Below the pieces are notes generated by a model, which did no database searches, was not told the origin of the DNA, and saw nothing but the letters and a program-made list of their open reading frames with translations. A stretch of 64,000 nucleotides of DNA from Gordonia sp. SID5947 (GTDB lineage: Bacteria; Actinomycetota; Actinomycetes; Mycobacteriales; Mycobacteriaceae), in NCBI RefSeq assembly GCF_009862785.1, contig NZ_WWHU01000001.1, positions 2,480,001 to 2,544,000 on the forward strand, given 5' to 3'. How positions within the stretch are numbered: position 1 is the stretch's first letter; every line of letters starts with the position of its first letter. The position numbers and the translations under genes were made by a program. Positions 1-64,000 of the stretch are shown one piece after another.

Positions 1-66
1 AACAACCCGGAGGTCACCCGTGCCTATCTCGGTGCGACCCACAGCGGCAAGGAGGTGAACGCATGA
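1..66 (+). CDS. livG: ABC transporter ATP-binding protein LivG, C-terminal end (partial)
   Basis: Only the last 21 residues are in the window, ending in TGA at 64-66. The tail contains VTRAYLGA, the usual ending of LivG/BraF-type ATPases of branched-chain amino acid (HAAT) importers. Its stop overlaps the ATG of the next gene (ATGA), and that gene is LivF-like, so the two ATPases are translationally coupled. The identity rests on this short tail plus the neighbour. Confidence 0.7.
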   Translation, partial: NNPEVTRAYLGATHSGKEVNA

Positions 67-827
67 CCGCGGCTCTGAGATGCGAAGGTCTGCAGGCCGG
101 CTACGCGAAAGGTCGTCCATGCGTGCGCGATCTGGATCTGGAGGTCCGCCCGGGCGAGGTGCTCGCCCTGCTGGGCCCCAACGGCGCCGGCAAGACGACC
201 GCGCTGCTGACGCTGGCCGGTCTGCTGCCCAGCCTCGGCGGCACCGTCGAGGTGTCGGGAACCGCGGTCAAGTCCGGGCACGCGCGGGCCGCATCGCGGG
301 CGGGACTCGTCCTGGTCCCGGACAACCGGGAACTGTTCACCACGCTGACCGTCGAAGAGAACCTGCGACTCGCGGTGCGCGCTCGGCGGCAGTGGACGAG
401 TGAGCGTGACGCGATCCTCGACTACTTCCCCGGCCTCCGTGATCGCCTGCAGGTGCAGGCAGGTGCACTGTCGGGTGGCGAACAACAGATGCTGGCCATC
501 GGTCGCGCGCTGGCCCAGCACCCAACCGTCCTGCTGATCGATGAGCTGAGTATGGGGCTTGCGCCGGTCATCGTCGAGCGACTGTTGCCGGTCATGCGGC
601 AGGTTGCCGACACCACCGAGACCGCGGTGGTCCTCGTGGAACAGCATGTGCACCTGGCTCTCGAGGTGGCGGACACCGCGCTGGTCTTGCGGCACGGGGT
701 CAACGTGCTCGAGGGTGACTCCCGAACCCTCTCCGCCACTCCGGAACTCATCGAACAGGCATACCTCGGCGCCCACCACAACGGTGGGGGATCCGAAACG
801 ATGGCTCCCGCCGAATCCGTTCAGTAG
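63..827 (+). CDS. livF: ABC transporter ATP-binding protein, LivF type
   Basis: A cytoplasmic ATPase of 254 residues for a HAAT-family importer. Visible motifs are Walker A GPNGAGKT (about 38-45), signature LSGGEQQ (136-142), Walker B VLLIDE (156-161) and the switch histidine H195 in LVEQH. The length is typical of LivF (about 235-255). It overlaps livG by four bases and lies 125 bp before a lipoprotein binding protein. HAAT importers often carry aromatic or carboxylic acids as well as amino acids. The catabolic block downstream makes uptake of its substrate a reasonable but unproven role. Confidence 0.9.
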   Translation: MTAALRCEGLQAGYAKGRPCVRDLDLEVRPGEVLALLGPNGAGKTTALLTLAGLLPSLGGTVEVSGTAVKSGHARAASRAGLVLVPDNRELFTTLTVEENLRLAVRARRQWTSERDAILDYFPGLRDRLQVQAGALSGGEQQMLAIGRALAQHPTVLLIDELSMGLAPVIVERLLPVMRQVADTTETAVVLVEQHVHLALEVADTALVLRHGVNVLEGDSRTLSATPELIEQAYLGAHHNGGGSETMAPAESVQ

Positions 828-952
828 CGCCACCACGCTTCTGCAGACGCCGATGACGATTGCGAATCCGACTATTTCGCGCACGAAACCGAAGATCAGC
901 TCCTGACGTACCACGAGATCGCGGCACAAGTCGCTCCGCCGAAAGGGACCCC

Positions 953-2200
953 ATGAAAACCGTCCGCCGTCCGTACACCACGCGGATCATCGCCGCGGCC
1001 GCTGCAGCGGTTCTGTTTGCCAGCGTGTCAGCGTGCAGCAGCGACGACGACCCCGAGAGCGCCAGCAGCAGCGCCGCCGTACCGTCCGATGCGTTTCCCG
1101 GCAAAGCAGCCGCCGGCGCACCGGTCCGTATCGGCCTCATCGCCAACGAAGGCGGACAGGCGATGTCGCTGCCGGAAACCCGCGAGGCCGCGGAGGCGGC
1201 CACGAAGTACGCCAACGAGAACCTCGGGGGGATCGCCGGTCGGCCCATCGAATTGGTCATCTGCAAGGAGCAGGAGGACCCGGTGTCCGCTCGGAACTGT
1301 GCCAATCAGATGGTCGAGCAGAAAGTTCCCGCAGTCGTGGTGACCAACACCGGGCTCGGCAGCGTCATCGCGCCGATCATCACGAAGGCGGGAATCCCAT
1401 ACATCACTGCGCTCGGTGGCAGTCCGGCTGAGATCAACAGCGACAATTCCTACGTATGGACCGCCGGCTCCAACACGTCACAGGCGATGGCGAGGTTCGC
1501 CAAGGAACAGGGAATGAAGTCGGTGGTCGCCTACAGTATCGACAGCCCCGCGGCGACCGGTTCGTTGACCAACATCGGTGGCCCCGCATTCCGTGCCGCC
1601 GGCATGGATTTCAAACTGATCACCATCCCGTTCGGTACCGCCGATGCGACCCCCCAGGTGAGTGCCGGGCTCGACGCCAATCCGGACGGAGTATTGGTGT
1701 ACGGCGAGTCAACGGTCTGCACGTCAGTCCTGAAGGCGCTGAACACCTTGGGTTCGAAGGCGATTCCGATCTCACCGCAGACCTGCGCGGCTCCCGAAGT
1801 GGTCCAGGCCGTCGGCGCCACCGGTATGGAGAACCTCAGGGTGTTCAGCAGCGCCGACACGGTTTCCGACGATCCCGAAAGCGTTCTGTACCGGACGATC
1901 ATGAAGAAGTACTCGCCGGACACCCCGACCCAGGGGTATGCGGTCACCGGGTATCAGGGCATGCTGGGCCTGGTCCGCGCCACTGCGGGTCTGACCGGCG
2001 ACGTCACGCCGGAGTCGGTCGGCACCGCGATCAAGAAGGCCCAGAAGGTGGAACTGCCCGCCGGAGACGGCATCACTTTCACCTGTGATGGCACAGCGAT
2101 CCCCGGCCTGAAGTCCCTGTGCGGCGATACGATGATCGTGCTCACGATGAAGGACGGCGAACTGACAGATCCGACCAAGGTCAGCGTCTCGAAGCAGTAG
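953..2200 (+). CDS. ABC transporter substrate-binding lipoprotein (Peripla_BP_6/LivK type)
   Basis: A solute-binding protein of 415 residues. The ATG at 953 is chosen because it gives a clean lipoprotein signal: basic RR/TTR start, an alanine-rich hydrophobic core, then the lipobox VSAC with lipidated Cys28 and a Ser/Asp-rich linker. The frame is open further upstream (to about 860), but that would bury the signal peptide. The mature part begins with APVRIGLIANEGG, the fold-type I start of branched-chain amino acid binding proteins. It probably delivers ligand to the LivG/LivF transporter. No permease gene is in the window; it is presumably upstream. The ligand is unknown. Confidence 0.85.
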   Translation: MKTVRRPYTTRIIAAAAAAVLFASVSACSSDDDPESASSSAAVPSDAFPGKAAAGAPVRIGLIANEGGQAMSLPETREAAEAATKYANENLGGIAGRPIELVICKEQEDPVSARNCANQMVEQKVPAVVVTNTGLGSVIAPIITKAGIPYITALGGSPAEINSDNSYVWTAGSNTSQAMARFAKEQGMKSVVAYSIDSPAATGSLTNIGGPAFRAAGMDFKLITIPFGTADATPQVSAGLDANPDGVLVYGESTVCTSVLKALNTLGSKAIPISPQTCAAPEVVQAVGATGMENLRVFSSADTVSDDPESVLYRTIMKKYSPDTPTQGYAVTGYQGMLGLVRATAGLTGDVTPESVGTAIKKAQKVELPAGDGITFTCDGTAIPGLKSLCGDTMIVLTMKDGELTDPTKVSVSKQ

Positions 2201-2221
2201 CGAGCCTCCGACTGATATGTT

Positions 2222-2258
2222 CCGCGGCACCGGTGAACCTCACCGGTGCCGCGGTTCT
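2222..2258 (+). terminator. Rho-independent-like terminator after the binding protein gene
   Basis: A perfect 15-bp stem (2222-2236 with 2240-2254) and a 3-base loop, followed by TTCT, start 21 bp after the stop of the binding protein. The T tract is short, as is usual in high-GC actinobacteria. It lies between convergent transcription units and could act in both directions. Confidence 0.7.
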
Positions 2259-2279
2259 CATCGGCCTGAAGACAGCGAG

Positions 2280-2394
2280 CCCGCATCAACCGTTCCCCGA
2301 GGAGCGAACCTGCGACAGTCACGAAGGGTGGCCCCCAGGAACGCACCCGCATCAACCGTTCCCCGAGGAGCGAGCCCGCGAGCGTCACGAAGGG
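2280..2394. repeat. Two direct copies of a 49-bp intergenic repeat
   Basis: Copies at 2280-2328 and 2346-2394 start with CCCGCATCAACCGTTCCCCG and end with GTCACGAAGGG. They differ at about 4 of 49 positions and are 66 bp apart. A partial third copy (ATCAACCGG) runs into the next gene end near 2402. It is non-coding and lies between the terminator hairpin and the convergent acyl-CoA dehydrogenase. Confidence 0.75.
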
Positions 2395-2403
2395 CGACGG
2401 CGA

Positions 2404-3564
2404 TCAACCGGGGTGACGGGCGGCCAGATCGCGCCCGATGATCTCCTTCATGATCTCGGTGGTCCCACCGACGATCGTCTGCACCCGTGCATCCGCGTAG
2501 GCGCGCGAGATCGGATATTCGTCCATGTAGCCGTAGCCACCGTGCATCTGCAGACAGCCGTTGATGACCCGGTTCTGCAACTCGGTGGTCCACCATTTCG
2601 CCTTGGCGCCCAGCGTGGCGTCGAACTCGCCCGCGTTGAGCGCCAGGATGCCCTGCTCGAGGAACGCCCGCGTGATCTCCACCTCGGTGGTCATCTCGGC
2701 GAGCTTGAAACGTGTGTTCTGGAAATCGATGATCCGCGTACCGAACGCCTTGCGTTCGCTCGTATACCGCACGGTCCAGTCGAGGGCGGCCTCGGCCGCG
2801 GCCAATGCCCGCCATGCGATCGAGAGGCGCTCGAGTGGCAGTTGCGCCGTGAGATGATGAAAGCCACGTCCCTCGTCGCCCACCAGGTTCTCCGCGGGCA
2901 CGCGTACGTCGGTGAACGAGATCTCGGCGGTGTCCTGGGCGTGTAGACCCAGTTTGCGCAACTTGCGGCCGCGCTCGAAGCCTGCCGACGTGGTCGGTAC
3001 CAGGATGAGCGACAGTTGGGGCCTGCCGTTCTTCGCACCGGTGCGCGCAGCCGTGAGCACCACGTCCGACGAGTATCCACTCGTGATGAATGTCTTGGCC
3101 CCGTTGATGATCCATTCGTCACCACTTCGGACCGCCGTGGTCTTCATACCGCGCAGGTCACTGCCGGCGGCAGGCTCGGACATCGCGATCGACGCGACGA
3201 CGTCACCCTGTGCCATGCCGGGCAGCCAGTCCCGCTTCTGCTTCTCGGTTCCGAGTTCGTTGAGGTACGACCCGACGATGTCCTCGTTGATCGAGAATCC
3301 CGATGCCAGCGACGCGGCCCCGACACGTGCCAGTTCTTCCTGGACCACACATCGGAACCGATAGTCGCGTGCCCCGCCACCGCCGTACTCCTCAGGCGTA
3401 CGCACCCCGAGAATTCCCAATGCCCCGGCGGATTTCCAGACTTCGCGCCCGGTTTCGCGGTCGTCCTCCCACTGCTCGAGGTTCGGTGTCACGTCGCGGG
3501 CGACGAAACTCTCGACGACCTGCCGAAAGGCGTTGTGGTCGTCGTCGTAGAAGCGTTGCGGCAC
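2404..3564 (-). CDS. Acyl-CoA dehydrogenase (FadE family)
   Basis: A flavin-dependent acyl-CoA dehydrogenase of 386 residues, full length for the family. The FAD-binding middle segment has SEPAAGSDL, and the C-terminal helix domain carries QMHGGYGYM and IVGGTTEIM. The glutamate of the medium-chain YEGT motif is not at that site, so the base is probably on the alternative helix, as in long-chain/isovaleryl types. The GTG start at 3564 has GAGGAGAA just upstream. It is the last gene of a minus-strand run, 21 bp after the frameshifted thiolase, so it probably oxidises an acyl-CoA made in the same pathway. The substrate is unknown. Confidence 0.88.
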   Translation of the reverse strand: MPQRFYDDDHNAFRQVVESFVARDVTPNLEQWEDDRETGREVWKSAGALGILGVRTPEEYGGGGARDYRFRCVVQEELARVGAASLASGFSINEDIVGSYLNELGTEKQKRDWLPGMAQGDVVASIAMSEPAAGSDLRGMKTTAVRSGDEWIINGAKTFITSGYSSDVVLTAARTGAKNGRPQLSLILVPTTSAGFERGRKLRKLGLHAQDTAEISFTDVRVPAENLVGDEGRGFHHLTAQLPLERLSIAWRALAAAEAALDWTVRYTSERKAFGTRIIDFQNTRFKLAEMTTEVEITRAFLEQGILALNAGEFDATLGAKAKWWTTELQNRVINGCLQMHGGYGYMDEYPISRAYADARVQTIVGGTTEIMKEIIGRDLAARHPG

Positions 3565-3585
3565 GGTAGTTCTCCTCGGTCGGGA

Positions 3586-4766
3586 TCATTGATGCGATAC
3601 GACACCGGATTGCGGTTCGTCGGCCAGCTCGTAGAGGGTCGCGTTCGCCGTTCCCCCGCCTTCACAGATGGCCTGCAACCCATATCGGATGCCTTGATCG
3701 CGCATGTGGTTGATCAGCCTGGTGGTCAGGATCGCGCCCGACGCACCAAGTGGGTGACCGACCGCGATCGCACCGCCGAGTGGATTGACCCGATCCGGAT
3801 CGGCTCCCAGTTCGATCTGCCAGGCCAGCGGTACCGGTGCGAACGCCTCGTTGATCTCCACCGCACCGATCTCGTCGATCGAGAGCCCCGTGCGCGCCAA
3901 GAGTTTCTGTGTCGCCGGGATCGGTCCCGTCAGCATCAGTACAGGGTCATCACCGACCACCGACCCGGCCACCAGACGGACGATAGGACGCAAACCCAGC
4001 TCAGCGGCCTTCTGAGACGTCATGATCATGACACCCGCGGCACCGTCGGAGATCTGTGAGGCGTTTCCCGCGTGGATGACCCCACCCTCCCGGAACGAGG
4101 GGTTGAGCCCGGCGAGCTTCTCCGGGTGGTGCCGCGCCGTAAACCCTCGTCGACGGCGAGCACCCCGTCGGCGGTTTCCACCGGCACCACTTGGGTTTCG
4201 AACGCACCTCGGTCGATGGCGTCGGCCGTCAGTTGGTGTGAGCGTGAGGCGTATTCGTCGAGAGCGAGACGGGACAGGCCCCATTTGTCGGCGATCATCT
4301 CGGCACCCTGACCCTGGTTCAGTTCATCGACCCCGTAGCGATCGAAGACAGTCTGCCCGTACGGGAAGCCACTCTCCCGGGCCGCCCCGAGCGGCACCCT
4401 GGACATCGTCTCGACTCCGCCCGCGATCGCGACCTCGTAGGCACCGGCGATCACGGCGTGTGCCGCCGATTCGATCGCCTGCTGACCGGAACCGCAAGCC
4501 CTGTTGATCGTCACCGCGGGAACCGAGTCCGGCCATCCGGCGGCGAGCACCGCGAATCGGCCCACATTGCTGGACTGATCGCCGAGCTGGGTTACGCAGC
4601 CCCACATGACATCATCGACGATGCCCGGGTCGACACCCGTGCGCCGCACCAGCTCTCGAAGGACGATCGCCGAGAGATCGGCGGCATGAACACCGGCGAG
4701 CGAGCCGTTCCGCTTACCGATTGGCGTCCGGACCGCTTCGACGATCACGGCATCACGATCAGGCAT
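3586..4766 (-). pseudogene. Acetyl-CoA acetyltransferase/thiolase, interrupted by one frameshift
   Basis: Two frames together encode one thiolase of about 393 residues. The first frame (from ATG 4766, GGAG upstream) has the N-terminal half with the nucleophile region INRACGSGQQ. The second has HAGNASQISDGAA, the GHPLGASGA histidine motif and CEGGG. The break is at about 4124-4126, where a run of three C on the coding strand replaces the four needed to read GTTPEKLAGL. The intact thiolase at 7584-8732 is a close paralogue and guides the repair. Either a base-calling error or a young pseudogene. It lies between the racemase and an acyl-CoA dehydrogenase, so the predicted role is thiolytic cleavage of a 3-ketoacyl-CoA. 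Confidence 0.8.
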
Positions 4767-4810
4767 GGGTTGCTCCAGTCGGTCGCGGGTGGATTGGATC
4801 GGCTCCAAAC

Positions 4811-5893
4811 CTAGTATTCCTGGTTGACCAGGTCAACGGTCGAGAGGCTCACTCCCCACCTCTCCAGCAGTTGATCGGGGCTGCCGCCATCCGGCACGAA
4901 TCCCATGGGAAGCTTTGGCGTCCATCGGTTCTCACCCGTGGTCAGCAGCACATCACGGTCTGCCATCTGTGGATGCCCCGCAGCCTCGGACAGGTCCAGA
5001 ACCGGGGCGAGGCATGCATCGGTCTCCTGAGCCCGATCGGCCCACTCGTCTCTCGTGCGCCGTCGCACTGCCGTCGCGATCTTCTCGCGCAAGCCCGGCC
5101 AGTTCACGGGGAGCTCGCGTCCCTGGACCAATTCCGGGTCCAACTCGAGCACCTCGAGCAGTCGAACGAAGAACGGTTCTTCGAGCGCACCGACGGCCAC
5201 GAACCGATCGTCCGCGCACGCATACACGTCGTAGTACGGGGCGCCGGTGTCCAACCGGTTCGTTCCCGGCTCGTCGGACCAGACACCCCGCGCCCGATAC
5301 TCGTGTTGCATCGACGTGAGATAGGTTGCCCCGTCGACGATGGCGACGTCGAGCACCGTTCCCTCGCCGGTACGAACGCGTTCGTGCAGGGCAGCCAGGA
5401 CCGCAGTGACGAGATACATTGCCCCACCCCCGAAGTCACCGAGGAGATTGGCGGTCGGAACGGGGCGGCCACCGGCACGAGTGGCAAGGTGCAGGGCGCC
5501 GGTCACGGCGATGTAGGTCAGATCGTGCCCCGCCGTCCGTGCGAGCGGGCCGGTCTGACCCCACCCGGTCATCCGCGCATAGATCAGCCCGGACTCGCGC
5601 GGCCGCAGGTCCTCTGGTCCGAGTCCGAGGCGTTCCATCACGCCCGGCCGGAACCCCTCGACCACGACGTCGGCGGCGGCGATGATCTCGCGGACTTCCG
5701 ATACCACCTGCTGATCCTTGAGATCGACATCGAGGATCGCGCGATTACGCGCCAGCGCCGGTACCGCGGCCCCCGGACGGCGCAACGAGATCACGTCGGC
5801 ACCGAGGTCCGCCAGAAGCATGCACCCGAAGGGTGCCGGTCCGAGGCCCAGCATCTCGACCACACGTAGCCCGCTCAACGGTCCCGACTGCAC
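4811..5893 (-). CDS. mcr: CoA-transferase family III protein, alpha-methylacyl-CoA racemase type
   Basis: 360 residues, the length of bacterial alpha-methylacyl-CoA racemases. His123 in AGHDLTYIAVTGAL and Asp153 in LLGDFGGG match the His/Asp acid-base pair of M. tuberculosis MCR. The GTG start at 5893 has GAGGTGA upstream. Such enzymes interconvert 2R- and 2S-methylacyl-CoA so that branched side chains can enter beta-oxidation. The gene sits in a tight minus-strand operon with acyl-CoA dehydrogenase, thiolase and ferredoxin genes. This suggests a 2-methyl-branched substrate, such as an isoprenoid or sterol-like chain. Another CaiB/BaiF activity cannot be excluded. Confidence 0.8.
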   Translation of the reverse strand: MQSGPLSGLRVVEMLGLGPAPFGCMLLADLGADVISLRRPGAAVPALARNRAILDVDLKDQQVVSEVREIIAAADVVVEGFRPGVMERLGLGPEDLRPRESGLIYARMTGWGQTGPLARTAGHDLTYIAVTGALHLATRAGGRPVPTANLLGDFGGGAMYLVTAVLAALHERVRTGEGTVLDVAIVDGATYLTSMQHEYRARGVWSDEPGTNRLDTGAPYYDVYACADDRFVAVGALEEPFFVRLLEVLELDPELVQGRELPVNWPGLREKIATAVRRRTRDEWADRAQETDACLAPVLDLSEAAGHPQMADRDVLLTTGENRWTPKLPMGFVPDGGSPDQLLERWGVSLSTVDLVNQEY

Positions 5894-5940
5894 GGCTCAC
5901 CTCGTTCCACGGTTGCCGGCCTGCCGGAAGACACTCTGGA

Positions 5941-6129
5941 TCACCGTGTTTCGATGGCACGTTCGGGGCACGCCGCGACGGCCTCGAGGGCCAGTGCCTC
6001 GTCTCCCTCCGGAACACTGATCTCGGCGTTCAGTGCATAGCCACCGTCATCGATCTCGAACATTTCGGGCGAGGTGGCAAAGCAACGCGCGTGTCCGGCG
6101 CACTTGTCGAGGTCGATCGAGACTTTCAT
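5941..6129 (-). CDS. [3Fe-4S] ferredoxin, P450-partner type
   Basis: A ferredoxin of 62 residues. Cys10, Cys16 and Cys54 are arranged as C-x2-H-x2-C then CP, the pattern of small [3Fe-4S] ferredoxins that feed cytochromes P450 in actinobacteria. The ATG at 6129 is chosen because the protein then starts with MKVSIDLDKC, typical of the family, and GGAG lies about 8 bases upstream. An upstream in-frame ATG would add 24 unrelated residues. It lies between the racemase and the type III CoA-transferase. No P450 gene is in the window, so its partner must be encoded elsewhere or be another oxygenase. Confidence 0.88.
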   Translation of the reverse strand: MKVSIDLDKCAGHARCFATSPEMFEIDDGGYALNAEISVPEGDEALALEAVAACPERAIETR

Positions 6130-6204
6130 CGCGAACTCCGTTTCGGTGATCGTGGTATCCGGTGATCGTGGTATCCGCTGTCGGACGTACCCGTGCTTCA
6201 CGGC

Positions 6205-7434
6205 TCAGGTGACCGCACCGGCAATCTTCAGGGCGATCAGCTGGTCGTCGTCGAGGCCCAGTTCACGAAGCACTTCGTCGGTGTGTTCGGCGAATTGGGG
6301 TGCACGGGTGAGCGACACGGGTGCATTGTCGAACTTGACCGGATTGGCCACCAGCTTCTGTGGGTTGCCCTCGGCATCGACCATGTCGGCGATACGACCG
6401 TTGGCGGTGAGGGCCTGGTCGTTGCCAAGATCCCAGGAATCCTGCAGAACCGCCCACTGTCCGCGGATGTCCTTCAGCGCAGCACGCCAGTGGTCGAGAG
6501 GTTGTGCGCCGATGATCTCCGAGAAGATGTCCAGCGCCTGCGTGTAATGCTCGGTGATCAGTGCGTCGGTCCGGAATCTCTCGTCGTCGACGAGTTCGTC
6601 GTGGCCGATCGCGCGGCAGAACTCCGGCCAATAGCGTCGCGCCTGCAGCATGGACAATTGAATCCACCGTCCATCCGACGTGCGGTAGGCCCCGGAGAGC
6701 GGATTACCCGCACTCGCAGAACGCTTCTCCGAAGAGGGCGCAGGCATCGCCTCACCGCGCATCAGGGCCATGTTCACGGTGAACTGCGTGGCCCACGCAC
6801 CCACCGCGAGGAGCGAGACGTCGATCTCCGACGGTTCCCCGGTCATCGCACGACCGTAGAGCGCCGCCGCGATCCCGCCCGCGATGGTCATTCCTCCGAT
6901 GTTGTCCCCGTATGCTCCAGCCGGCATGAAGCTGACCCGCTCCGCCTCCGCAGGGGTGGTACCGAAGGCGCTGCCACCGCGCGCCCAGAACGCGGTCGAG
7001 TCATAGCCTCCCTTGTCCGCATCCGGCCCCTCGGAACCGAAGCCACTCCCGGACACGTAGATGATGTCGGGATTGATCGCCCGGATGTCCTCGAGCGTGA
7101 TCCCGAGTTTGCTACGCGCGGCCGGCAGAAAATTCGTCAGGAAGACGTCACTCTTCTTGACGAGTTCTTCGAGCACGGGACGGGACTCGGGTCGTTCGAG
7201 TGCGATTCCCACACTGCGTTTCCCGCGATTCGGACCTTCCATGATGGGAGCGAAAGACGAACCGGCCAGGTCGTATCCGAGCACCCGCACCAGTCCGCGC
7301 TGGGCGTCACCCTTCTCCGCGTGCTCGACCTTGACGATGTCCGCACCCCAGTCGGCCAGGACCGCTCCGGCGGCCGGGACAAAGGTGAACTGCGCCACCT
7401 CGAGAATGCGGACGCCTTCCATCGGGCGGTGCAT
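6205..7434 (-). CDS. Type III (CaiB/BaiF) CoA-transferase
   Basis: 409 residues, full length for the family. It starts MEGVRILEVAQFTFVPAAG, with VLADWGADIVKVE behind it. Asp177 in AGAYGDNIGG matches the catalytic aspartate that forms the acyl anhydride in CaiB/Frc enzymes. The ATG at 7434 has GAGGAG upstream. Predicted reaction: transfer of CoA between an acyl-CoA and a free acid, activating or recycling the pathway substrate. It sits in the same operon direction as thiolase, ferredoxin and racemase. Its sequence differs clearly from the racemase at 4811, so the two are not redundant copies. The substrate is unknown. Confidence 0.85.
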   Translation of the reverse strand: MHRPMEGVRILEVAQFTFVPAAGAVLADWGADIVKVEHAEKGDAQRGLVRVLGYDLAGSSFAPIMEGPNRGKRSVGIALERPESRPVLEELVKKSDVFLTNFLPAARSKLGITLEDIRAINPDIIYVSGSGFGSEGPDADKGGYDSTAFWARGGSAFGTTPAEAERVSFMPAGAYGDNIGGMTIAGGIAAALYGRAMTGEPSEIDVSLLAVGAWATQFTVNMALMRGEAMPAPSSEKRSASAGNPLSGAYRTSDGRWIQLSMLQARRYWPEFCRAIGHDELVDDERFRTDALITEHYTQALDIFSEIIGAQPLDHWRAALKDIRGQWAVLQDSWDLGNDQALTANGRIADMVDAEGNPQKLVANPVKFDNAPVSLTRAPQFAEHTDEVLRELGLDDDQLIALKIAGAVT

Positions 7435-7583
7435 GCCTACTCCTCACGGTTCGTCCGGCCCTGGCGGTCTCCATTCCGCGCGCCCGACCGGTGGTTCGTC
7501 TCGGTCCATGGTGTGACGATCTGCGCGGTGTCGGGCCTTTCCTCCCGGCGAGTGGGACGGAACGGCTCGGCCTGCGCACATCC

Positions 7584-8732
7584 TCATGCCGCGAGCAGTT
7601 CGAGGATGGTGGCGTTCGCTTGACCGCCGCCTTCACACATCGTCTGCAATCCGTATCGGATGTGATTGCGCCGCATATGCGCGATGAGGTCTGTCATGAT
7701 CCGTGCGCCCGAACCCCCCAGCGGATGACCGAACGCGATGGCACCACCGTTCGGATTGAGAACCTCGTCGTCCACTCCGACCTCCCGTTGCCATGCCAGT
7801 GGCACGGTCGCAAAGGCCTCGTTGACCTCGAACACACCGATGTCGGAAACGTCCAGATGCGCCTTCGCGAGTGCCTTCGCGGTGGCTGGGATCGGCCCGG
7901 TCAGCATGATCACGGGGTCCGCCCCCGTCACGACGGCCGTGTGCACCCGTGCCAGAGGGGTCAACGAGTGCCGCCGGGCGGCCTCCTCGCTCATCACCAG
8001 CAGCGCCGCGGCACCGTCGGAGACCTGGGAGGCGTTGCCCGCGTGTATGACCCCGTCCTCGGCGAATACGGGCTTGAGTTTCGCCAGGGTCTCGACCGAA
8101 GTCCCGCGACGGATGCCCTCGTCCGCGGACACGATGCCATCCGCCGTCGTCACCGGGACGATCTGCCGGTCGAGCCATCCCGCATCCTGCGCGGCCGCTG
8201 CCCGCTCGTGTGAGCGGGCGGCATACGCATCGACGTCGTTGCGTGACAGACCCCACTTCTCCGCGATCATCTCCGCACCGATCCCCTGGTTCGGCACGAT
8301 GCCGTCGTACCGATCACGGTATCGCTGCGTGAACGGGCTCTCGCCGACCGACGTGGACGAGCCCATCGGCACCCGTGACATCGACTCCACGCCCCCCGCG
8401 ACGACCACATCGTAGTGACCCGCTTCCACACTGGCGACCGCGAAATTGAGTGCCTGTTGCGATGATCCGCACTGCCGGTCGACGGTCACGCCCGGGATCG
8501 ATTCCGGCCAGCCGGCCGTCAACACCGCAGTTCGGGCGATGTCGATGGCCTGTTCGGAGACCTGTTGGACACATCCCCAGATGACGTCGTCGACGACCCC
8601 CGGATCGATTCCGCTCCGTTCCACGAGCCCGTCGAGGACGGTGGCGGACAGATCCGCCGGATGAATCCCGGACAGACGTCCCTTCTTGCGGCCGACAGGG
8701 GTACGGACGGCTTCGACGATCACTGCAGACAT
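7584..8732 (-). CDS. Acetyl-CoA acetyltransferase/thiolase
   Basis: An intact thiolase of 382 residues. The catalytic set is visible: nucleophile Cys88 in RQCGSSQQA, His336 in GHPLGGSGA and Cys366 in MCEGGGQANA. The ATG at 8732 has AAGGAG upstream. It is a close paralogue of the frameshifted thiolase at 3586-4766 and lies 60 bp after the ligase gene. It should cleave a 3-ketoacyl-CoA to acetyl- or propionyl-CoA. It resembles FadA5/FadA6-type enzymes of steroid catabolism, but no evidence here assigns a steroid substrate. Confidence 0.9.
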   Translation of the reverse strand: MSAVIVEAVRTPVGRKKGRLSGIHPADLSATVLDGLVERSGIDPGVVDDVIWGCVQQVSEQAIDIARTAVLTAGWPESIPGVTVDRQCGSSQQALNFAVASVEAGHYDVVVAGGVESMSRVPMGSSTSVGESPFTQRYRDRYDGIVPNQGIGAEMIAEKWGLSRNDVDAYAARSHERAAAAQDAGWLDRQIVPVTTADGIVSADEGIRRGTSVETLAKLKPVFAEDGVIHAGNASQVSDGAAALLVMSEEAARRHSLTPLARVHTAVVTGADPVIMLTGPIPATAKALAKAHLDVSDIGVFEVNEAFATVPLAWQREVGVDDEVLNPNGGAIAFGHPLGGSGARIMTDLIAHMRRNHIRYGLQTMCEGGGQANATILELLAA

Positions 8733-8792
8733 CAGAATCTCCTTGACGAACGGGCGGCTCCGCTCGGCGGGCCGCGCGGTGGATGTGCCGCG

Positions 8793-10301
8793 TCAGGCGG
8801 TCGACGCCTCCAGTTCGGCGACGAGTTCGAGCAGCCGACGACGGTCGACCTTGAGAGACACACTGCGAGGCAGGGATTCGACTGCGTGGATGGCCACCGG
8901 GACCTCGTATCCGGTGAGATGGTCGCGCAGGAACTCTTTCAGCTCCGACTCGTCGATCACCCGGTTACCATCCACCAGTTCCACAACCGCCACCGGGACC
9001 TGTCCCAATCGGTCGTCGTCCTTGCCGTAGACCGTGGCGTCGAGGACCGCGCTGTGCTCACGCAGGGCGTTGGCCACCACCTCAGGTTGCACCTTGAACC
9101 CACCGCGGATGATGGCGTCGTCGGCTCGACCGTCGATGTAGAGAAATCCGTCGCCATCGATGTGAGCGAGATCGCTGGTGTGCACCCACTCGTCGGAGCC
9201 CGATCCGGTCTGTCCCGAGCACACCTCCAGCGCACCCGTCTCTCCCCGTGGGAGAACCAGACCTTTGTCGTCGACCACGCGCAACTGCACGCCGGGGAAG
9301 GGACGGCCGACACTCCCGCGCTTCGTTGTCCACCATTGCGCGTGCATCGGCTTCGTCCAGCCGGCGACCGCACCCGAGAACTCGGTCGCGCCATAGACGG
9401 TGAGCACCGGGATGTCGTAGCGCGCGATGAACTCGTCGGCCAGATCGGGGCTCAGAAACGTGGTACCGGCGGTCACCGCCCGCAGACTGGCCAGCTTGTC
9501 CACGGGCACCTCTGCGTTGAGGAGCGAGCGCATCGCGGCAGGAGGCAGGCTCGCGATCCTCGGCTTGTGTTCCTCGACAGCACCGACCCACCCCTCCACG
9601 GTGAACCTGGGCAACAACACAAATGGCCGTGCCTCGGTGAGCGCTTGGAGCACGCCCCACATGCCTCCGATGTGCACGATGGCGAGGGTCACCAGTGCCA
9701 CCCGCCCGGTCAAGGGTTCGCGCGCCGACCGTGCGGCGCCGACATGGCCGTGTACCGCGGACATCGCGGCGTCGAGCTGACGCCAGGTCAGCGGAACCCG
9801 CTTGGGTGGACCGGTCGTCCCCGAGGTGAACATCTCGATCGCCACCGTGTCGGTGGTGCTCGCATCGTCGACGCTTGCCGCCCCCCGAGTCGCGCGATGT
9901 GCCATCCCGGCATCGATGACATAGCCATCGGTGGCGAGTTCGCTTACAGTGGAGACGAATTCGTCGATTTCCCAGAGTTCCCCAGGGGCCAGCACCACGC
10001 GTGGAAGAGCTTGTCGCAGATCGGCGGTCAGCCGACCGACAGGTTGCATGGGATTGAGCGTCGTGATCGTGCGGCCGGTACTCAGAAGAGCGATCAGTGC
10101 GGCGATCGACTCCATACGATTTCCCAGGACCACCGCGATGCGCGATCCCTCGGACGCTCCGGACACACTCAGCTCATGATCGATGCTCTCGACGAGGAGG
10201 CGCACCTCGCCCCACGTGTACCACCGACCGTCTTGCTGGAGCACCCGGGCATCGTCTGGGGCCGACCACAACTCGCGAAGCGCTTGCCTGATACCCGTCA
10301 C
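8793..10301 (-). CDS. AMP-forming acyl-CoA synthetase/ligase
   Basis: An ANL-superfamily ligase of 502 residues. The ATP motif FTSGTTGPPKRV lies at about 158-169, YGATEF follows, and a lysine-containing C-terminal end (SVSLKVDRR) lies in the mobile domain. I place the start at GTG 10301 because GGAGG precedes it by four bases; an in-frame GTG at 10319 has no such site. It activates a carboxylic acid to its CoA thioester, probably the first committed step of the operon that continues with the thiolase and CoA-transferase. A palindrome at 10433 lies upstream and may be the operator. Confidence 0.87.
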   Translation of the reverse strand: MTGIRQALRELWSAPDDARVLQQDGRWYTWGEVRLLVESIDHELSVSGASEGSRIAVVLGNRMESIAALIALLSTGRTITTLNPMQPVGRLTADLRQALPRVVLAPGELWEIDEFVSTVSELATDGYVIDAGMAHRATRGAASVDDASTTDTVAIEMFTSGTTGPPKRVPLTWRQLDAAMSAVHGHVGAARSAREPLTGRVALVTLAIVHIGGMWGVLQALTEARPFVLLPRFTVEGWVGAVEEHKPRIASLPPAAMRSLLNAEVPVDKLASLRAVTAGTTFLSPDLADEFIARYDIPVLTVYGATEFSGAVAGWTKPMHAQWWTTKRGSVGRPFPGVQLRVVDDKGLVLPRGETGALEVCSGQTGSGSDEWVHTSDLAHIDGDGFLYIDGRADDAIIRGGFKVQPEVVANALREHSAVLDATVYGKDDDRLGQVPVAVVELVDGNRVIDESELKEFLRDHLTGYEVPVAIHAVESLPRSVSLKVDRRRLLELVAELEASTA

Positions 10302-10432
10302 GACGCCTCCGTTCCGCACAAACCGACGTTTGCGCGCGCGAACCCGATGGATCTGCGAGCGGTGACACCCGCTCTCCCGATGGCACGGTCCCGATGCAGG
10401 AGCGGCCAGGTCTATGCGTCAAAGATATCTGA

Positions 10433-10446
10433 CATAGTTAACTATG
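10433..10446. promoter_or_regulatory. Perfect palindrome CATAGTTAACTATG, candidate GntR operator
   Basis: A 14-bp perfect palindrome about 130 bp upstream of the ligase start at 10301 and AT-rich against the surroundings. The same sequence with one change (CATAGTTAACCATG) lies at 19709-19722, just upstream of the acyl-CoA dehydrogenase and gntR operon. A looser relative (CATAGTTTAGATAG) is near 14230, before the second ligase gene. Two FadR-type GntR regulators are encoded in this block, so they are the natural candidates to bind it. Confidence 0.5.
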
Positions 10447-10496
10447 ACAACCCCCAAAGGCGGCCGCGAGATACTCGTCCACGTGCGGCCGGACGA

Positions 10497-11687
10497 TCAG
10501 CGCGGCAGCCCCAGTCCACGTTCGGCGATCATGTTGCGCATGATCTCCGAACTGCCGCCCGCGATGGTGTACGCACGCGCGTAGAGGAACTCGTCCTGCC
10601 ATCGACCGTGATCGACCACCGATTCGTCACCCGCGACCAGGATGCCTTCCTCACCGCAGAGCTCCAGCGCAAAGGCAGCGATCTCCACACCCAGTTCGCT
10701 GAACATCAGCTTCGTCATCGGGGCATCACCCGCACGGACGTCCCCACGAGACACCCTGGTGAGGGCCGCGTAGACCAGGGCCGACAAGGCATCCACCGAC
10801 GCGGACAGTTCGCCGAGACGTTCCCTGACCGCATCGTCTTCGATCGCCGGTCGTCCACGGCGCCGGACGGTCCCGGCAAGCTCGAACAGGGCGGAGATGT
10901 TGCGCTGCAGGCGAACCGCGTTGTTCGCAACGCCCGACCGCTCGTGGCCGAGGCTGGAGTTCGCGATCCGCCAGCCCTGGTCGATCTCTCCGATCAGCGC
11001 GCTCTCGTCCACCTCGACGTCGTCGAGGAAGACCTCGTTGAAATCGGCGGTGCCGGTCATCTCACGCAGTGGCCGGACGTCGACGCCCGGCAGGCTCATG
11101 TCGATGATGAAGGCACTGATTCCCTTGTGCTTGGGTGCTTCTGGATTCGTCCGCGCGAGCAGGTAGCCGTAGTCGGCCCACTGCCCGTTCGTCGTCCACA
11201 CCTTCTGGCCGGTGATTCGGAAGCCACCGTTGTCCAGTCGGGTGGCCCGGGTCCGCAACGAGGCCAGATCGCTTCCGGAGCCCGGCTCGCTGAAGAGCTG
11301 ACAGAATATGTGTTCGCCCGACCGGATCCCGGCGAGGTATGCCTGCTTCTGTTCGTCGGTGCCGTGATCGATGAGCGCATGGGCGACCAGATTTGCGGCG
11401 CCTTGGACAGGGGCGGGCGCGCGGTGCCGCGCGATCTCCTCGCCGACCACCACATCTCGTTCGAGTTGGTGATCGGGGCCGTTTCCGCCGTATTCGCGCG
11501 GCCAAGAACCTCCGACGTAGCCGGCCTCGAACAGCTTGCCCGTCCACGCTTTGAGCAGGCCGAGTTCTCTCTGGTCCTCTGCGACACGGACACCCGCCTT
11601 GGGCGGGATCGCGGGCGCGTGGCGGCGGACGAAGTCGCGAACCTCCGCGCGGAAATCGTCCAATTCGGCTGTCACTCCGTACTTCAC
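10497..11687 (-). CDS. Acyl-CoA dehydrogenase (FadE family)
   Basis: A flavin-linked acyl-CoA dehydrogenase of 396 residues, full length. Landmarks are WPREYGG, the FAD region SEPGSGSDLASL, the nearby WTTNGQWADYG, and the C-terminal IAGGSSEIMRNMIAERGLG. The GTG start at 11687 has only a weak upstream AGGGTG. It lies 49 bp after the crotonase gene on the same strand, and the ligase at 12650 is in the same direction. The three form a ligase, hydratase and dehydrogenase set for one acyl chain. The chain is not identifiable from sequence. Confidence 0.88.
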   Translation of the reverse strand: MKYGVTAELDDFRAEVRDFVRRHAPAIPPKAGVRVAEDQRELGLLKAWTGKLFEAGYVGGSWPREYGGNGPDHQLERDVVVGEEIARHRAPAPVQGAANLVAHALIDHGTDEQKQAYLAGIRSGEHIFCQLFSEPGSGSDLASLRTRATRLDNGGFRITGQKVWTTNGQWADYGYLLARTNPEAPKHKGISAFIIDMSLPGVDVRPLREMTGTADFNEVFLDDVEVDESALIGEIDQGWRIANSSLGHERSGVANNAVRLQRNISALFELAGTVRRRGRPAIEDDAVRERLGELSASVDALSALVYAALTRVSRGDVRAGDAPMTKLMFSELGVEIAAFALELCGEEGILVAGDESVVDHGRWQDEFLYARAYTIAGGSSEIMRNMIAERGLGLPR

Positions 11688-11736
11688 GATCGAACACCCT
11701 TCTGTATCGGAATGCGTGGCGCACGTCGGCCGACGA

Positions 11737-12519
11737 TCAGCGGACCTCGTAGTCGCGCGTCGCGACCTCAGCCCTGTTCACCTGGGCCTTGCCGATGGGG
11801 TTGCCCAACGACGTGTACGACATTCCCGTTGCCAGCGCATGAGATCTGCCGACGTCCCGGGATTCCCAGATCGCCCGCACACTGCCCTGGATGGCCGCAG
11901 GAGGCTTCGCAGCGATCCGTCGCGCCAGGGACTCCGCCCGCGTCCACAGGTCTGCTCGGGCGACGATCTCACTCACGAACCCGATCTCGCGTGCCCGTTG
12001 CGCCGACATCCGCTCATCGAGACCGAGCAAGACCATGCGAAGGACCTCACCGATCGGGATCCGGTGAGCCAGCCCGATCGGTTCCAACGCCGCGACGAGG
12101 CCGTAGGACACGTGCGGATCGAAGAACTGGGCATCGTCACTGGCGACGATGATGTCCGCCTCGTTGAGCCAGTAGAGCGCACCGCCCGCGACCATCCCGT
12201 GGACCGCGCAGATCAATGGTTTCCAGCAGCCGTTGTGTTTGGGAGACAGATCGTTCCCGGGATCGCGGCGACTGAAGACGTTGTCGGAGATGAAGGTTCC
12301 CTCGCGGGTGTCCATACCGGTCGAGAAGGCACGGTCACCGGCGGCGCGCAGGACCATGACGTGGATGTCGTCGTCCTCGCGTGCGTGTTCCCAGATCTGC
12401 CGGAATTCCGCACGCATCGTGTTGGTGAACGAATTGAGCCGTTCGGGACGGTTGAGCGTGAGCGTCAGAACATTGTCGTCGAGCTCCGCGATCACTGTGG
12501 TCAGGGCATCGAGGTCCAC
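11737..12519 (-). CDS. Enoyl-CoA hydratase/isomerase family protein lacking both usual glutamates
   Basis: A crotonase-fold protein of 260 residues, normal length. The GTG start at 12519 has a strong AAGGAGG. The CoA-binding and oxyanion-hole region is present (NRPERLNSF; AVHGMVAGGAL). Compared with classical enoyl-CoA hydratase, the glutamate of GGGCEL is replaced in GGALYW, and the one in QPEILLG is replaced by His in FDPHVSYG. Simple hydratase activity is therefore doubtful. Members without both glutamates act as isomerases, lyases, hydrolases or dehalogenase-like enzymes. Its neighbours are a ligase and an acyl-CoA dehydrogenase, so the substrate is still an acyl-CoA. Confidence 0.83.
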   Translation of the reverse strand: MDLDALTTVIAELDDNVLTLTLNRPERLNSFTNTMRAEFRQIWEHAREDDDIHVMVLRAAGDRAFSTGMDTREGTFISDNVFSRRDPGNDLSPKHNGCWKPLICAVHGMVAGGALYWLNEADIIVASDDAQFFDPHVSYGLVAALEPIGLAHRIPIGEVLRMVLLGLDERMSAQRAREIGFVSEIVARADLWTRAESLARRIAAKPPAAIQGSVRAIWESRDVGRSHALATGMSYTSLGNPIGKAQVNRAEVATRDYEVR

Positions 12520-12649
12520 GATGTCGTCCTCCTTCGTCGACGGGACGGATACTCATTCACGTCGGTGGCATTCGCCATGACCGCTGAACTCCGCCGGTCG
12601 GGCGACCGGTCCGTGCGTCGAGGTGAGTATCGCACCGCCGGGCACCCCA

Positions 12650-14170
12650 TCACGCCCCGTTCACCGACGCCGGCGCCGACTCGGTCACCAGCCGGTCGAC
12701 CACATGCCGGCGGACGAGCTTCCCCGTCTCCGTGCGTGGCACCTGGTCCCAGAAGACAAATCGCTCCGGGGTCTTGCTGCCGCGTAACGCCGCGCGGACA
12801 TGGTCGCGAAGCCCCTCGGCGTCCCGATCCGCGTCGGCCCGCAGGACCACAACGGCCTCGATGCGCTGACCCCACTCTTCGTCGGGCACACCCACCACCG
12901 CGACGTCGAGAACGTCGGGATGACGCAAGATGACGTCCTCTATCTCGGCCGGCGCGATGTTCTCCGCGCCCCGGATGATCGTGTCGTCGGCGCGTCCACC
13001 GACGAAGAGAAAGCCATCGTCGTCCACGAATCCCTTGTCACGGGTATCGAAGAACCCCTGCCCGTCGACGACACGGCCGACGCCGGCATATTCCGCCGAG
13101 ACCTGTTCGCCGGACACGCATATCCTCCCGACATGGCCGGGCGGGAGAAGCGCCCCGTCGTCGTCGCGGATCTCGATCCGTACACCCGGTAGCGCCCGGC
13201 CGACGGAACCGAGACGCGTTCGCACGCGTTCGTCGTCGCTGGCCAATGCATCCCGGTGGTCCTGCGGACCGAGCACCGCGATCGTCGAACTCGTCTCGGT
13301 GAGGCCGTAGGCATTCACGAAACCGACCTCGGGCCAGAGTCGCAGGGCCTCTTCGATCACGCGCGACGGCATCGGTGCGCCGCCGTACGCGAGGTTTCGC
13401 AGCGACGGAATCGATTTGTCTGCATCGGTTTCCACGATGCGGGCCAGCATCGTCGGGACCACCAGGGCGTTCGTGACGTGCTCGTCGCGCACGGTCTGCA
13501 GCCACTCCTCCGGGGTGAACTGCTCCAGCACAAGTGTCCGCCTGCCTGCGTACAGATTGCTGATGACATTGGCCACGGCCGCAATGTGATACGGCGGAAC
13601 GCTCACCAATGCGGCCTCTGTCTCCCCGGCGTTCGCGAATTCCACCGAACCGAACACATAGGAGGTGAGGTTCTCGTTGCGCAGCAGCACCCCCTTGGGG
13701 GCGGCCGTCGTCCCGGACGTGTAGATGATCACCGCGGGCGCATTGCTCTCGATCGACGGCTGGTCGGCCTCGGTCACCGGCGTGGTTGCCCGCGTCTGAT
13801 CCAGCCATTGCTCCGTGGTCAGCACCTGTAGGCCGGCACGTTCGAGGATCGGCGCGTGCTCGGGATCTGCGATCCCCAGTGCCGAGGGATGATTCGCGAG
13901 AAGTGCATCGAGTTGTTCACGACCCAACCGATAGTTGACCGGCACCAGCGGAACGCCGGCACGGGCAGCCGAGAACATCGCCACCGGGAATGCCGGTCCG
14001 TTGACCGCGAGGTACACCACCGCATCGGCACGCGACCTGCGGATGATCTCCGCGCCCGCGGTGGACATGGACCGTAGGCCGATCGCGGTGATGCCCGAAT
14101 CCCGGGTACCCACGACGACCCGTTCTCCGAAACCATCCGCGGCCATGTCCGACAACAACGCGATGTTCAT
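12650..14170 (-). CDS. AMP-forming acyl-CoA synthetase/ligase
   Basis: An ANL ligase of 506 residues. Motifs are IIYTSGTTAAPKGV in the N-domain, YGLTETSS, and the catalytic-lysine end PRTETGKLVRR in the C-domain. It is a separate lineage from the ligase at 8793, with only family-level similarity. It is the first gene of a run with the crotonase and the dehydrogenase; 130 bp without a gene separates it from the crotonase. The upstream region (14171-14311) is shared with the divergent SDR and holds an AT-rich stretch near 14230 resembling the CATAGTTAACTATG palindrome. Confidence 0.87.
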   Translation of the reverse strand: MNIALLSDMAADGFGERVVVGTRDSGITAIGLRSMSTAGAEIIRRSRADAVVYLAVNGPAFPVAMFSAARAGVPLVPVNYRLGREQLDALLANHPSALGIADPEHAPILERAGLQVLTTEQWLDQTRATTPVTEADQPSIESNAPAVIIYTSGTTAAPKGVLLRNENLTSYVFGSVEFANAGETEAALVSVPPYHIAAVANVISNLYAGRRTLVLEQFTPEEWLQTVRDEHVTNALVVPTMLARIVETDADKSIPSLRNLAYGGAPMPSRVIEEALRLWPEVGFVNAYGLTETSSTIAVLGPQDHRDALASDDERVRTRLGSVGRALPGVRIEIRDDDGALLPPGHVGRICVSGEQVSAEYAGVGRVVDGQGFFDTRDKGFVDDDGFLFVGGRADDTIIRGAENIAPAEIEDVILRHPDVLDVAVVGVPDEEWGQRIEAVVVLRADADRDAEGLRDHVRAALRGSKTPERFVFWDQVPRTETGKLVRRHVVDRLVTESAPASVNGA

Positions 14171-14311
14171 CTGATACCCCAGTCCTCATCTCGGTCGAGT
14201 CCGTCCATCGACTCTGCCCGACGGTCCGACATAGTTTAGATAGTATTACAAGTGAGAACAAGGCCCGCCCGGCCGGGCGGCGCTCCGGATACGTGAATGG
14301 TGAGGAGCAGC

Positions 14312-15070
14312 ATGGACATCGCAGGCAAGTCGGCGGTCGTGGTCGGCGGAGCATCCGGGATGGGTCGGGCCACGGCCGTGGCCCTGGCTCGGGCAGGTGC
14401 GCACGTGGCCATCCTGGACCGGGAGGGCAGCGACGGCAAGGACCTGGCCACGGAGATCGGAGGGATCTTCCACCCAGCCGACATCACCGATTTCGACGGT
14501 GTGGAGGAGGTCCTCGCGGCGGCGGTGGCAGAACTCGGCGGACTCCATGTCGCGGTCAACACCGCAGGCGGCGGCAAGGTGCAGAAGACATTGGGCCGCA
14601 ATGGTCCTCACGACCTCGACATGTACCGGCAGGTGATCGATCTGAACCTCGTGGGTACCTTCAACCTGAACCGTCTGCAGGCGCTGCACATGTCGGCCAA
14701 CGATCCGGTTGACGATGAACGAGGGGTCATCGTCAACACCTCGTCCCTGGCCGCGTTCGAAGGGCAGATCGGCCAGGTCGCCTATGCGGCCGCGAAGGCC
14801 GGGATCGCCGGCAGCGCCCTGGTCATGGCTCGCGACCTCGGCCCGCTCGGGATCCGAGTGCTCGCGATCGCACCCAGCCTCTTCTCTACCGGCGCCACAG
14901 CGGGATTCACCGATGAGCAGGTCGCCCCATTGGTGAAGGATGCCGCCTTCCCCAAACGCATGGGACGCCCAGAGGAGTACGCGAAACTCGCGCTGGCGAT
15001 CGTGGACAACCCGATGTTGAACGGCCAGTGCATCCGCCTGGACGCCGGCCAACGGTTCGCACCGCGTTAG
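14312..15070 (+). CDS. SDR family oxidoreductase, 3-hydroxyacyl-CoA dehydrogenase-like
   Basis: A short-chain dehydrogenase of 252 residues. The NAD-binding GGASGMG is at about 12-18, NTAGG takes the place of NNAG, and the active-site Y-x3-K is YAAAK. The pattern VNTSSLAAFEGQIGQVAY resembles type-II 3-hydroxyacyl-CoA dehydrogenases (HSD10 group), which oxidise 3-hydroxy-2-methylacyl-CoAs. ATG 14312 is preferred to an in-frame GTG at 14297 because GAGGAG lies directly before it. It diverges from the ligase gene, so the two share a promoter region. A role in the 3-hydroxy to 3-keto step of the local pathway is inferred. Confidence 0.85.
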   Translation: MDIAGKSAVVVGGASGMGRATAVALARAGAHVAILDREGSDGKDLATEIGGIFHPADITDFDGVEEVLAAAVAELGGLHVAVNTAGGGKVQKTLGRNGPHDLDMYRQVIDLNLVGTFNLNRLQALHMSANDPVDDERGVIVNTSSLAAFEGQIGQVAYAAAKAGIAGSALVMARDLGPLGIRVLAIAPSLFSTGATAGFTDEQVAPLVKDAAFPKRMGRPEEYAKLALAIVDNPMLNGQCIRLDAGQRFAPR

Positions 15071-15097
15071 TGCGTCGGACGCCCACACATCGGATGC

Positions 15098-15895
15098 TCA
15101 GTCGAGGAGGTCCTGCACCCGCAGATCTTCTCGGCCGAGCATCACGAACTCGCGGGCGACGCCCATGTGCTTCTGCCAGTGGGTGAATGCGCCCGCACCA
15201 TCGCGTGCCCGCAACAGTTTGATGAATCGCCGCTGCGAGCGGACGAAGAGCTTGTAGTTCGATTCATGTTGGGAGCGGTCGGAATCGAGACGTTCCTTGG
15301 CAAACGCGACATGATTGCGTTCGAAGATCTCGTGGACCATGCCGGCGATCAGGGCGAGGGTCGGACTCCCCGACAGCTGGACCATCCGCAGGTGGAAATC
15401 CGCTGCTGCACGGCCCAGCTGGCCCGATGCGAACTCGGCCGGCACGACCTCGTCGACGAATTGCTCCAGCTCGTCGAACGCCTCTTCGCTGCCCTCCGCG
15501 GCGAGCAGGCGCGCTGCGGCTGGTTCGACGGCCTCGAGCGCGCGATAGACATCGGCCACGGTCGCTCCGGACAACTCCAGCAGGAGCGAGGCCGGCCGGG
15601 CAACCACCTCGGGACCTGGCACACACACCTTGGCGCCCGATCGCGACCCTCGTCGCACCTCCACCAGCCGTTCGGCCTCCAGCACGCGGATCGCCTCACG
15701 CAACGTCGGTCGGCTCACCGAGAACAGCTCCATGAGCTCGGCCTCGTTGGGCAGATGGTCTCCTGCCTTGAGCTCACCGTCGACGACCATCCCACGCAAC
15801 CGCCGGGCCACCAGTTCGGCGGTTTTCGGCGTCCGGATACCGCGTTCGGCATCGTGGCGTGTCGAGAAGACCCGGACGGTCGGGTTGTCGGTCAC
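15098..15895 (-). CDS. GntR family regulator, FadR subfamily (FCD domain)
   Basis: 265 residues. The N-terminal winged helix-turn-helix (about 25-95) contains LPNEAELMELFSVSRPTLREAIR, the FadR-type recognition segment. The rest is an all-helical FCD ligand domain with conserved histidines that usually bind a metal and an organic acid. It is convergent with the SDR (27 bp gap). AT-rich sequence lies just upstream at 15928-15945 (TTGTTAAGTTA), suggesting autoregulation. It probably represses local catabolic operons in response to an acyl-CoA or acid. It is a distant paralogue of the GntR protein at 17748. Confidence 0.88.
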   Translation of the reverse strand: MTDNPTVRVFSTRHDAERGIRTPKTAELVARRLRGMVVDGELKAGDHLPNEAELMELFSVSRPTLREAIRVLEAERLVEVRRGSRSGAKVCVPGPEVVARPASLLLELSGATVADVYRALEAVEPAAARLLAAEGSEEAFDELEQFVDEVVPAEFASGQLGRAAADFHLRMVQLSGSPTLALIAGMVHEIFERNHVAFAKERLDSDRSQHESNYKLFVRSQRRFIKLLRARDGAGAFTHWQKHMGVAREFVMLGREDLRVQDLLD

Positions 15896-15990
15896 GTGGG
15901 GTGTCCTCTCCAGTCGACAACGTTCACTTGTTAAGTTACCTCACCAGCGCCGTTGTCCGCGCCAGACGCCATTCCGTGCGTTGCAGCCGA

Positions 15991-17643
15991 TCAGCTCCGG
16001 AGCAGGATCGCCCCCGAAGGCACACCGCCGCCGGACGTCACGACGGCGACCTGCGCCTCGTCGACCTGGCGACCAGGTGCCTCGTGCCGCAGCTGCAGCA
16101 CCGCCTCCCGGACGAACCCGTATCCGTGCAGTCGCCCCGCGGAGAGCTGCCCGCCGTGCGGGTTCAGCGGTAACCGGCCGCCGAGGGAGATCGCGCTGCC
16201 GTCTCCGATGAAGTCGGCCGCGCCGCCCGGCTCACAGAAACCGAGGCCTTCGAGCCACGACAGCGCGTTGAAGGTGAATCCGTCATACAGAAGGCCCACA
16301 TCCACGTCGCCCGGCCCGAAATCGGTGCGTGACCAGAGATGCGATGAGGGGCCTAGGCTCTGCGGGAGATGCGTCAGCGTGCCCTGATCCCAGGAAAGCG
16401 TCTCCATGATCTGGGTCCCGACCGCCTCGACGTACACCGGCGGGTGAGGGCGGTCGGATGCCGTCTCGGCAGCCGAGACGATGACAGCGACCGCGCCGTC
16501 GACCGGCACATCGCAGTCGTACAGGCCGAACGGGCTCGAGATCATCCGCGCCGCGTGGTAATCGTCGAGGGTGATCGGATCCCGGTACACCGCTTCGGGG
16601 TTCGCGGCCGCGTGTGTCCGCGCGGTGACCGCGATCCGGCCGAGCGTCTCGCGCCCGCCCCCATACCGATGGAAATAGTGACTGGCGCACAGCGCGATCC
16701 AGTTGGCCGCCGACATGGCCCCATAGGGCGCACGCCCTTCCATCATGCCGGTCGCCCGCGCCTTCGGAGTGTGCCATCGGCCGTCACGGACCATCGCGGC
16801 ATGGCTGGATTCCCAGACCGTCCGATAGCAGAGCACATGGCGACACAACCCGGCAGAGACGGCGAGCATCGCCGCGACGATCGAGCCGTTCTGTCCAGGG
16901 AACTCGTTGCCACCGGAAACCCATGTGGGACGCAGCCGCAGGATCTCCTCGACCGGCATGATCCCGCCCTCGGTGAGCCCACCCGCCGACGCACCGCCGG
17001 GATATGTGGCCAGACCGTCGATGTCCTCGAAAGTCAGGCCTGCGTCGGCGATCGCGGCCTCGCAGGCGTCGACGGTCAACCTCAGCGGATCGATCATGAG
17101 TCGGCGACCGACCCGGGACTGCCCGATCCCGGTGATCGCTACCGTCTCTTCGAACTTCGACGCCGAGGGCATCGCGCGCAATCGCGAGGACAGGTCCTCT
17201 GGCGCCGGTATGACACCCGGGGTGGTCGCGTCCGGGTCGGGCTCGAACAACGGAATCCAGATGTCGTCGTCGGCCTGTTCGAAGGTCACCCGCACCCGCG
17301 ACCCGATGCCGACATCCGCGGCGTCGCACCCAATGATGTTGGTGGTCAACCGGACCGACGGATCGTCGTCGAGCGCGACCACGGCGATCACATACGGGGG
17401 CGGGAACGACGGCAACCATTGCTGCTCGTTCACCGTCAGTCCGACCACCACCGCACGGCCCGACACCGCGCTCATCTCGATCTCGCGGCTTCGGCAGTGC
17501 GGACATACCGCAGGCCGCGGATGTGTCAGACGCTCGCAGCGCCCACACCTGGCGACGCGTAGCACTCCATCGGCACCGGATGCCCAGAACTCCGCGGAAC
17601 GAAGTGACGGCTGCGGCAAAGGGCGTCCCGACGGACTGGTCAC
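15991..17643 (-). CDS. DUF35 OB-fold/thiolase-like (Ltp2-type) fusion protein
   Basis: A 550-residue fusion. Residues 1-150 are a DUF35 module: a rubredoxin-like zinc ribbon with CGRC and CPHC, then an OB fold (VGLTVNEQQW, GSRVRVTFEQ). From about 165 it is a thiolase-superfamily lipid-transfer protein (AITGIGQSRVGRR, DGLATYPG, LNPHGGQLSAGRLHG). GTG 17643 has CGAGGAGG upstream. In cholesterol side-chain degradation the ChsH2 DUF35 domain and Ltp2 form a retro-aldolase as separate chains. Both of those are also in this window. Here the two parts are one polypeptide, so a retro-aldol cleavage of a beta-hydroxyacyl-CoA is the best guess. It ends near a GntR regulator gene. Confidence 0.82.
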   Translation of the reverse strand: MTSPSGRPLPQPSLRSAEFWASGADGVLRVARCGRCERLTHPRPAVCPHCRSREIEMSAVSGRAVVVGLTVNEQQWLPSFPPPYVIAVVALDDDPSVRLTTNIIGCDAADVGIGSRVRVTFEQADDDIWIPLFEPDPDATTPGVIPAPEDLSSRLRAMPSASKFEETVAITGIGQSRVGRRLMIDPLRLTVDACEAAIADAGLTFEDIDGLATYPGGASAGGLTEGGIMPVEEILRLRPTWVSGGNEFPGQNGSIVAAMLAVSAGLCRHVLCYRTVWESSHAAMVRDGRWHTPKARATGMMEGRAPYGAMSAANWIALCASHYFHRYGGGRETLGRIAVTARTHAAANPEAVYRDPITLDDYHAARMISSPFGLYDCDVPVDGAVAVIVSAAETASDRPHPPVYVEAVGTQIMETLSWDQGTLTHLPQSLGPSSHLWSRTDFGPGDVDVGLLYDGFTFNALSWLEGLGFCEPGGAADFIGDGSAISLGGRLPLNPHGGQLSAGRLHGYGFVREAVLQLRHEAPGRQVDEAQVAVVTSGGGVPSGAILLRS

Positions 17644-17747
17644 TCGGCCTCCTCGCTCGGCTGCCGCTGATGCGCGTCAACCGTCCCGTGAGTTATCTAT
17701 CTTGGTTACCTTACCCACACGCGGTGCACGCGTGTACCACCATCCGC

Positions 17748-18554
17748 TCAGTCGACGAGATCGACGACGGACCGCGGGTCTTGATTCCGATATGTGAGAC
17801 GAGCCGAGCGCTGGAGGTGGGTGCGCCAGTGTCGTTCGGCCGCGTCGACGTCGCGTGCCCGGACCAGTTCCAGCAGCCGTGCGTAGTCCCCGATCAGTTC
17901 TGCGGCGAGTTTCGGCGAACTCGGCCGGAAGTTCACCGACCGAAGGCTCCGCCGATGGTGGGCCCGCAGCATCTCACCGAGTGCCCGTGCCTGCGCCGCC
18001 AATGTGTTGTTACCGCAGTTCTCGGCGATCAGTTCGTGGAACTCGCGCGTCAAGTCGACCCATGCGACATATGCCGACTCCGATGCGAAGCCGGGACCCG
18101 CAGCCCGCCGCAGACGGTCGAGCAATGCGGCGAACTCCCGCAGCGCACCCGCTGTCCGTCGTTCCGCGAGCAGACGCACGCAGATCGGTTCGAACTCCTC
18201 CCGCGCCTCCAGCAGATCCTCGAGCGTCGTCTGCTTGATCTGCAGGTAGTAACCGATCTGGCGGGACACGACACCGAGATCCGGCGCCTGTACACGCGGC
18301 CCGCCACCGGCCCCGGTGACCACCAGGAGCAGCCCCTCGCTCTCGAGGATGCGAAACGCCTCACGCAAGGTCGGTCTCGACACCCCGAACTCGACGAGCA
18401 GATCCGGCTCGGATCTCAACTTCGAACCGGGTGCGAGCTCACCGCGCACGATCCGCCCTCGTAGCCGACCCGCAATCTGCTCCGCGGCCTTGGGCGCCCG
18501 GACCGCACCGTCGGAGGCCAGCGAGTCGCGCACGCGGTCACGGTCGGATGGCAC
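17748..18554 (-). CDS. GntR family regulator, FadR subfamily
   Basis: 268 residues from the GTG at 18554. The frame stays open far upstream inside the dehydrogenase gene, but that part is not regulator-like. The winged helix (about 20-85) has RSEPDLLVEFGVSRPTLREAFR. The C-terminal FCD helical domain follows. Only 10 bp separate its start from the stop of the acyl-CoA dehydrogenase, so it is the second gene of that operon and is probably controlled by the operator at 19709. It is likely a ligand-responsive repressor of the surrounding fatty-acyl catabolic genes. Confidence 0.85.
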   Translation of the reverse strand: MPSDRDRVRDSLASDGAVRAPKAAEQIAGRLRGRIVRGELAPGSKLRSEPDLLVEFGVSRPTLREAFRILESEGLLLVVTGAGGGPRVQAPDLGVVSRQIGYYLQIKQTTLEDLLEAREEFEPICVRLLAERRTAGALREFAALLDRLRRAAGPGFASESAYVAWVDLTREFHELIAENCGNNTLAAQARALGEMLRAHHRRSLRSVNFRPSSPKLAAELIGDYARLLELVRARDVDAAERHWRTHLQRSARLTYRNQDPRSVVDLVD

Positions 18555-18564
18555 GCTGCCGATC

Positions 18565-19683
18565 CTAGGACGTGCCGGTCGAACCCGCTCGCAGGTCGGT
18601 GATGCGGCGATGATGATCGCTGACCGAACCGTCGAGGAGTTCGTCGACCTTGATCCGCCGGAGCAACAGATGGACGTCGTGCTCCCAGGTGAAACCGATT
18701 CCCCCGTGGACCTGGAGCGCCAACTGGGCGACCTCACCGGCGCTCCGGCACGCGAAGGCGACCGCCGACGACACCGCCAGGGCTCGCGCAGTCCTGTCCG
18801 TGTCGAGAGCGTCGTCGTCGAGAGCGCCGTCGTCGAGAGCGTCGTCGTCGAGAGCGAGCGCGGCCGCCCACAAGGTCGAACGCGAGGCCTCAACCGCCAG
18901 AGCCATGTTCGCCAGATGATGCTTGACCGCCTGGAACGTTCCGATAGGGCGATCGAATTGTGTTCTCTGCCCGGCATAATCGACGGCAAGACCGAGGAGC
19001 CGATCGGCGCAACCGAGCGCGTCGGCGGCGCGGAACGTGGCAAGTTGTTCGGTGACCGTGTCGGCTGTGCCGGCCGGCATCGACGCCCATTGTCCCGCAC
19101 CGACGGTCAGGTCGATGTCGACAACCGCCCATGAGCGAAGGAGATCCAGGGTCTCGCGCACGCGGACTCCGACGTCATCGATCGGGATGACCGCCGCCAC
19201 GTCGCCACCGTCGGCCGCGCGGGCAATCAGCACGATGCGATCCGCGTCGACCAACCCGGTTGCGGGCGCAGTCGTCCCATGGATCCGCAGGCCGTCGTCC
19301 GTCAGCTCGATGTCGAGACCAGCAGGCGTCGACGGACGGACCGGGATGACGATCTCCTCACCGGCAGCGGCGTCGCGCCACCGGGGAAAGCCCATCGCCT
19401 CGAGCAGTGCCGAGCCGATGGCCACCTCCGCAAGGGGTAATGCGCTGCCTGCCCAACCGTGGGCTTCCACGAGAAGCAACAGGTCGACGTTGGTCGCGCC
19501 GACCTCATCTGTCAACAGGCCCGCGTACCCGGCTTCGGTCAGGTGCTTGCGCATGGTCGCCGAGATGGTCGCGGGCCCATCGTCGATCGACGGCCGCCGC
19601 TCCAGGATCGGATCGTGCTTCTGCAGCCATGCACGCTCGGCGTCGGCCAGGTCTTGCTGGTCGGTGCTCAGCGCGAAATCCAT
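18565..19683 (-). CDS. Acyl-CoA dehydrogenase with an internal Asp/Leu-rich repeat
   Basis: 372 residues. ATG 19683 is chosen because GGGAGGG lies four bases before it and the protein then starts MDFALSTDQQ; an ATG at 19707 is in frame but less well placed. The fold is that of the FadE28-like dehydrogenases that form heteromers (FDRPIGTFQAVKHHLANMAL, LQVHGGIGFTWEHD). An unusual run of LDDDA-type repeats lies between the helices at about 270-290, encoded by 15-bp units. The degenerate N-terminal half suggests it may need a partner FadE subunit. It is the first gene of an operon with gntR. Confidence 0.83.
   Translation of the reverse strand: MDFALSTDQQDLADAERAWLQKHDPILERRPSIDDGPATISATMRKHLTEAGYAGLLTDEVGATNVDLLLLVEAHGWAGSALPLAEVAIGSALLEAMGFPRWRDAAAGEEIVIPVRPSTPAGLDIELTDDGLRIHGTTAPATGLVDADRIVLIARAADGGDVAAVIPIDDVGVRVRETLDLLRSWAVVDIDLTVGAGQWASMPAGTADTVTEQLATFRAADALGCADRLLGLAVDYAGQRTQFDRPIGTFQAVKHHLANMALAVEASRSTLWAAALALDDDALDDGALDDDALDTDRTARALAVSSAVAFACRSAGEVAQLALQVHGGIGFTWEHDVHLLLRRIKVDELLDGSVSDHHRRITDLRAGSTGTS
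18796..18855. repeat. 15-bp tandem repeat inside the acyl-CoA dehydrogenase gene
   Basis: Units of GTCGTCGTCGAGAGC at 18811-18825, 18826-18840 (one change) and 18841-18855, plus a degenerate unit at 18796-18810. The period is a multiple of three, so copy-number change keeps the frame and only lengthens an acidic LDDDA segment of the enzyme. Confidence 0.8.
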
Positions 19684-19708
19684 CAGCCCTCCCGTCTCCG
19701 TTGTCATA

Positions 19709-19722
19709 CATAGTTAACCATG
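19709..19722. promoter_or_regulatory. Candidate operator CATAGTTAACCATG upstream of fadE-gntR operon
   Basis: One base different from the perfect palindrome at 10433-10446. It lies 26 bp upstream of the chosen dehydrogenase start at 19683. Its position and its recurrence in this block suggest a GntR-type operator, perhaps for the regulator encoded as the second gene of this same operon. Confidence 0.5.
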
Positions 19723-19800
19723 TGGTTCCACGTTGCGACAGCCGCCGGGAGACGTTCCTGACGCGACTCGACTTGGTGAACGCGGGTTGTCCGGGCTGAC

Positions 19801-19860
19801 GCGGGCCGTCGACGACCCGCGTTCGCCCAGCCGGCCCGCGTGACCGGAGGCGGCCCGCGT
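19801..19860. repeat. Left flanking repeat of the AbiEi/DUF559-like gene
   Basis: Contains GTCGACGACCCGCG at 19808-19821 within a GCGGG/CCCGC hairpin, and two copies of GGCCCGCGT (near 19833 and 19852). The same elements recur on the other side of the gene at 20848-20940. Confidence 0.6.
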
Positions 19861-19889
19861 TTCGAGAACGGCGGGCACCGATCTGAGCC

Positions 19890-20834
19890 GTGCTGCGTCC
19901 AATCTTCATGACATCGTTCCCCACCGATCGCCACGGCCTGATCCATCGCGCCGCCATCCTTGCGGCGCAGTTCTCCGACGACGAGTACCGGCGTGCGCTG
20001 CAGACGAAGGCGACAATCTCCGTCAGCCGCGGCGTATGTGTCCCCGCGGGACAGCGGTCCGCCGCCGAATGGCACAGGTTGAAGGCCATCGCGGCTTCGG
20101 TCACCAGTGATGTCGCCGCCACACTCAGCCATCAATCGGCCGCGGTGATCCACGGTGTCGAGATGCTGAGACCGAACCTGCGCCGTGTCCACATGACCAC
20201 GGGCTCCCCGAACGGGGGTTATCGCACCACCACCGCGCATCGACATGTCGGCACGTTGAGCCCCGACGAGGTCGTCGAGATCGACGGCCTGCGGGTGACC
20301 TCCCTGGAACGCACCGCAGTCGACGTCGCGTGTACGAGCCCGTTGGGGTTTGCCGGGGCGCTGGCCGTCTTCGACTCCGCGCTGCGCAAGGATGCAGATC
20401 GCGAGGTGATGGCGCGGTTGCTCCGTGCAAGACGGCGCGGTGCGGCACACGCCCGACGCGCGTTGCATCACGCAGATGCTCTGGCGGAGAACCCCGGCGA
20501 ATCGTGGGGACGCGCCCAGATGATCGAGGCAGGCTTACCGATCCCCCGACTGCAGCACGAATTCCACGGGATCGACGGGGAGTTCATCGCACGCACCGAC
20601 TATGACTGGGCCGGACTGCTGGTCGGCGAGTTCGACGGCAAGGTCAAGTACGAGAAGCACCTACGTCCCGGGGAATCCACCTCGGATGCCGTCGTCCGCG
20701 AGAAGGCACGCGAGGATTCGTTGCGTCGGCGCGGCATCGTCGTGGTGCGCTGGACCTGGGCCGACCTGGAGAACGGGCGCGTGGTCGGCATCATCCGGGA
20801 ATGGTTGACCCGACTCGCCATCTCCGCGGCTTAA
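19890..20834 (+). CDS. DUF559/type IV toxin-antitoxin AbiEi-like domain protein
   Basis: 314 residues from GTG 19890; ATG 19908 is an alternative and neither has a strong ribosome site. The N-terminal part resembles the AbiEi-type antitoxin winged helix with its transcriptional-regulator-like segment (SRGVCVPAG, TLSHQSAAVIHG, LERTAVDVA). The C-terminal part (GEFDGKVKYE, VVREKAREDSLRRRGIVVVRWTWADL) looks like the DUF559/Vsr-like restriction-endonuclease fold common in actinobacteria. No AbiEii toxin gene is adjacent. It stands alone between catabolic blocks and is flanked by similar short repeats on both sides. The function is unknown; DNA-related activity is only suggested. Confidence 0.7.
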   Translation: MLRPIFMTSFPTDRHGLIHRAAILAAQFSDDEYRRALQTKATISVSRGVCVPAGQRSAAEWHRLKAIAASVTSDVAATLSHQSAAVIHGVEMLRPNLRRVHMTTGSPNGGYRTTTAHRHVGTLSPDEVVEIDGLRVTSLERTAVDVACTSPLGFAGALAVFDSALRKDADREVMARLLRARRRGAAHARRALHHADALAENPGESWGRAQMIEAGLPIPRLQHEFHGIDGEFIARTDYDWAGLLVGEFDGKVKYEKHLRPGESTSDAVVREKAREDSLRRRGIVVVRWTWADLENGRVVGIIREWLTRLAISAA

Positions 20835-20847
20835 CCGACGCGAGCGC

Positions 20848-20940
20848 CGTTGCAGAACGCGGGCCGCCCGGCTTCACGCGGGCGGTCGACGACCCGCGCG
20901 AGCCGGACCGACCCGCGTAAGCGAAGACGGCCCGCGTGAA
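20848..20940. repeat. Right flanking repeat of the AbiEi/DUF559-like gene
   Basis: Contains GTCGACGACCCGCG at 20885-20898 in the same hairpin context as the left copy, with further GACCCGCGT and GGCCCGCGT units spaced about 20 bp. It runs to within a few bases of the hsaF stop at 20947. Confidence 0.6.
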
Positions 20941-20946
20941 GCGACC

Positions 20947-22017
20947 TCAGACGCCGGCGTTCGCGTCCTGCTTCTTCTTCAGTTCCAGCGCGATGTCGAT
21001 GAGCTGGTCCTCTTGCCCGCCGACGAGTTTGCGGCTGCCGGCCTCCAAGAGGATCTCGGCGGCGGACACGTTGTAGCGCTCGGCATGGCCCTCGGCGTGC
21101 TTGAGGAAGGAGCTGTAGCAACCGGCGTAGCCCATCATCATCGACGGGCGGTCGACGAGACACTCGCTCGGCATCGCGGGGCGCACCACGTCCTGAGCCG
21201 CGTCGGCGATCTTCATGAAGTCCACACCGGTGGTGATGCCCAGTTTGTCGCAGACACCCACGAATGCCTCGGTGGGCGTATTGCCCGCGCCTGCACCGAA
21301 GCGACGGATCGAGCCGTCGATCTGCTGGGCACCGGCACGAATAGCGTTGATCGAGTTGGCAACCGCGATGTCGAGGTTCTCGTGCCCGTGGAAACCGATC
21401 TGGGCGTCGTCACCCAGCTCGGCCCGCAACGCCTGCACCCGGACGGTGACGTCCTCGAGGACCAGCGCACCCGCCGAGTCGACGACATAGACGCACTGAC
21501 ATCCCGCGTCGGCCATGATCCTGGCCTGCTCTGCCAGTTTCTCCGGCGGCTGCGAATGGCTCATCATCAGGAAGCCGACCGTCTCGAGCCCCAGGTCACG
21601 GGCGAGACCGAAGTGCTGAATCGACACGTCGGCCTCGGTGCAGTGGGTGGCGATGCGGCAGATCTGCCCACCGTTGTCCTGCGCGGCCCGGATATCGTCC
21701 TTGGTGCCGAGTCCGGGCAGCATCAGGAAGGCGATCTTGGCCTGCTTGGCGGTTTCCGCGGCGGCCTTGATCAGTTGCTGCTCAGGCGTCTTGGAGAACC
21801 CGTAGTTGAACGACGACCCGCCCAGCCCGTCACCGTGTGTCACCTCGATCACCGGCACACCCGAGGCGTCGAGTGCGGCGACGATGTCACGCACTTCCTG
21901 CTCGGTGAACTGATGCCGCTTGTGGTGGCTGCCGTCGCGCAACGACGAGTCGGTGATCCGGATGTCGAGGGCGTCGGAGTACTTGCGTGCGTTCGCCATC
22001 AGGTCTGCATTGCTCAT
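20947..22017 (-). CDS. hsaF: 4-hydroxy-2-oxoacid aldolase HsaF
   Basis: A metal-dependent aldolase of 356 residues from the steroid (and meta-cleavage) pathway. It splits 4-hydroxy-2-oxohexanoate to pyruvate and propanal (or 4-hydroxy-2-oxovalerate to pyruvate and acetaldehyde). [15 protein letters not shown] at the start and [14 protein letters not shown] carry the metal and catalytic residues of the DmpG/BphI family. Its ATG overlaps the TGA of hsaG (ATGA), as expected for the channelling aldolase-dehydrogenase complex. It is the last gene of the operon hsaE-hsaG-hsaF, which has KstR boxes upstream. Confidence 0.95.
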
Positions 22018-22918
22018 GCCGAGACTCCCAACTTCTGCTTCGCGATCTCTTCGCCGACCTTGGTGGCAGCGGCCGTCATGATGTCGAGGTTGCCTGCATA
22101 GGGCGGCAAGAAGTCGCCAGCGCCTTCGACCTCGACGAATATGGAGACCCGTGCGTGCCCGCCGTTGATCACCGACGGCGGATCGAACTGTGGATCCTGG
22201 AGCAGCCGGTAGCCGGGCACATACGCCTGGATCTCCTTCTCCCGCTTGTGGATCGACTCGGCGATCGCGTCGATGTCGGCATCCTCGGGATCGCGCAGAA
22301 GATGGTGTCGCGCATGATCATCGGCGGATCGGCCGGATTCAGGATGATGATCGCCTTGCCGCGGGTGGCGCCACCGATCGTCTCGACACCCTTCGACGTC
22401 GTCGCGGTGAACTCGTCGATGTTCGCCCGTGTTCCCGGACCGGCGGACACCGAGGCGACCGAGGCGACGATCTCGGCGTACGGCACCGGCACCACCGAAC
22501 TGACCGCGTGCACCATCGGGATGGTGGCCTGACCACCACACGTGATCATGTTGGTGTTCGGCGCGTCGAGGTGTTCGCGGAGGTTGGCGGGCGGCACGAC
22601 CGCCGGCCCCACCGCGGCCGGGGTGAGGTCGACAGCGGTGATCCCGGCCGCCTCGTATTTCGGCGCGTACTCGCGATGCACGTATGCCGAGGTCGCCTCG
22701 AAGATGAAGTCCGGCCGTTCCGACGACGACAAGAGCTCGTCGGCGCCACCGCTCATCGTGATCAGGCCGTGGTCGGCAGCCCGCTTCATACCCTCGGAGT
22801 CGGCGTCGATGCCGACCATCCACCTCGGCTCGATGACCTCGGATCGTTCCAGCTTGTACATCAGGTCGGTGCCGATGTTGCCCGACCCGACGATCGCTGC
22901 GGTCAGCTTGGCTGCCAC
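22014..22918 (-). pseudogene. hsaG: Acylating acetaldehyde/propanal dehydrogenase HsaG, one frameshift
   Basis: Two frames together give an HsaG of about 301 residues. The N-terminal part has the NAD motif [12 protein letters not shown] and nucleophile Cys127 in [12 protein letters not shown]. The other frame encodes the end ([31 protein letters not shown]). The break is at 22287-22289, where three C on the coding strand stand for the four needed to read FCAIPEDAD. GTG 22918 has AGGAGG. HsaG converts the aldehyde released by HsaF to acetyl- or propionyl-CoA. Loss would break cholesterol catabolism, so a sequencing error is the likelier explanation. Confidence 0.88.
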
Positions 22919-22959
22919 GTGCGCCTCCTGTGTGTTGACGTGTTCAAAGTTTCTGTCGA

Positions 22960-23748
22960 TCAGTCGAAATCGAGGGTGACCGAGCCGAGCCCGTCGAACT
23001 CGGCGACAAAGTGGTCACCCGAGCTGATGTCGATCGCGCGGGTCGCGGTGCCGGGCAAGATCACGTCACCCTTGCGCAGGCGCACGCCGAAGCTGTCGAC
23101 CTTGCGGGCGAGCCACGAGACGGCGTTCAACGGATGCCCCAGCACCGCCGACGAGTTGCCTTTGGCGATCACCTCACCATTACGGTGCAACACGGCGTCG
23201 ATGTTCCCGGTGTCGATCTCGCTGATCGGGACACGTTGTTCCCCCAGGATCCAGCCGCACGACGATGCGTTGTCGGCAATGGTGTCGCAGAGGGTGATCT
23301 TCCAATCCTTGATGCGTGAGTCGATCAGCTCGATCGACGGCACCACCCACTCGACCGCCTCGATCACATCCTCGTTGGTGCAGCCCTCACCCGGCAGATC
23401 CGCACCGAGGATGAACCCGACCTCCACCTCGACCCGGGGGAAGCAGAGCTTCTTCGCGTCGATGGGTGTGGACTCGAAATACTGCATCTCGTCGAGCAGA
23501 TGACCGTAGTCCGGTTCGTCGACGTTCATCATCTTCTGCATCGCCTCGGAGGCGAGGCCGACCTTGTGACCGGCGACCGAGGCGCCGGCGGCCAGCCGCT
23601 TGCGGATGTTGACCAGCTGGATCTCATAGGCGTCGACGACGTCGAGGTCCGAGTGGGTGTCGGTCGGCCGATCGATCGCGACCGCGGTCTTCTCCGCGTT
23701 CCACAGATCGGCCGCGATCTGCTCACGAATTGCCTGGTCGACCGCCAC
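22960..23748 (-). CDS. hsaE: 2-hydroxypentadienoate-type hydratase HsaE
   Basis: 262 residues of the MhpD/HsaE hydratase family. It adds water to the 2-hydroxydienoate left after HsaD cleavage, giving the HsaF substrate. Family features are [12 protein letters not shown], the metal-site [10 protein letters not shown] and the end [17 protein letters not shown] 23748 has GAAGGAG before it. It is the first gene of hsaE-hsaG-hsaF, 41 bp before hsaG, and two KstR-type boxes lie 56-86 bp upstream. Confidence 0.94.
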
Positions 23749-23803
23749 TTCGTCTCCTTCGTCGTCACCTTCTACCCACCCGCCGCATTCCCGGCGCCGT
23801 CGG

Positions 23804-23834
23804 GTGAACGTGTTCTAGTTTAGAACATGTTGCA
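23804..23834. promoter_or_regulatory. Pair of KstR boxes upstream of hsaE
   Basis: The KstR consensus TNNAACNNGTTNNA is met exactly at 23821-23834 (TAGAACATGTTGCA) and with one mismatch at 23804-23817 (GTGAACGTGTTCTA). They lie between the SDR stop (23903) and the hsaE start (23748). KstR is the TetR-type cholesterol repressor that responds to 3-oxo-steroid acyl-CoAs, so hsaEGF is predicted to belong to the KstR regulon. Confidence 0.85.
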
Positions 23835-23902
23835 GATCTGCGACATGCCCCGGCCACTCCATCGCTCGGGTGACCTCGTTCGCCTGAGCTCGGTGAATGA
23901 AC

Positions 23903-24682
23903 TCAGGCGTGCGAGCCGCCGTCGACACGCACCTCCGTGCCGGTGATGAATGCGGCGTCCGCACTGCCGAGCATGGCAACGACGCCGGCCACCGCTTCGG
24001 GCGGCGCAAAGCCACCGCCGGCCAGGAGTGGTGCGGGGAAGAGCGAGTAGTCGGCATCCTCGGGCAACCCGGGCCCGACACTCTGCCCGCTCGCGCCGCT
24101 GCCATCGGTCATGCCCGACGAGATCGACCCCGGCTGGACCGCGTTGAACCGGATACCCGACTTTCCGTACTCGGAGGCCAGGGCGTGCGTCATCGCCTGG
24201 ATACCGCCCTTGCTCGCGGCATACGCGGCCATGTACGGATGCGCGAACGCCGCCGACGTCGAACTGAAGTTCACCACCGCGGGCGACGATCCCTCACGCA
24301 GGGCCGGTATCGACTCCCGGATCATCAGGAAGGTTCCGGTGAGATTGATCCGCAAGACGCTCTCGAACATCTCCACCGACAGCTCATGGGTGTGCGCAGA
24401 ACGCAGGATCCCCGCGGCATTCACCAGGACGTCGAGCCCGCCGAGAGTTTCGATCGCGGCGGCGACGCCCGCGCGAACCGATGCCTCGTCGGCGACGTCG
24501 ACCACAACAGTCGTCAGGTCCGCCGTGGCCCCCGCCCTGTCCTTGGTGTCGGCCAGACCCGCCTCGCTGACGTCGGCGGCGACAACCCGCGCCCCTTCGT
24601 CGAGCATCCGCAGGGTGGTCGCCTGACCGATCCCCGAGCCGGCACCCGTGATCAGGACCCGGCGCCCGTCATATCGCTGCAT
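23903..24682 (-). CDS. SDR family oxidoreductase
   Basis: 259 residues from ATG 24682, chosen because AAGGGAGAA precedes it and MQRYDGRRVLITG is a normal SDR start; the frame continues upstream without a ribosome site. TGAGSGIG binds NAD(P), NAAG is at about 87 and the active-site YAASK is present. It diverges from kshA, and the shared 187-bp region holds two copies of a motif found at several promoters of this cluster. A hydroxysteroid dehydrogenase role is likely from context, but position and stereospecificity cannot be read from sequence. Confidence 0.85.
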   Translation of the reverse strand: MQRYDGRRVLITGAGSGIGQATTLRMLDEGARVVAADVSEAGLADTKDRAGATADLTTVVVDVADEASVRAGVAAAIETLGGLDVLVNAAGILRSAHTHELSVEMFESVLRINLTGTFLMIRESIPALREGSSPAVVNFSSTSAAFAHPYMAAYAASKGGIQAMTHALASEYGKSGIRFNAVQPGSISSGMTDGSGASGQSVGPGLPEDADYSLFPAPLLAGGGFAPPEAVAGVVAMLGSADAAFITGTEVRVDGGSHA

Positions 24683-24753
24683 GGCAGTTCTCCCTTTTCT
24701 CGGCACTACCCCAGCGATACCACCAGACGGCGTCGTCGCGGAAGCAATCGGCA

Positions 24754-24794
24754 TCCACTCAGCGGGAAGTGCGAATTCCGTCCACTGAACGGGA
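24754..24794. promoter_or_regulatory. Two copies of the CCRCTSANCGGGA motif between SDR and kshA
   Basis: TCCACTCAGCGGGA at 24754-24767 and TCCACTGAACGGGA at 24781-24794, 27 bp apart. They lie between the divergent SDR and kshA starts. Related sites precede hsaB, the Baeyer-Villiger monooxygenase/flavoprotein pair, the MFS gene and kshB. I see no KstR box in this region. Confidence 0.5.
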
Positions 24795-24869
24795 GAAAGC
24801 GCTTCGCTCGGGGCACTTCGGACCACCATCGAAACCGTCACCAGTCCGCCTGGAGAGTTGGAGGTCTCG

Positions 24870-26040
24870 ATGCTGGGTCACACGACGAATGGTCAATCCC
24901 CGAAACCGAGGAGTTCAGGACGATCGAAGCCGCGGCCGCGCCCACCAGGTTCGCCCGCGGCTGGCATTGCCTCGGGCTGCTCGACACCTACCGGGACGGC
25001 AGGCCTCACCAGGTGAAGGCCTTCGGCACGACGCTGGTGGTATTCCAAGCCCAGGAGACCGGGAAGCTCCACATCCTCGACGCCTATTGCCGGCACATGG
25101 GCGGCAACCTCGCGCTCGGGACCATCAAGGGCGACTCGATAGCCTGCCCGTTCCATGACTGGCGCTGGGGCGGCAACGGTCGCTGCACCGACATCCCGTA
25201 CGCCAAGCGGGTCCCCCCGGTGGCCAAGACCCGGTCGTGGCCGACGCTGGAGCGCAACGGGCAGCTCTTCGTGTGGCATGACCCGCAGGGCAGCAAGCCC
25301 ACCGACGACGTGACGATCCCGGAGATCGAGGGATTCGGAAGTCCGGAATGGACCGGCTGGACCTGGAATTCACTCCTCGTCGAAGGATCACACTGCCGCG
25401 AGATCGTCGACAACGTTGTCGACATGGCGCACTTCTTCTACGTGCACTACGCGTTCCCGCGCTACTTCAAGAATGTGTTCGAGGGCCACATCGCCACGCA
25501 GTACATGCGATCCACCCCCGACAAGACATCGAAGTGGGCACCAACTACGACGATCCGAACTCCACGTTGCGTTCCGACGCATCCTATTTCGGTCCGTCGT
25601 ACATGATCGACTGGCTGTGGAGCGAAGCCCAGGGCATGACGATCGAGACGGTGTTGATCAATTGCCACTACCCGGTCACCTCGAACTCGTTCGTGTTGCA
25701 GTACGGCGCAATGGTCAAGAAGCCCGAGGGCATGTCCGACGAGATGGCCGCCGGCATGGCGGCCCAGTTCGCCCAGGGCGTCGAGATGGGATTCGAGCAG
25801 GACATCGAGATCTGGAAGAACAAGGCGCCCATCGACAACCCGCTGCTCTCCGAAGAGGACGGACCGGTGTATCAGCTCCGTCGCTGGTACGAGCAGTTCT
25901 ACGTCGACGTCGACGAGGTCACCGACGACATGACCAATCGGTTCGAGTTCGAGATCGACACCGAACGGGCGGTGCAGAGCTGGGAAGCCGAGGTCGCCGA
26001 GAACATCGCCAACGGAACCACACTGCAAGCGCCCGCCTGA
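24870..26040 (+). pseudogene. kshA: 3-ketosteroid 9-alpha-hydroxylase oxygenase KshA, two frameshifts
   Basis: Rieske non-heme iron oxygenase that, with KshB, hydroxylates C9 of 3-ketosteroids and so opens ring B. Three frames join into about 390 residues, the KshA length. The Rieske pairs CRHMGG and CPFHDW and the iron-site segment DNVVDMAHFFYVHYAF are intact. Breaks lie at the C run 24898-24901 and the C run 25515-25519; adding one C to each restores QSPETEEFRTIEAAAAPTRF and MRSTPRQDIEVGTNYDDPN, both KshA-like. ATG 24870 has GGAGG five bases upstream. Two independent losses in C runs point to sequencing error. hsaA follows 63 bp later. Confidence 0.9.
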
Positions 26041-26103
26041 CCGGTCAGGTCGCCGACGGTCTACCGCACCCACCCGAGTACCACCACGAGCACGAGGACG
26101 ATC

Positions 26104-27282
26104 ATGAACGAAGCACTCGACAACATCGCCGCACTGGCCGACGAGATCCGCGGCCAGGCCGACGAGGCCGAACGACTCGGCCGACTCCCCGACGAGACGG
26201 CCAAGAAGCTCAAGGCGGCCGGCCCGATCCGCCTGCTGCAACCGAAGAAGTACGGCGGTTACGAAGCGCATCCTCGCGAGTTCGCCGAAACAGTCATGGC
26301 CGCAGCCTCGCTCGACGGTGCGACCGGCTGGGTCTGCGGGATCGTGGGCGTCCACCCGTGGCAGTTGGCGTTTGCCGACCCGAAGGTCCAGGAAGAGGTC
26401 TGGGGCACCGACAACGACACCTGGATGGCGTCACCGTACGCACCGACCGGGATCGCCGTCCCTGTCGACGGCGGCTATATCTTCAACGGTCGCTGGCAGT
26501 TCAGCTCGGGTACCGACCATTGCGACTGGATCTTCCTCGGAGCGATGCTCGGCACCGCGGAGGGCGCGATCGCCGAGCCCATGACGATGCTGCACATGAT
26601 CCTGCCCCGCAGCGACTACCAGATCGTCGACGATTCATGGAATGTGGTGGGTCTCAAGGGAACCGGCTCGAAGGACATCATCGTCAAGGACGCTTTCGTC
26701 CCTGCGTACCGGGTGATGAACGGCGACCAGGTGATCGACGGCACCGCGCAGCGCGAGTACGGCGTGACCGAGACGCTCTACAAGATGCCGTGGTCGAACA
26801 TGTTCCCGCTGGGCATCTCTGCGGCGGTCATCGGCATCGCGGAGGGCGCGCTCGCCGCCCACCTGGACTATCAGCGCGACCGGGTCGGCGCCCAGGGCAC
26901 CGCCATCAAGGATGACCCCTACGTCCTGTTCGCGGTCGGCGAGGCCGCCGCGGACATCAACGCCGCGCGGCAGGAATTGTTGGCCACCGTCGACGCCATG
27001 TGGGACATCGTCGACGCCGGCAAGGAGGTGTCGTTCGAGCAGCGGGCCGCAGGGCGACGGACCCAGGTGCGTGCGGCCTGGCGTGCCGTGATGGCCGTGG
27101 ATCAGATCTTCGCGCGGTCCGGCGGCAACGCCCTGCGGATGGACAAGCCACTGCAGCGGTTCTGGCGCGACGCGCATGCCGGCCTGAATCACGCGATCCA
27201 CGTACCGAGCACCGTCTACCACGCTTCGGCTCTCAGCTCACTGGGCATCGACCCGCCCGAGCAACTCCAGAAGATGATCTGA
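26104..27282 (+). CDS. hsaA: 3-HSA hydroxylase oxygenase subunit HsaA
   Basis: A flavin-dependent monooxygenase of 392 residues with the acyl-CoA dehydrogenase fold. HsaA uses FMNH2 from HsaB to hydroxylate 3-HSA to the catechol 3,4-DHSA. Family landmarks are LLQPKKYGGYE, SLDGATGWVCGIVGVHPWQ, WQFSSGTDHCDW and LKGTGSKDIIV. The ATG at 26104 follows GAGGA. It lies in line with kshA and hsaC (40 bp gap). A palindrome, CCTGACCGGTCAGG (26036-26049), overlaps the kshA stop before it and resembles half of the cluster motif. Confidence 0.94.
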   Translation: MNEALDNIAALADEIRGQADEAERLGRLPDETAKKLKAAGPIRLLQPKKYGGYEAHPREFAETVMAAASLDGATGWVCGIVGVHPWQLAFADPKVQEEVWGTDNDTWMASPYAPTGIAVPVDGGYIFNGRWQFSSGTDHCDWIFLGAMLGTAEGAIAEPMTMLHMILPRSDYQIVDDSWNVVGLKGTGSKDIIVKDAFVPAYRVMNGDQVIDGTAQREYGVTETLYKMPWSNMFPLGISAAVIGIAEGALAAHLDYQRDRVGAQGTAIKDDPYVLFAVGEAAADINAARQELLATVDAMWDIVDAGKEVSFEQRAAGRRTQVRAAWRAVMAVDQIFARSGGNALRMDKPLQRFWRDAHAGLNHAIHVPSTVYHASALSSLGIDPPEQLQKMI

Positions 27283-27322
27283 CCGACCACCACGGAAGAA
27301 CCTGACGGACAAAGGAATCGAC

Positions 27323-28228
27323 ATGACAGAGATCAAAGGCCTGGGATATCTCAAGATCCAGACCAACGACATCGACCGCTGGCGTACCTTCGCCTTCGAC
27401 GTGCTGGGATTCGCGCAGGGCAGCGGCCCGGACAAAGATGCCCTCTATCTCCGGATGGACGAACGTGCTGCGCGCATCGTCGTCGTTCCGGGGAACACCG
27501 ACGAGGTCGTCGAGATCGGCTGGGAGGTCCGCGACGCTGCGGCGCTGACGCGGGTGCGGACCGTTCTGGAGCGGGCGGGTGTGGCGGTGAAACCGCTGTC
27601 GGTCGAGGAGGCCGAGAACCGGCGTGTCGAGGAGGTCATCTCGTTCACGGACCCGACGGGTGCGGCCGTGGAGATCTTCCATGGACCCGTACTCGACCAC
27701 AGCCCGATCATCACCCCGTTCGGCGGCAGATTCGTCACCGGCGCCCAGGGTCTCGGACATGTCGTGCTGCCCACCACAGACCCGGTGGGTGCACTCGACT
27801 TCTACACCGACGTCCTCGGCTTCCTGCCCCGCGGAGCGATGCGGCTTCCGGCTCCGCCGGAGTTCGGCCCGATGCGTATTCGCTTCCTCGGCGTCAACGA
27901 GCGTCACCACAGCCTTGCCCTCTGCCCCGCACCCCACGGCGGAGCGCCCGGCCTCATCCACGTGATGGTCGAGGTGGATTCCCTCGACGCGGTCGGCCAA
28001 GCCCTCGACCGGGTCGTCAAGGACGGCTTCTCCGTCTCGTCCACGCTGGGCCGGCACACCAACGACAAGATGGTGTCCTTCTACGTGCGGGCACCCGGCG
28101 GTTGGGACATCGAGTTCGGCACCGACGGCATGAAGGTGGACGAGACGCACTACACAGCCGAGGAGATCACCGCCGACAGCTACTGGGGTCACGACTGGTC
28201 GGGCAGCGAGCCGCTGGCCGCCATGTAG
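27323..28228 (+). CDS. hsaC: Extradiol catechol dioxygenase HsaC
   Basis: A type I extradiol dioxygenase of 301 residues that cleaves 3,4-DHSA in the meta position to 4,9-DSHA. Two tandem vicinal-oxygen-chelate domains are visible. The iron ligands are His146 (GLGHVVLPT), His213 (LIHVMVEV) and Glu264 (WDIEFGTDG), matching the 2-His-1-carboxylate triad of the family. AAAGGA precedes ATG 27323. It is followed by a strong terminator hairpin, so kshA-hsaA-hsaC form one transcription unit. Confidence 0.95.
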   Translation: MTEIKGLGYLKIQTNDIDRWRTFAFDVLGFAQGSGPDKDALYLRMDERAARIVVVPGNTDEVVEIGWEVRDAAALTRVRTVLERAGVAVKPLSVEEAENRRVEEVISFTDPTGAAVEIFHGPVLDHSPIITPFGGRFVTGAQGLGHVVLPTTDPVGALDFYTDVLGFLPRGAMRLPAPPEFGPMRIRFLGVNERHHSLALCPAPHGGAPGLIHVMVEVDSLDAVGQALDRVVKDGFSVSSTLGRHTNDKMVSFYVRAPGGWDIEFGTDGMKVDETHYTAEEITADSYWGHDWSGSEPLAAM

Positions 28229-28253
28229 CGCCGTCGCGCGTTCCGTGGTGCAC

Positions 28254-28287
28254 ACGAGGCGCTCCACCTGCGGGTGGGGCGCCTCGT
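28254..28287 (+). terminator. Terminator hairpin after hsaC
   Basis: ACGAGGCGC at 28254-28262 pairs with GCGCCTCGT at 28279-28287, and CCACC with GGTGG inside, joined by a G-T wobble and closed by a 4-base loop. It starts 26 bp after the hsaC stop. Confidence 0.7.
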
Positions 28288-28354
28288 CTGCGTCGGATGG
28301 CGAAACCACGGCCGGAGCGGACCAACTGTGTGACAACGAGCACATTATGTGTTA

Positions 28355-28381
28355 CTAATAGGCATATGCCTATTAGGCATA
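28355..28381. promoter_or_regulatory. Two overlapping palindromes before the IclR gene
   Basis: CTAATAGGCAT/ATGCCTATTAG (28355-28376) is a perfect 22-bp palindrome. TATGCCTA-T-TAGGCATA (28365-28381) is a second 17-bp one sharing its right arm. Both are AT-rich and lie 56-82 bp before the iclR start at 28437. This arrangement fits an autoregulatory operator for the IclR protein. Confidence 0.65.
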
Positions 28382-28436
28382 ACGCCCAGCCCGATCTTCT
28401 CGTCCTCGCCACTCGCCACCCGCCCACGGAGGTGCC

Positions 28437-29300
28437 ATGACCCTCGAGATGGAGACATCCACTCCGAATGCCGTACTCGACCGTGTTTCCCTCGTCCTCG
28501 ACGCGTTCGACGGACCGGGGCGACTCACTCTCGCCCAGATCGTGCGCCGCACCGGCCTGCCCCGCTCCTCGGCCCACCGGATGCTCGAGCGTCTGGTCGC
28601 CCTGAGGTGGTTGCGCCGGCAGGGGCGCGACTACGAACTCGGCATCCGGCTGATGGAACTCGGATCGATCGCCGTCCATCAAGACCGGTTGCACGAGGCG
28701 GCCCTGCCCTTTCTGCACGAGTTGCATCGCACCACCGGATTCGTGGTGCACCTCGCCATCCTCGACGGACCCGACGTGGTGTACCTGGAGAAGATCGGCG
28801 GCACCCTCGCGGCCTCCGTCCCGACGCGGGTCGGCGGTCGTCAGCCGGCGCACTGCACCGCTGTCGGCAAGGCGATCCTCGCGCATTCCGAAGATCGGGC
28901 AGACCATCGGACGCCCAGCATCGGCGAGCCGCTCATACAGAAGACGCGCTATTCCATCTCGACGCGCTCCCGCCTCGACACCGAACTCGTCAAGGTCCGC
29001 ACGCACGGGATCGCCTACGAGCGGGAAGAATCCCTCGCCGGCATCGGCTGCGTCGCGGCGCCGATCGGCGAACTCGACGACGCCGTCGCCGCGGTCTCGG
29101 TCTGCGGTCCCGCGGATCGGATGAACTTCGATCATCGACTGGCGGCCCCCGTTCGCATGACCGCCTTGGCGATCTGGCGCACGCTCGAGGGCGGTTCGGG
29201 TCGGGTGGTACCCACCTTGCAGCGCAGACATCAGCATGTCGGGATGCACCGGGTCTCGGGTGTTTCGCGCCCCGGCACGCCGACCCGCATGGCGCGATGA
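28437..29300 (+). CDS. IclR family transcriptional regulator
   Basis: 287 residues. The N-terminal winged helix (about 12-75) contains LAQIVRRTGLPRSSAHRMLERL. The C-terminal effector domain has GGRQPAHCTAVGKAILAH, the IclR signature. It is preceded by two overlapping AT-rich palindromes and overlaps the esterase gene by four bases (ATGA). It is the only IclR member in the window and lies inside the 3-ketosteroid cluster, so a role in controlling part of that cluster is probable. The effector is unknown. Confidence 0.9.
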   Translation: MTLEMETSTPNAVLDRVSLVLDAFDGPGRLTLAQIVRRTGLPRSSAHRMLERLVALRWLRRQGRDYELGIRLMELGSIAVHQDRLHEAALPFLHELHRTTGFVVHLAILDGPDVVYLEKIGGTLAASVPTRVGGRQPAHCTAVGKAILAHSEDRADHRTPSIGEPLIQKTRYSISTRSRLDTELVKVRTHGIAYEREESLAGIGCVAAPIGELDDAVAAVSVCGPADRMNFDHRLAAPVRMTALAIWRTLEGGSGRVVPTLQRRHQHVGMHRVSGVSRPGTPTRMAR

Positions 29301-30232
29301 TCGACCCGGAAGTCGCTGCCATCCTCCCTCGTCTGAACGACGGGTTCCCCCGGGTGGAGACGATGACGGGCGCAGCGGCGCGGGCGGCGATCCGTGCACG
29401 ATTGCAACCCGATCCCGATCCCGTCCCGGTGGCCCGCGTCCATGAGCAGACGATCCCAGGGCCGGCCGGCGAGATCCCGGTACGGATCTACTGGCCCGCC
29501 GCGCGCTATCCCGTCGACCCCGCACCGTCGCTGATCGTGTTCGCCCACGGAGGCGGATTCGTGTTCTGCGATCTCGACAGCCATGACGACCTGTGCCGTT
29601 CGATGGCGAACGGAACCGGAGCCGTGGTGGTGTCGGTCGACTACCGCCGCGCACCCGAACACCGGTGGCCGGCCGCGGCACACGATGTCCACGCGGCCAC
29701 CGCCTGGGCGTCCGACAATGCCGCATCCCTCGGTGCCGACGCGGGACATCTGATCGTGGCCGGTGACAGCGCGGGCGGCAACCTCGCCGCCGTCGCGTCG
29801 CTCATGGCCCGCGAGGAAGGTGGGCCGCGGATTCGCGCACAGGCTCTGCTCTACCCGGTGGTGTCCGCGAACTTCACCACCGAGTCCTACATCCGATTCG
29901 CCGAGGGCCACTACAACACCGCGACGGCGATGAAATGGTATTGGGATCAATACGTTCCGGAACTCGACGACCGGACACATCCCCACGCCTCACCGATCCT
30001 GGGTGAACTCGCCGGCCTGCCGCCGACCCTCGTGGTCACTGCCGGCCATGACCCGCTCGCCTCCGAGGGTGCCGACCTCGTGCAGTCACTCGCCTCTGCC
30101 GGGGTGCCGACGATCCACCACGAGCATGCGGGCGCCATCCACGGTTTCATGACGATGCCTGTACTGAGCCTGTGCGAAACGGCTCGCACCCGGGCATGGG
30201 AAGACCTTCGGGCGCTGGTGGCCCAGACCTGA
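29297..30232 (+). CDS. Alpha/beta hydrolase, hormone-sensitive lipase family esterase
   Basis: 311 residues. The oxyanion-hole motif is HGGGF, the nucleophile elbow is GDSAGGN, and the acid and histidine lie in HDPLASEGADL and GAIHGFMTM, a complete HSL-type triad. ATG 29297 overlaps the iclR stop, so it is translationally coupled to the regulator. Its neighbours include a Baeyer-Villiger monooxygenase. A steroid ester such as a 17-acetate would be a sensible substrate (inference only). Confidence 0.88.
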   Translation: MIDPEVAAILPRLNDGFPRVETMTGAAARAAIRARLQPDPDPVPVARVHEQTIPGPAGEIPVRIYWPAARYPVDPAPSLIVFAHGGGFVFCDLDSHDDLCRSMANGTGAVVVSVDYRRAPEHRWPAAAHDVHAATAWASDNAASLGADAGHLIVAGDSAGGNLAAVASLMAREEGGPRIRAQALLYPVVSANFTTESYIRFAEGHYNTATAMKWYWDQYVPELDDRTHPHASPILGELAGLPPTLVVTAGHDPLASEGADLVQSLASAGVPTIHHEHAGAIHGFMTMPVLSLCETARTRAWEDLRALVAQT

Positions 30233-30238
30233 GACCGA

Positions 30239-30916
30239 TCAGTCGTCGTCTTCGGTCGCCTTCACCTGTTCTTCGATCTCGCGCCAGTGCCCGGGCCGCG
30301 GCCTCGGGAAACTCTCGCCACGCTTTCCGGCGTTGAAAACCTCGTCGGCAGCATCGATCTCGGCGATCAGCTCGAGCGCAAGTTCACGTTCGCTGGCGTA
30401 GTAGCGCTCGGCCCACCGCATCGCGATCCGCGCGTACGCCCAGGCGGGTTCAGCCTCGGCCGCGACCGCGTCGACAGCGATCCTGTGCTGCAACGCCTCC
30501 ACTCGGTCCACGTGTTCACGGAGCATCGCCTTGAGGGTGTCCGGAGTACTGAGATGCCCGAAGGCTGTCCGCATCAGCGCGCCGTGCTTGAGCATCGGCG
30601 GGTCGACGGGAGCATCGAGCGCCCATATGCGCACAGCCCGGCGTCCGGCATCGGTGATCTTGTAGACACGCCGATTGCGGCCCCCATCACCGCCGGCCAT
30701 CCGAGAAGCGGCGTACCCGTGATTCTCGATCCGCTTGAGTTCCGAATAGACCTGACTGAACGACGGACTCCAGTAATAGTGCCGCAGACTCCAGTCCGCC
30801 CACTTCTTGATGTCGTACCCGGAGACCTCTTCCTCGTAGGCGAGCATGCAGAGGACCGCCCATGAGGTCGGAGGAAGATTGGGCAGGTCCTCGAAGCGCA
30901 CTTTTTCCGAGGTCAC
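30239..30916 (-). CDS. PadR family transcriptional regulator
   Basis: 225 residues. The N-terminal PadR winged helix (about 15-100) includes AVLCMLAYEEEVSGYDIKKW and SFSQVYSELKRIENHGY. The C-terminal half is the helical PadR_C/Vir_act_alpha_C domain used for dimerisation. Its start is GTG 30916. It is convergent with the esterase (6 bp gap) and divergent from hsaB. The shared promoter region has an inverted repeat CCGGGACA-N8-TGTCCCCGG that overlaps the cluster motif. It is therefore the best candidate to bind that motif. Confidence 0.88.
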   Translation of the reverse strand: MTSEKVRFEDLPNLPPTSWAVLCMLAYEEEVSGYDIKKWADWSLRHYYWSPSFSQVYSELKRIENHGYAASRMAGGDGGRNRRVYKITDAGRRAVRIWALDAPVDPPMLKHGALMRTAFGHLSTPDTLKAMLREHVDRVEALQHRIAVDAVAAEAEPAWAYARIAMRWAERYYASERELALELIAEIDAADEVFNAGKRGESFPRPRPGHWREIEEQVKATEDDD

Positions 30917-30963
30917 AGGGCAAATGCTACCAACCTGCGTCCGCCGGTGAGCGCACAGGCGCG

Positions 30964-30994
30964 CACTGACCGGGACAAGCCGTTGTGTCCCCGG
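30964..30994. promoter_or_regulatory. Cluster motif plus CGGGACA inverted repeat between padR and hsaB
   Basis: CACTGACCGGGACA (30964-30977) differs at one position from the kshA copy CACTGAACGGGA. It also forms an inverted repeat with TGTCCCCGG (30986-30994). It lies 47-77 bp before the hsaB start, in the divergent padR/hsaB region. Confidence 0.5.
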
Positions 30995-31040
30995 CGGCAG
31001 AGAGTGATCCTGTTGTCACACGGAAACTTTCGGAGGAATG

Positions 31041-31556
31041 ATGAGCCACGACCAGATGCTGACGGAGCCGCTCGATCTCGATGAGCGCAGGCTACGGCGG
31101 GTATGGAGCAACTTCGCGACCGGTGTGGCGGTGATCACCGCACACGACGGGACGGCGCCGATCGGCTTCACCTGCCAGTCCGTCGTCTCGGTCTCGCTGG
31201 CGCCACCGCTGATGTCGTTCTGCCCCTCGGCGACCTCCACCAGCTGGCCGCGGATCCGCACGATCGGCGAGTTCTGCATCAACATTCTCGCCGCCGACCA
31301 GCAGGAGATGTGCCGGCAGTTCGCGCGGACCGGGACCGAGAAGTTCGACGGGATCGGCTGGCGTCCGGGCCCCTCCGGCGCTCCCACCCTCGACGACGCG
31401 CTGGCGCACATCGACGCGCGGCTGGACTCCGAGCACGACGCCGGCGATCACACCATCGTGGTCGCGCGCATCACCGCGCTCTCGGCCCAGGAAGCCAAGG
31501 GCCCGTTGCTCTTCTTCCGCGGCGGATTCGGCACCTTCGACGATCTCGCCGGGTGA
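31041..31556 (+). CDS. hsaB: Flavin reductase HsaB (3-HSA hydroxylase reductase subunit)
   Basis: 171 residues of the HpaC-like FMN reductase fold. It supplies FMNH2 to HsaA. It aligns well with HsaB: ATGVAVITAHDG, GFTCQSVVSVSLAPPLMSFCP, FCINILAADQQ, KFDGIGWRPG and the end LLFFRGGFG. GGAGG lies at 31032-31036, so the second ATG (31041) has better spacing than the one at 31038. It is separated from hsaA and hsaC by regulators and the esterase, unlike the compact hsaACDB operon of mycobacteria. Confidence 0.85.
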   Translation: MSHDQMLTEPLDLDERRLRRVWSNFATGVAVITAHDGTAPIGFTCQSVVSVSLAPPLMSFCPSATSTSWPRIRTIGEFCINILAADQQEMCRQFARTGTEKFDGIGWRPGPSGAPTLDDALAHIDARLDSEHDAGDHTIVVARITALSAQEAKGPLLFFRGGFGTFDDLAG

Positions 31557-31568
31557 CCGCACGACCGA

Positions 31569-31599
31569 GCGCTCCCCGCCTCGATCGGACGGGGAGCGC
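31569..31599. terminator. Bidirectional terminator hairpin between hsaB and the BVMO gene
   Basis: GCGCTCCCCG (31569-31578) pairs perfectly with CGGGGAGCGC (31590-31599) over an 11-base loop, between the stops of two convergent genes. Confidence 0.65.
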
Positions 31600-31618
31600 C
31601 GGCGCGGCCGCGAAGGCG

Positions 31619-33259
31619 TCAGTCGGAGGTGGGGTGGCGTCGGATCATCTCGAATCCGCGATAGCCATCCGCCGCGACATCGCCGATGATCTGTCGATAG
31701 ACACCGAATCCGCCGACGAACGGCATGAAAACCCGAGGCTTCCCAGGGATGTTCGCGCCCAGATACCACGAGTTCGCCTCGGGCATCAGCGTTCGCGCCG
31801 CACGTTCCGAGCATTCGCGCACCCACTCGTCGACGGCATCCGGCCGTGCCTCGATGGCATCGGCCCCCATCGCATCGAGTGCGGCCATCGCATCGGCCAC
31901 CCAGTCGACGTGAAGTTCCGAGTGCAGCACCATGTTCGCCAGAACGGAGGGGCTGCCCGGCCCGGTCAGGTTGAAGAGATTGGGGAAACCGGCGACACCC
32001 AGACCGAGATAGGTTCGCGGCCCCTCGCTCCACGTCTGCTTGAGGGTCTCACCACCACGCCCGACGATGTTGATACGTTCCACCGAGCCGGTCATGGCAT
32101 CGAATCCGGTTGCCAGCACCAAGGAGTCCACGGCGATCTCGCGATCGCCGACCTCGATGCCCGACGGCGTGATCCTCTCGATCGGTGTGGTCCGCACGTC
32201 GACGATGTGGACGTTGGGACGGTTGAACGTCTGGAAGTAGTTGTCGTCGGTACAGATCCGCTTCGCGCCGATCGGATGATCGCGAGGGATCAGGATGTCG
32301 GCGACCGCCGGGTCGTCGATGACCGCACGGATCTTTCGTTCCCAGAACTCTTGTGCGGTTCGGTTCGCCTCGAGCTCGGTCAGCTGATCGGGAAAGGTCT
32401 TGCTGAACAGGACTCCGCCCAGGAGCCAACGCTTTTCATAGGCGTCGCGACGTTCGTCCTCGGATACTTCCAATGCCGACCGTGGATGCGGCTGGTGCGG
32501 CGAGCCACCTCCGCTGTCCATCGACCGCCGACGACGCTCGGGGTAGTCGGCCTTGTGCGCCGCACGAGTCGCGTCGTCGAGGGGCGCGTTGCCCGCCGGG
32601 ATGCTGTAGTTCGGTGTGCGCTGGAAGACATGAAGTTCTGCGGCCGTCTCGGCGATATGCGGGATCGCCTGTATTCCCGACGATCCCGTCCCGATCACGC
32701 CGACCCGGCGTCCGCTGAAGTCGATGCCGTCGTGCGGCCACGACGAGGTGTGGTGGACGTCGCCCTCGAATGACGCCAGACCGGGAATCTGCGGGATGTT
32801 CGCACTCGACAGCGGCCCGAGCGCGAGCACGCAGAATCTTGCCGACACCTCCTCCCCGGTATCGGTCCGCACGAGCCAGCGGAGCGTCGTGTCGTCGAGC
32901 GTCATGTCGATCACGCGGGTGTTCAGGGTGATGTCGCGTCGCAGATCGAATCGATCCGCGACATGATCGAGGTATCGCAGGATCTCGGGCTGCGTCGCGT
33001 ACTTCTCGCTCCAGTTCCACTCCTGCTGCAGTCGGTCGTCGAACGAATACGAGTAGTCCACGCTCTCCACGTCACACCGTGCGCCCGGATAGCGGTTCCA
33101 ATACCACACCCCGCCGATCCCGCCGCCGGCCTCGAAAACTGCGACGGTGTAGCCGTCACTTCTGAATCGCTGCAGCGCATACAGTCCCGCGATACCCGCG
33201 CCGACCACGACGACGTCGACGGTACGCACAGGTGTGGTGTCTGATGAGTTCGGGCTCTC
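31619..33259 (-). CDS. Baeyer-Villiger monooxygenase (flavin-containing)
   Basis: 546 residues from GTG 33259, chosen because GGAAGG precedes it; longer in-frame starts (33292, 33403) lack a site and overlap operator-like palindromes. The FAD motif GAGIAG is at 20-25, the BVMO fingerprint FEGDVHHTSSWP at 164-175 and the NADPH motif GTGSSG at 190-195. The length matches cyclohexanone and steroid monooxygenases (about 540-550). It inserts oxygen beside a ketone. In this cluster a C20 or C17 steroid ketone is the likely substrate (inference). It diverges from a KstD-like flavoprotein gene. Confidence 0.9.
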   Translation of the reverse strand, partial: ESPNSSDTTPVRTVDVVVVGAGIAGLYALQRFRSDGYTVAVFEAGGGIGGVWYWNRYPGARCDVESVDYSYSFDDRLQQEWNWSEKYATQPEILRYLDHVADRFDLRRDITLNTRVIDMTLDDTTLRWLVRTDTGEEVSARFCVLALGPLSSANIPQIPGLASFEGDVHHTSSWPHDGIDFSGRRVGVIGTGSSGIQAIPHIAETAAELHVFQRTPNYSIPAGNAPLDDATRAAHKADYPERRRRSMDSGGGSPHQPHPRSALEVSEDERRDAYEKRWLLGGVLFSKTFPDQLTELEANRTAQEFWERKIRAVIDDPAVADILIPRDHPIGAKRICTDDNYFQTFNRPNVHIVDVRTTPIERITPSGIEVGDREIAVDSLVLATGFDAMTGSVERINIVGRGGETLKQTWSEGPRTYLGLGVAGFPNLFNLTGPGSPSVLANMVLHSELHVDWVADAMAALDAMGADAIEARPDAVDEWVRECSERAARTLMPEANSWYLGANIPGKPRVFMPFVGGFGVYRQIIGDVAADGYRGFEMIRRHPTSD

Positions 33260-33337
33260 CACGGGAATTCGCCTTCCGATCGGTACGTTCACTGCCGCCG
33301 ACGCTAGGATCGCGAACCCGTCGCAGGCCAGTGCCTC

Positions 33338-33402
33338 TCCCGCTGATCGGCACAGTCGTCTCCGGTCACCGCCGGTCACATCGCCTCCCGATGATCGGGA
33401 CA
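33338..33402. promoter_or_regulatory. Two copies of the cluster motif between BVMO and KstD-like gene
   Basis: TCCCGCTGATCGGCACA (33338-33354) and TCCCGATGATCGGGACA (33386-33402), 48 bp apart. The second contains a perfect 15-bp palindrome, TCCCGAT-G-ATCGGGA. They lie in the divergent region and match the kshA, hsaB, MFS and kshB sites at the CTGANCGGGA core. Confidence 0.5.
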
Positions 33403-33463
33403 ACGCGACTCCGCAGGCGCCGGTCCTCGCCTAGCGTCGGCACTGTTCACGGAAGGGGACAGC

Positions 33464-35041
33464 ATGCACTGGGACGACGAAGTAGATGTGCTGGTCGCGG
33501 GATCGGGCGGCGGACTCGCCGGCGCCTATACCGCGGCACGTGAGGGACTACGCGTGGCCGTGGTCGAGGCCACCGACAAGTTCGGGGGAACCACCGCGTA
33601 CTCCGGCGGTGGCGGGATGTGGTTCCCGTGCAACCCGGTGCTGCGCCGAGCGGGCACCGACGACACCGTCGACACGGCACTCGAGTACTTCCATGCGGTG
33701 GTCGGTGACCGCACCCCTGCCGACCTCCAGGAGACCTACGTCCGTCGCGGCCCCGACGTGGTGGAGTACCTGGAGAGCGATCCCGCGTTCGCCTTCGAGA
33801 TGTTCCCGTGGCCCGACTACTTCGGAAACGCGCCGGGCGCACGACTCGACGGTCAGCGCCACATCATTCCGGCGCCCCTGCCGGCCTCGGAGCTCGGCGA
33901 TCTGCGCGACTCGCTGCGCGGGCCGCTCGACACAGATCGGTTGGGGGTACCACTGCCGGACCTCTTGATCGGCGGTCAGGCACTGATCGGCCGATTCCTC
34001 AAGGCCATCGCCGGGTTCCCCGATGCGTCGCTTCACCTCGACTCACCCCTCGTCGAACTCGTCGTCGAGGACGGTGCGGTGACCGGTGCGGTCGTCGAAC
34101 GCGATGGCGCGCGCCACGCGATCCGCACCCGCCGGGGCGTACTGCTCGCGGCCGGCGGCTTCGAGCAGAACGACGAGATGCGGAATCGCTACGGTGTCCC
34201 GGGGGTGGCACGGGACACGATGGGGCCCTGGGGAAATCTCGGTCGAGCGCATGAGGCGGCGACCGCCGCGGGTGCCGATCTCGATCTGATGGATCAAGCC
34301 TGGTGGTCACCCGGGATGACGCATCCGGACGGGCGTTCGGCGTTCGCACTCTGGTTCACCGGCGGCATCTTCGTGAACCAGGACGGAGAACGATTCGTCA
34401 ACGAGTCCGCGCCATACGACCGGCTGGGCCGCGCCGTCATCGGGGAGATCGACAAGGGTGCACTGTCGCTTCCGTTCTGGATGGTGTACGACGACACCGA
34501 CGGTGTCGTGCCGCCGGTCAAGGCATCCAACGTGTCCATGGTGGACAGCGACGACTACGAGTCCGCCGGCCTGTGGCACACCGCCGACACCCTCGAGGAA
34601 CTCGCCGCCCGTATCGGTGTCGACCCGGCAGGCCTCGTGGCCACGGTCGAGCGGTTCAACAAGTTCGTCGCCGACGGCGTCGACCCCGACTTCGGGCGCG
34701 GCGACGAGGCCTATGACCGCGCGTTCTCCGGCGGCTCGTCACCGATGACGCCGATCGACCAGCCGCCCTTTCACGCAGCGGCTTTCGGCATCTCCGACCT
34801 CGGCACCAAAGGCGGAGTGCGCACCGATACAGCCGGCGCCGCGCTGGACGGGTCGGGTCGTCGGATACCCGGCCTCTACGCCGCGGGCAACACGATGGCC
34901 GCGGTCAGCGGAACCGTCTACCCGGGTGGTGGAAACCCGATCGGAGCATCGGTCCTGTTCAGCCATCTCGCCGTACTCGACATGCTTCGCCAACGCGCAG
35001 ACCTGCGCGACGACAAAGACGATCCCGAGGAGAACCGTTGA
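33464..35041 (+). CDS. FAD-dependent 3-ketosteroid delta-1-dehydrogenase family protein (KstD3-like)
   Basis: A flavoprotein of 525 residues. The N-terminal VLVAGSGGGLAGAYTA binds FAD, and GGTTAYSGGGGMWFP and the C-terminal YPGGGNPIG are KstD-family segments. NESAPYDRL carries the family tyrosine. The GYSDYYPE loop of KstD1 is replaced by PWPDYFGN, so the substrate pocket differs. It overlaps the isomerase gene by four bases (TTGA) and lies 90 bp before kstD2. It probably dehydrogenates ring A of a 3-ketosteroid, perhaps with preference for a saturated or side-chain-bearing substrate. Confidence 0.8.
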   Translation: MHWDDEVDVLVAGSGGGLAGAYTAAREGLRVAVVEATDKFGGTTAYSGGGGMWFPCNPVLRRAGTDDTVDTALEYFHAVVGDRTPADLQETYVRRGPDVVEYLESDPAFAFEMFPWPDYFGNAPGARLDGQRHIIPAPLPASELGDLRDSLRGPLDTDRLGVPLPDLLIGGQALIGRFLKAIAGFPDASLHLDSPLVELVVEDGAVTGAVVERDGARHAIRTRRGVLLAAGGFEQNDEMRNRYGVPGVARDTMGPWGNLGRAHEAATAAGADLDLMDQAWWSPGMTHPDGRSAFALWFTGGIFVNQDGERFVNESAPYDRLGRAVIGEIDKGALSLPFWMVYDDTDGVVPPVKASNVSMVDSDDYESAGLWHTADTLEELAARIGVDPAGLVATVERFNKFVADGVDPDFGRGDEAYDRAFSGGSSPMTPIDQPPFHAAAFGISDLGTKGGVRTDTAGAALDGSGRRIPGLYAAGNTMAAVSGTVYPGGGNPIGASVLFSHLAVLDMLRQRADLRDDKDDPEENR

Positions 35042-35415
35042 ATCCCACTGACCTGATCCGCTCCCGTGTCATGCAGTACCTCGCCGCCATCGGGAGCGGT
35101 GCCGCCGCGGATGTCGCCGCCCTGTACGCCCACGACGCCACCGTCGAAGACCCCGTCGGTTCCGAGATCCGTACCGGTCGAACCGCGATCGAGGAATTCT
35201 ACGGGGCGCTCAGTGGCGCCGACTGTGACACCGAGCTCCTCACGCTGCGCGTGTCCGGGCACACCGCCGCATTCCACTTCCGCGTCACCACACGTACTCC
35301 CGACCAGATCATCGTCGTCGAACCCATCGACATCATGACGTTCGACGACGACGCGCAGATCACCAGCATGCGCGCGATCTGGTCGCCCGACGACCTGACC
35401 ATCAAGAACCGATAA
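35038..35415 (+). CDS. Steroid delta-5-3-ketosteroid isomerase (KSI), SnoaL/NTF2 fold
   Basis: 125 residues. The sequence follows bacterial KSI closely: ALYAHDATVEDPVGSEIRTG, then VVEPIDIMTFDDD and SMRAIWSP. The catalytic set is present as Tyr14, Asp38 (general base) and Asp98, corresponding to Tyr16, Asp40 and Asp103 of the Pseudomonas enzyme. It shifts the double bond of 3-oxo-delta-5-steroids to delta-4. The TTG start at 35038 overlaps the preceding stop (TTGA) and has CGAGGAGAA before it. Translational coupling to a KstD-like enzyme fits sequential steps on ring A/B. Confidence 0.9.
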   Translation: MNPTDLIRSRVMQYLAAIGSGAAADVAALYAHDATVEDPVGSEIRTGRTAIEEFYGALSGADCDTELLTLRVSGHTAAFHFRVTTRTPDQIIVVEPIDIMTFDDDAQITSMRAIWSPDDLTIKNR

Positions 35416-35431
35416 AGGGGGGGGACCGCTC

Positions 35432-37096
35432 ATGACCACACCAGAACCGAAGTGGGATCGCGAGGTCGACTTCGTCGTCGTCGGGAGCGGCGCAGGTGGG
35501 CTCACCGGTGCGCTGGCCGCTGCCGCCCGTGGACTCGACACCCTCGTCATCGAGAAGGCCTCGTTCTTCGGCGGGAGCACGGCATTGTCGGGCGGCGGAG
35601 TCTGGATTCCGAACAACCCCACGCTCCGTCGTGAAGGGATCATCGACTCACGCGAGAGTGTCCGCGCCTATCTCGATGCCGTCGTGGGCGATCGCGTGCC
35701 CTCCGCCAACGTCGACACCTTCATCGACGAGGGACCCCGGATGGTCGAGTTCCTGGAAAAGACCAGCGCGCACATGCGTTTCCAGTGGTGTACCGGCTAC
35801 TCGGACTATCACCCGGAGCGTCCCGGCGGTCGCCCGGAAGGCCGGTCGATCGAGCCCTTGGCCGTCGACCTCAAGCAACTCGGCGAGGACGAGCAACGAT
35901 TGCGCCCGGCTGCCCTGGCAACTCCTCCCGGCCTGTTCATCACGTCCAAGGACTTTGTCGCGCTCAACATGGTGATGCGCACCTGGAAGGGCAGGCGGAC
36001 CGCGTTGCTGACGGGGTTGCGGGCAGTCAAGGCGGTGCTCCTGCGGCGCCACATGGACACGCTCGGCCGAGCACTCGTCGCCCGGCTCCGACTCGCAATG
36101 AAAGATGCGGGCGTACCTCTGCATCTCGACACACCACTGCAGTCGCTCATCACCGACGAGTCCGGCGCGGTGATCGGGGTCGTCGCCGAGCATCGCGGAG
36201 AGCAGGTCCGGATTCGCGCCCGTGCGGGAGTTCTACTGGCCACCGGAGGATTCGAGCACAACGATGAGATGCGCAAGCAGCACCTGCCACCCGGGGGACA
36301 GGACGACTACAGCGCCGCCTCGAAGGACAACACGGGAGACGGGATCGTCGCGGGCGTCGACGTCGGCGCCGCGGTCGACCTCATGGACGACGCCTGGTGG
36401 ATGCCGTCGTTCCAACGTCCCGACGGCATCAACCAGGTACTGGTGTCGGAGCGATCGATCCCGCGATCGATCATCGTCGACCACTCTGGTCACCGGTTCA
36501 CCAACGAGGCGGCACCGTACGTCACGTTCGTGCACGCCCAGTTGGCCGGCGGTCACGAGCCGGCGTGGTTCATCTTCGACCGCACCGCGAAGAATCGATA
36601 TCCGGTCGGCGGCATCATGCCCGGACAGTCCTTCCCCGACGACTGGACACAGAGCGGTCTGCTGGTGAGTGCCACGACCGTGAAGGAACTCGCCGTCGCG
36701 ATCGGCATCGATCCGTCCGCCCTCGCGTCGACGGTGGAGCGCTACAACGGTTTCGCCCGCGATGGCAAGGATCTCGATCACGGCCGCGGCGACAGCGCAT
36801 ATGACAACTATTACGGCGACCCGAGTCTCGAGCACCCCACGCTCGACGTTCTCGATCGCGGTCCCTTCTATGCGCTCCGAATGCGTGCCGGTGATCTCGG
36901 CACCAAGGGCGGCCTCGTCTACAACGCCGACGCGCAGGTGCTGCGAGATGACGGGACCGTCATCGACGGGCTCTTCGCGACCGGCAACACGTCGGCGTCC
37001 GTGATGGGCAACGACTATGCAGGCGCCGGCGCGACCATCGGCCCCGCCATGGTCTTCGGCTATGTCGCGGCCCGTCGCGCCGCGTCCGGCCGGTGA
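35432..37096 (+). CDS. kstD: 3-ketosteroid delta-1-dehydrogenase (KstD2-like)
   Basis: 554 residues. FAD-binding VVVGSGAGGLTGAL is followed by the KstD signature GGSTALSGGGVWIPNNP, GYSDYHPERPGGRPEGR, NEAAPYVTF with the family tyrosine, and YAGAGATIGPAM at the C-terminus. It introduces the C1-C2 double bond in 3-keto-4-ene steroids. The ATG at 35432 is preceded by an eight-G run (35417-35424) that serves as or obscures the ribosome site. It is a paralogue of the KstD at 48085 and closer to it than to the protein at 33464. Confidence 0.9.
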   Translation: MTTPEPKWDREVDFVVVGSGAGGLTGALAAAARGLDTLVIEKASFFGGSTALSGGGVWIPNNPTLRREGIIDSRESVRAYLDAVVGDRVPSANVDTFIDEGPRMVEFLEKTSAHMRFQWCTGYSDYHPERPGGRPEGRSIEPLAVDLKQLGEDEQRLRPAALATPPGLFITSKDFVALNMVMRTWKGRRTALLTGLRAVKAVLLRRHMDTLGRALVARLRLAMKDAGVPLHLDTPLQSLITDESGAVIGVVAEHRGEQVRIRARAGVLLATGGFEHNDEMRKQHLPPGGQDDYSAASKDNTGDGIVAGVDVGAAVDLMDDAWWMPSFQRPDGINQVLVSERSIPRSIIVDHSGHRFTNEAAPYVTFVHAQLAGGHEPAWFIFDRTAKNRYPVGGIMPGQSFPDDWTQSGLLVSATTVKELAVAIGIDPSALASTVERYNGFARDGKDLDHGRGDSAYDNYYGDPSLEHPTLDVLDRGPFYALRMRAGDLGTKGGLVYNADAQVLRDDGTVIDGLFATGNTSASVMGNDYAGAGATIGPAMVFGYVAARRAASGR

Positions 37097-37105
37097 GGTC
37101 GCGAG

Positions 37106-38189
<1,084 letters not shown>

Positions 38190-38191
38190 TC

Positions 38192-39082
38192 ATGACGCTG
38201 ATGGGCCCCGCGTCGGCCGTTGAGATGAGCGCACACGAGATCGCCACTGCGCGAGGTGTACTCCGATACCACGAGGCCGGCGAGGGGCCGGACCTACTCC
38301 TTCTACACGGGTCCGGGCCAGGCGTCACCGGCCTACGCAATTTCCGCGGCAACCTGCCGTTTTTCGCCGCGCATTTCCGTTGTCTCGTCGTGGAATTCCC
38401 AGGTTTCGGAGTCAGTGACGACTTCGGCGGGCATCCGATGATCACCGCGCTCTCCGCGGTAGAGGAGTTCGTGGACGCGCTGGACCTGCCGAACGTCGCC
38501 GTCATCGGGAACTCGATGGGCGGAGGCGTCGCGCTCAGTTACGCGGCCGCTCATCCGGACAAGGTCCGGAAGCTGGTGACGATCGGCGGCATCGGCAAGA
38601 ATCTCTTCAGCCCCGGACCGAGCGAGGGCATCCGGCTCCTGCAGGAGTTCACCGATGATCCCAACCGGGAGCGGCTCGTGCGCTGGCTGCACTCGATGGT
38701 CTACGACCCCGACTTGATCACCGACGAGCTCGTCGAAGAACGGTGGGCACAGGCCACCGAGCCCGGGACCCTCGAGAGTGCTCGACGCATGTACGGGTCC
38801 ACCGCATTCGCCGCGATGATCGCCGCGATGGAGAACTCCGACTCCCCTGCGCCCTGGGCGACCATGCACAAGGTCACCGCGCCGACCCTGCTGACCTGGG
38901 GCCGCGACGACCGGGTGAGCCCGTTGGACATGGCGCTCCTCCCGATGCGGACGATCCCGAACGCCGAGCTGCACGTGTTTCCGCGGTGCGGACACTGGGC
39001 GATGATCGAGCAGAAGTCAGCGTTCGAGAGTGCGGTGTCGGCATTCCTCCGACGAGAGGACCATGGCGACACCCGTCGATGA
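38192..39082 (+). CDS. hsaD: Meta-cleavage product hydrolase, HsaD-like
   Basis: An alpha/beta hydrolase of 296 residues of the C-C hydrolase (MhpC/BphD/HsaD) group. The triad is Ser108 (GNSMGGG), Asp240 (GRDDRVSPLD) and His268 (CGHWAMIEQ), nearly the same numbering as HsaD. LLHGSGPGV gives the oxyanion hole, and NLFSPGPSEG and MVYDPDLITDELV follow the HsaD pattern. It should hydrolyse 4,9-DSHA to the C7 HIP acid (propanoate) and a hydroxydienoate for HsaE. It is far from hsaA/hsaC here, coupled instead to the SDR. Another ring-cleavage product is possible. Confidence 0.83.
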   Translation: MTLMGPASAVEMSAHEIATARGVLRYHEAGEGPDLLLLHGSGPGVTGLRNFRGNLPFFAAHFRCLVVEFPGFGVSDDFGGHPMITALSAVEEFVDALDLPNVAVIGNSMGGGVALSYAAAHPDKVRKLVTIGGIGKNLFSPGPSEGIRLLQEFTDDPNRERLVRWLHSMVYDPDLITDELVEERWAQATEPGTLESARRMYGSTAFAAMIAAMENSDSPAPWATMHKVTAPTLLTWGRDDRVSPLDMALLPMRTIPNAELHVFPRCGHWAMIEQKSAFESAVSAFLRREDHGDTRR

Positions 39083-39192
39083 CGAGAAGCGCACGCGACG
39101 ATCCCGAATGCCGTCACATCCCCAGGAGAGGCGGCATTCGACGTCTTCGCGCCATCAACTGACCAGAGCCCGACCAACGCCAGGAGAAGCAC

Positions 39193-40671
39193 ATGTCAAC
39201 CTCAGCCAGCACCGTCCGTCCGCTCGCTGCATCCGACGTCGATGCATTCACCTATGAGACGGATGTGCTGGTGGTCGGATTCGGCTGCGCCGGTGCGGCG
39301 GCCGCCCTCGCGGCAGAGGCCGCCGGCGCCGAGACCGTCCTCCTCGAGCGGCAGAGCGGTGGCGGCGGATCGGCAGCCCTGTCCGGCGGAGAGATCTACC
39401 TCGGCGGCGGCACCGCGATCCAGCAGGCATGCGGATTCGCGGACACGGCTGAGGAAATGACGAAATTCCTGCTCGCCGCGCTCGGACCGGACGCCGACGC
39501 AGAGAAGATCAGGCAATACTGCGAGAACAGCGTCGAGCACTACGAATGGCTGGTGGCACAAGGTGTTCCGTTCAAGCCATCGCTGTGGGACTCTCCGACC
39601 TGGGTGCCGCCGACCGACGACGGTCTGATGTGGATGGGCGAGAACGCTCACCCCTTCTGCGACCTGGCGACGCCGGCGCCACGCGGGCACCGGGTGACGT
39701 CGGACGGCTTCGGCGGAAAGGTTCTGATGGCGGTTCTCGGCGACGCGATCGCGTCGTCGGCAGTCGCGGTCCACACCGATACCTCGGTCCGACGACTCAT
39801 CGTCGAGGGTGACCACGTCGTCGGTGTGACCGCAGGACACTTCGGCGAGACCGTCACCTACCGAGCGCGTCGCGGCGTCGTCATCACGACCGGTGGCTTC
39901 GCCGACAACACCGAGATGGTCGCGCACCATGCGCCGCAGCTGGTGGGTCTGGGAGTCAACAGTGACGGCGGCGACGACGGCCGCGGGATCCGGATGGCAC
40001 AAGCCGCCGGAGCCGCGATCCGACACATGTCGGCCGGACAGGTCGGCATCTCTCTGATCCCCGGGATGATGGTCCGCGGGATGATCGTGGACGAGCTGGG
40101 CAGGCGTTTCATCAACGAGGACGTCTATCCCGGCCTCGTCGGCCAAGCCGCGCTGTTCGAACACGGACTCCGGGTCTGGGTGATCCTCGACGAACAAGGA
40201 TATGACGAGGTCCCGGAGAACGAGAGGTGGGGTGTGGCACCGCATTTTGTCGCCGAGACCGTCGCGGAACTCGAACACGAGATCGGTATGCCAGAGGGCG
40301 CGCTACAGAACACAGTGGCCGAATACAACCGGTATGCAGGTGCAGGCATCGATCCCTACTTCCACAAGTCCGCCCGGTGGTTGCGCCCATTGCGGGCTCC
40401 GTTTGCCGCCATCGACGTCCGCAGGGGCATCGCCCCACCGGAATACGGTGCGGCAGGTGGCGGCGGAGCAGAGGTCTTCACCCTCGGGGGCGTGTGCACC
40501 ACGGTCGACGGCATGGTTCTGGATCTCGACGGAGAGGCGATACCAGGGCTCTTCGCGGCCGGGCGCGCGACGTCGGGTCTGCACTCCTGGGGCTACATCA
40601 GCGGCACCTCACTGGGCGACGGCACCTTCTTCGGTCGACGGGCCGGCACCGCTGCCGCCGAAAGGCGTTGA
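39193..40671 (+). CDS. FAD-dependent oxidoreductase, possible 3-oxo-5-alpha-steroid 4-dehydrogenase
   Basis: 492 residues of the fumarate-reductase/KstD flavoprotein superfamily. FAD binding is by DVLVVGFGCAGAAAALAA, with GGSAALSGGEIYLGGGT after it and FAAGRATSGLHSWGYISGTSLGDG at the end. It is shorter and more divergent than the KstDs and lacks their WIPNN segment. The GGEIYLGGGT pattern recalls the delta-4-(5-alpha)-dehydrogenases (Kst4D/TesI). Context supports a steroid substrate, but the exact reaction is a guess. A weak hairpin follows at 40749-40765. Confidence 0.75.
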   Translation: MSTSASTVRPLAASDVDAFTYETDVLVVGFGCAGAAAALAAEAAGAETVLLERQSGGGGSAALSGGEIYLGGGTAIQQACGFADTAEEMTKFLLAALGPDADAEKIRQYCENSVEHYEWLVAQGVPFKPSLWDSPTWVPPTDDGLMWMGENAHPFCDLATPAPRGHRVTSDGFGGKVLMAVLGDAIASSAVAVHTDTSVRRLIVEGDHVVGVTAGHFGETVTYRARRGVVITTGGFADNTEMVAHHAPQLVGLGVNSDGGDDGRGIRMAQAAGAAIRHMSAGQVGISLIPGMMVRGMIVDELGRRFINEDVYPGLVGQAALFEHGLRVWVILDEQGYDEVPENERWGVAPHFVAETVAELEHEIGMPEGALQNTVAEYNRYAGAGIDPYFHKSARWLRPLRAPFAAIDVRRGIAPPEYGAAGGGGAEVFTLGGVCTTVDGMVLDLDGEAIPGLFAAGRATSGLHSWGYISGTSLGDGTFFGRRAGTAAAERR

Positions 40672-40748
40672 GAATGCGGCGCTCTGAGCCATCAAGTAGG
40701 CCCCCGCCGCACGTCGTCACGCCGATCGAGTAGGGCGAGGCGCCTTTC

Positions 40749-40765
40749 GAGCTCGTATCGAGCTC
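40749..40765. terminator. Hairpin after the flavoprotein gene
   Basis: GAGCTCG (40749-40755) and CGAGCTC (40759-40765) form a 7-bp stem with a 3-base loop, about 80 bp after the stop. There is no clear T tract, so it is a weak candidate for a terminator. Confidence 0.4.
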
Positions 40766-40813
40766 CCCGTACCCCGGACAATTCTCTGCACTATCGCCAA
40801 CAATCTGCTTGAC

Positions 40814-40831
40814 TTCGAACACCAGTTCGAA
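40814..40831. promoter_or_regulatory. LexA (SOS) box upstream of the DUF222-HNH gene
   Basis: TTCGAAC-ACCA-GTTCGAA is a perfect inverted repeat matching the actinobacterial SOS box TCGAACN4GTTCGA at 40815-40830. It lies 14 bp before the first possible ATG (40845) and 35 bp before the chosen start. Binding of LexA there would repress the gene until DNA damage. Confidence 0.8.
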
Positions 40832-40865
40832 TACATTGAATGGCATGAGAACTTCGGGGGAACTC

Positions 40866-42110
40866 ATGACCACGGTCAATACCGTCATCGATTCACTGCG
40901 CGACCTGCACTTCGACGACATTTCGGATCTGACGAAGCCATCGGCGTTCGACACCATGAGTGCGCTGATCGTAATGCGAAACCTGCTCGAACACCGCATG
41001 GTAACCGTGACCGGCCACCTCGACCGCCTCGGGGTCGCCGAAGACCACGGCCGCAAGATGACCGAACTACTAATCGTCATGGGACTCGCCCCCGCCTTCG
41101 CCGCCCGGCTACAACGCGTCGCCGCGTCGTCGTCATCGTTGCCGACACTGCATGCGCATGCCATCGACGGGGCGATCTCCGGCGAACACGTCGACGCCAT
41201 AGTCAAAGGGGTTGCCCACGCTGCTTCGCGATCTGCGGAACCGATCGACGACGCGACGCGTCTGACTCTTGTGACAGATCTTCTCGGCCAGTTCTTCTCC
41301 GGCGCCACACCGACCCAGATCGCCAAACGTGCTCGTACTCTCGGTAATCAGCAGGCCGACGACACCGGCGGGATCCCTGCGGCCGAAGACCGTGATCTGA
41401 ATGCGCTCTCGAAATCCATCGATACCGATGGTCGCCTGCAAGTCCGCGCCGACCTCGACGTCGAGGTCGGTGAAAAGTTCCATGCCGCCATCGAAGAACT
41501 CGCAAAACCCCGGCCGGAACCCGACGGGTCACCGGACGCGCGGTCGACCGAACGCCGCCAGGCCGATGCACTGGAGACGCTGCTCGACATCGCCGCCCGC
41601 GGCACCGACTGCGCATCAGCACCCCGGACCCAAACACTGATCACCGTGCCGGCGCAGAGACCCGCGCAGGCGGAGCTGGAGTTCATGGGCTCGATCACCG
41701 AAGCCACGCTGCATACCCTCACCTGCGACGGCACCATCACCACCATGATCGTGGACGGGGAGAAGGTGCCCCTCGATATCAGCCGGGAGAAACGACTCTT
41801 CCCGCGGCCGATACGGAGAGCCCTGCATGAGCGCGACAAGTGCTGCATCAAATGCGGTGCACCGGCATCCCGTGCGCATGCACACCATCTGCATCACTGG
41901 GCCGACGGTGGTGAAACCTGTCTGGAAAACGGCTGCTTACTCTGCCCGTCCTGCCACGCCGACGTCCACCACAACGGCTGGGACGTGGTGATGGGACTCG
42001 ACAAACACCCCTGGTTGATACCACCGGCCGCCGTGGACCCCAAACGGCAACCGATACCGGCTCACAACCGACGCACTCTGAATCTCGACAACCTGCCTTC
42101 GGCTGCGTGA
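40866..42110 (+). CDS. DUF222 and HNH endonuclease domain protein (13E12 repeat family)
   Basis: 414 residues from ATG 40866 (GGGGGAA upstream); ATG 40845 or 40809 would extend it. The N-terminal two thirds are the DUF222 helical domain. The C-terminal HNH nuclease motif is CIKCGAPASRAHAHHLHHW, then CPSCHADVHHNGW, with two C-x2-C zinc pairs and the H-H active site. This is the 13E12 family found in many copies in mycobacterial and gordonial genomes. The perfect LexA box just upstream indicates SOS control. It stands apart from the steroid genes by function. A role in DNA damage or element mobility is unproven. Confidence 0.88.
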   Translation: MTTVNTVIDSLRDLHFDDISDLTKPSAFDTMSALIVMRNLLEHRMVTVTGHLDRLGVAEDHGRKMTELLIVMGLAPAFAARLQRVAASSSSLPTLHAHAIDGAISGEHVDAIVKGVAHAASRSAEPIDDATRLTLVTDLLGQFFSGATPTQIAKRARTLGNQQADDTGGIPAAEDRDLNALSKSIDTDGRLQVRADLDVEVGEKFHAAIEELAKPRPEPDGSPDARSTERRQADALETLLDIAARGTDCASAPRTQTLITVPAQRPAQAELEFMGSITEATLHTLTCDGTITTMIVDGEKVPLDISREKRLFPRPIRRALHERDKCCIKCGAPASRAHAHHLHHWADGGETCLENGCLLCPSCHADVHHNGWDVVMGLDKHPWLIPPAAVDPKRQPIPAHNRRTLNLDNLPSAA

Positions 42111-42363
42111 TCCCGCCGATCTCGGCGTGACCCCGGGACACCCGCCCACCTGACTCGACACGCTGATCCGCATATCTTCCCCACGCACCCGGCCCCGGCC
42201 GGGACCGCATCTGTCCCTTGAGAACTCAATAGTGCATGAATCGGGCGGCACCAAACGGTGTCGCGTACCGACGGCCACCGAGCTCAGGATCTTCCGATCC
42301 GACCATGGTGGTGCGCGATACGCGACACCGTATGGACGTCATCTCCGATCAGATCGTCGCCGG

Positions 42364-43863
42364 TCAGGCAGCGCCCAGAAGCCCGGTGGTCTCGGCGATT
42401 TCATCACGTGCCCGTCGTGGCATGGCCAATGCGGTCAGCGCGCCCACGACAGACACGATCGCACCGATCACGAAGGCCAGCTCGAATCCGTCCGAGTCAT
42501 AGAACGTGGCGCCTTCCGCGACCATCGCGACGTGCGAGTTGTTCAACACCGTGAACGCAACCACCGACAGCACCGCCGGGAAGATGCTCTGACTCACGGC
42601 GACGATGCTGGCCGTACTGGCCTGCATCGTGGGCGACACGGCCTCGATCACCAGGTTCGGAACGGCCGCATACGACATACCCTGTCCCAGACCGAGGACC
42701 ACCGCTCCCAGGATGATCGTCGACTTCTCCGAATGGTTGAACGCCACCACGAGCATGCCGAGAGCCATCAGCGAGAGGCCCGCGAGCATGAGCAACCGGG
42801 GAGCGATACCGCGGCTCACCAACACACCGACGAGGAGACCGCCGGTCACAATCGCGATCACCATAGGCAGCTGGAACAGCGCAAAGTCCTCTGCCGACAG
42901 ACCCCAGCCGTACCCGAGGCCCAGCATTCCGGGCACCATCACCATCATCGGCAGCAGAACCGCGAACAGCCCGGAGATCCCATAAGCGACGCCGGCGCTG
43001 ATGGTCGTGAGATACACGGGACGACGTCGCAGCACGTCCAGATCCACCAATGGTGCGGCAACCGTTCTCGCCGACACCAGCCAGGCGACGAGCAACGCCG
43101 CCCCACCGAGGAGATAGGTGAGGGTCGACGATGCGGTCCAGCCCCAGGACGGCCCGAAACTGACGCCGATCAACACTCCGGCGAGACCCGCGCCGAGCAG
43201 CACCGCGCCCACCAGATCGACGGTTGTCCTCACCCTCAGCGGCGACTCGTCGACGGTGACGAGAATCGCGAACCCGATCGCGACCACCACGGCGAAGAGA
43301 AACCAGAAGATGCTGCGGAATCCGAAATCATCGATCAGCCAACCGGTCAGGAACGGCGCCGGCACGGCCACCAGGCCCATGCCGGTTGTCGCGATGCTGA
43401 CCGCAAGTGCAACAGCCTTTGGCGGGAACACGTCTCGGATCAGCGAGTAGCCGAGAAACAGACACGGGACCAGAAATCCGGCCAGTGCACGGCCGGCGAT
43501 CATCACGCCGTACGAAGGCGCGATCGCCGACAACAGGCACCCGGCCGCGGCAAGCGCGACACAGCCCAGCAAGAGGCGGCGCTTACCGAACATGTCCGAG
43601 AGCCGACCGATGACAGGCGCGGTGACGGCGCCGGTGAGCAGGAACGCGGTGAGCAGCCAGGCCCCCTGCGTTGTCTGATAGTGGGTGACGATGAACGGTA
43701 GTGCCGTCGAGATCATCAGATAGCTGATTGCCAGAACCTCCAGCAACAGCACGATGGACGCGAGACCGAGCACGAGCCGGGGCGTCCAGACCCGCTGGTC
43801 GTCGGATGTCGCCGCGCCACGCGTGACGCTCGAGCCCTCGCTCGGAGTGGGTTGTACAGGCAT
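42364..43863 (-). CDS. MFS transporter, DHA2-type (14-TM drug/solute exporter)
   Basis: 499 residues from ATG 43863 (GGAAGG upstream). About 14 hydrophobic segments can be counted. Motif A appears as GRLSDMFGKRRLLLG after TM2, and motif C-like glycine-rich TM5 has ATTGMGLVAVPAPFLTG. The gene diverges in control from the DUF222 gene (convergent ends) and its promoter region carries a copy of the steroid-cluster motif at 43983. It probably exports steroids or intermediates, or imports a substrate. Direction cannot be told from sequence. Confidence 0.87.
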   Translation of the reverse strand: MPVQPTPSEGSSVTRGAATSDDQRVWTPRLVLGLASIVLLLEVLAISYLMISTALPFIVTHYQTTQGAWLLTAFLLTGAVTAPVIGRLSDMFGKRRLLLGCVALAAAGCLLSAIAPSYGVMIAGRALAGFLVPCLFLGYSLIRDVFPPKAVALAVSIATTGMGLVAVPAPFLTGWLIDDFGFRSIFWFLFAVVVAIGFAILVTVDESPLRVRTTVDLVGAVLLGAGLAGVLIGVSFGPSWGWTASSTLTYLLGGAALLVAWLVSARTVAAPLVDLDVLRRRPVYLTTISAGVAYGISGLFAVLLPMMVMVPGMLGLGYGWGLSAEDFALFQLPMVIAIVTGGLLVGVLVSRGIAPRLLMLAGLSLMALGMLVVAFNHSEKSTIILGAVVLGLGQGMSYAAVPNLVIEAVSPTMQASTASIVAVSQSIFPAVLSVVAFTVLNNSHVAMVAEGATFYDSDGFELAFVIGAIVSVVGALTALAMPRRARDEIAETTGLLGAA

Positions 43864-43981
43864 CGCATACCTTCCATGGACACCGACCCGCAGAGCTCGG
43901 GTCGATTCGAAGTGATCGACAACCACAGGATGTGGCGCCAGTCACATCACACTGGCACCGGACCGCCTACACCAGCCGAGG

Positions 43982-43999
43982 TTCCCGTTATCCGGGACA
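43982..43999. promoter_or_regulatory. Cluster motif upstream of the MFS gene
   Basis: TTCCCGTTATCCGGGACA, an imperfect palindrome sharing CGGGACA with the hsaB and BVMO sites, about 120 bp before the MFS start at 43863. The rest of 43864-44073 shows no gene. Confidence 0.45.
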
Positions 44000-44073
44000 G
44001 AATCAGACCTCTCGTGTTCGTCACGAAAAGATCTGCACTGCAACCGAATCGGATCGGCAGGTGTCAACGCAAG

Positions 44074-44110
44074 CGACGACGTGGTCCCGCTGTGCGGGAC
44101 CACGTCGTCG
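44074..44110 (-). terminator. Strong terminator hairpin after the SDR pair
   Basis: A perfect 17-bp stem: 44074-44090 (CGACGACGTGGTCCCGC) with 44094-44110, and a 3-base loop. It starts 21 bp downstream of the SDR stop at 44132 on the minus strand. Confidence 0.75.
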
Positions 44111-44131
44111 GTCAGAACGAGATTCTCGGCG

Positions 44132-44958
44132 TCAGCGTTGCGTCGACCCTGCATCCACGGGCAGTGTGACCGCGGTGATGTATCGCGCCTCGTCGGACGC
44201 GAGGAACAACGCGGCGTTCGCGACGTCGACCGGTTCGATCCACGGGACCGGCAGCATGTTCATCGTCTGGGCTGCCGCAGCGAACTCCTCGCGGGTGGGG
44301 TTCTCCAGGTCTGGCCGGAAGGCCTGACGGACCATCGGGTTCTGGATCATCGGCGTGTCGACGTTGGTCGGATGCACCGAATTCACTCGAATGCTGTACG
44401 GCGCCAATTCATGTGCCAGCGACCGCATGAGCCCGACCACACCGTGCTTGGCCGACACGTAGTGGGCAACACCGGAGAGTCCACGTAGCCCTGCGATGGA
44501 GCTTGTCAGGATCATCGCACCGCCACCCTGCTCGATGAGGTGCGGCGCGGCGGCCTTGCACGTCTGCCACACCCCCGTGAGATTGACGTCGATCATCGTG
44601 TTCCACGCGTCGTCATCCAGTTCGGCCGCCGCACCCTTCGAGGTGATACCCGCTGTGGCGCACACGATGTCGAGACCACCGAGATCAGCAACAGCAGCGT
44701 CGACGATGCCGCGGAGGGATTCACCATCGCGGACATCGACGACGGCGGAGGTCACCCGCGACCCGAACTTCTCGGCGAGCAACGCCACCTCGGCGAGGTC
44801 GTCGGGGTCGATGGCGGTGTCACGGTGGTATCCACGGACCGGCAGATGTCGAGCGCGATGACGTCGGCGCCCTCCTCGGCGAACCGCAGAACCTGTGCTC
44901 GCCCGATGCCCCGGGCCGCGCCGGTCACCAGGGCCACGCGCCCTGCCACGCGGCCCAT
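44132..44958 (-). pseudogene. Mycofactocin-type SDR oxidoreductase, one frameshift
   Basis: Two frames join to about 275 residues. The first (from ATG 44958) gives [19 protein letters not shown] and ADVIALDIC; the second gives [42 protein letters not shown] and LPVPWIEPVDVANAALFLAS. The insert after the first Rossmann strand and the conserved end are those of the mycofactocin-coupled SDR group. The break is at 44821-44830; one added base restores the frame. ATG shares its first base with the stop of the next SDR (TGATG). Predicted to oxidise a steroid or terpenoid alcohol with tightly bound NAD. Confidence 0.8.
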
Positions 44959-45758
44959 CACGAGACCTTCGCCACGAGGCCGGCGTCGACCACGACGCTG
45001 GTGCCGGTCACAAAGCGCGCCTCCGAGGACAGCAGGAAGAGCACCGCGTTGCTGACGTCGACCGGGCTGACCCACGGGACGCCCAAGAGATTGCGGGAGG
45101 CGAGCGCGACCGCCGCGTCGTCCTCGGCAGGTGCGTCGAGGTCGGGACGCAGCTTCGCGAAAACCCGTTCGTTGAGGATCATCGATGTTCCCACCGATCC
45201 CGGATGGACAGCATTCACCCGGATTCCACTCGGGCCCAGTTCGTTCGCCAGGGTCTGTGTCAGCCCAACCACCCCATGCTTGCTCGCACAGTAATGCGCG
45301 GTTCCCGCCATCCCCTTGAGCCCGTTGGTCGATCCGATGATCACCACCGACCCACCCGAGTTCATCAGTGGCACCGTTGCTTTCACCGTGTGCCACGCAC
45401 CGGTCAGATTGACGTCGATGACCCGTCGCCAGTCGTCATCATCGATCTCCCACGAGGGCCGCGCTTCCGGGTAGACACCCGCGTTGGCGACCACGGCGTC
45501 GAGTCGACCGAACTCACCGATACCACCGCGTACAGCGGCGGCGAGGCTCTCGAAGTCACGGATGTCGGCGTGGGCGGGAACGCATCGCCCGCCCACCCAG
45601 TCGACCTCGTGTACCGTGCCGGCCAGATCGTCGGCCGAGTCGTCGAGGTCGACCGCGATGACGCTCGCCCCCTCCTCGGCGAGCCGTACGCAGTGGCTTC
45701 TGCCCATACCCTTGGCCGCCCCGGTGACCAGGACGACCTGATCACGCATGCGATTCAT
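44958..45758 (-). CDS. Mycofactocin-type SDR oxidoreductase
   Basis: 266 residues. [20 protein letters not shown] binds NAD. The catalytic Tyr/Lys is in [16 protein letters not shown]. The C-terminal segment [11 protein letters not shown] then [21 protein letters not shown] is characteristic of the mycofactocin-coupled SDRs, whose NAD is not exchangeable and is reoxidised by the redox cofactor mycofactocin. ATG 45758 has GGGAGAG. It overlaps its paralogue by one base (TGATG), so the pair is cotranslated, and it diverges from kshB. A 17-beta- or 3-beta-hydroxysteroid substrate would fit the cluster. Confidence 0.85.
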
Positions 45759-45828
45759 CGTGCTCTCCCGTGAAACCTGTGCATGGGCGCGACCATAAGG
45801 CCGCGGTGACCACCAGATACTCCCGGTC

Positions 45829-45890
45829 TCCCACTCAGTGGGCGAGGGCCGAGATCTCTCCCGACCAACAGAATCCGCCGCTCAACTGGG
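45829..45890. promoter_or_regulatory. Two copies of the cluster motif between SDR and kshB
   Basis: TCCCACTCAGTGGG (45829-45842) holds the perfect palindrome CCCACT-C-AGTGGG. CCGCTCAACTGGG (45878-45890) is a looser copy, 47 bp on. The first shares CCACTCAG-N-GGG with the upstream kshA copy. Both lie in the divergent region, 47-108 bp before kshB. Confidence 0.5.
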
Positions 45891-45936
45891 TAGGCCGACC
45901 GCACACCATGACGTGATCGCAACGAAGGAGGTCGTC

Positions 45937-46995
45937 ATGACCACGGTAGCCACCCGCGTGGCCCCGCCACGTTCCGCATCGGTCCGGGTCTCCCGGGTCG
46001 TCGACGAGACGCACGACGCGAAGACCATCGTGCTCGAAGTCCCCGCCGGCCGTGCGCACGACTTCGTCTACCGTCCCGGGCAGTTCCTGACCCTTCGCAT
46101 CCCCAGTGACCGAACCGGGTCGGTGGCGCGGTGCTACTCGCTGGCCAGTTGTCCGGCCAGCGATGACGCGTTGATGGTCACGGTCAAACGCACTTCGGAA
46201 GGGTATGGTTCCAACTGGTTGTGCGACAACGTGTCCGCCGGCGATGTTGTCGAATCACTCCCGCCCTCCGGCACTTTCACCCCGCCCTCGCCCGATGACG
46301 ACCTCCTGCTCTGGGGCGCCGGAAGCGGTATCACCCCGCTCTTCTCCATCCTCAAATCCACCCTCGCGACGGGGAGCGGGCGCCTGACCCTCATCTACGC
46401 CAACCGCGACGCAGACTCGATCATCTTCGCCGAGCAGCTACGCGCCCTCGCCACCCGACATCCCGACCGGCTGTCGGTGATCCACTGGCTCGAATCCGTC
46501 CGAGAGCGCCCCACTGCCGAGCAGCTGGCCGGGCTCGCCGAGCCGTACGCCGACCGACACTCCTACATCTGCGGACCTGCCGGATTCATGGCGACCGTTC
46601 GCGATGCGATGGCGAGACTCGACATACCCCGCTCCCGCGTGCACACCGAGGTCTTCGCATCGCTGCGCGGCGACCCGTTCGCCGGGCCCCCATCGGTTGC
46701 CACCGCGGAGCACGACGACCTCGACGCGACCACCGCGCACGTCGATGCCGACGGGGCCACGCACATCATCACCTGGCCGCGGTCGCAGAACCTCGTGGAG
46801 GCGATGCTCGCCCACGGACTCGAGGTTCCCTACTCGTGCCGCGAAGGCCAGTGCGGAACGTGCGCGTGTGTCGTCGTCGACGGCGACGTGACGATGGCCG
46901 ACACCGGCGTGCTGGACGAGGACGATCTGCAGGCCGGTTATGTCCTGGCATGTCAGGCACGGCCCACGAGCCCGCGTGCCCGAATCCGATTCTGA
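45937..46995 (+). CDS. kshB: 3-ketosteroid 9-alpha-hydroxylase reductase KshB
   Basis: 352 residues. The FAD/NAD(P)H ferredoxin-reductase module has RCYS (65-68) and GAGSGITPLFS. The C-terminal plant-type [2Fe-2S] domain has Cys301, Cys306, Cys309 and Cys339. This is the KshB/PaaE layout. It passes electrons from NADH to KshA. ATG 45937 is preceded by AAGGAGG. The gene is 20 kb from kshA but shares its promoter motif, which supports joint control. Confidence 0.9.
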   Translation: MTTVATRVAPPRSASVRVSRVVDETHDAKTIVLEVPAGRAHDFVYRPGQFLTLRIPSDRTGSVARCYSLASCPASDDALMVTVKRTSEGYGSNWLCDNVSAGDVVESLPPSGTFTPPSPDDDLLLWGAGSGITPLFSILKSTLATGSGRLTLIYANRDADSIIFAEQLRALATRHPDRLSVIHWLESVRERPTAEQLAGLAEPYADRHSYICGPAGFMATVRDAMARLDIPRSRVHTEVFASLRGDPFAGPPSVATAEHDDLDATTAHVDADGATHIITWPRSQNLVEAMLAHGLEVPYSCREGQCGTCACVVVDGDVTMADTGVLDEDDLQAGYVLACQARPTSPRARIRF

Positions 46996-47140
46996 TCCAC
47001 AAGACAGATGGAACATCTCTGCACTCGCGCATGATCCGCGGTCGCGGCCAGCGGCATTCCGAAATAGCCACGGAGGAAACAACTCTGGTGCTACGGTCCG
47101 TCGTCACAACAGAATCAACGAAACAGGGAGGACAGCAGAA

Positions 47141-47926
47141 ATGCGCTGTTGGAATGTAAGGATGGCGGCCTTCTTCGCCGTCGTCATTGCCGCTTTGACC
47201 ATGGTCGGCCTCGTCGCCGCACCCGTTCAGGCCGCACCCACGGCCCGGGAGATGACCCTCACGTTCGTGCGGCACGGCGAATCCGAAGGCAACGCGTCGG
47301 GAAAGATCGATACGACCACACCGGGGCCCGATCTCACCGACCTGGGGCGCAAGCAGGCGCGGCAGGTGGCAGAACTGCTATCCGACCAGAGATTCGACGG
47401 CGTCTACGCCTCTCGGATGGTCCGCACCCAGCAGACCGCGCGGCCGACGGCCTTGCGCCATCGCCTCCCGATCGTCGTGAAGCCCGGTTTCCACGAGATC
47501 CTGGCGGGCGACTACGAGGGCCAGCCCGAATCCGACGCCCGGGACACATACTTCGCCGCGCCGTCGAAGTGGTTGCGCGGCGACCTCGCGGCCCGGATCC
47601 CGGGTGCGGAGAACGGCTACGAGTTCAAGAAGCGCGTCGACGATTCACTCGCCTCGGTGGTCGCCGCAGGCAAGAAGAACCCGGTCATCTTCGCCCACGG
47701 GGGAATGATCATGGTCTGGTCGATGATGACTGCGTCCAACGGCGCCGACTATGCACAGAAGCTCCAGACCGACCCGCTGCGCAACGTCGGTCGCGTCGTC
47801 ATGAAAGGCAACCCGACGAAGGGATGGCGGATCGTCGAGTGGATCGGCAATCCCCAACTGCCGGATGTGGCCGACTGCGGGGCCGGTGCGCTCCCCCTCG
47901 ACCTCGGGTCGCTCGCCCCCTGCTGA
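47141..47926 (+). CDS. Secreted histidine phosphatase family protein
   Basis: 261 residues. An N-terminal signal peptide is evident: basic start, a hydrophobic core (AAFFAVVIAALTMVGLVAA) and a likely cleavage after VQAA near residue 32. The phosphohistidine motif FVRHGESEGN follows, with the second histidine in FAHGG at about 188. GGGAGG lies about 10 bases before ATG 47141. It is exported, so the substrate is an extracellular phosphoester; none can be named. It has its own terminator at 47954 and no obvious link to steroid genes. Confidence 0.85.
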   Translation: MRCWNVRMAAFFAVVIAALTMVGLVAAPVQAAPTAREMTLTFVRHGESEGNASGKIDTTTPGPDLTDLGRKQARQVAELLSDQRFDGVYASRMVRTQQTARPTALRHRLPIVVKPGFHEILAGDYEGQPESDARDTYFAAPSKWLRGDLAARIPGAENGYEFKKRVDDSLASVVAAGKKNPVIFAHGGMIMVWSMMTASNGADYAQKLQTDPLRNVGRVVMKGNPTKGWRIVEWIGNPQLPDVADCGAGALPLDLGSLAPC

Positions 47927-47953
47927 CACACGCCCTCTGACACATCGATCGTC

Positions 47954-47993
47954 GTCGCGCAGTGACCACTGCCCGCGCTGGTCACTGCGCGAC
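47954..47993 (+). terminator. Terminator hairpin after the phosphatase gene
   Basis: GTCGCGCAGTGACCA (47954-47968) pairs perfectly with TGGTCACTGCGCGAC (47979-47993) over a 10-base loop, 28 bp after the stop and before the KstR boxes of kstD. Confidence 0.7.
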
Positions 47994-48022
47994 GTTGCGA
48001 GCCTCCTCTGGCGTACCATTTC

Positions 48023-48059
48023 TGCAACGTGTTCTAATTCCTAGAGAGAACATGTTGCA
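48023..48059. promoter_or_regulatory. Pair of KstR boxes upstream of kstD
   Basis: TGCAACGTGTTCTA (48023-48036) is a perfect TNNAACNNGTTNNA, and GAGAACATGTTGCA (48046-48059) differs only at the first base. They lie 26-62 bp before the chosen kstD start and predict KstR repression. Confidence 0.88.
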
Positions 48060-48084
48060 CCCCGCGGCGCACGAAGGGACTTCC

Positions 48085-49836
48085 ATGGCCGGCGCGACCG
48101 ATCCTGCAGAACAGAACACCACAGCACCGAAGGCAGAGGGCGAGACCTACGACGTCGTCGTCGTCGGTGCCGGGGCGGCCGGCCTGAGCGCGGCCATCAC
48201 CGCCGCCGCGAGCGGCCTGAAGACCGTGATCATCGAGAAGTCCCCGTACTGGGGCGGATCGACATCACGCTCCGGCGGAGGTGTCTGGATCCCGAACAAC
48301 TCGGTGCTGAAGCGGGACGGTGTCGACGACACCACCGAGAAGGCCCGCGAGTACGTGCACGCGATCATCGGTGAACACGCGCCTGCTGAGCGCATCGACG
48401 CATACATCGACCGCGGCCCCGAGGCGCTGGACTTTCTGATGAAGAATGCCCCGCTCGACCTCGAATGGGTGAAGAACTACTCCGACTACTACCCCGAGGC
48501 GCCCGGTGGCCGTCTCGGCGGCCGATCCGTCGAGCCGCGCCCGTTCGATGCCCGCAAACTGGGCGACGACCTCAAGACCCTGCACCCGCAATACACCAAG
48601 GCCCCGCTGAACATGGTGGTGTTGCAGTCGGACTACCGCTGGCTCAACACCGGCCTACGGCACTGGCGCGGACCGCTGCGGATGGCCAAGGTGGGCAGCA
48701 GGTTCTTCTGGGCCCGTTCGCGCGGGAAGAAGCTCATCGCGATGGGCGCCGCTCTCGCGGCCGAACTCCTGCTGGGCGTTCGACAGCTGGGCGTACCGCT
48801 GCGTCTCAACACCGGCCTCACCGATCTGCTCACCGACGACGGCCGGGTCGTCGGGGTGATCGCCGAGTCCGAGGGCACCCAGTTCCCGATCCATGCCCGT
48901 CACGGGGTGATCCTGGCCTGCGGCGGCTTCGAGAACAATGCCGAGATGCGGCAGAAGTACCAGCGTGAGCCGATCGGCAGCGACTGGACCACCGGCGCCC
49001 CGTCGAACACCGGTGACGGCATCAACGCCGGCCTCAAGGCGGGCGCGTCGGTCTCGCTCATGGACGATGCCTGGTGGGGCCCCACGATCCCGCTGCCGCG
49101 CGGACCCTGGTTCGCGCTGTCGGAGCGCTCGGTGCCGGGCACCTTCATCGTCAACGAGCGCGGCGAGCGGTTCATGAACGAGTCGCTGCCCTATGTGGAG
49201 GCAGTGCACCAGATGTACGGCGGCGACTACGGCAATGGCGAGGGACCGGGCGAGAACGTGCCGTCCTGGCTGATCTTCGACCAGACGTGCCGCAACCGCT
49301 ACATGTTCGCGGGAATCAGTGCACGCCAGCCGCTTCCGAAGAAGTGGCTGGAGTCAGGAGTGGTGGTCAAGGCCGACACCATCGCCGAACTCGCGGAGAA
49401 GACAGGCTTGCCCGCCGACGCTCTGACGGCCACCACCGAACGGTTCAACGGTTTCGCACGCTCGGGCGTGGACGCCGATTTCGGCCGCGGCAAGAGCGGC
49501 TACGACCACTACTACGGCGACATCACCAACAAACCCAATCCGAGCCTCGGCGCGCTGACGAAGGCGCCTTTCTATGCGGTCAAGATGGTCCCGGGCGATC
49601 TCGGCACCAAGGGTGGCATCGACACCGACGCGTCGGGCCGGGCGCTACGCGCCGACGGTTCGGTCATCGACGGCCTGTACGCAGCGGGCAACACCAGCGC
49701 GCCCGTGATGGGTCACACCTACGCCGGTCCGGGCGCGACCATCGGCCCCGCGCTGGTCTTCGGATACCTCGCCGCCCTCGATGCGGCGGCGAAGGCCCAG
49801 ACCGCAGCCCCGTCCACGAGCACCACAGGAGTCTGA
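48085..49836 (+). CDS. kstD: 3-ketosteroid delta-1-dehydrogenase KstD
   Basis: 583 residues, close to M. tuberculosis KstD (Rv3537). FAD-binding VVVGAGAAGLSAAI, then GGSTSRSGGGVWIPNNS, NYSDYYPEAPGGRLGGR, NESLPYVEA, DLGTKGGIDTD and the C-terminal YAGPGATIGPAL. It forms the 1-ene of 3-keto-4-ene steroids; together with KshAB it opens ring B. ATG 48085 (AAGGGA upstream) is preferred because an in-frame ATG at 48052 falls inside the KstR box. It is followed 5 bp later by the MaoC hydratase, the same order as Rv3537-Rv3538. Confidence 0.94.
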   Translation: MAGATDPAEQNTTAPKAEGETYDVVVVGAGAAGLSAAITAAASGLKTVIIEKSPYWGGSTSRSGGGVWIPNNSVLKRDGVDDTTEKAREYVHAIIGEHAPAERIDAYIDRGPEALDFLMKNAPLDLEWVKNYSDYYPEAPGGRLGGRSVEPRPFDARKLGDDLKTLHPQYTKAPLNMVVLQSDYRWLNTGLRHWRGPLRMAKVGSRFFWARSRGKKLIAMGAALAAELLLGVRQLGVPLRLNTGLTDLLTDDGRVVGVIAESEGTQFPIHARHGVILACGGFENNAEMRQKYQREPIGSDWTTGAPSNTGDGINAGLKAGASVSLMDDAWWGPTIPLPRGPWFALSERSVPGTFIVNERGERFMNESLPYVEAVHQMYGGDYGNGEGPGENVPSWLIFDQTCRNRYMFAGISARQPLPKKWLESGVVVKADTIAELAEKTGLPADALTATTERFNGFARSGVDADFGRGKSGYDHYYGDITNKPNPSLGALTKAPFYAVKMVPGDLGTKGGIDTDASGRALRADGSVIDGLYAAGNTSAPVMGHTYAGPGATIGPALVFGYLAALDAAAKAQTAAPSTSTTGV

Positions 49837-49841
49837 TCACC

Positions 49842-50705
49842 GTGCCCATCGACCCATCTGTTGCCGTCGGCGCCGACCTCGGCGAGGTCTCCTTCGAATG
49901 GTCGGCGTCCGACGTCGCGCTCTATCACCTCGCCGTCGGCGCCGCAGCCGACCCGATGGACGCCGCCGGACTCGCGTACGTCGACGACGTGGCGCCCAAG
50001 GTGTTGCCGTCGTTCGCGACGGTTGCCGCATCCTTCCACGCGACCGAGGCCCCCAAGGTGTCGTTCCCGGGCGTCGACATCGACCTGGCGAAGGTGGTGC
50101 ACGGGAGCCAGCAGATCACGGCGCACCGGCCGATCCCCGCGGCCGGGAAGGCCACGACCCGGACGAAGATCGTGGAGGTCCAGGACAAGGGCGCCGCTGC
50201 CGTGATCATCCAGGAGTCCGTTGCCGTGGACGACACGGGCGAACCGCTGTGGACGGCGCGTTCGTCGATATTCGCGAAAGGCGAAGGCGGGTTCGGCGGA
50301 GAACGCGGGACGTCGACCAAGGTCGCCTACCCGGATCGCGCGGCCGATCACCGGATCTCGGTATCGACGCTGCCGCAACAGGCACTGCTCTACCGCCTGT
50401 GCGGAGACCGTAACCCGCTGCATTCGGACCCCGACTTCGCTGCGGCAGCGGGTTTTCCGCGACCCATCCTGCACGGACTGTGCACCTACGGCACGGTGTG
50501 CCGCGCAATCACCGACGCAGTCTTCGGTGGCGACGTCACCGCGGTCGGCGACTACTCGGCGTCGTTCGCCGGAGTGGTGTTTCCCGGCGAGACGCTGGAC
50601 GTGAACGTCTGGGACGAAGGCGAGCAGCTTCTCGTCACGGCGACCGTCGCCGACCGTGACGGCGCGCCGGCACTGGGGAACGTGGTCCTCACCGTCGCGC
50701 GCTGA
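49842..50705 (+). CDS. hsd4B: MaoC-like enoyl-CoA hydratase (Rv3538/Hsd4B-like)
   Basis: 287 residues with two hot-dog halves; the second carries the hydratase-2 motif GDRNPLHSDPDFAAAAGF and ILHGLCTYG. The GTG start at 49842 has AGGAG in the end of kstD. The kstD/hydratase order matches the M. tuberculosis KstR regulon. It hydrates 2-enoyl-CoA intermediates during sterol side-chain beta-oxidation, the R-specific type of hydratase. KstR control comes from the kstD promoter. Confidence 0.88.
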   Translation: MPIDPSVAVGADLGEVSFEWSASDVALYHLAVGAAADPMDAAGLAYVDDVAPKVLPSFATVAASFHATEAPKVSFPGVDIDLAKVVHGSQQITAHRPIPAAGKATTRTKIVEVQDKGAAAVIIQESVAVDDTGEPLWTARSSIFAKGEGGFGGERGTSTKVAYPDRAADHRISVSTLPQQALLYRLCGDRNPLHSDPDFAAAAGFPRPILHGLCTYGTVCRAITDAVFGGDVTAVGDYSASFAGVVFPGETLDVNVWDEGEQLLVTATVADRDGAPALGNVVLTVAR

Positions 50706-50725
50706 CGCGGCGGTCGACAGCGAAG

Positions 50726-51298
50726 TCATGTGGTCGGGAGCAGGCTGACGAGTGCACGGAGCTCGTCGTCGGACGGCACCACGCGGGCGAACACGACCCG
50801 ATAGAGAAGGTATCCGGCCCACCCGTCGACGACGACGTCGACAGGTGTCGAGGCGGCCAGCTCATCCCGCCCGATCCCACGCCGCAGCAACTCGGCGCCG
50901 GGACCGGACCATGAGCGCAGGATCTCGCGTAGTTCGGCCTGTCCCGCTTCGCCACGCTCGGCGACTGCTCCGGCGACCACCGACGGCCCGCCCAGCAGGG
51001 TCAGCGTCTGCCTGAGGTCGCGTAGGAACCTGAGGGCGTCCTCCCCGACCGAACCCGTGTCGGGCGCCGAAGGTGCGACGAGCTCGGTGGCGAAGGCATC
51101 GGTGATGACGGCCGCCTTCGTCGGCCATCGCCGATACAGCGACGCCTTACCCACCTGCGCCCGGGCGGCGATCGCCTCCATCGTGACCTGGTGGTACCCG
51201 ACCTCGTCGATGAGCTCCCGGGTGGCACCCAGAATTCTCTCGTCGAGTCGCTCATCGCGTGGCCGCCCACGACCCCGCCGACCCTCACCCTCACTCAT
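50726..51298 (-). CDS. TetR family transcriptional regulator
   Basis: 190 residues. The N-terminal helix-turn-helix (about 20-65) has VTMEAIAARAQVGKASLYRRW, the TetR signature. The C-terminal domain is helical and ligand-binding. ATG 51298 is chosen because GGAGAAAGAG-like purines precede it. It diverges from an SDR gene, and the region between holds GTCT-N8-AGAC at 51334-51349, a possible operator. It is not KstR or KstR2: the recognition region differs and the ligand is unknown. It probably controls itself and the SDR. Confidence 0.87.
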   Translation of the reverse strand: MSEGEGRRGRGRPRDERLDERILGATRELIDEVGYHQVTMEAIAARAQVGKASLYRRWPTKAAVITDAFATELVAPSAPDTGSVGEDALRFLRDLRQTLTLLGGPSVVAGAVAERGEAGQAELREILRSWSGPGAELLRRGIGRDELAASTPVDVVVDGWAGYLLYRVVFARVVPSDDELRALVSLLPTT

Positions 51299-51333
51299 CT
51301 CACTCTTTCTCTCGCGGAATAACGGAACGGTTA

Positions 51334-51349
51334 GTCTCGTTAATAAGAC
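51334..51349. promoter_or_regulatory. Candidate TetR operator between tetR and SDR
   Basis: GTCTCGTTAATAAGAC, an inverted repeat with 4-bp arms in an AT-rich stretch, midway between the divergent starts. It is supported only by position and symmetry. Confidence 0.35.
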
Positions 51350-51403
51350 AGTACGACCCGCCAACGGGACGGGCCGGCCTTTCGACGAAAGAGGGTTCGC
51401 ACC

Positions 51404-52189
51404 ATGACTGACCGATTCCGCGACAAGGTAGTGCTGATCACCGGCGCAGGCTCGGGGCTCGGCAGGGCTGCCGCCACCCAGGTCGCAGGCGAAGGCGCCG
51501 ACCTGGCCCTGGTCGACGTCAGCGAGAAGGGCCTCGCCGAGACCGCGACAGCGATCGCGGAGATCACCGGCGACGCGAAGGTGATCCAGATCGTCGCCGA
51601 CGTGGCCGACGAAGATGCCGTCGAGCGCTACGTCGCCCAGACGCTCGAGACATTCGGTCGGATCGACGGGTTCTTCAACAACGCCGGCATCGAGGGCAAA
51701 CAGAATCTCACCGAGGACTTCGGCACCGATGAGTTCGACAAGGTTCTCTCGATCAACCTGCGTGGGGTGTTCCTCGGCCTGAAGCACGTGCTCGCGGTCA
51801 TGAAGAAGCAGGGATCGGGCAGCGTCGTGAACACGGCGTCGGTCGGCGGCATCCGCGGCGTCGGCAACCAGTCGGGATATGCGGCCGCAAAGCACGGAGT
51901 GGTCGGTCTGACCCGCAATTCGGGTATCGAATACGGGCAGTACGGCGTGTCCGTCAAGGCCATCGCACCGGGGGCGATCATGACGCCGATGGTCGAGGGG
52001 TCCCTCAAGCAGCTGGACCCGGAGAACTGGGAAGAGGCCGGGCGCCAGTTCGTGAGCGTCAATCCGATGAAGCGTTTCGGCCGGCCGGAGGAGGTCGGCC
52101 ACCTGGTGGCGTTCCTTCTCTCCGACGAATCGTCGTTCATCAACGCGACCGTCATCCCGATCGACGGAGGACAGTCCGAGAAGTACTGA
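51404..52189 (+). CDS. SDR family oxidoreductase
   Basis: 261 residues. TGAGSGLG at about 14-21 binds NAD(P), NNAGIEG follows, and [20 protein letters not shown] contains the catalytic Tyr/Lys. ATG 51404 is preceded by AAAGAGGG. It is probably a single-gene unit controlled by the divergent TetR protein, and ends before a strong hairpin at 52245. It may act on a steroid or a xenobiotic alcohol; neither can be told from sequence. Confidence 0.87.
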   Translation: MTDRFRDKVVLITGAGSGLGRAAATQVAGEGADLALVDVSEKGLAETATAIAEITGDAKVIQIVADVADEDAVERYVAQTLETFGRIDGFFNNAGIEGKQNLTEDFGTDEFDKVLSINLRGVFLGLKHVLAVMKKQGSGSVVNTASVGGIRGVGNQSGYAAAKHGVVGLTRNSGIEYGQYGVSVKAIAPGAIMTPMVEGSLKQLDPENWEEAGRQFVSVNPMKRFGRPEEVGHLVAFLLSDESSFINATVIPIDGGQSEKY

Positions 52190-52244
52190 TCGAGGAGTTC
52201 GAGTGGTCTGCGCCACAGCACGGTGCGCGTGACCCCAACCCGGC

Positions 52245-52296
52245 CGGCCGGGCAGTAATCTCGACGCGGACAACCGCCGTCGATACTGCCCGGCCG
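52245..52296 (+). terminator. Long hairpin after the SDR gene
   Basis: CGGCCGGGCAGTA (52245-52257) pairs with TACTGCCCGGCCG (52284-52296). Inside, TCGACGCGG pairs with CCG-CGTCGA, closed by ACAA. It lies 55 bp after the SDR stop and just before the next gene. Confidence 0.65.
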
Positions 52297-52320
52297 CCGG
52301 GCATTCCGCGAGGAGAACTC

Positions 52321-52752
52321 ATGAGTGATTCGCTGCAGTCCCTGCTCGACAACGATCGCCCCGCCGTGGTCGCCGACCTTGTCGAGGTGATCGATGCAGA
52401 GGTGTCCGACCAGAAGGGACTCGGCGGCGCGGCCGTCAAGACGGCCTATGCGGCCGCGCAGAAGGTCAAGCCGGGAATCGCCGCATCGGCGACCGACAAG
52501 ATGCTCCCCGACTTCTTGTCGGCGCTTGCACCGCTGTGGGATTCGAAGCCGGCAGGTGTTTCCTTCGGGGATCACCTCGTCGCCAATGGTGACACCGCGG
52601 CCGAAGCACTGCTGACCGTCACAGACGATCAGGCCGCGACCGCGAAGCCGTCGTTGGCGAAGGCATACAACTCGTTGCGAGGCAAGGCCAAAAGCTATGT
52701 AATCGCGGCGCTTCCTCGTGTCGGCGCCGCAATCGAGAAGCACGCACGCTGA
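52321..52752 (+). CDS. Conserved actinobacterial hypothetical protein (DUF6918-like)
   Basis: 143 residues, mostly helical, with alanine-rich segments and no signal peptide or membrane helix. MSDSLQSLLDNDRP and AYNSLRGKAKSYVIAALPRVGAAIEKHAR resemble a small family of unknown function (DUF6918) in Mycobacteriales; this match is from memory and modest. GAGGAGA precedes ATG 52321. It is a single-gene unit between two hairpins. No role in steroid metabolism can be inferred. Confidence 0.75.
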   Translation: MSDSLQSLLDNDRPAVVADLVEVIDAEVSDQKGLGGAAVKTAYAAAQKVKPGIAASATDKMLPDFLSALAPLWDSKPAGVSFGDHLVANGDTAAEALLTVTDDQAATAKPSLAKAYNSLRGKAKSYVIAALPRVGAAIEKHAR

Positions 52753-52767
52753 TTCACCCCACCGCCG

Positions 52768-52800
52768 CGCGCGTCGCCGAGAAGTTCTCGGCGGCGCGCG
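52768..52800. terminator. Bidirectional terminator hairpin
   Basis: CGCGCG-T-CGCCGAGAA (52768-52783) pairs with TTCTCGGCG-G-CGCGCG (52785-52800), a 16-bp arm with one T-G pair and a single-base loop. It lies between two convergent small genes. Confidence 0.7.
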
Positions 52801-52809
52801 TATCGTGTC

Positions 52810-52950
52810 TCAGGCGGCAGAGGTGACGATCACGAGCAGGCTGACGACCACCGCGACCAACGCCGCCACCATGGACAGCACGCGCCATACGTGCACGCGC
52901 ACAGGCGAGTAGTCGGTACCTTGTGAAGAGGCGACACGGGATGACGCCAT
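52810..52950 (-). CDS. Small single-pass membrane protein (46 residues)
   Basis: ATG 52950 has GGGAG upstream at good distance and is the natural start; a longer frame exists but is polar and unsupported. About 20 residues of soluble N-terminus (TDYSPVRVHVWRV) are followed by one hydrophobic helix (VAALVAVVVSLLVIVT) to the C-terminus. No family recognised. It lies between the hypothetical gene and a divergent MFS gene. Small membrane proteins of this size often bind a larger partner, but no partner is evident. Confidence 0.55.
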   Translation of the reverse strand: MASSRVASSQGTDYSPVRVHVWRVLSMVAALVAVVVSLLVIVTSAA

Positions 52951-53126
52951 GATCTCCCACTTTCGGTTGTCCGGGTCATCATCGACCGAGCGGCCGATCA
53001 TCGCCGGGGTTTTGTTACTGCAGTGATAAATGTGTCACATGTTGCGCTCAGGTTGATGTCGCCGACACCGCGTGTCTCGATTACGAAACTGCAACACCAC
53101 GGCCGGGAAACTGATGAGGTGAAGCG

Positions 53127-54818
53127 ATGCGCCTGAAGATGAGTCGAGACGACATGCAGGCCGCGTGGCTGATCGCCATCGCCTGCGCCGCAGTGAGCAT
53201 GGTCGTGGCGGCAATGGCCGCGCTGAACACGGCACTACCGGACATCTCGATCGACGTGGGCGCCGATGCCGGTCAGATGACCTGGATCGTCGACGGATAC
53301 ACACTGGCCCTGGCGGCGCTACTGCTGCCGGCAGGGGCCATCGGGGATCGCCTCGGTCGACGCGGCGTGCTGATCGTCGGTCTCGTGATCTTCGGCATCG
53401 CATCCCTGATCGCCATCTGGGTGAGCAGCCCCACCGAGTTGATCGCGACTCGCTGCCTTGCCGGCGCTGCTGCCGCGCTCATCATGCCGACCACCCTCTC
53501 GTTGATCACCTCCGGCGTGCCGGAGTCGCGGCGCGCGATGGCTGTCAGCATCTGGGCTGCGGTCGCAGGTGGTGGCGCCATCGCAGGCTTCCTGGTGACC
53601 GGCGTACTGCTCGAATTCTTCTCGTGGCACTCGATCTTCATAACCTTCGCCGCATCGTCGGTGATATCGGCGGCGTTGTGCTTCACCATCGGCACCTCGC
53701 GAGACCGCAATCCCGGCGCGTTCGACTATCTCGGCACCACGTCCTCCGTGCTGGCCGTGACAGCCATCGTGTTCGGTCTCCTCGAAGCGCCGCACCGCGG
53801 TTGGGATGATCCGGTCGTTCTGGCCTGCCTCGTCGGAGGCATCCTGTTGGTCGGGATGTTCTGCATCATCGAGTTGCGGCGGGAGTCGCCCCTGCTCGAC
53901 ATCCGACTGTTCACCAATCGCGCCTTCGCATCGGGGTCGCTCTCGGTCGCGATTCAGTTCCTGGGTTCCTTCGGAATGTTCTATCTGCTGCTGCAGCAAC
54001 TCCAGTTGGTCTTCGGGTACTCGGCGCTGAAATCCGCCCTGGCGCTGCTGCCGTTCGTCGTGGGCGTCGGCATCTTCTCACTCGTCGGCAACTGGATGGC
54101 CGTCCGCTTCCAAGCGGTGAAGTACTTCATCAGCGGCGGCGTCCTGCTCTCCGGGATCGGCATCGTTCTCATGGGAGCCATCGACTACGACGACTACTTG
54201 TCGGTGGCATGGATTCTCGGCATCTTCTCCACCGGGATCGGCCTGGCGAACGCGACATCGACCACCGCGATCATGTCCAACACCCCGTTGGACAACCAGG
54301 GCATCGGTTCCGCCGTCAACGACACCGCCCGCGAGGTCGGTGCGGCCATCGGAATCGCGTTGGCGGGAAGCATCGTGGCGGCCGGATGGTCGTCGCGAAT
54401 AGGTCCCGTGGCCGACGCGACACGCGAACAGATGGTCGAGGCGGGGCAGCAACGAACCGCGGCCGGCGACACTGCCGGTGGGCAGGCGCTCATCGCCCAG
54501 GCCGACGTCGTGGCCGAGACCGTGCGCCGATCCCTCGCCGAGGCCAGTGCTGTCGCCGACCGGCTCGCCGGACAGGCGGGGCCACTGGCCGCCCGCATCC
54601 TCGACGGCGCCCGCGAGGCGTTCATGGCCCCGCTGAGCCAGGCCTACATCGTGCTCGGATCCGTGATCGTCGCCATTTCGTTCCTGCTGCTCTGGCTGAC
54701 GCCCCTGCGCATCACCGAGGAGTCAGCCGAACACACCGGCGATCCCGGCCTCGAGACCGCAGACGAACTCGACGATGACACCGACCAGGAGATCGTCGAC
54801 ACCAGGCCGGGCGGCTGA
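53127..54818 (+). CDS. MFS transporter, DHA2 family (EmrB/QacA-like)
   Basis: 563 residues, about 14 membrane helices, the DHA2 count. Motif A is GAIGDRLGRRGVLIVG, motif B-like follows in TRCLAGAAAALIMPTTLSLI, and TM1 has the DHA2 pattern ALNTALPDI. A long loop near 455-500 is rich in Ala/Glu, and the C-terminal tail is acidic (ELDDDTDQE). It exports drugs or lipophilic compounds by proton antiport. The next gene starts 18 bp later, so the two transporters are probably cotranscribed. Confidence 0.9.
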   Translation: MRLKMSRDDMQAAWLIAIACAAVSMVVAAMAALNTALPDISIDVGADAGQMTWIVDGYTLALAALLLPAGAIGDRLGRRGVLIVGLVIFGIASLIAIWVSSPTELIATRCLAGAAAALIMPTTLSLITSGVPESRRAMAVSIWAAVAGGGAIAGFLVTGVLLEFFSWHSIFITFAASSVISAALCFTIGTSRDRNPGAFDYLGTTSSVLAVTAIVFGLLEAPHRGWDDPVVLACLVGGILLVGMFCIIELRRESPLLDIRLFTNRAFASGSLSVAIQFLGSFGMFYLLLQQLQLVFGYSALKSALALLPFVVGVGIFSLVGNWMAVRFQAVKYFISGGVLLSGIGIVLMGAIDYDDYLSVAWILGIFSTGIGLANATSTTAIMSNTPLDNQGIGSAVNDTAREVGAAIGIALAGSIVAAGWSSRIGPVADATREQMVEAGQQRTAAGDTAGGQALIAQADVVAETVRRSLAEASAVADRLAGQAGPLAARILDGAREAFMAPLSQAYIVLGSVIVAISFLLLWLTPLRITEESAEHTGDPGLETADELDDDTDQEIVDTRPGG

Positions 54819-54835
54819 ATGCGGCCGGCTCGCCC

Positions 54836-56107
54836 ATGATCTCGGCCGACAGCACGTTCGGCGCGGTGCTGTCGACCATCCTCCTGATCGCCGTCATCGC
54901 GTTCACGATGACCGCGCGCCGCCTGTCTCCCGCCGTCGTCGCGGTGCCCGCCGCGGTCCTCGTGTTGACGCTGGGATCGGCCCGGTGGCCGGATGCGCGA
55001 GACGAACTCGCCTTCATGGCGCCGACCATCGGGTTTCTGGCGGCAATGCTCGTCGTCGCGGATGTGTGTGCGCGCACCGGCGTCTTCGCGTGGGTGGGTT
55101 CGCTGATGTCCCGGTGGAGCAGGGATTCACCGAACCGTCTGTTGCGCATCGTGTTCGCGGCAGCGGCGATCGTCACCGCGATACTCAGTCTCGACGCCAC
55201 CGTCGTCCTGCTGACACCGCTCGCCGTCGACACTGCGCGACGCATCGGAGCCCGGGTCGCGCCGGTCGGTTACGCCAGCGCGCACCTGGCGAACAGTGCC
55301 TCGACGCTGATGCCGGTGTCGAACCTGACCAACCTCATCGCCTTCTCGGCCACCGGGCTGACCTTCCTGGGCTTCACCGCCACGATGGCGGCTCCCTGGG
55401 TGGTCGCGATTCTGGTGGAATACTTCATCTTCCGGGTCTTCTTCGCAAGAGACCTCGGTGTGCGACCGGCGCCGGCCGAAGTCGCCGGCGACTCAGAGCC
55501 CGATGATCCGCGCCCGCCGCGCTGGACCCTGACGTGTCTGGCGCTCCTGCTCATCGGATTCCTGGTCGCCGAGCCGCTCGACATCCCGTTGGTCGGCGTC
55601 GCCACGGTGGGCGCCGTGTTGATGGCCGTGCCATCGCTGGTGTCGACCCCTCGCGCAGGCACGGTCCGCCTGATCCGGGCAGCCAACATCCCGTTCCTGG
55701 CGTTCGTCGCGGCTCTCGGCGTGGTCATCCTGCCGGTTCGCGACGGCCCGCTGGGCGACGCCGTGGCCACGCTGATCCCCTCCGGTACAGGCTTCTTCGC
55801 ACTGCTCGCCGTCGCGGCGTTGGCTGCCGTCCTGGCCAACCTGCTCAACAACCTGCCGGCCACCCTGCTCCTCGTACCGCTGGTCGCCCATCAGCCGACG
55901 CTGGTGCTCGCCGTTCTCCTGGGCGTCAACATCGGGCCGAACCTCGCCTACTTCGGATCGTTGGCGACCCTACTGTGGCGCGACGTGATGCATCGCCAGG
56001 CCTTACCGCCGCCGTCACGGCGCTACCTGCAGCTCGGACTGTTGTCGGTGCCGCCCACCCTGCTGGCCGCCGTCGTCGCGCTCTGGATCAGTGTGCAGCT
56101 CAACTGA
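54836..56107 (+). CDS. ArsB/NhaD/SLC13-type membrane permease
   Basis: 423 residues with about 11-12 membrane segments. SLDATVVLLTPLAV and LANLLNNLPATLLL are the paired re-entrant signatures of the ArsB/citrate (IT superfamily) permeases. HLANSASTLMPVSNLTNL resembles the ArsB metal-substrate region. It could extrude arsenite/antimonite or move dicarboxylates or Na+/H+. No arsR or arsC lies nearby, so arsenic function is not supported. It follows the DHA2 transporter by 18 bp and ends at a bidirectional hairpin. Confidence 0.82.
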   Translation: MISADSTFGAVLSTILLIAVIAFTMTARRLSPAVVAVPAAVLVLTLGSARWPDARDELAFMAPTIGFLAAMLVVADVCARTGVFAWVGSLMSRWSRDSPNRLLRIVFAAAAIVTAILSLDATVVLLTPLAVDTARRIGARVAPVGYASAHLANSASTLMPVSNLTNLIAFSATGLTFLGFTATMAAPWVVAILVEYFIFRVFFARDLGVRPAPAEVAGDSEPDDPRPPRWTLTCLALLLIGFLVAEPLDIPLVGVATVGAVLMAVPSLVSTPRAGTVRLIRAANIPFLAFVAALGVVILPVRDGPLGDAVATLIPSGTGFFALLAVAALAAVLANLLNNLPATLLLVPLVAHQPTLVLAVLLGVNIGPNLAYFGSLATLLWRDVMHRQALPPPSRRYLQLGLLSVPPTLLAAVVALWISVQLN

Positions 56108-56130
56108 CCCCGCCGAGCGGGCACAAGAAA

Positions 56131-56186
56131 CCGCCGACCGTGCGCAACCTGTCGATGCGTTCTCTCGGGCTGCGCCCGGTCGGCGG
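56131..56186. terminator. Terminator hairpin between convergent permease and fadD19
   Basis: CCGCCGACCG (56131-56140) pairs perfectly with CGGTCGGCGG (56177-56186), with an inner 5-bp stem (GCGCA with TGCGC). It sits 23 bp after the permease stop and 25 bp before the fadD19 stop. Confidence 0.6.
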
Positions 56187-56210
56187 ATAGGCCGTGTTCG
56201 AAAGGGCCGA

Positions 56211-57854
56211 CTACGTGGCAGCGGCGGCGGTCTCACTGGCATCGGCGGCGGCGTTCTTGGCCCACCGGTAATCGGCCTTGCCCGCCGGGGTGCGCTTGAC
56301 CTCGTCGACGTACACCACGGTGCGCGGAACCTTGTACCGCGCGAGCGTCTTCCGGCAGTGCTCCTGGATCTCCTCGATGGTCGGTTCGATCGCACCGTCG
56401 GCCACCTGGATGACAGCTGCCACGCGCTGACCGTAACGCTCGTCGGGCACCGGCACGACCAACGCGTCGGCGACCGCGGGGTGAGCGTGCAGTTCAGCCT
56501 CGACCTCCTCGGCGTACACCTTCTCGCCGCCGGTGTTGATGCACTGTGAGCCGCGGCCGAGGAACACGATCGTGCCGTCGGCCTCCACCGTGCCCATGTC
56601 GCCGAGGATCGAGATCCGCGTGCCGTCCGGCAAGGTCGGGAAGGTCTTCGCGGTCTTCGCCTCGTCCTTGTAATAGCCCAGCGGCACATTGCCGATGCGC
56701 GCGATGTAGCCGACATCGCCGGAACCGGGCTCGATCTTGTTGAGCGACTCGTCGACCACCATCATCCGATCGGTCGGCGGGACGCGAAGATTTCCGTTCT
56801 CGTCCATCATGATCTCGCCGTCGTTGCCCGACTCCGAGGCGCCGAAGTTGTCGCGCAGCACCAGGTCCGACTTCACCGCCAGGAACCGGTCACGCACATG
56901 CTGCGACCAGATGGCGCCCCCCGACGTGACCGAGAACAGCGACGACAGGTCGACCTCTCCGACCCTGCGTTCGAACTCCTCGACCAGCGGCATACCCATC
57001 GCGTCGCCGACGATCAGGATGATCTGGACCTTCTCGGCCTCCACCGTGGAGACGATCGCGACCGGATCGAAGTCGCGCTCGATGACGAGCCGACCACCGA
57101 GGGTGAAGAAGGTGAACAGCGAGTACGACGCGGCACCGTGCATCAGCGGCGCGGCGAGAAGGAAGGCGATCGACGGGAAATCCTTGACCGCGGTGGCGAT
57201 CTCGGCCAGGTCTTTACGCGCCTCGCCGTACGGGTTACCTCCCGACAGCGGCTTGCGGAAGAAGTCGTCGTGCTGCCACATGACGCCCTTGGGATAACCC
57301 GTCGTCCCGCCGGTGTAGAGGAGGTACAGCTCTTCACCGTTGCGGGCCTCGAAGTCGCGCTCGGCGGACTTGGTCTCCGCGTCGGCGAACGAGACGATCT
57401 CCACCGACCGGTCCCCCGGCAGATCCACCGCCGCATCGGAGAGTTCGTTCTCGACCTCGCCGATCACCAGAACGGTACGGACCGAGGGCAACTCGGGCAA
57501 TAGCGCGGCCACACTGCGCTGATGCTCCGGCAACTCGACGATGATCGCCCGCGAATCCGAGTTGTCAAAGATGTACTGGAGCTCGGGGTTGGTGTAGCGG
57601 TAATTGATGTTCACCGGTACGGCACGGATCTTGAGCAGACCCAGGAGGCTCGTCACGTGCTCGACACTGTTCTTCAGGAACAGCGAGACGTTGTCGTGGG
57701 CGCCGATCCCCGCCCCGGACAACAGGTGTGCGACCTGGTTGGCCAGGCCGTCGAGTTCGGCGTAGTCGATCTGCCGCCCCTGGTAGCTCAACGCGATGCG
57801 CTCGGGCACCGAATCGGCGACCGTTTCGAACACGTCGGCCAGATTGAACTTCAT
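56211..57854 (-). CDS. fadD19: Steroid-CoA ligase FadD19-like
   Basis: 547 residues of the ANL ligase family. The ATP motif YTGGTTGYPKGV lies at 180-191. The C-domain contains CINTGGEKVYAEEVE, the usual hinge, and the end RTPAGKADYRW has the catalytic lysine. It is placed right after ltp2 in the KstR-controlled side-chain operon. In M. tuberculosis FadD19 activates the C24/C26 side-chain acid of cholesterol. ATG 57854 is preceded by AAGGGAGAA. The order fadE28-fadE29-chsH2-chsH1-ltp2-fadD19 strongly supports the assignment. Confidence 0.88.
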   Translation of the reverse strand: MKFNLADVFETVADSVPERIALSYQGRQIDYAELDGLANQVAHLLSGAGIGAHDNVSLFLKNSVEHVTSLLGLLKIRAVPVNINYRYTNPELQYIFDNSDSRAIIVELPEHQRSVAALLPELPSVRTVLVIGEVENELSDAAVDLPGDRSVEIVSFADAETKSAERDFEARNGEELYLLYTGGTTGYPKGVMWQHDDFFRKPLSGGNPYGEARKDLAEIATAVKDFPSIAFLLAAPLMHGAASYSLFTFFTLGGRLVIERDFDPVAIVSTVEAEKVQIILIVGDAMGMPLVEEFERRVGEVDLSSLFSVTSGGAIWSQHVRDRFLAVKSDLVLRDNFGASESGNDGEIMMDENGNLRVPPTDRMMVVDESLNKIEPGSGDVGYIARIGNVPLGYYKDEAKTAKTFPTLPDGTRISILGDMGTVEADGTIVFLGRGSQCINTGGEKVYAEEVEAELHAHPAVADALVVPVPDERYGQRVAAVIQVADGAIEPTIEEIQEHCRKTLARYKVPRTVVYVDEVKRTPAGKADYRWAKNAAADASETAAAAT

Positions 57855-57879
57855 GTCTTTCTCCCTTTGCTGAACTCGC

Positions 57880-59063
57880 CTAGTTGACCTGAGACCGCGT
57901 GAGCACCAGACCGCTGGTGGGGACCCCTGTACCCGCGGTGACCACGACATTGTCGGCATTCTCGACCTGGTTGACCGAATCGCCACGTATCTGCCGGACC
58001 GCCTCGGCGATCCCGTTCATCCCATGGATGTAGGCCTCACCGAGTTGTCCCCCATGTGTGTTCAGGGGAGCTCGCCGCCGACCTCGAGTGCGCCGGGGCG
58101 ACGCACGAAATCCTTTGCCTCTCCACGCCCGCAGAACCCCAGCTCTTCGAGTTGCATCAGGGTGTAGGGGGTGAAGTGGTCGTACAGGATGGCCATGTCC
58201 ATGTCGGACGGGCCGAGCCCGGACTGCTTCCACAACTGACGGCCGACCAGCCCCATCTCCGGAAGCCCGGCGAGATCGTCCCGGTAATAGCTCGACATGA
58301 TGAACTGGTCGTCGGCGCTACCGGCGGCCGCCGCGGAGATCACCGCAGGTACCTGGGGAAGGTCGCGAGCACGCTCGGCCGACACCACCACGATCGCCAC
58401 CCCACCGTCGGATTCCTGGCAGCAGTCGAGCAGGTGCAGCGGCTCGGCGATGTAGCGGGACGATTGGTGGTCTTCCAGCGTGATCGGCTTGCCGTGGAAG
58501 AACGCGTTGGGGTTGACCGCGGCATGCTTGCGGTCGACCACTGCGATCCGTCCGAAATCCTCACTGGTCGCGCCGTATTCGTGCATGTAGCGCTGGGCGA
58601 CCATGGCTACGAACGCCGCAGGCGTGGACAACCCGTGCGGATAGGAGAACGCGTTGTCTGTCCCCGACGAATTCTCCTGATTCGCGACGGCGCTGTTGAC
58701 CTGGCCGAATCGGAGGCCGGACCGTTCGTTGAAGGCCCGGTAGGCGACCACCACGTCGGCAACGCCGGTCGCAACGGCCATCGCGGCCTGCTGCACTGTG
58801 GCGCATGCCGCCCCGCCCCCATAGTGGATACGGGAGAAGTAGGTCATCTCCTTGATGCCCACCGACCTGGCGACCGCGATCTCCGCGTTGGTGTCCATCG
58901 TGAACGAGACCAGGCCGTCGACATCGGCGGGCGTCAACCCGGCGTCGGCAACCGCGGCGGAAACCGCCTCGGCGGCCAGACGTAGTTCGCTGCGCCCGGA
59001 ATCCTTGGAGAACTCGGTGGCGCCGATGCCCGCGATCGCGGCCTGTCCGGAGAGCCCGGCCAT
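57880..59063 (-). pseudogene. ltp2: Ltp2-like thiolase (side-chain retro-aldolase subunit), one frameshift
   Basis: Two frames join to about 394 residues, the Ltp2 length (386 in M. tuberculosis). The first frame has AAIAGIGATEFSKDSG, DADVDGLVSFTMD-like AADVD motifs and DYHFTPYTLMQLEELGFCG; it stops after GALEVGGELP. The second continues LNTHGGQLGEAYIHGMNG to the end. One added C in the run at 58065-58068 restores the frame. It overlaps chsH1 by one base (TGATG). With the ChsH2 DUF35 domain it cleaves 17-hydroxy-pregnenoyl-CoA to androstenedione and propionyl-CoA. Confidence 0.87.
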
Positions 59064-59488
59064 CACGCCCTTCCTTCCGTGGTCTGTCCGTGGGTGAGCG
59101 TGACCGTCGAGATCACGTGCTTGCCCAGGGAATTGGTCCCGGTGACCGCGACGGTGATCACGCCGTCGGTGACGTCGGTGACCTCGCCGGCGAAGGTGAC
59201 CGAGTCGTAGGCGTACCACGGCACGCCGAGTTTCAACGAGATCGACCGAATCCGGGCGGTCGGGCCCGCCCAGTCCGTGACAAAGCGTTCCACCAGACCC
59301 GTGTCGGTGAGGATGTTGACAAAGATGTCCTTGGAACCCTTGGCCTGCGCCAGATCACGGTCGTGATGCACGTCCTGGAAGTCGCGGGTGGCCAGGGCGG
59401 TCGCGACGACGAACGTCGGCGTGGCCTCGATCTTAAGTGGCGGCAGCGTGTCTGCCACGCGCACCGGTTGCGGCGCAAGAGCCGTCAC
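59063..59488 (-). CDS. chsH1: MaoC-like hydratase small subunit ChsH1
   Basis: 141 residues, one hot-dog domain (TALATRDFQDVHHDRDLAQAKG has the catalytic Asp/His region). It forms the ChsH1-ChsH2 heteromeric enoyl-CoA hydratase that hydrates the 17(20)-enoyl-CoA of the cholesterol side chain. GTG 59488 overlaps the chsH2 stop (GTGA) and has GAGGAGGGG. The next gene, ltp2, overlaps by one base. Mtb ChsH1 is 129 residues, so the length fits. Confidence 0.9.
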   Translation of the reverse strand: MTALAPQPVRVADTLPPLKIEATPTFVVATALATRDFQDVHHDRDLAQAKGSKDIFVNILTDTGLVERFVTDWAGPTARIRSISLKLGVPWYAYDSVTFAGEVTDVTDGVITVAVTGTNSLGKHVISTVTLTHGQTTEGRA

Positions 59489-60501
59489 GGCTTCCCCTCC
59501 TCGTCGACGGGTGTGAATGCGTACAGGGTCCACGCGTCCGCGCCCGCGTCGGCCGGGAAGTCGAGGTAGATCGCCTCGACCGGCAACCCGACCCGCACCT
59601 CGTCGGGCGCGATGCCGCGGAGTTCGCCCAGCATGCGCACCCCTTCGTCGAGTTCGACGAGGGCCACCACAAAGGGCAGTTGGCGTCCGGGGACCTTGGG
59701 CGCGTGATGGACCACGTAGCTGTAGACGGTCCCGCGACCCGTCGCGACCACGTAATCCGTCTCCGGGACGACCCCGTCCGGTCGGCGCGGTTTCCACGTG
59801 GCCGGAATGGGCGGATGTCGCAGCGACCCGTCGGCCACCTTCTGCACGCGCAACTCGTGCTGCGCGACCCCATCCCAGAAGAATGCGGTGTCCCGGGAGG
59901 CGCTCGGCTTGAGCATGCGAGTCGGATCGAGGTCGTCGGGCACGGCGGCCGAGACATCTGCCTCCGTCTCTGCCGACGGTGGGCGGAACTTCAGGATGCG
60001 GAACGACATCTCGGCGACCACCTCGTCGCCCACCGACCACACGTTGCGGGTGGTGAAGAACCATCCCTCGCCGAGTGCGGTGTTCTTGGGGCCCACCACA
60101 TCGACGAGCTCTGCCGACAGGCTGACCTCTTCGCCCGGTTTGGTGTAACGGTGATAAACGGTGTCGCAGTTGGTCGCGACGACCGAGGTGTACCCCGCGT
60201 CGTCGAACAGTTCACTGGCGCGGCCCAACGGGTCATCGGTGGTGCGCTGACCGTGCAGGCCACGCATCGTCCAGACCTGGGCCATTGCCGGCGGAGCGAC
60301 AACGCCCGGATGGCCGGCCGCACGCGCCGACGATTCGTCGACGTAGATGGGATTCTCGTCCCCCATCGCCTCGACCCAGTTGTTGATCATCGGCTGATTG
60401 ATCGGATCGCGTCCGGTGACGGGGGCGCTGCGACCGTCCGCCTTGATGGCGTCGGCCCGGGTGCGGATGTCTTCGGCGCTCACCGAGTTCGGCGCGCTCA
60501 T
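59485..60501 (-). CDS. chsH2: MaoC/DUF35 fusion hydratase large subunit ChsH2
   Basis: 338 residues. The N-terminal MaoC-like hot-dog (about 20-190; MINNWVEAMGDENPIY) pairs with ChsH1. The C-terminal part is a DUF35 OB domain (QLPFVVALVELDEGVRMLG) that docks Ltp2. ATG 60501 overlaps the fadE29 stop (ATGA). It combines hydration and the scaffold for the retro-aldol step of cholesterol side-chain removal. The Mtb counterpart is 311 residues. Confidence 0.91.
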   Translation of the reverse strand: MSAPNSVSAEDIRTRADAIKADGRSAPVTGRDPINQPMINNWVEAMGDENPIYVDESSARAAGHPGVVAPPAMAQVWTMRGLHGQRTTDDPLGRASELFDDAGYTSVVATNCDTVYHRYTKPGEEVSLSAELVDVVGPKNTALGEGWFFTTRNVWSVGDEVVAEMSFRILKFRPPSAETEADVSAAVPDDLDPTRMLKPSASRDTAFFWDGVAQHELRVQKVADGSLRHPPIPATWKPRRPDGVVPETDYVVATGRGTVYSYVVHHAPKVPGRQLPFVVALVELDEGVRMLGELRGIAPDEVRVGLPVEAIYLDFPADAGADAWTLYAFTPVDEEGKP

Positions 60502-61661
60502 CGCTTGGCCCTCGGCAATCCCAGTCCGGACGTCGCGATCATGTCGCGCATCACCTCGTTGACACCGCCGCCGAAGGTGATCACCACGTTGCGTTTCTGC
60601 TGAACGTCCAGCCATTCGACCAGCGCCGCGGTCTCTGGATCTGTGAAATCGCCATAGCGACCGACGATCTCGTTGATCAGGCGTCCGATGTGCTGCAGTC
60701 GTTCGGTGGCGAACACCTTGGTCGCTGCGGCATCGGCCATCGAGATCGCCTCTCCGGTGGAGGCAACCTGCCAGTTGAGCAGTTCGTTGATCCGTGCGTA
60801 AGCCTCGATCTCGGCGAGCGCGCGCCGCACATCGGGATGCTTCGCGATCACTGTGCCGTCGGACCCGGGCTGCCGAGACCAGTCCCTGATGCGGGCCGCG
60901 AGTCCGTCGATCCGCCCGGCCGGGCCGAGCATGACCCGCTCGTGATTGAGCTGCGTCGTGATCAGTTTCCATCCGCCGCCCTCGTCGCCGACACGCATCG
61001 ACACCGGGACACGCACATCGTTGTAATACGTCGCATTCACGTGATGCGCACCGTCGGCGGTGATGATCGGCGTCCAACTGAACCCTGGGTCCTTGGTGTC
61101 GACGATCAGGATCGAGATGCCCTTGTGCTTGGGGGCTTCCTTGTCGGTCCGGACAGCCAGCCAGATGTAGTCGGCGTCGTGCGCGCCGGTGGTGAAGATC
61201 TTCTGTCCGTTCACCACATAGTGATCCCCGTCGAGCACCGCGCTCGTGGTCAGCGACGCGAGGTCGGTGCCCGCCTCGGGCTCGGTGTACCCGATCGCGA
61301 AATGCACCTCACCCGCGAGGATGTCGGGCAGGAACTTGTCCTTGAGTTCCGGTGTCCCGTGCACCTGCAGCGTGGGTCCCACCGTCTGCAGCGTCACCGC
61401 GGGCAGCGGCACATCGGCACGAATCGCCTCGTTGGTGAAGATCTGCTGCTCGATCTCACCGAACCCCTTGCCGCCGTACTCTTTCGGCCAGCCGACTCCG
61501 AGCCAACCGTCTTTGCCCATCTGTCGGATCACCTTGCGGTACGTCTCGCCGTGTCGCTCGACGAGCATCGCCTCCGCATCGGCGGGGCCGACCAGGTTCG
61601 CGAAATACTCACGAAGTTCGGCACGTAATGCCTTCTGCTCCGTCGTGAGATCAATGAACAT
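60498..61661 (-). CDS. fadE29: Acyl-CoA dehydrogenase FadE29 (ChsE2)
   Basis: 387 residues from ATG 61661. YTEPEAGTDLASLTTSAV, INGQKIFTT-like VNGQKIFTTGAHDADY and ITFGGGVNEVMRDMIA are dehydrogenase landmarks. With FadE28 it forms the heterotetrameric ChsE1-ChsE2 enzyme that desaturates 3-OPC-CoA in the last side-chain cycle. FadE29 is the subunit that keeps the active-site acidic residue. It overlaps fadE28 by 11 bp. Frames longer upstream are only the end of fadE28. Confidence 0.9.
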   Translation of the reverse strand: MFIDLTTEQKALRAELREYFANLVGPADAEAMLVERHGETYRKVIRQMGKDGWLGVGWPKEYGGKGFGEIEQQIFTNEAIRADVPLPAVTLQTVGPTLQVHGTPELKDKFLPDILAGEVHFAIGYTEPEAGTDLASLTTSAVLDGDHYVVNGQKIFTTGAHDADYIWLAVRTDKEAPKHKGISILIVDTKDPGFSWTPIITADGAHHVNATYYNDVRVPVSMRVGDEGGGWKLITTQLNHERVMLGPAGRIDGLAARIRDWSRQPGSDGTVIAKHPDVRRALAEIEAYARINELLNWQVASTGEAISMADAAATKVFATERLQHIGRLINEIVGRYGDFTDPETAALVEWLDVQQKRNVVITFGGGVNEVMRDMIATSGLGLPRAKR

Positions 61662-62763
61662 GTGCTGCCTGCGCTTTCGAATCGAGCCGCGCATCCGAGT
61701 CGTCGGCCACCTCGTCCAGACGGGCATCGGCACCGCCGATCAGCCGGGCGAGATCCTTGGCGATGGAGAAGTAGCGGTGCAGGGGGTAGGTGACGTCCAC
61801 GCCGATCCCGCCGTGCAGGTGGGTCATGGTGCGCATGGTCGCCGGGATCTCTGCCGCGAGCCAATAGCACGCGATCCCGAGATCCTGTGTGGCGTCGAGC
61901 CCTTCGGACATCCGCCATGCCGCGGCAGTGGTCGCGAGGTCCATCGACCGCTCGATCACATAGATGTCCGCAAGTTGCTGACCCACCGCTTGGAAGAGCG
62001 CGATCGGCTTGCCGAACTGGTCACGCCCGGTGACGTGATCGGCGGTGAGCCGGGTCGCGCCGGCCATCAATCCGTCGGCGTAGGCCGACAACACCAACCG
62101 GTAGCGATCGCGCAGCACCGCGACATCAGAGGTCAGGACATCGGATTCGGCGATCTCGACACCGTCGAAACGCACCGTGTACTCACCCCAACCGCTCGAC
62201 GTCGGGGTACGGGTGATGGTGACGCCGGGCTTGTCGGCGGCCACCATCACGACACCGCCGTCGGTCGAGACCACCAGCGCCGTCGCACCGTCGGCATGCA
62301 GCACCCCGGTCTTGGTACCGGTGAGCCGTCCGTCACGGATCGTGGTGCGCGGCGTCTGCGTCAGGGTGTCACCCTGCTCGCCGATCGCCACCGCGTGCCA
62401 CGCCGCCCCCTGCAACGTCGGTGCCCACGCGGCGCGGGAGGCCTCCGACGCGTGCCCCAGTGTGAGCGCCGACGTGAGAGTTCCGAGCGCGGGCGTCACC
62501 GCCGCGGACTCCCCCATCTTCCGCAACAACGGCAGCAGATCGATCACGGCGACGTCGTCACCGTCGAACTCTGCCGGGAGCGGTAGCGCCATCAGGCCGG
62601 CGTCGGTGATCGAACGCCAGAGAACGTCGTCGAACGCGCCCGTCACCTCGGCGCCGAAACCCCGCTGACCGAACTTGGTCTCCCAGTCCGGCTGGTGCCG
62701 GGCAAAAACCTCCGCGGCGGCATCGCGTACCGCGACCGCCGTGTCGTCGAGGGCAAAGTCCAC
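61651..62763 (-). CDS. fadE28: Acyl-CoA dehydrogenase FadE28 (ChsE1)
   Basis: 370 residues from GTG 62763, chosen because AAGGAGG lies seven bases upstream; an in-frame TTG at 62784 would place the site inside the gene. The fold is the degenerate ChsE1 type: GRDQFGKPIALFQAVGQQLAD, LHGGIGVDVTYPLHRYF. It pairs with FadE29. It is the first gene of the side-chain operon, and a perfect KstR box lies 23-36 bp upstream. cyp125, which precedes it in M. tuberculosis, is absent here. Confidence 0.9.
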   Translation of the reverse strand: MDFALDDTAVAVRDAAAEVFARHQPDWETKFGQRGFGAEVTGAFDDVLWRSITDAGLMALPLPAEFDGDDVAVIDLLPLLRKMGESAAVTPALGTLTSALTLGHASEASRAAWAPTLQGAAWHAVAIGEQGDTLTQTPRTTIRDGRLTGTKTGVLHADGATALVVSTDGGVVMVAADKPGVTITRTPTSSGWGEYTVRFDGVEIAESDVLTSDVAVLRDRYRLVLSAYADGLMAGATRLTADHVTGRDQFGKPIALFQAVGQQLADIYVIERSMDLATTAAAWRMSEGLDATQDLGIACYWLAAEIPATMRTMTHLHGGIGVDVTYPLHRYFSIAKDLARLIGGADARLDEVADDSDARLDSKAQAAHVH

Positions 62764-62785
62764 CCCACTGCCTCCTTGCGACAAT

Positions 62786-62799
62786 TAGAACCTGTTCTA
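62786..62799. promoter_or_regulatory. KstR box upstream of the fadE28 operon
   Basis: TAGAACCTGTTCTA fits TNNAACNNGTTNNA exactly, within a longer near-palindrome. It lies in the promoter region of fadE28 and predicts control of the whole side-chain operon by KstR. Confidence 0.9.
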
Positions 62800-62881
62800 G
62801 TTGTATCAGACGGGTTCGATGTTGTGTCCGCTACCGGCCCTCATCTGCCAATTCGATGCCGAATCCGGAGAATTTCCGGGG

Positions 62882-64000
62882 TCACCCGCGGGGCAAACCG
62901 AGAATTCGTTCCGCGGCCGCGGTCCGCAGGATCTGCGTCGTCCCGCCGGCGATCGACAGGCACCGGTTCTGGAGGAACACGTCGGAAGCGTCCCCGGCCA
63001 CCACGGCGTCTGTGCCGAGTAGGTCAAGAGCGAACTCCGGAACCCCCTGCCGGTGGTGGACGCCAAGCAGCTTTCGCACACTCGACAGCGCACCGGGATC
63101 GTGACCGGCCAACCGCTGGGTGACCGCGCGGGCATCGATCACCTGACCGACGTGAGCCTCTGCGACCAGGCCACCGAGCGTCGCCATCTCGTCGGGCTCG
63201 AGCGCCCGGCTCATGCCGACGACCTGTCGCAGCAGGGCGTCCATCTCTTTGCCCAGTCCCGATCCGCCCATGGCCACCCGCTCGTTGGCGAGAGTGGTTC
63301 GGGCCAACCGCCATCCACCGTTGATCTCCCCGACCACGCAGTCGTCGGGTACGAACACGTCGTCGAGGAAGACCTCGTTGAAGTTGGCGCGGCCGGTGAG
63401 TTCTCGCAGCGGTCTGATGTCGATACCCGCGGACGCCATGTCGACCAGGAAGTATGTGATGCCCTTGTGCTTAGGTGCGTCCGGATCTGTCCGCGCCAGG
63501 CAGACACCCCAGGTGGCGTTGTGCGCCTGAGAGGTCCAGATCTTCTGCCCCTGCAGCCGCCAGCCGCCGTCGACCCGGGTGGCCTTCGTCCGCAGGGCGG
63601 CGAGATCCGATCCGGCCTCGGGTTCGCTGAACAACTGGCACCAGACGATGTCGCCGGCGAGTGTCGGTCCGACGAATCGGTCACGCTGAGCATCGGTGCC
63701 GTGTTCGAGGATCGTCGGGATGGCCCACGCGCCGATCACCAGATCCGGACGGACCACACCAGCCCGGTCGAACTCTCCGTCGATGAGCAGTTGCAGTGCC
63801 GGCTCGGCCGACAGGCCATACGGCTTGGGCCAGTGGGGCATGAGATAGCCCGATTCCGCCATCACCTGACGTTGCCGACCCGGATCGGCGGCCTTGATCG
63901 ACGCAACCGCTTCGCGCACTTCAGGACGCTGCTGCTCGACCGAGGACAGGTCGATCTCGAACCCCCGACGCGCGCCCTGCAGACCGAGGCGTCCCAGCTC
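62882..64000 (-). CDS. Acyl-CoA dehydrogenase, C-terminal half of a longer protein (FadE34/ChsE3-like), partial
   Basis: The stop is at 62882 and the frame stays open to the window edge: 372 codons are visible. A complete C-terminal dehydrogenase unit is present (SEPEAGSDLAALRTKATR, QAHNATWGVCLARTDPDAPKHKG, IAGGTTQILRTAAAERILGLPRG). Upstream residues (LGRLGLQGARRGFEIDLSS) read on like a linker rather than a start, and no good ribosome site is seen. This recalls FadE34 (ChsE3), a two-unit dehydrogenase of about 711 residues that desaturates 3-OCO-CoA-type sterol acyl-CoA. A normal single FadE is the alternative. Confidence 0.72.
   Translation of the reverse strand, partial: ELGRLGLQGARRGFEIDLSSVEQQRPEVREAVASIKAADPGRQRQVMAESGYLMPHWPKPYGLSAEPALQLLIDGEFDRAGVVRPDLVIGAWAIPTILEHGTDAQRDRFVGPTLAGDIVWCQLFSEPEAGSDLAALRTKATRVDGGWRLQGQKIWTSQAHNATWGVCLARTDPDAPKHKGITYFLVDMASAGIDIRPLRELTGRANFNEVFLDDVFVPDDCVVGEINGGWRLARTTLANERVAMGGSGLGKEMDALLRQVVGMSRALEPDEMATLGGLVAEAHVGQVIDARAVTQRLAGHDPGALSSVRKLLGVHHRQGVPEFALDLLGTDAVVAGDASDVFLQNRCLSIAGGTTQILRTAAAERILGLPRG

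Follow-up and report, generated by a model that had tools for sequence, protein, structure and literature searches.

A candidate KstR-independent circuit of IclR- and PadR-family regulators for steroid-ring degradation genes in Gordonia and related genera

In Rhodococcus ruber Chol-4 the genes kshA1 and kshA2 are reported to have no KstR motif and to be induced by androstenedione and cholic acid, and the authors left the type of repressor open (PMC8228715); PMC6498646 shows iclR and padR among the genes of a steroid cluster in this strain. Mycobacterium smegmatis possesses, apart from its kstR-regulon, a second steroid cluster named C-19+, which includes kstD, kshA and kshB (PMC5962712) and whose natural activation mechanism is, according to PMC10672877, not established. 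In Nocardioides simplex the motif Lcin1, TCCCGGT[C/G]ACCGGGA, is described from cluster E, together with a candidate regulator, KR76_18060, which is called a KstR3 orthologue and was proposed from expression only (PMC7593942). For IclR-family regulators a group-1 operator consensus, GKTYCRYW3-4RYGRAMC, is given in PMC8222616. A literature search on the IclR/PadR pair, which covered few subscription papers, returned no tested regulator assigned to the palindrome described below.

The cluster considered here lies in a 64,000-nucleotide stretch of the Gordonia sp. SID5947 genome (contig NZ_WWHU01000001.1, positions 2,480,001 to 2,544,000), hereafter the window, to which all coordinates refer. Like C-19+, as described in PMC5962712, it is a second steroid cluster with kstD, kshA and kshB, and its kshA, like the R. 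ruber copies (PMC8228715), is without a KstR motif. An earlier note on this DNA had stated that five regions sharing another motif have no KstR box (TNNAAC-NN-GTTNNA), and none was found in them at ≤1 mismatch, the best candidates having 2-3 mismatches; exact boxes are found upstream of hsaE (23821) and of a KstD gene (48023), and another at 62786. The genes concerned are the following:

23903..24682, minus strand: SDR oxidoreductase, predicted target
24869..26040, plus strand: kshA region (KshA_C and Rieske domains), frame interrupted in this genome, predicted target
26104..27282, plus strand: hsaA-like oxygenase (best NCBIfam match, under cut-off), presumed in the kshA operon
27323..28228, plus strand: hsaC/BphC-like dioxygenase (passes the TIGR03213 cut-off and falls short of that of the HsaC model), presumed in the kshA operon
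31038..31556, plus strand: hsaB-like flavin reductase (best NCBIfam match, under cut-off), predicted target
31619..33403, minus strand: Baeyer-Villiger-type (FMO-like) monooxygenase (BVMO), predicted target
33464..35041, plus strand: KstD-like flavoprotein, predicted target, followed by 35038, 35432 and 37251
42364..43926, minus strand: MFS transporter, predicted target
44958..45758, minus strand: mycofactocin-type SDR, predicted target
45919..46995, plus strand: kshB-like reductase (NAD-binding and Fer2 domains), possible target

The real start of the monooxygenase must fall within the ORF listed at 31619..33403.

Seven sites in the five regions, placed in one shared 15-bp register, are imperfect copies of a single 15-bp palindrome, TCCCRCTSANYGGGA. 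They are listed with the neighbouring hexamers, from which the positions of the transcription starts were assumed; conservation refers to Gordonia hankookensis (G032) and a further Gordonia genome (G026).

24717-24722: hexamer TGGTAT, SDR side of the 24753 operator, picked by eye
24753..24767: predicted IclR-type operator ATCCACTCAGCGGGA for SDR (minus), conserved in G032 and G026, offset 30
24780..24794: predicted IclR-type operator GTCCACTGAACGGGA for kshA (plus), conserved, matches the composite pattern described below
24824-24829: hexamer CACCAT, kshA side of the 24780 operator, picked by eye
30924-30929: hexamer TAGCAT, padR side of the 30961 operator
30961..30975: predicted IclR-type operator GCGCACTGACCGGGA, padR/hsaB intergenic, position conserved, offset 31
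33301-33306: -10-like TAGCGT, BVMO side of the 33338 operator
33338..33352: predicted IclR-type operator TCCCGCTGATCGGCA for BVMO (minus), conserved
33386..33400: predicted IclR-type operator TCCCGATGATCGGGA for the KstD-like gene (plus), conserved, best in window
33432-33437: -10-like TAGCGT, KstD-like side of the 33386 operator
43946-43951: hexamer TGTGAT, MFS side of the 43983 operator, picked by eye
43983..43997: predicted IclR-type operator TCCCGTTATCCGGGA before the MFS gene (minus), position conserved, sequence alone weak
45792-45797: -10-like TATGGT, SDR side of the 45829 operator
45829..45843: predicted IclR-type operator TCCCACTCAGTGGGC for SDR (minus), conserved

The earlier note had proposed eight sites; seven of them resolve into this palindrome and are kept in the two other Gordonia, and the eighth, 45878, was dropped because it is not conserved (weight-matrix score -10.1, rank 1653 in the window). 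The note was right that four of the five regions are divergent, the MFS region being the exception. The tandem distances of 27 and 48 bp hold in the window, but they are not fixed, being 27/28/29 and 48/39/40 bp across the three species. A strong match absent from the earlier list, 44085, was also dropped, since it falls within a terminator-like hairpin stem, and 23217, which is present in the relative L114 too, was not counted as a site because it is inside the hsaE coding region.

Taken alone, the palindrome is weak genome-wide, and the earlier concern about chance was fair: both strands of the genome contain 482 matches at ≤2 mismatches versus 166 for the reversed pattern (among their listed places some window matches do not appear). 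A sequence-only genome scan was not accepted as proof. The motif alone is common, and this abundance, like the failure of 45878, speaks for a motif that matches GC-rich DNA by chance. In the window, 20 strand-wise matches at ≤2 mismatches compare with a mean of 5.6 and a maximum of 12 in 100 shuffles. At ≤1 mismatch there are six (33338, 33386, 45829, the hairpin 44085, 23217 in hsaE, and 7543 outside the cluster) and one for the reversed pattern; three come from 400 kb of control DNA taken from this genome, none of them exact. The weight-matrix check, carried out with a matrix trained outside Gordonia, placed 33386 best in the window and failed to support 30961, 43983 and 45878; the scores of 30961 and 43983 are at chance, with about 9 and about 11 chance sites expected per 64 kb.

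Conservation gives a different picture. Each of the seven sites has its counterpart at the equivalent position in G032 and G026; a more distant relative, G024 (L070/L071), has two sites in the BVMO/KstD-like region and a weaker one at kshA, and none in what were taken to be its hsaB and SDR/kshB regions. A search of related loci, as the earlier note had proposed, gave 138 palindrome matches at ≤1 mismatch in 80 IclR loci versus 2 reversed ones; at least one match was found in 61 of these loci and none at that threshold in 19. Conservation in three species, these counts and the spacing peak described next leave practically no probability to chance, which for the seven conserved sites as a set is no longer tenable. 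The sites are established by conservation and by their distance to a -10-like hexamer, not by sequence alone.

Of 199 de-duplicated flanks, 54 have a -10-like TANNNT that begins 29-32 bp past the palindrome, against an expectation of 2.3, and 44 of the 54 are non-Gordonia; sites of the reversed pattern (≤2 mismatches) gave only two hexamers in 124 flanks. A composite of palindrome and hexamer has five matches in the 5.1-Mb genome, four of them in this cluster and the fifth inside long ORFs, and its reversed control none. Before padR, the TCCC element with TANNNT at 29-31 was present in 28 of 30 mycobacterial loci (reversed control 0). The composite and padR-site patterns, as well as the group-1-like pattern used below, were drawn up after some of the scanned sequences had been seen. 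At the padR site of one locus (L066) an insertion increases the distance to the hexamer by about one helical turn. The gap of 29-32 bp suggests the geometry of an activator.

Lcin1 has the same 15-bp palindrome design, one base off the pattern used here, and belongs to the same kind of steroid/bile-acid cluster; the description of the motif in PMC7593942 gives no protein family, fixed promoter spacing or PadR layer. The exact Lcin1 palindrome, TCCCGGTSACCGGGA, stands before KstD-like genes in Nocardia loci (e.g. L115, L116), whereas the window copies differ from it by at least one base. With PcaU/PobR-type IclR regulators, as presented in PMC8222616, the system shares the protein family, and its palindrome resembles their group-1 operators. 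In a comparison by eye with the group-1 form TTYCRY-W3-RYGRAA, the inner bases fit, but the second base is C, not T (TCCC/TTCC), and the centre is S, not W. Tandem group-1 operators are frequently, not universally, 18-22 bp apart (PMC8222616), unlike the 27-29 and 39-48 bp seen here; moreover, the genes here are steroid-ring genes, and the term steroid does not appear in that paper.

Two regulator genes and two promoter elements of the cluster are relevant at this point:

28329..28344, plus strand: putative CRP/GlxR-like element TGTGACAACGAGCACA, which also contains a -35-like GTGACA
28356..28381: AT-rich palindrome TAATAGGCATATGCCTATTAGGCATA in the iclR promoter, proposed PadR operator
28437..29300, plus strand: IclR-family regulator (HTH_IclR, PF09339, and IclR_C, PF01614, above cut-off), proposed activator of the seven operators
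30239..30916, minus strand: PadR-family regulator (PF03551, 42.3 bits, cut-off 27), proposed iclR repressor and predicted palindrome target

The element at 28329..28344, which we take to be CRP/GlxR-like, occurs in its conserved form in 63 of 80 loci at ≤1 mismatch. The 28437 protein is similar to PcaR/PcaU/PobR, and its 125 bits against TIGR02431 lie under the curated cut-off of 284.75, outside membership of that family. The AT-rich palindrome precedes iclR in 76 of the 80 loci (≤3 mismatches); at ≤4 mismatches it is found before 7 of 9 PadR-associated iclR orthologues in Gordonia and before none of 18 iclR paralogues in PadR-free genomes. It also lies near padR in 7 of 14 IclR-free stretches, versus 41 of 2800 random windows; at ≤3 mismatches 3 of the 14 IclR-free padR genes have it.

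This comparative evidence points to a second regulator, independent of KstR, for the ring-degradation genes, as the earlier note had suggested, with PadR and IclR as its two candidates. Co-occurrence failed to separate them: PadR was found in 9/9 Gordonia with the IclR orthologue and in 45/45 mycobacterial genomes searched, which had been selected for an IclR stretch showing no PadR; genomes from the whole class were therefore used. The palindrome (≤1 mismatch) is present in 10 of 12 stretches with IclR but without PadR (21 matches; exact in 4), and in 1 of 14 with the reverse combination, PadR but no IclR (one match; exact in none). The majority of the 12 IclR-only stretches belong to genomes that encode PadR at another place. 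Four of the 12 are from genomes in which the thresholds applied gave no PadR (G033, G016, G342, G191), and all four contain the palindrome; for G342 and G191 the criterion was that none of the few candidates scored in each genome matched at E <= 1e-30. Two IclR-only stretches (L080, L081) and one with both regulators (L069) gave no match at ≤1 mismatch. The palindrome is thus associated with IclR rather than with PadR; this association and the form of the palindrome make IclR the better candidate reader, PadR more probably acting one step higher through the other palindrome. IclR matches on Rhodococcus plasmids were set aside: in the R. opacus stretch, genes for acyl-CoA dehydrogenase, amidase and MFS proteins are present and no steroid cluster is annotated, and the RHA1 stretch is unannotated.

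PadR could instead bind the TCCC palindrome directly and repress the whole cluster, with IclR autoregulating through the AT-rich element. Its presence in all the Gordonia and mycobacterial genomes mentioned above and the palindrome before padR itself are in keeping with this. C-19+ presumably includes a PadR-like repressor (MSMEG_2868) as well as hsaA/hsaC copies, and MSMEG_2868 mutants are said to express that cluster constitutively, which would also favour PadR as the binder. The palindrome nevertheless persists in the four genomes without PadR at those thresholds and is nearly absent from the PadR stretches without IclR, most of them with few steroid genes, and a centre near -51 is unsuited to a repressor. 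IclR may repress its own gene through the AT-rich element, which is conceivable because PadR is present in every searched genome of this iclR orthologue's clade, but that element stands beside some PadR genes with no IclR nearby and, by eye, fits neither published IclR consensus. We consider direct binding by PadR unlikely. It is quite unlikely that IclR binds the palindrome but chiefly represses, being released by a ligand, with a separate PadR step: IclR proteins can activate, repress or both (PMC8222616), but a gap of 29-32 bp over several unrelated genes puts the site upstream of -35.

The palindrome could also follow the catabolic genes instead of IclR, because the IclR stretches are steroid clusters and the PadR-only stretches have few ring genes. 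In another reading a third regulator, encoded elsewhere, binds it, and IclR merely travels with the steroid cluster; association is not binding, and IclR and catabolic genes are linked in most loci. We hold this reading to be very unlikely, since the palindrome resembles IclR-family operators in form and, in other clusters, IclR paralogues have closely similar palindromes within or close to the promoters of their own genes: 18 IclR loci of PadR-free genomes gave 18 group-1-like palindromes in 67 kb, versus 28 in 400 kb of control.

The reading that we prefer, and regard as likely, is that IclR activates the cluster and padR through the palindrome, and that PadR represses iclR through the AT-rich element. 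IclR (28437-29300) would bind the 15-bp palindrome as its operator, centred about 51 bp upstream of the presumed starts of SDR, kshA, padR, BVMO, the KstD-like operon, MFS and the second SDR, and, sited just upstream of -35, would activate transcription in the presence of its ligand, probably a steroid-ring intermediate. PadR (30239-30916) would repress iclR via the separate AT-rich palindrome at the iclR start region; padR being a predicted IclR target, a negative feedback loop would be closed. Binding, activation, start points, ligand and PadR step are predictions from comparative sequence analysis. That a two-layer, KstR-independent steroid-ring circuit of this kind, with IclR near -51 and PadR above it, is conserved in Gordonia, Nocardia, Rhodococcus and mycobacteria is a tentative proposal, with the balance close to even.

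According to PMC8228715, KstR and KstR2 do not account for the control of kshA1 and kshA2 in R. ruber; the system described here supplies a proposed activator, its predicted operator, a promoter placement and a candidate upper-level repressor, which makes the question of control testable. Strains for steroid drug intermediates are engineered through removal of such ring-degrading genes (PMC5962712), so an on/off switch for them would be of practical use. A KstR-independent switch would help to account for the control of steroid-degradation genes without KstR. If the model is true, the pathway would be feedback-limited and tightly silent, its inducer being sensed only once PadR is relieved, and this would explain the silence of C-19+ type clusters on sterols.

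Aligned in one register, the eight sites from which an earlier note, made on the sequence alone, had proposed a shared motif resolve into a 15-bp palindrome near TCCCRCTSANYGGGA. Seven of them are kept at corresponding places in two Gordonia relatives (G032 and G026), although the eighth, at 45878, is not; around the seven kept sites, much of the adjoining sequence differs in these relatives. The more distant relative G024 has two sites in the BVMO/KstD-like region and a weaker one in the kshA region, and no palindrome was found in the G024 stretches taken for hsaB and SDR/kshB. The elements and regulator genes concerned are as follows.

23821: exact KstR box, before hsaE
24753 and 24780: palindromes, before kshA/SDR
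28329-28344: CRP/GlxR-like element, before iclR
28356-28381: AT-rich palindrome, iclR promoter
28437-29300, forward strand: IclR regulator
30239-30916, reverse strand: PadR regulator
30961: palindrome, before padR/hsaB
33338 and 33386: palindromes, before BVMO/KstD-like
43983: palindrome, before MFS
45829: palindrome, before SDR/kshB
48023: exact KstR box, before the KstD gene
62786: exact KstR box, near 62.8 kb

The window spans 2480001-2544000 on contig C1, and the genome measures 5.1 Mb. The cluster encodes an HsaE-like hydratase, an SDR, kshA, hsaA-like and hsaC-like products, iclR, padR, an hsaB-like product, a Baeyer-Villiger-type monooxygenase (BVMO), KstD-like flavoproteins, an MFS protein, further SDRs, a kshB-like reductase and KstD. 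Gordonia hankookensis is the nearest named relative among the fetched loci (IclR identity 90%). The kshA gene (24869-26040) is broken by two frame changes with respect to the open orthologues in loci L064 and L066, and is either a pseudogene or the product of an assembly error.

Judged on its sequence only, the motif lacks specificity. The earlier note had asked for a test of chance, and in this respect the genome scan gives little, since with up to two mismatches on both strands of the whole genome there are 482 matches versus 166 for the reversed pattern. The window has 20 strand-wise matches, whereas 100 shuffles averaged 5.6 and never exceeded 12; at no more than one mismatch it has 6 (reversed 1), only 3 of which are sites of the earlier note, and 3 (reversed 1) were found in 400 kb of control stretches from this genome. 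By a weight matrix made of 61 distinct 15-mers from outside Gordonia, 33386 is the top site of the window, but 30961 and 43983 score no better than chance. The comparison across genomes is what answers the question: 80 loci retrieved by means of an IclR alignment (1.57 Mb), counted over their whole length, contain 138 matches at no more than one mismatch versus 2 for the reversed pattern, with at least one in 61 loci and none in 19, and 21 of the matches, in 16 loci, are exact (reversed 0). On this comparative evidence the doubt about chance is removed. A near-perfect copy at 44085-44099 lies within the stem of a terminator-like hairpin, whose outer stem, when the sequences are read, is kept in both relatives while the motif is not; it was rejected as an operator and assigned to the hairpin stem.

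A -10-like hexamer, TANNNT, starts 30 or 31 bp past the palindrome in 36 cases each of 311 flanks, the mean per offset being 1.7. When similar flanks were merged at 60% identity, 54 of the resulting 199 had it at offsets 29-32 versus 2.3 expected (44 of the 54 are non-Gordonia), and every other offset had at most 4. Reversed-pattern sites, taken at up to two mismatches for sufficient number, gave 2 hexamers at offsets 29-32 in 124 flanks. The hexamers in the window are these.

TANNNT at offset 31: BVMO, KstD-like, the SDR at 44958, padR
Weaker hexamers at offsets 29-31, chosen by eye: the other SDR (TGGTAT), kshA (CACCAT), MFS (TGTGAT)

The two relatives largely preserve the weaker hexamers. 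If the hexamer occupies -12 to -7, which also sets the putative start points, the centre of the palindrome would fall near -51, which lies upstream of -35 and is the kind of position expected of an activator site. For the composite CCRNTSANYGGGA-N(29-32)-YRNNNTCG, chosen with these sites in view, there are five matches genome-wide (reversed 0), four of them in the cluster (kshA, BVMO, KstD-like and SDR) and the fifth within long ORFs. In locus L066, at 15648-15783, about 10 bp have been inserted, which shifts the padR hexamer by roughly one helical turn from the predicted operator.

IclR and PadR, both named earlier as candidate binders, each go with the cluster, and their distributions overlap: the 9 Gordonia genomes, out of 37, that have the IclR orthologue are also the 9 that have PadR, the present genome being one of them, and PadR is present in all 45 mycobacterial genomes examined. 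Across the class, IclR was found in 22 (E <= 1e-55) and PadR in 31 (E <= 1e-30) of 394 genomes, with few candidates scored per genome, and the two sets are not identical. Twelve stretches with IclR and without PadR, most of them from genomes having PadR elsewhere, contain 21 matches at no more than one mismatch, in 10 of the 12 (none in L080 and L081), and exact ones in four (L070, L262, L263 and L268), versus a single match, none exact, in one of 14 stretches with PadR and without IclR, although these PadR-only stretches contain few steroid genes, which confounds the comparison. Of nine stretches with both regulators, eight have a match (L069 being the exception). Four of the twelve IclR-only stretches (L082, L083, L262 and L268) come from genomes in which PadR does not reach the thresholds applied, and each of the four has the motif. 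The inner bases of the palindrome fit the IclR group-1 consensus, but its outer base differs, as far as the accessible part of PMC8222616 gives it. Group-1-like palindromes number 18 in the 67 kb made up by 18 IclR loci of PadR-free Gordonia and order relatives (2 for the reversed pattern) versus 28 in 400 kb of control from this genome (4 for the reversed pattern), by a pattern written after some of these loci had been viewed; TANNNT follows at 30-31 in 2 of the 18, with one more each in the longer stretches L082 and L083. In PadR-free genomes, the promoters of the IclR paralogues (L014, L015, L017, L024, L082 and L083), or the DNA close to them, contain palindromes resembling TTCCGATGAGCGGAA or TCTCGCTCAGCGGGA, and a few of these show the -10 spacing described above.

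The palindrome of the seven sites is absent from the iclR promoter of the window, which has the different, AT-rich palindrome. Of the 80 loci, 76 have the latter in the iclR promoter at up to three mismatches and the other four have it there at four. Across 86 stretches it has 96 matches, of which 93 fall in iclR promoters, and none occurs in 400 kb of control. It precedes 7 of 9 PadR-associated iclR orthologues of Gordonia at up to four mismatches, the scan having missed those of G025 and G021, where a degenerate form is visible by eye, and 0 of 18 iclR paralogues in PadR-free and 0 of 3 in PadR-bearing genomes. In a 250-bp interval around the inferred padR start it was found at up to four mismatches in 7 of 14 stretches with PadR and without IclR versus 41 of 2800 random windows (3 of the 14 at up to three). 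These counts make PadR the likelier binder, and the position of the AT-rich palindrome at the iclR start region would suit a repressor. Besides the iclR promoter, this palindrome also lies near the MFS gene at L115 18467, L116 19172 and L119 8707 (Nocardia cyriacigeorgica), which may be a second target of the proposed PadR site. Before the iclR palindrome stands TGTGACANCNNCCACA, which we take to be CRP/GlxR-like and whose conserved form is present at 63 of the 80 loci. A TCCC element followed at 29-31 bp by TANNNT precedes padR in 28 of 30 mycobacterial padR loci from the 45 genomes (reversed 0), by a pattern written after viewing them; padR is absent from the IclR stretches of those genomes, as far as the stretches reach.

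The PadR-like MSMEG_2868 reportedly represses C-19+. In the available part of PMC7593942, Lcin1 of N. simplex cluster E is given as TCCCGGT[C/G]ACCGGGA with its regulator unproven, and the exact sequence is also found in Nocardia KstD-like promoters of the present set. The consulted portion of PMC8228715 leaves open the repressor of kshA1/kshA2, that of PMC10672877 describes activation of the C-19+ pathway as not established, and the literature found, as far as its accessible text extends, contains no IclR assignment, fixed activator spacing, wide distribution or PadR layer for the palindrome.

From the sites, their conservation, geometry and association, which are observed directly, we infer binding, direction of control, start points, a ligand and the PadR step. 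IclR would activate the cluster and padR, and PadR would repress iclR; the PadR step is the weaker of the two because PadR turned up in all genomes with this iclR orthologue in which it was sought. The five regions of the palindrome have no KstR box at up to one mismatch, as had been claimed, and the exact boxes before hsaE, before the KstD gene and near 62.8 kb suggest that two regulons lie side by side.
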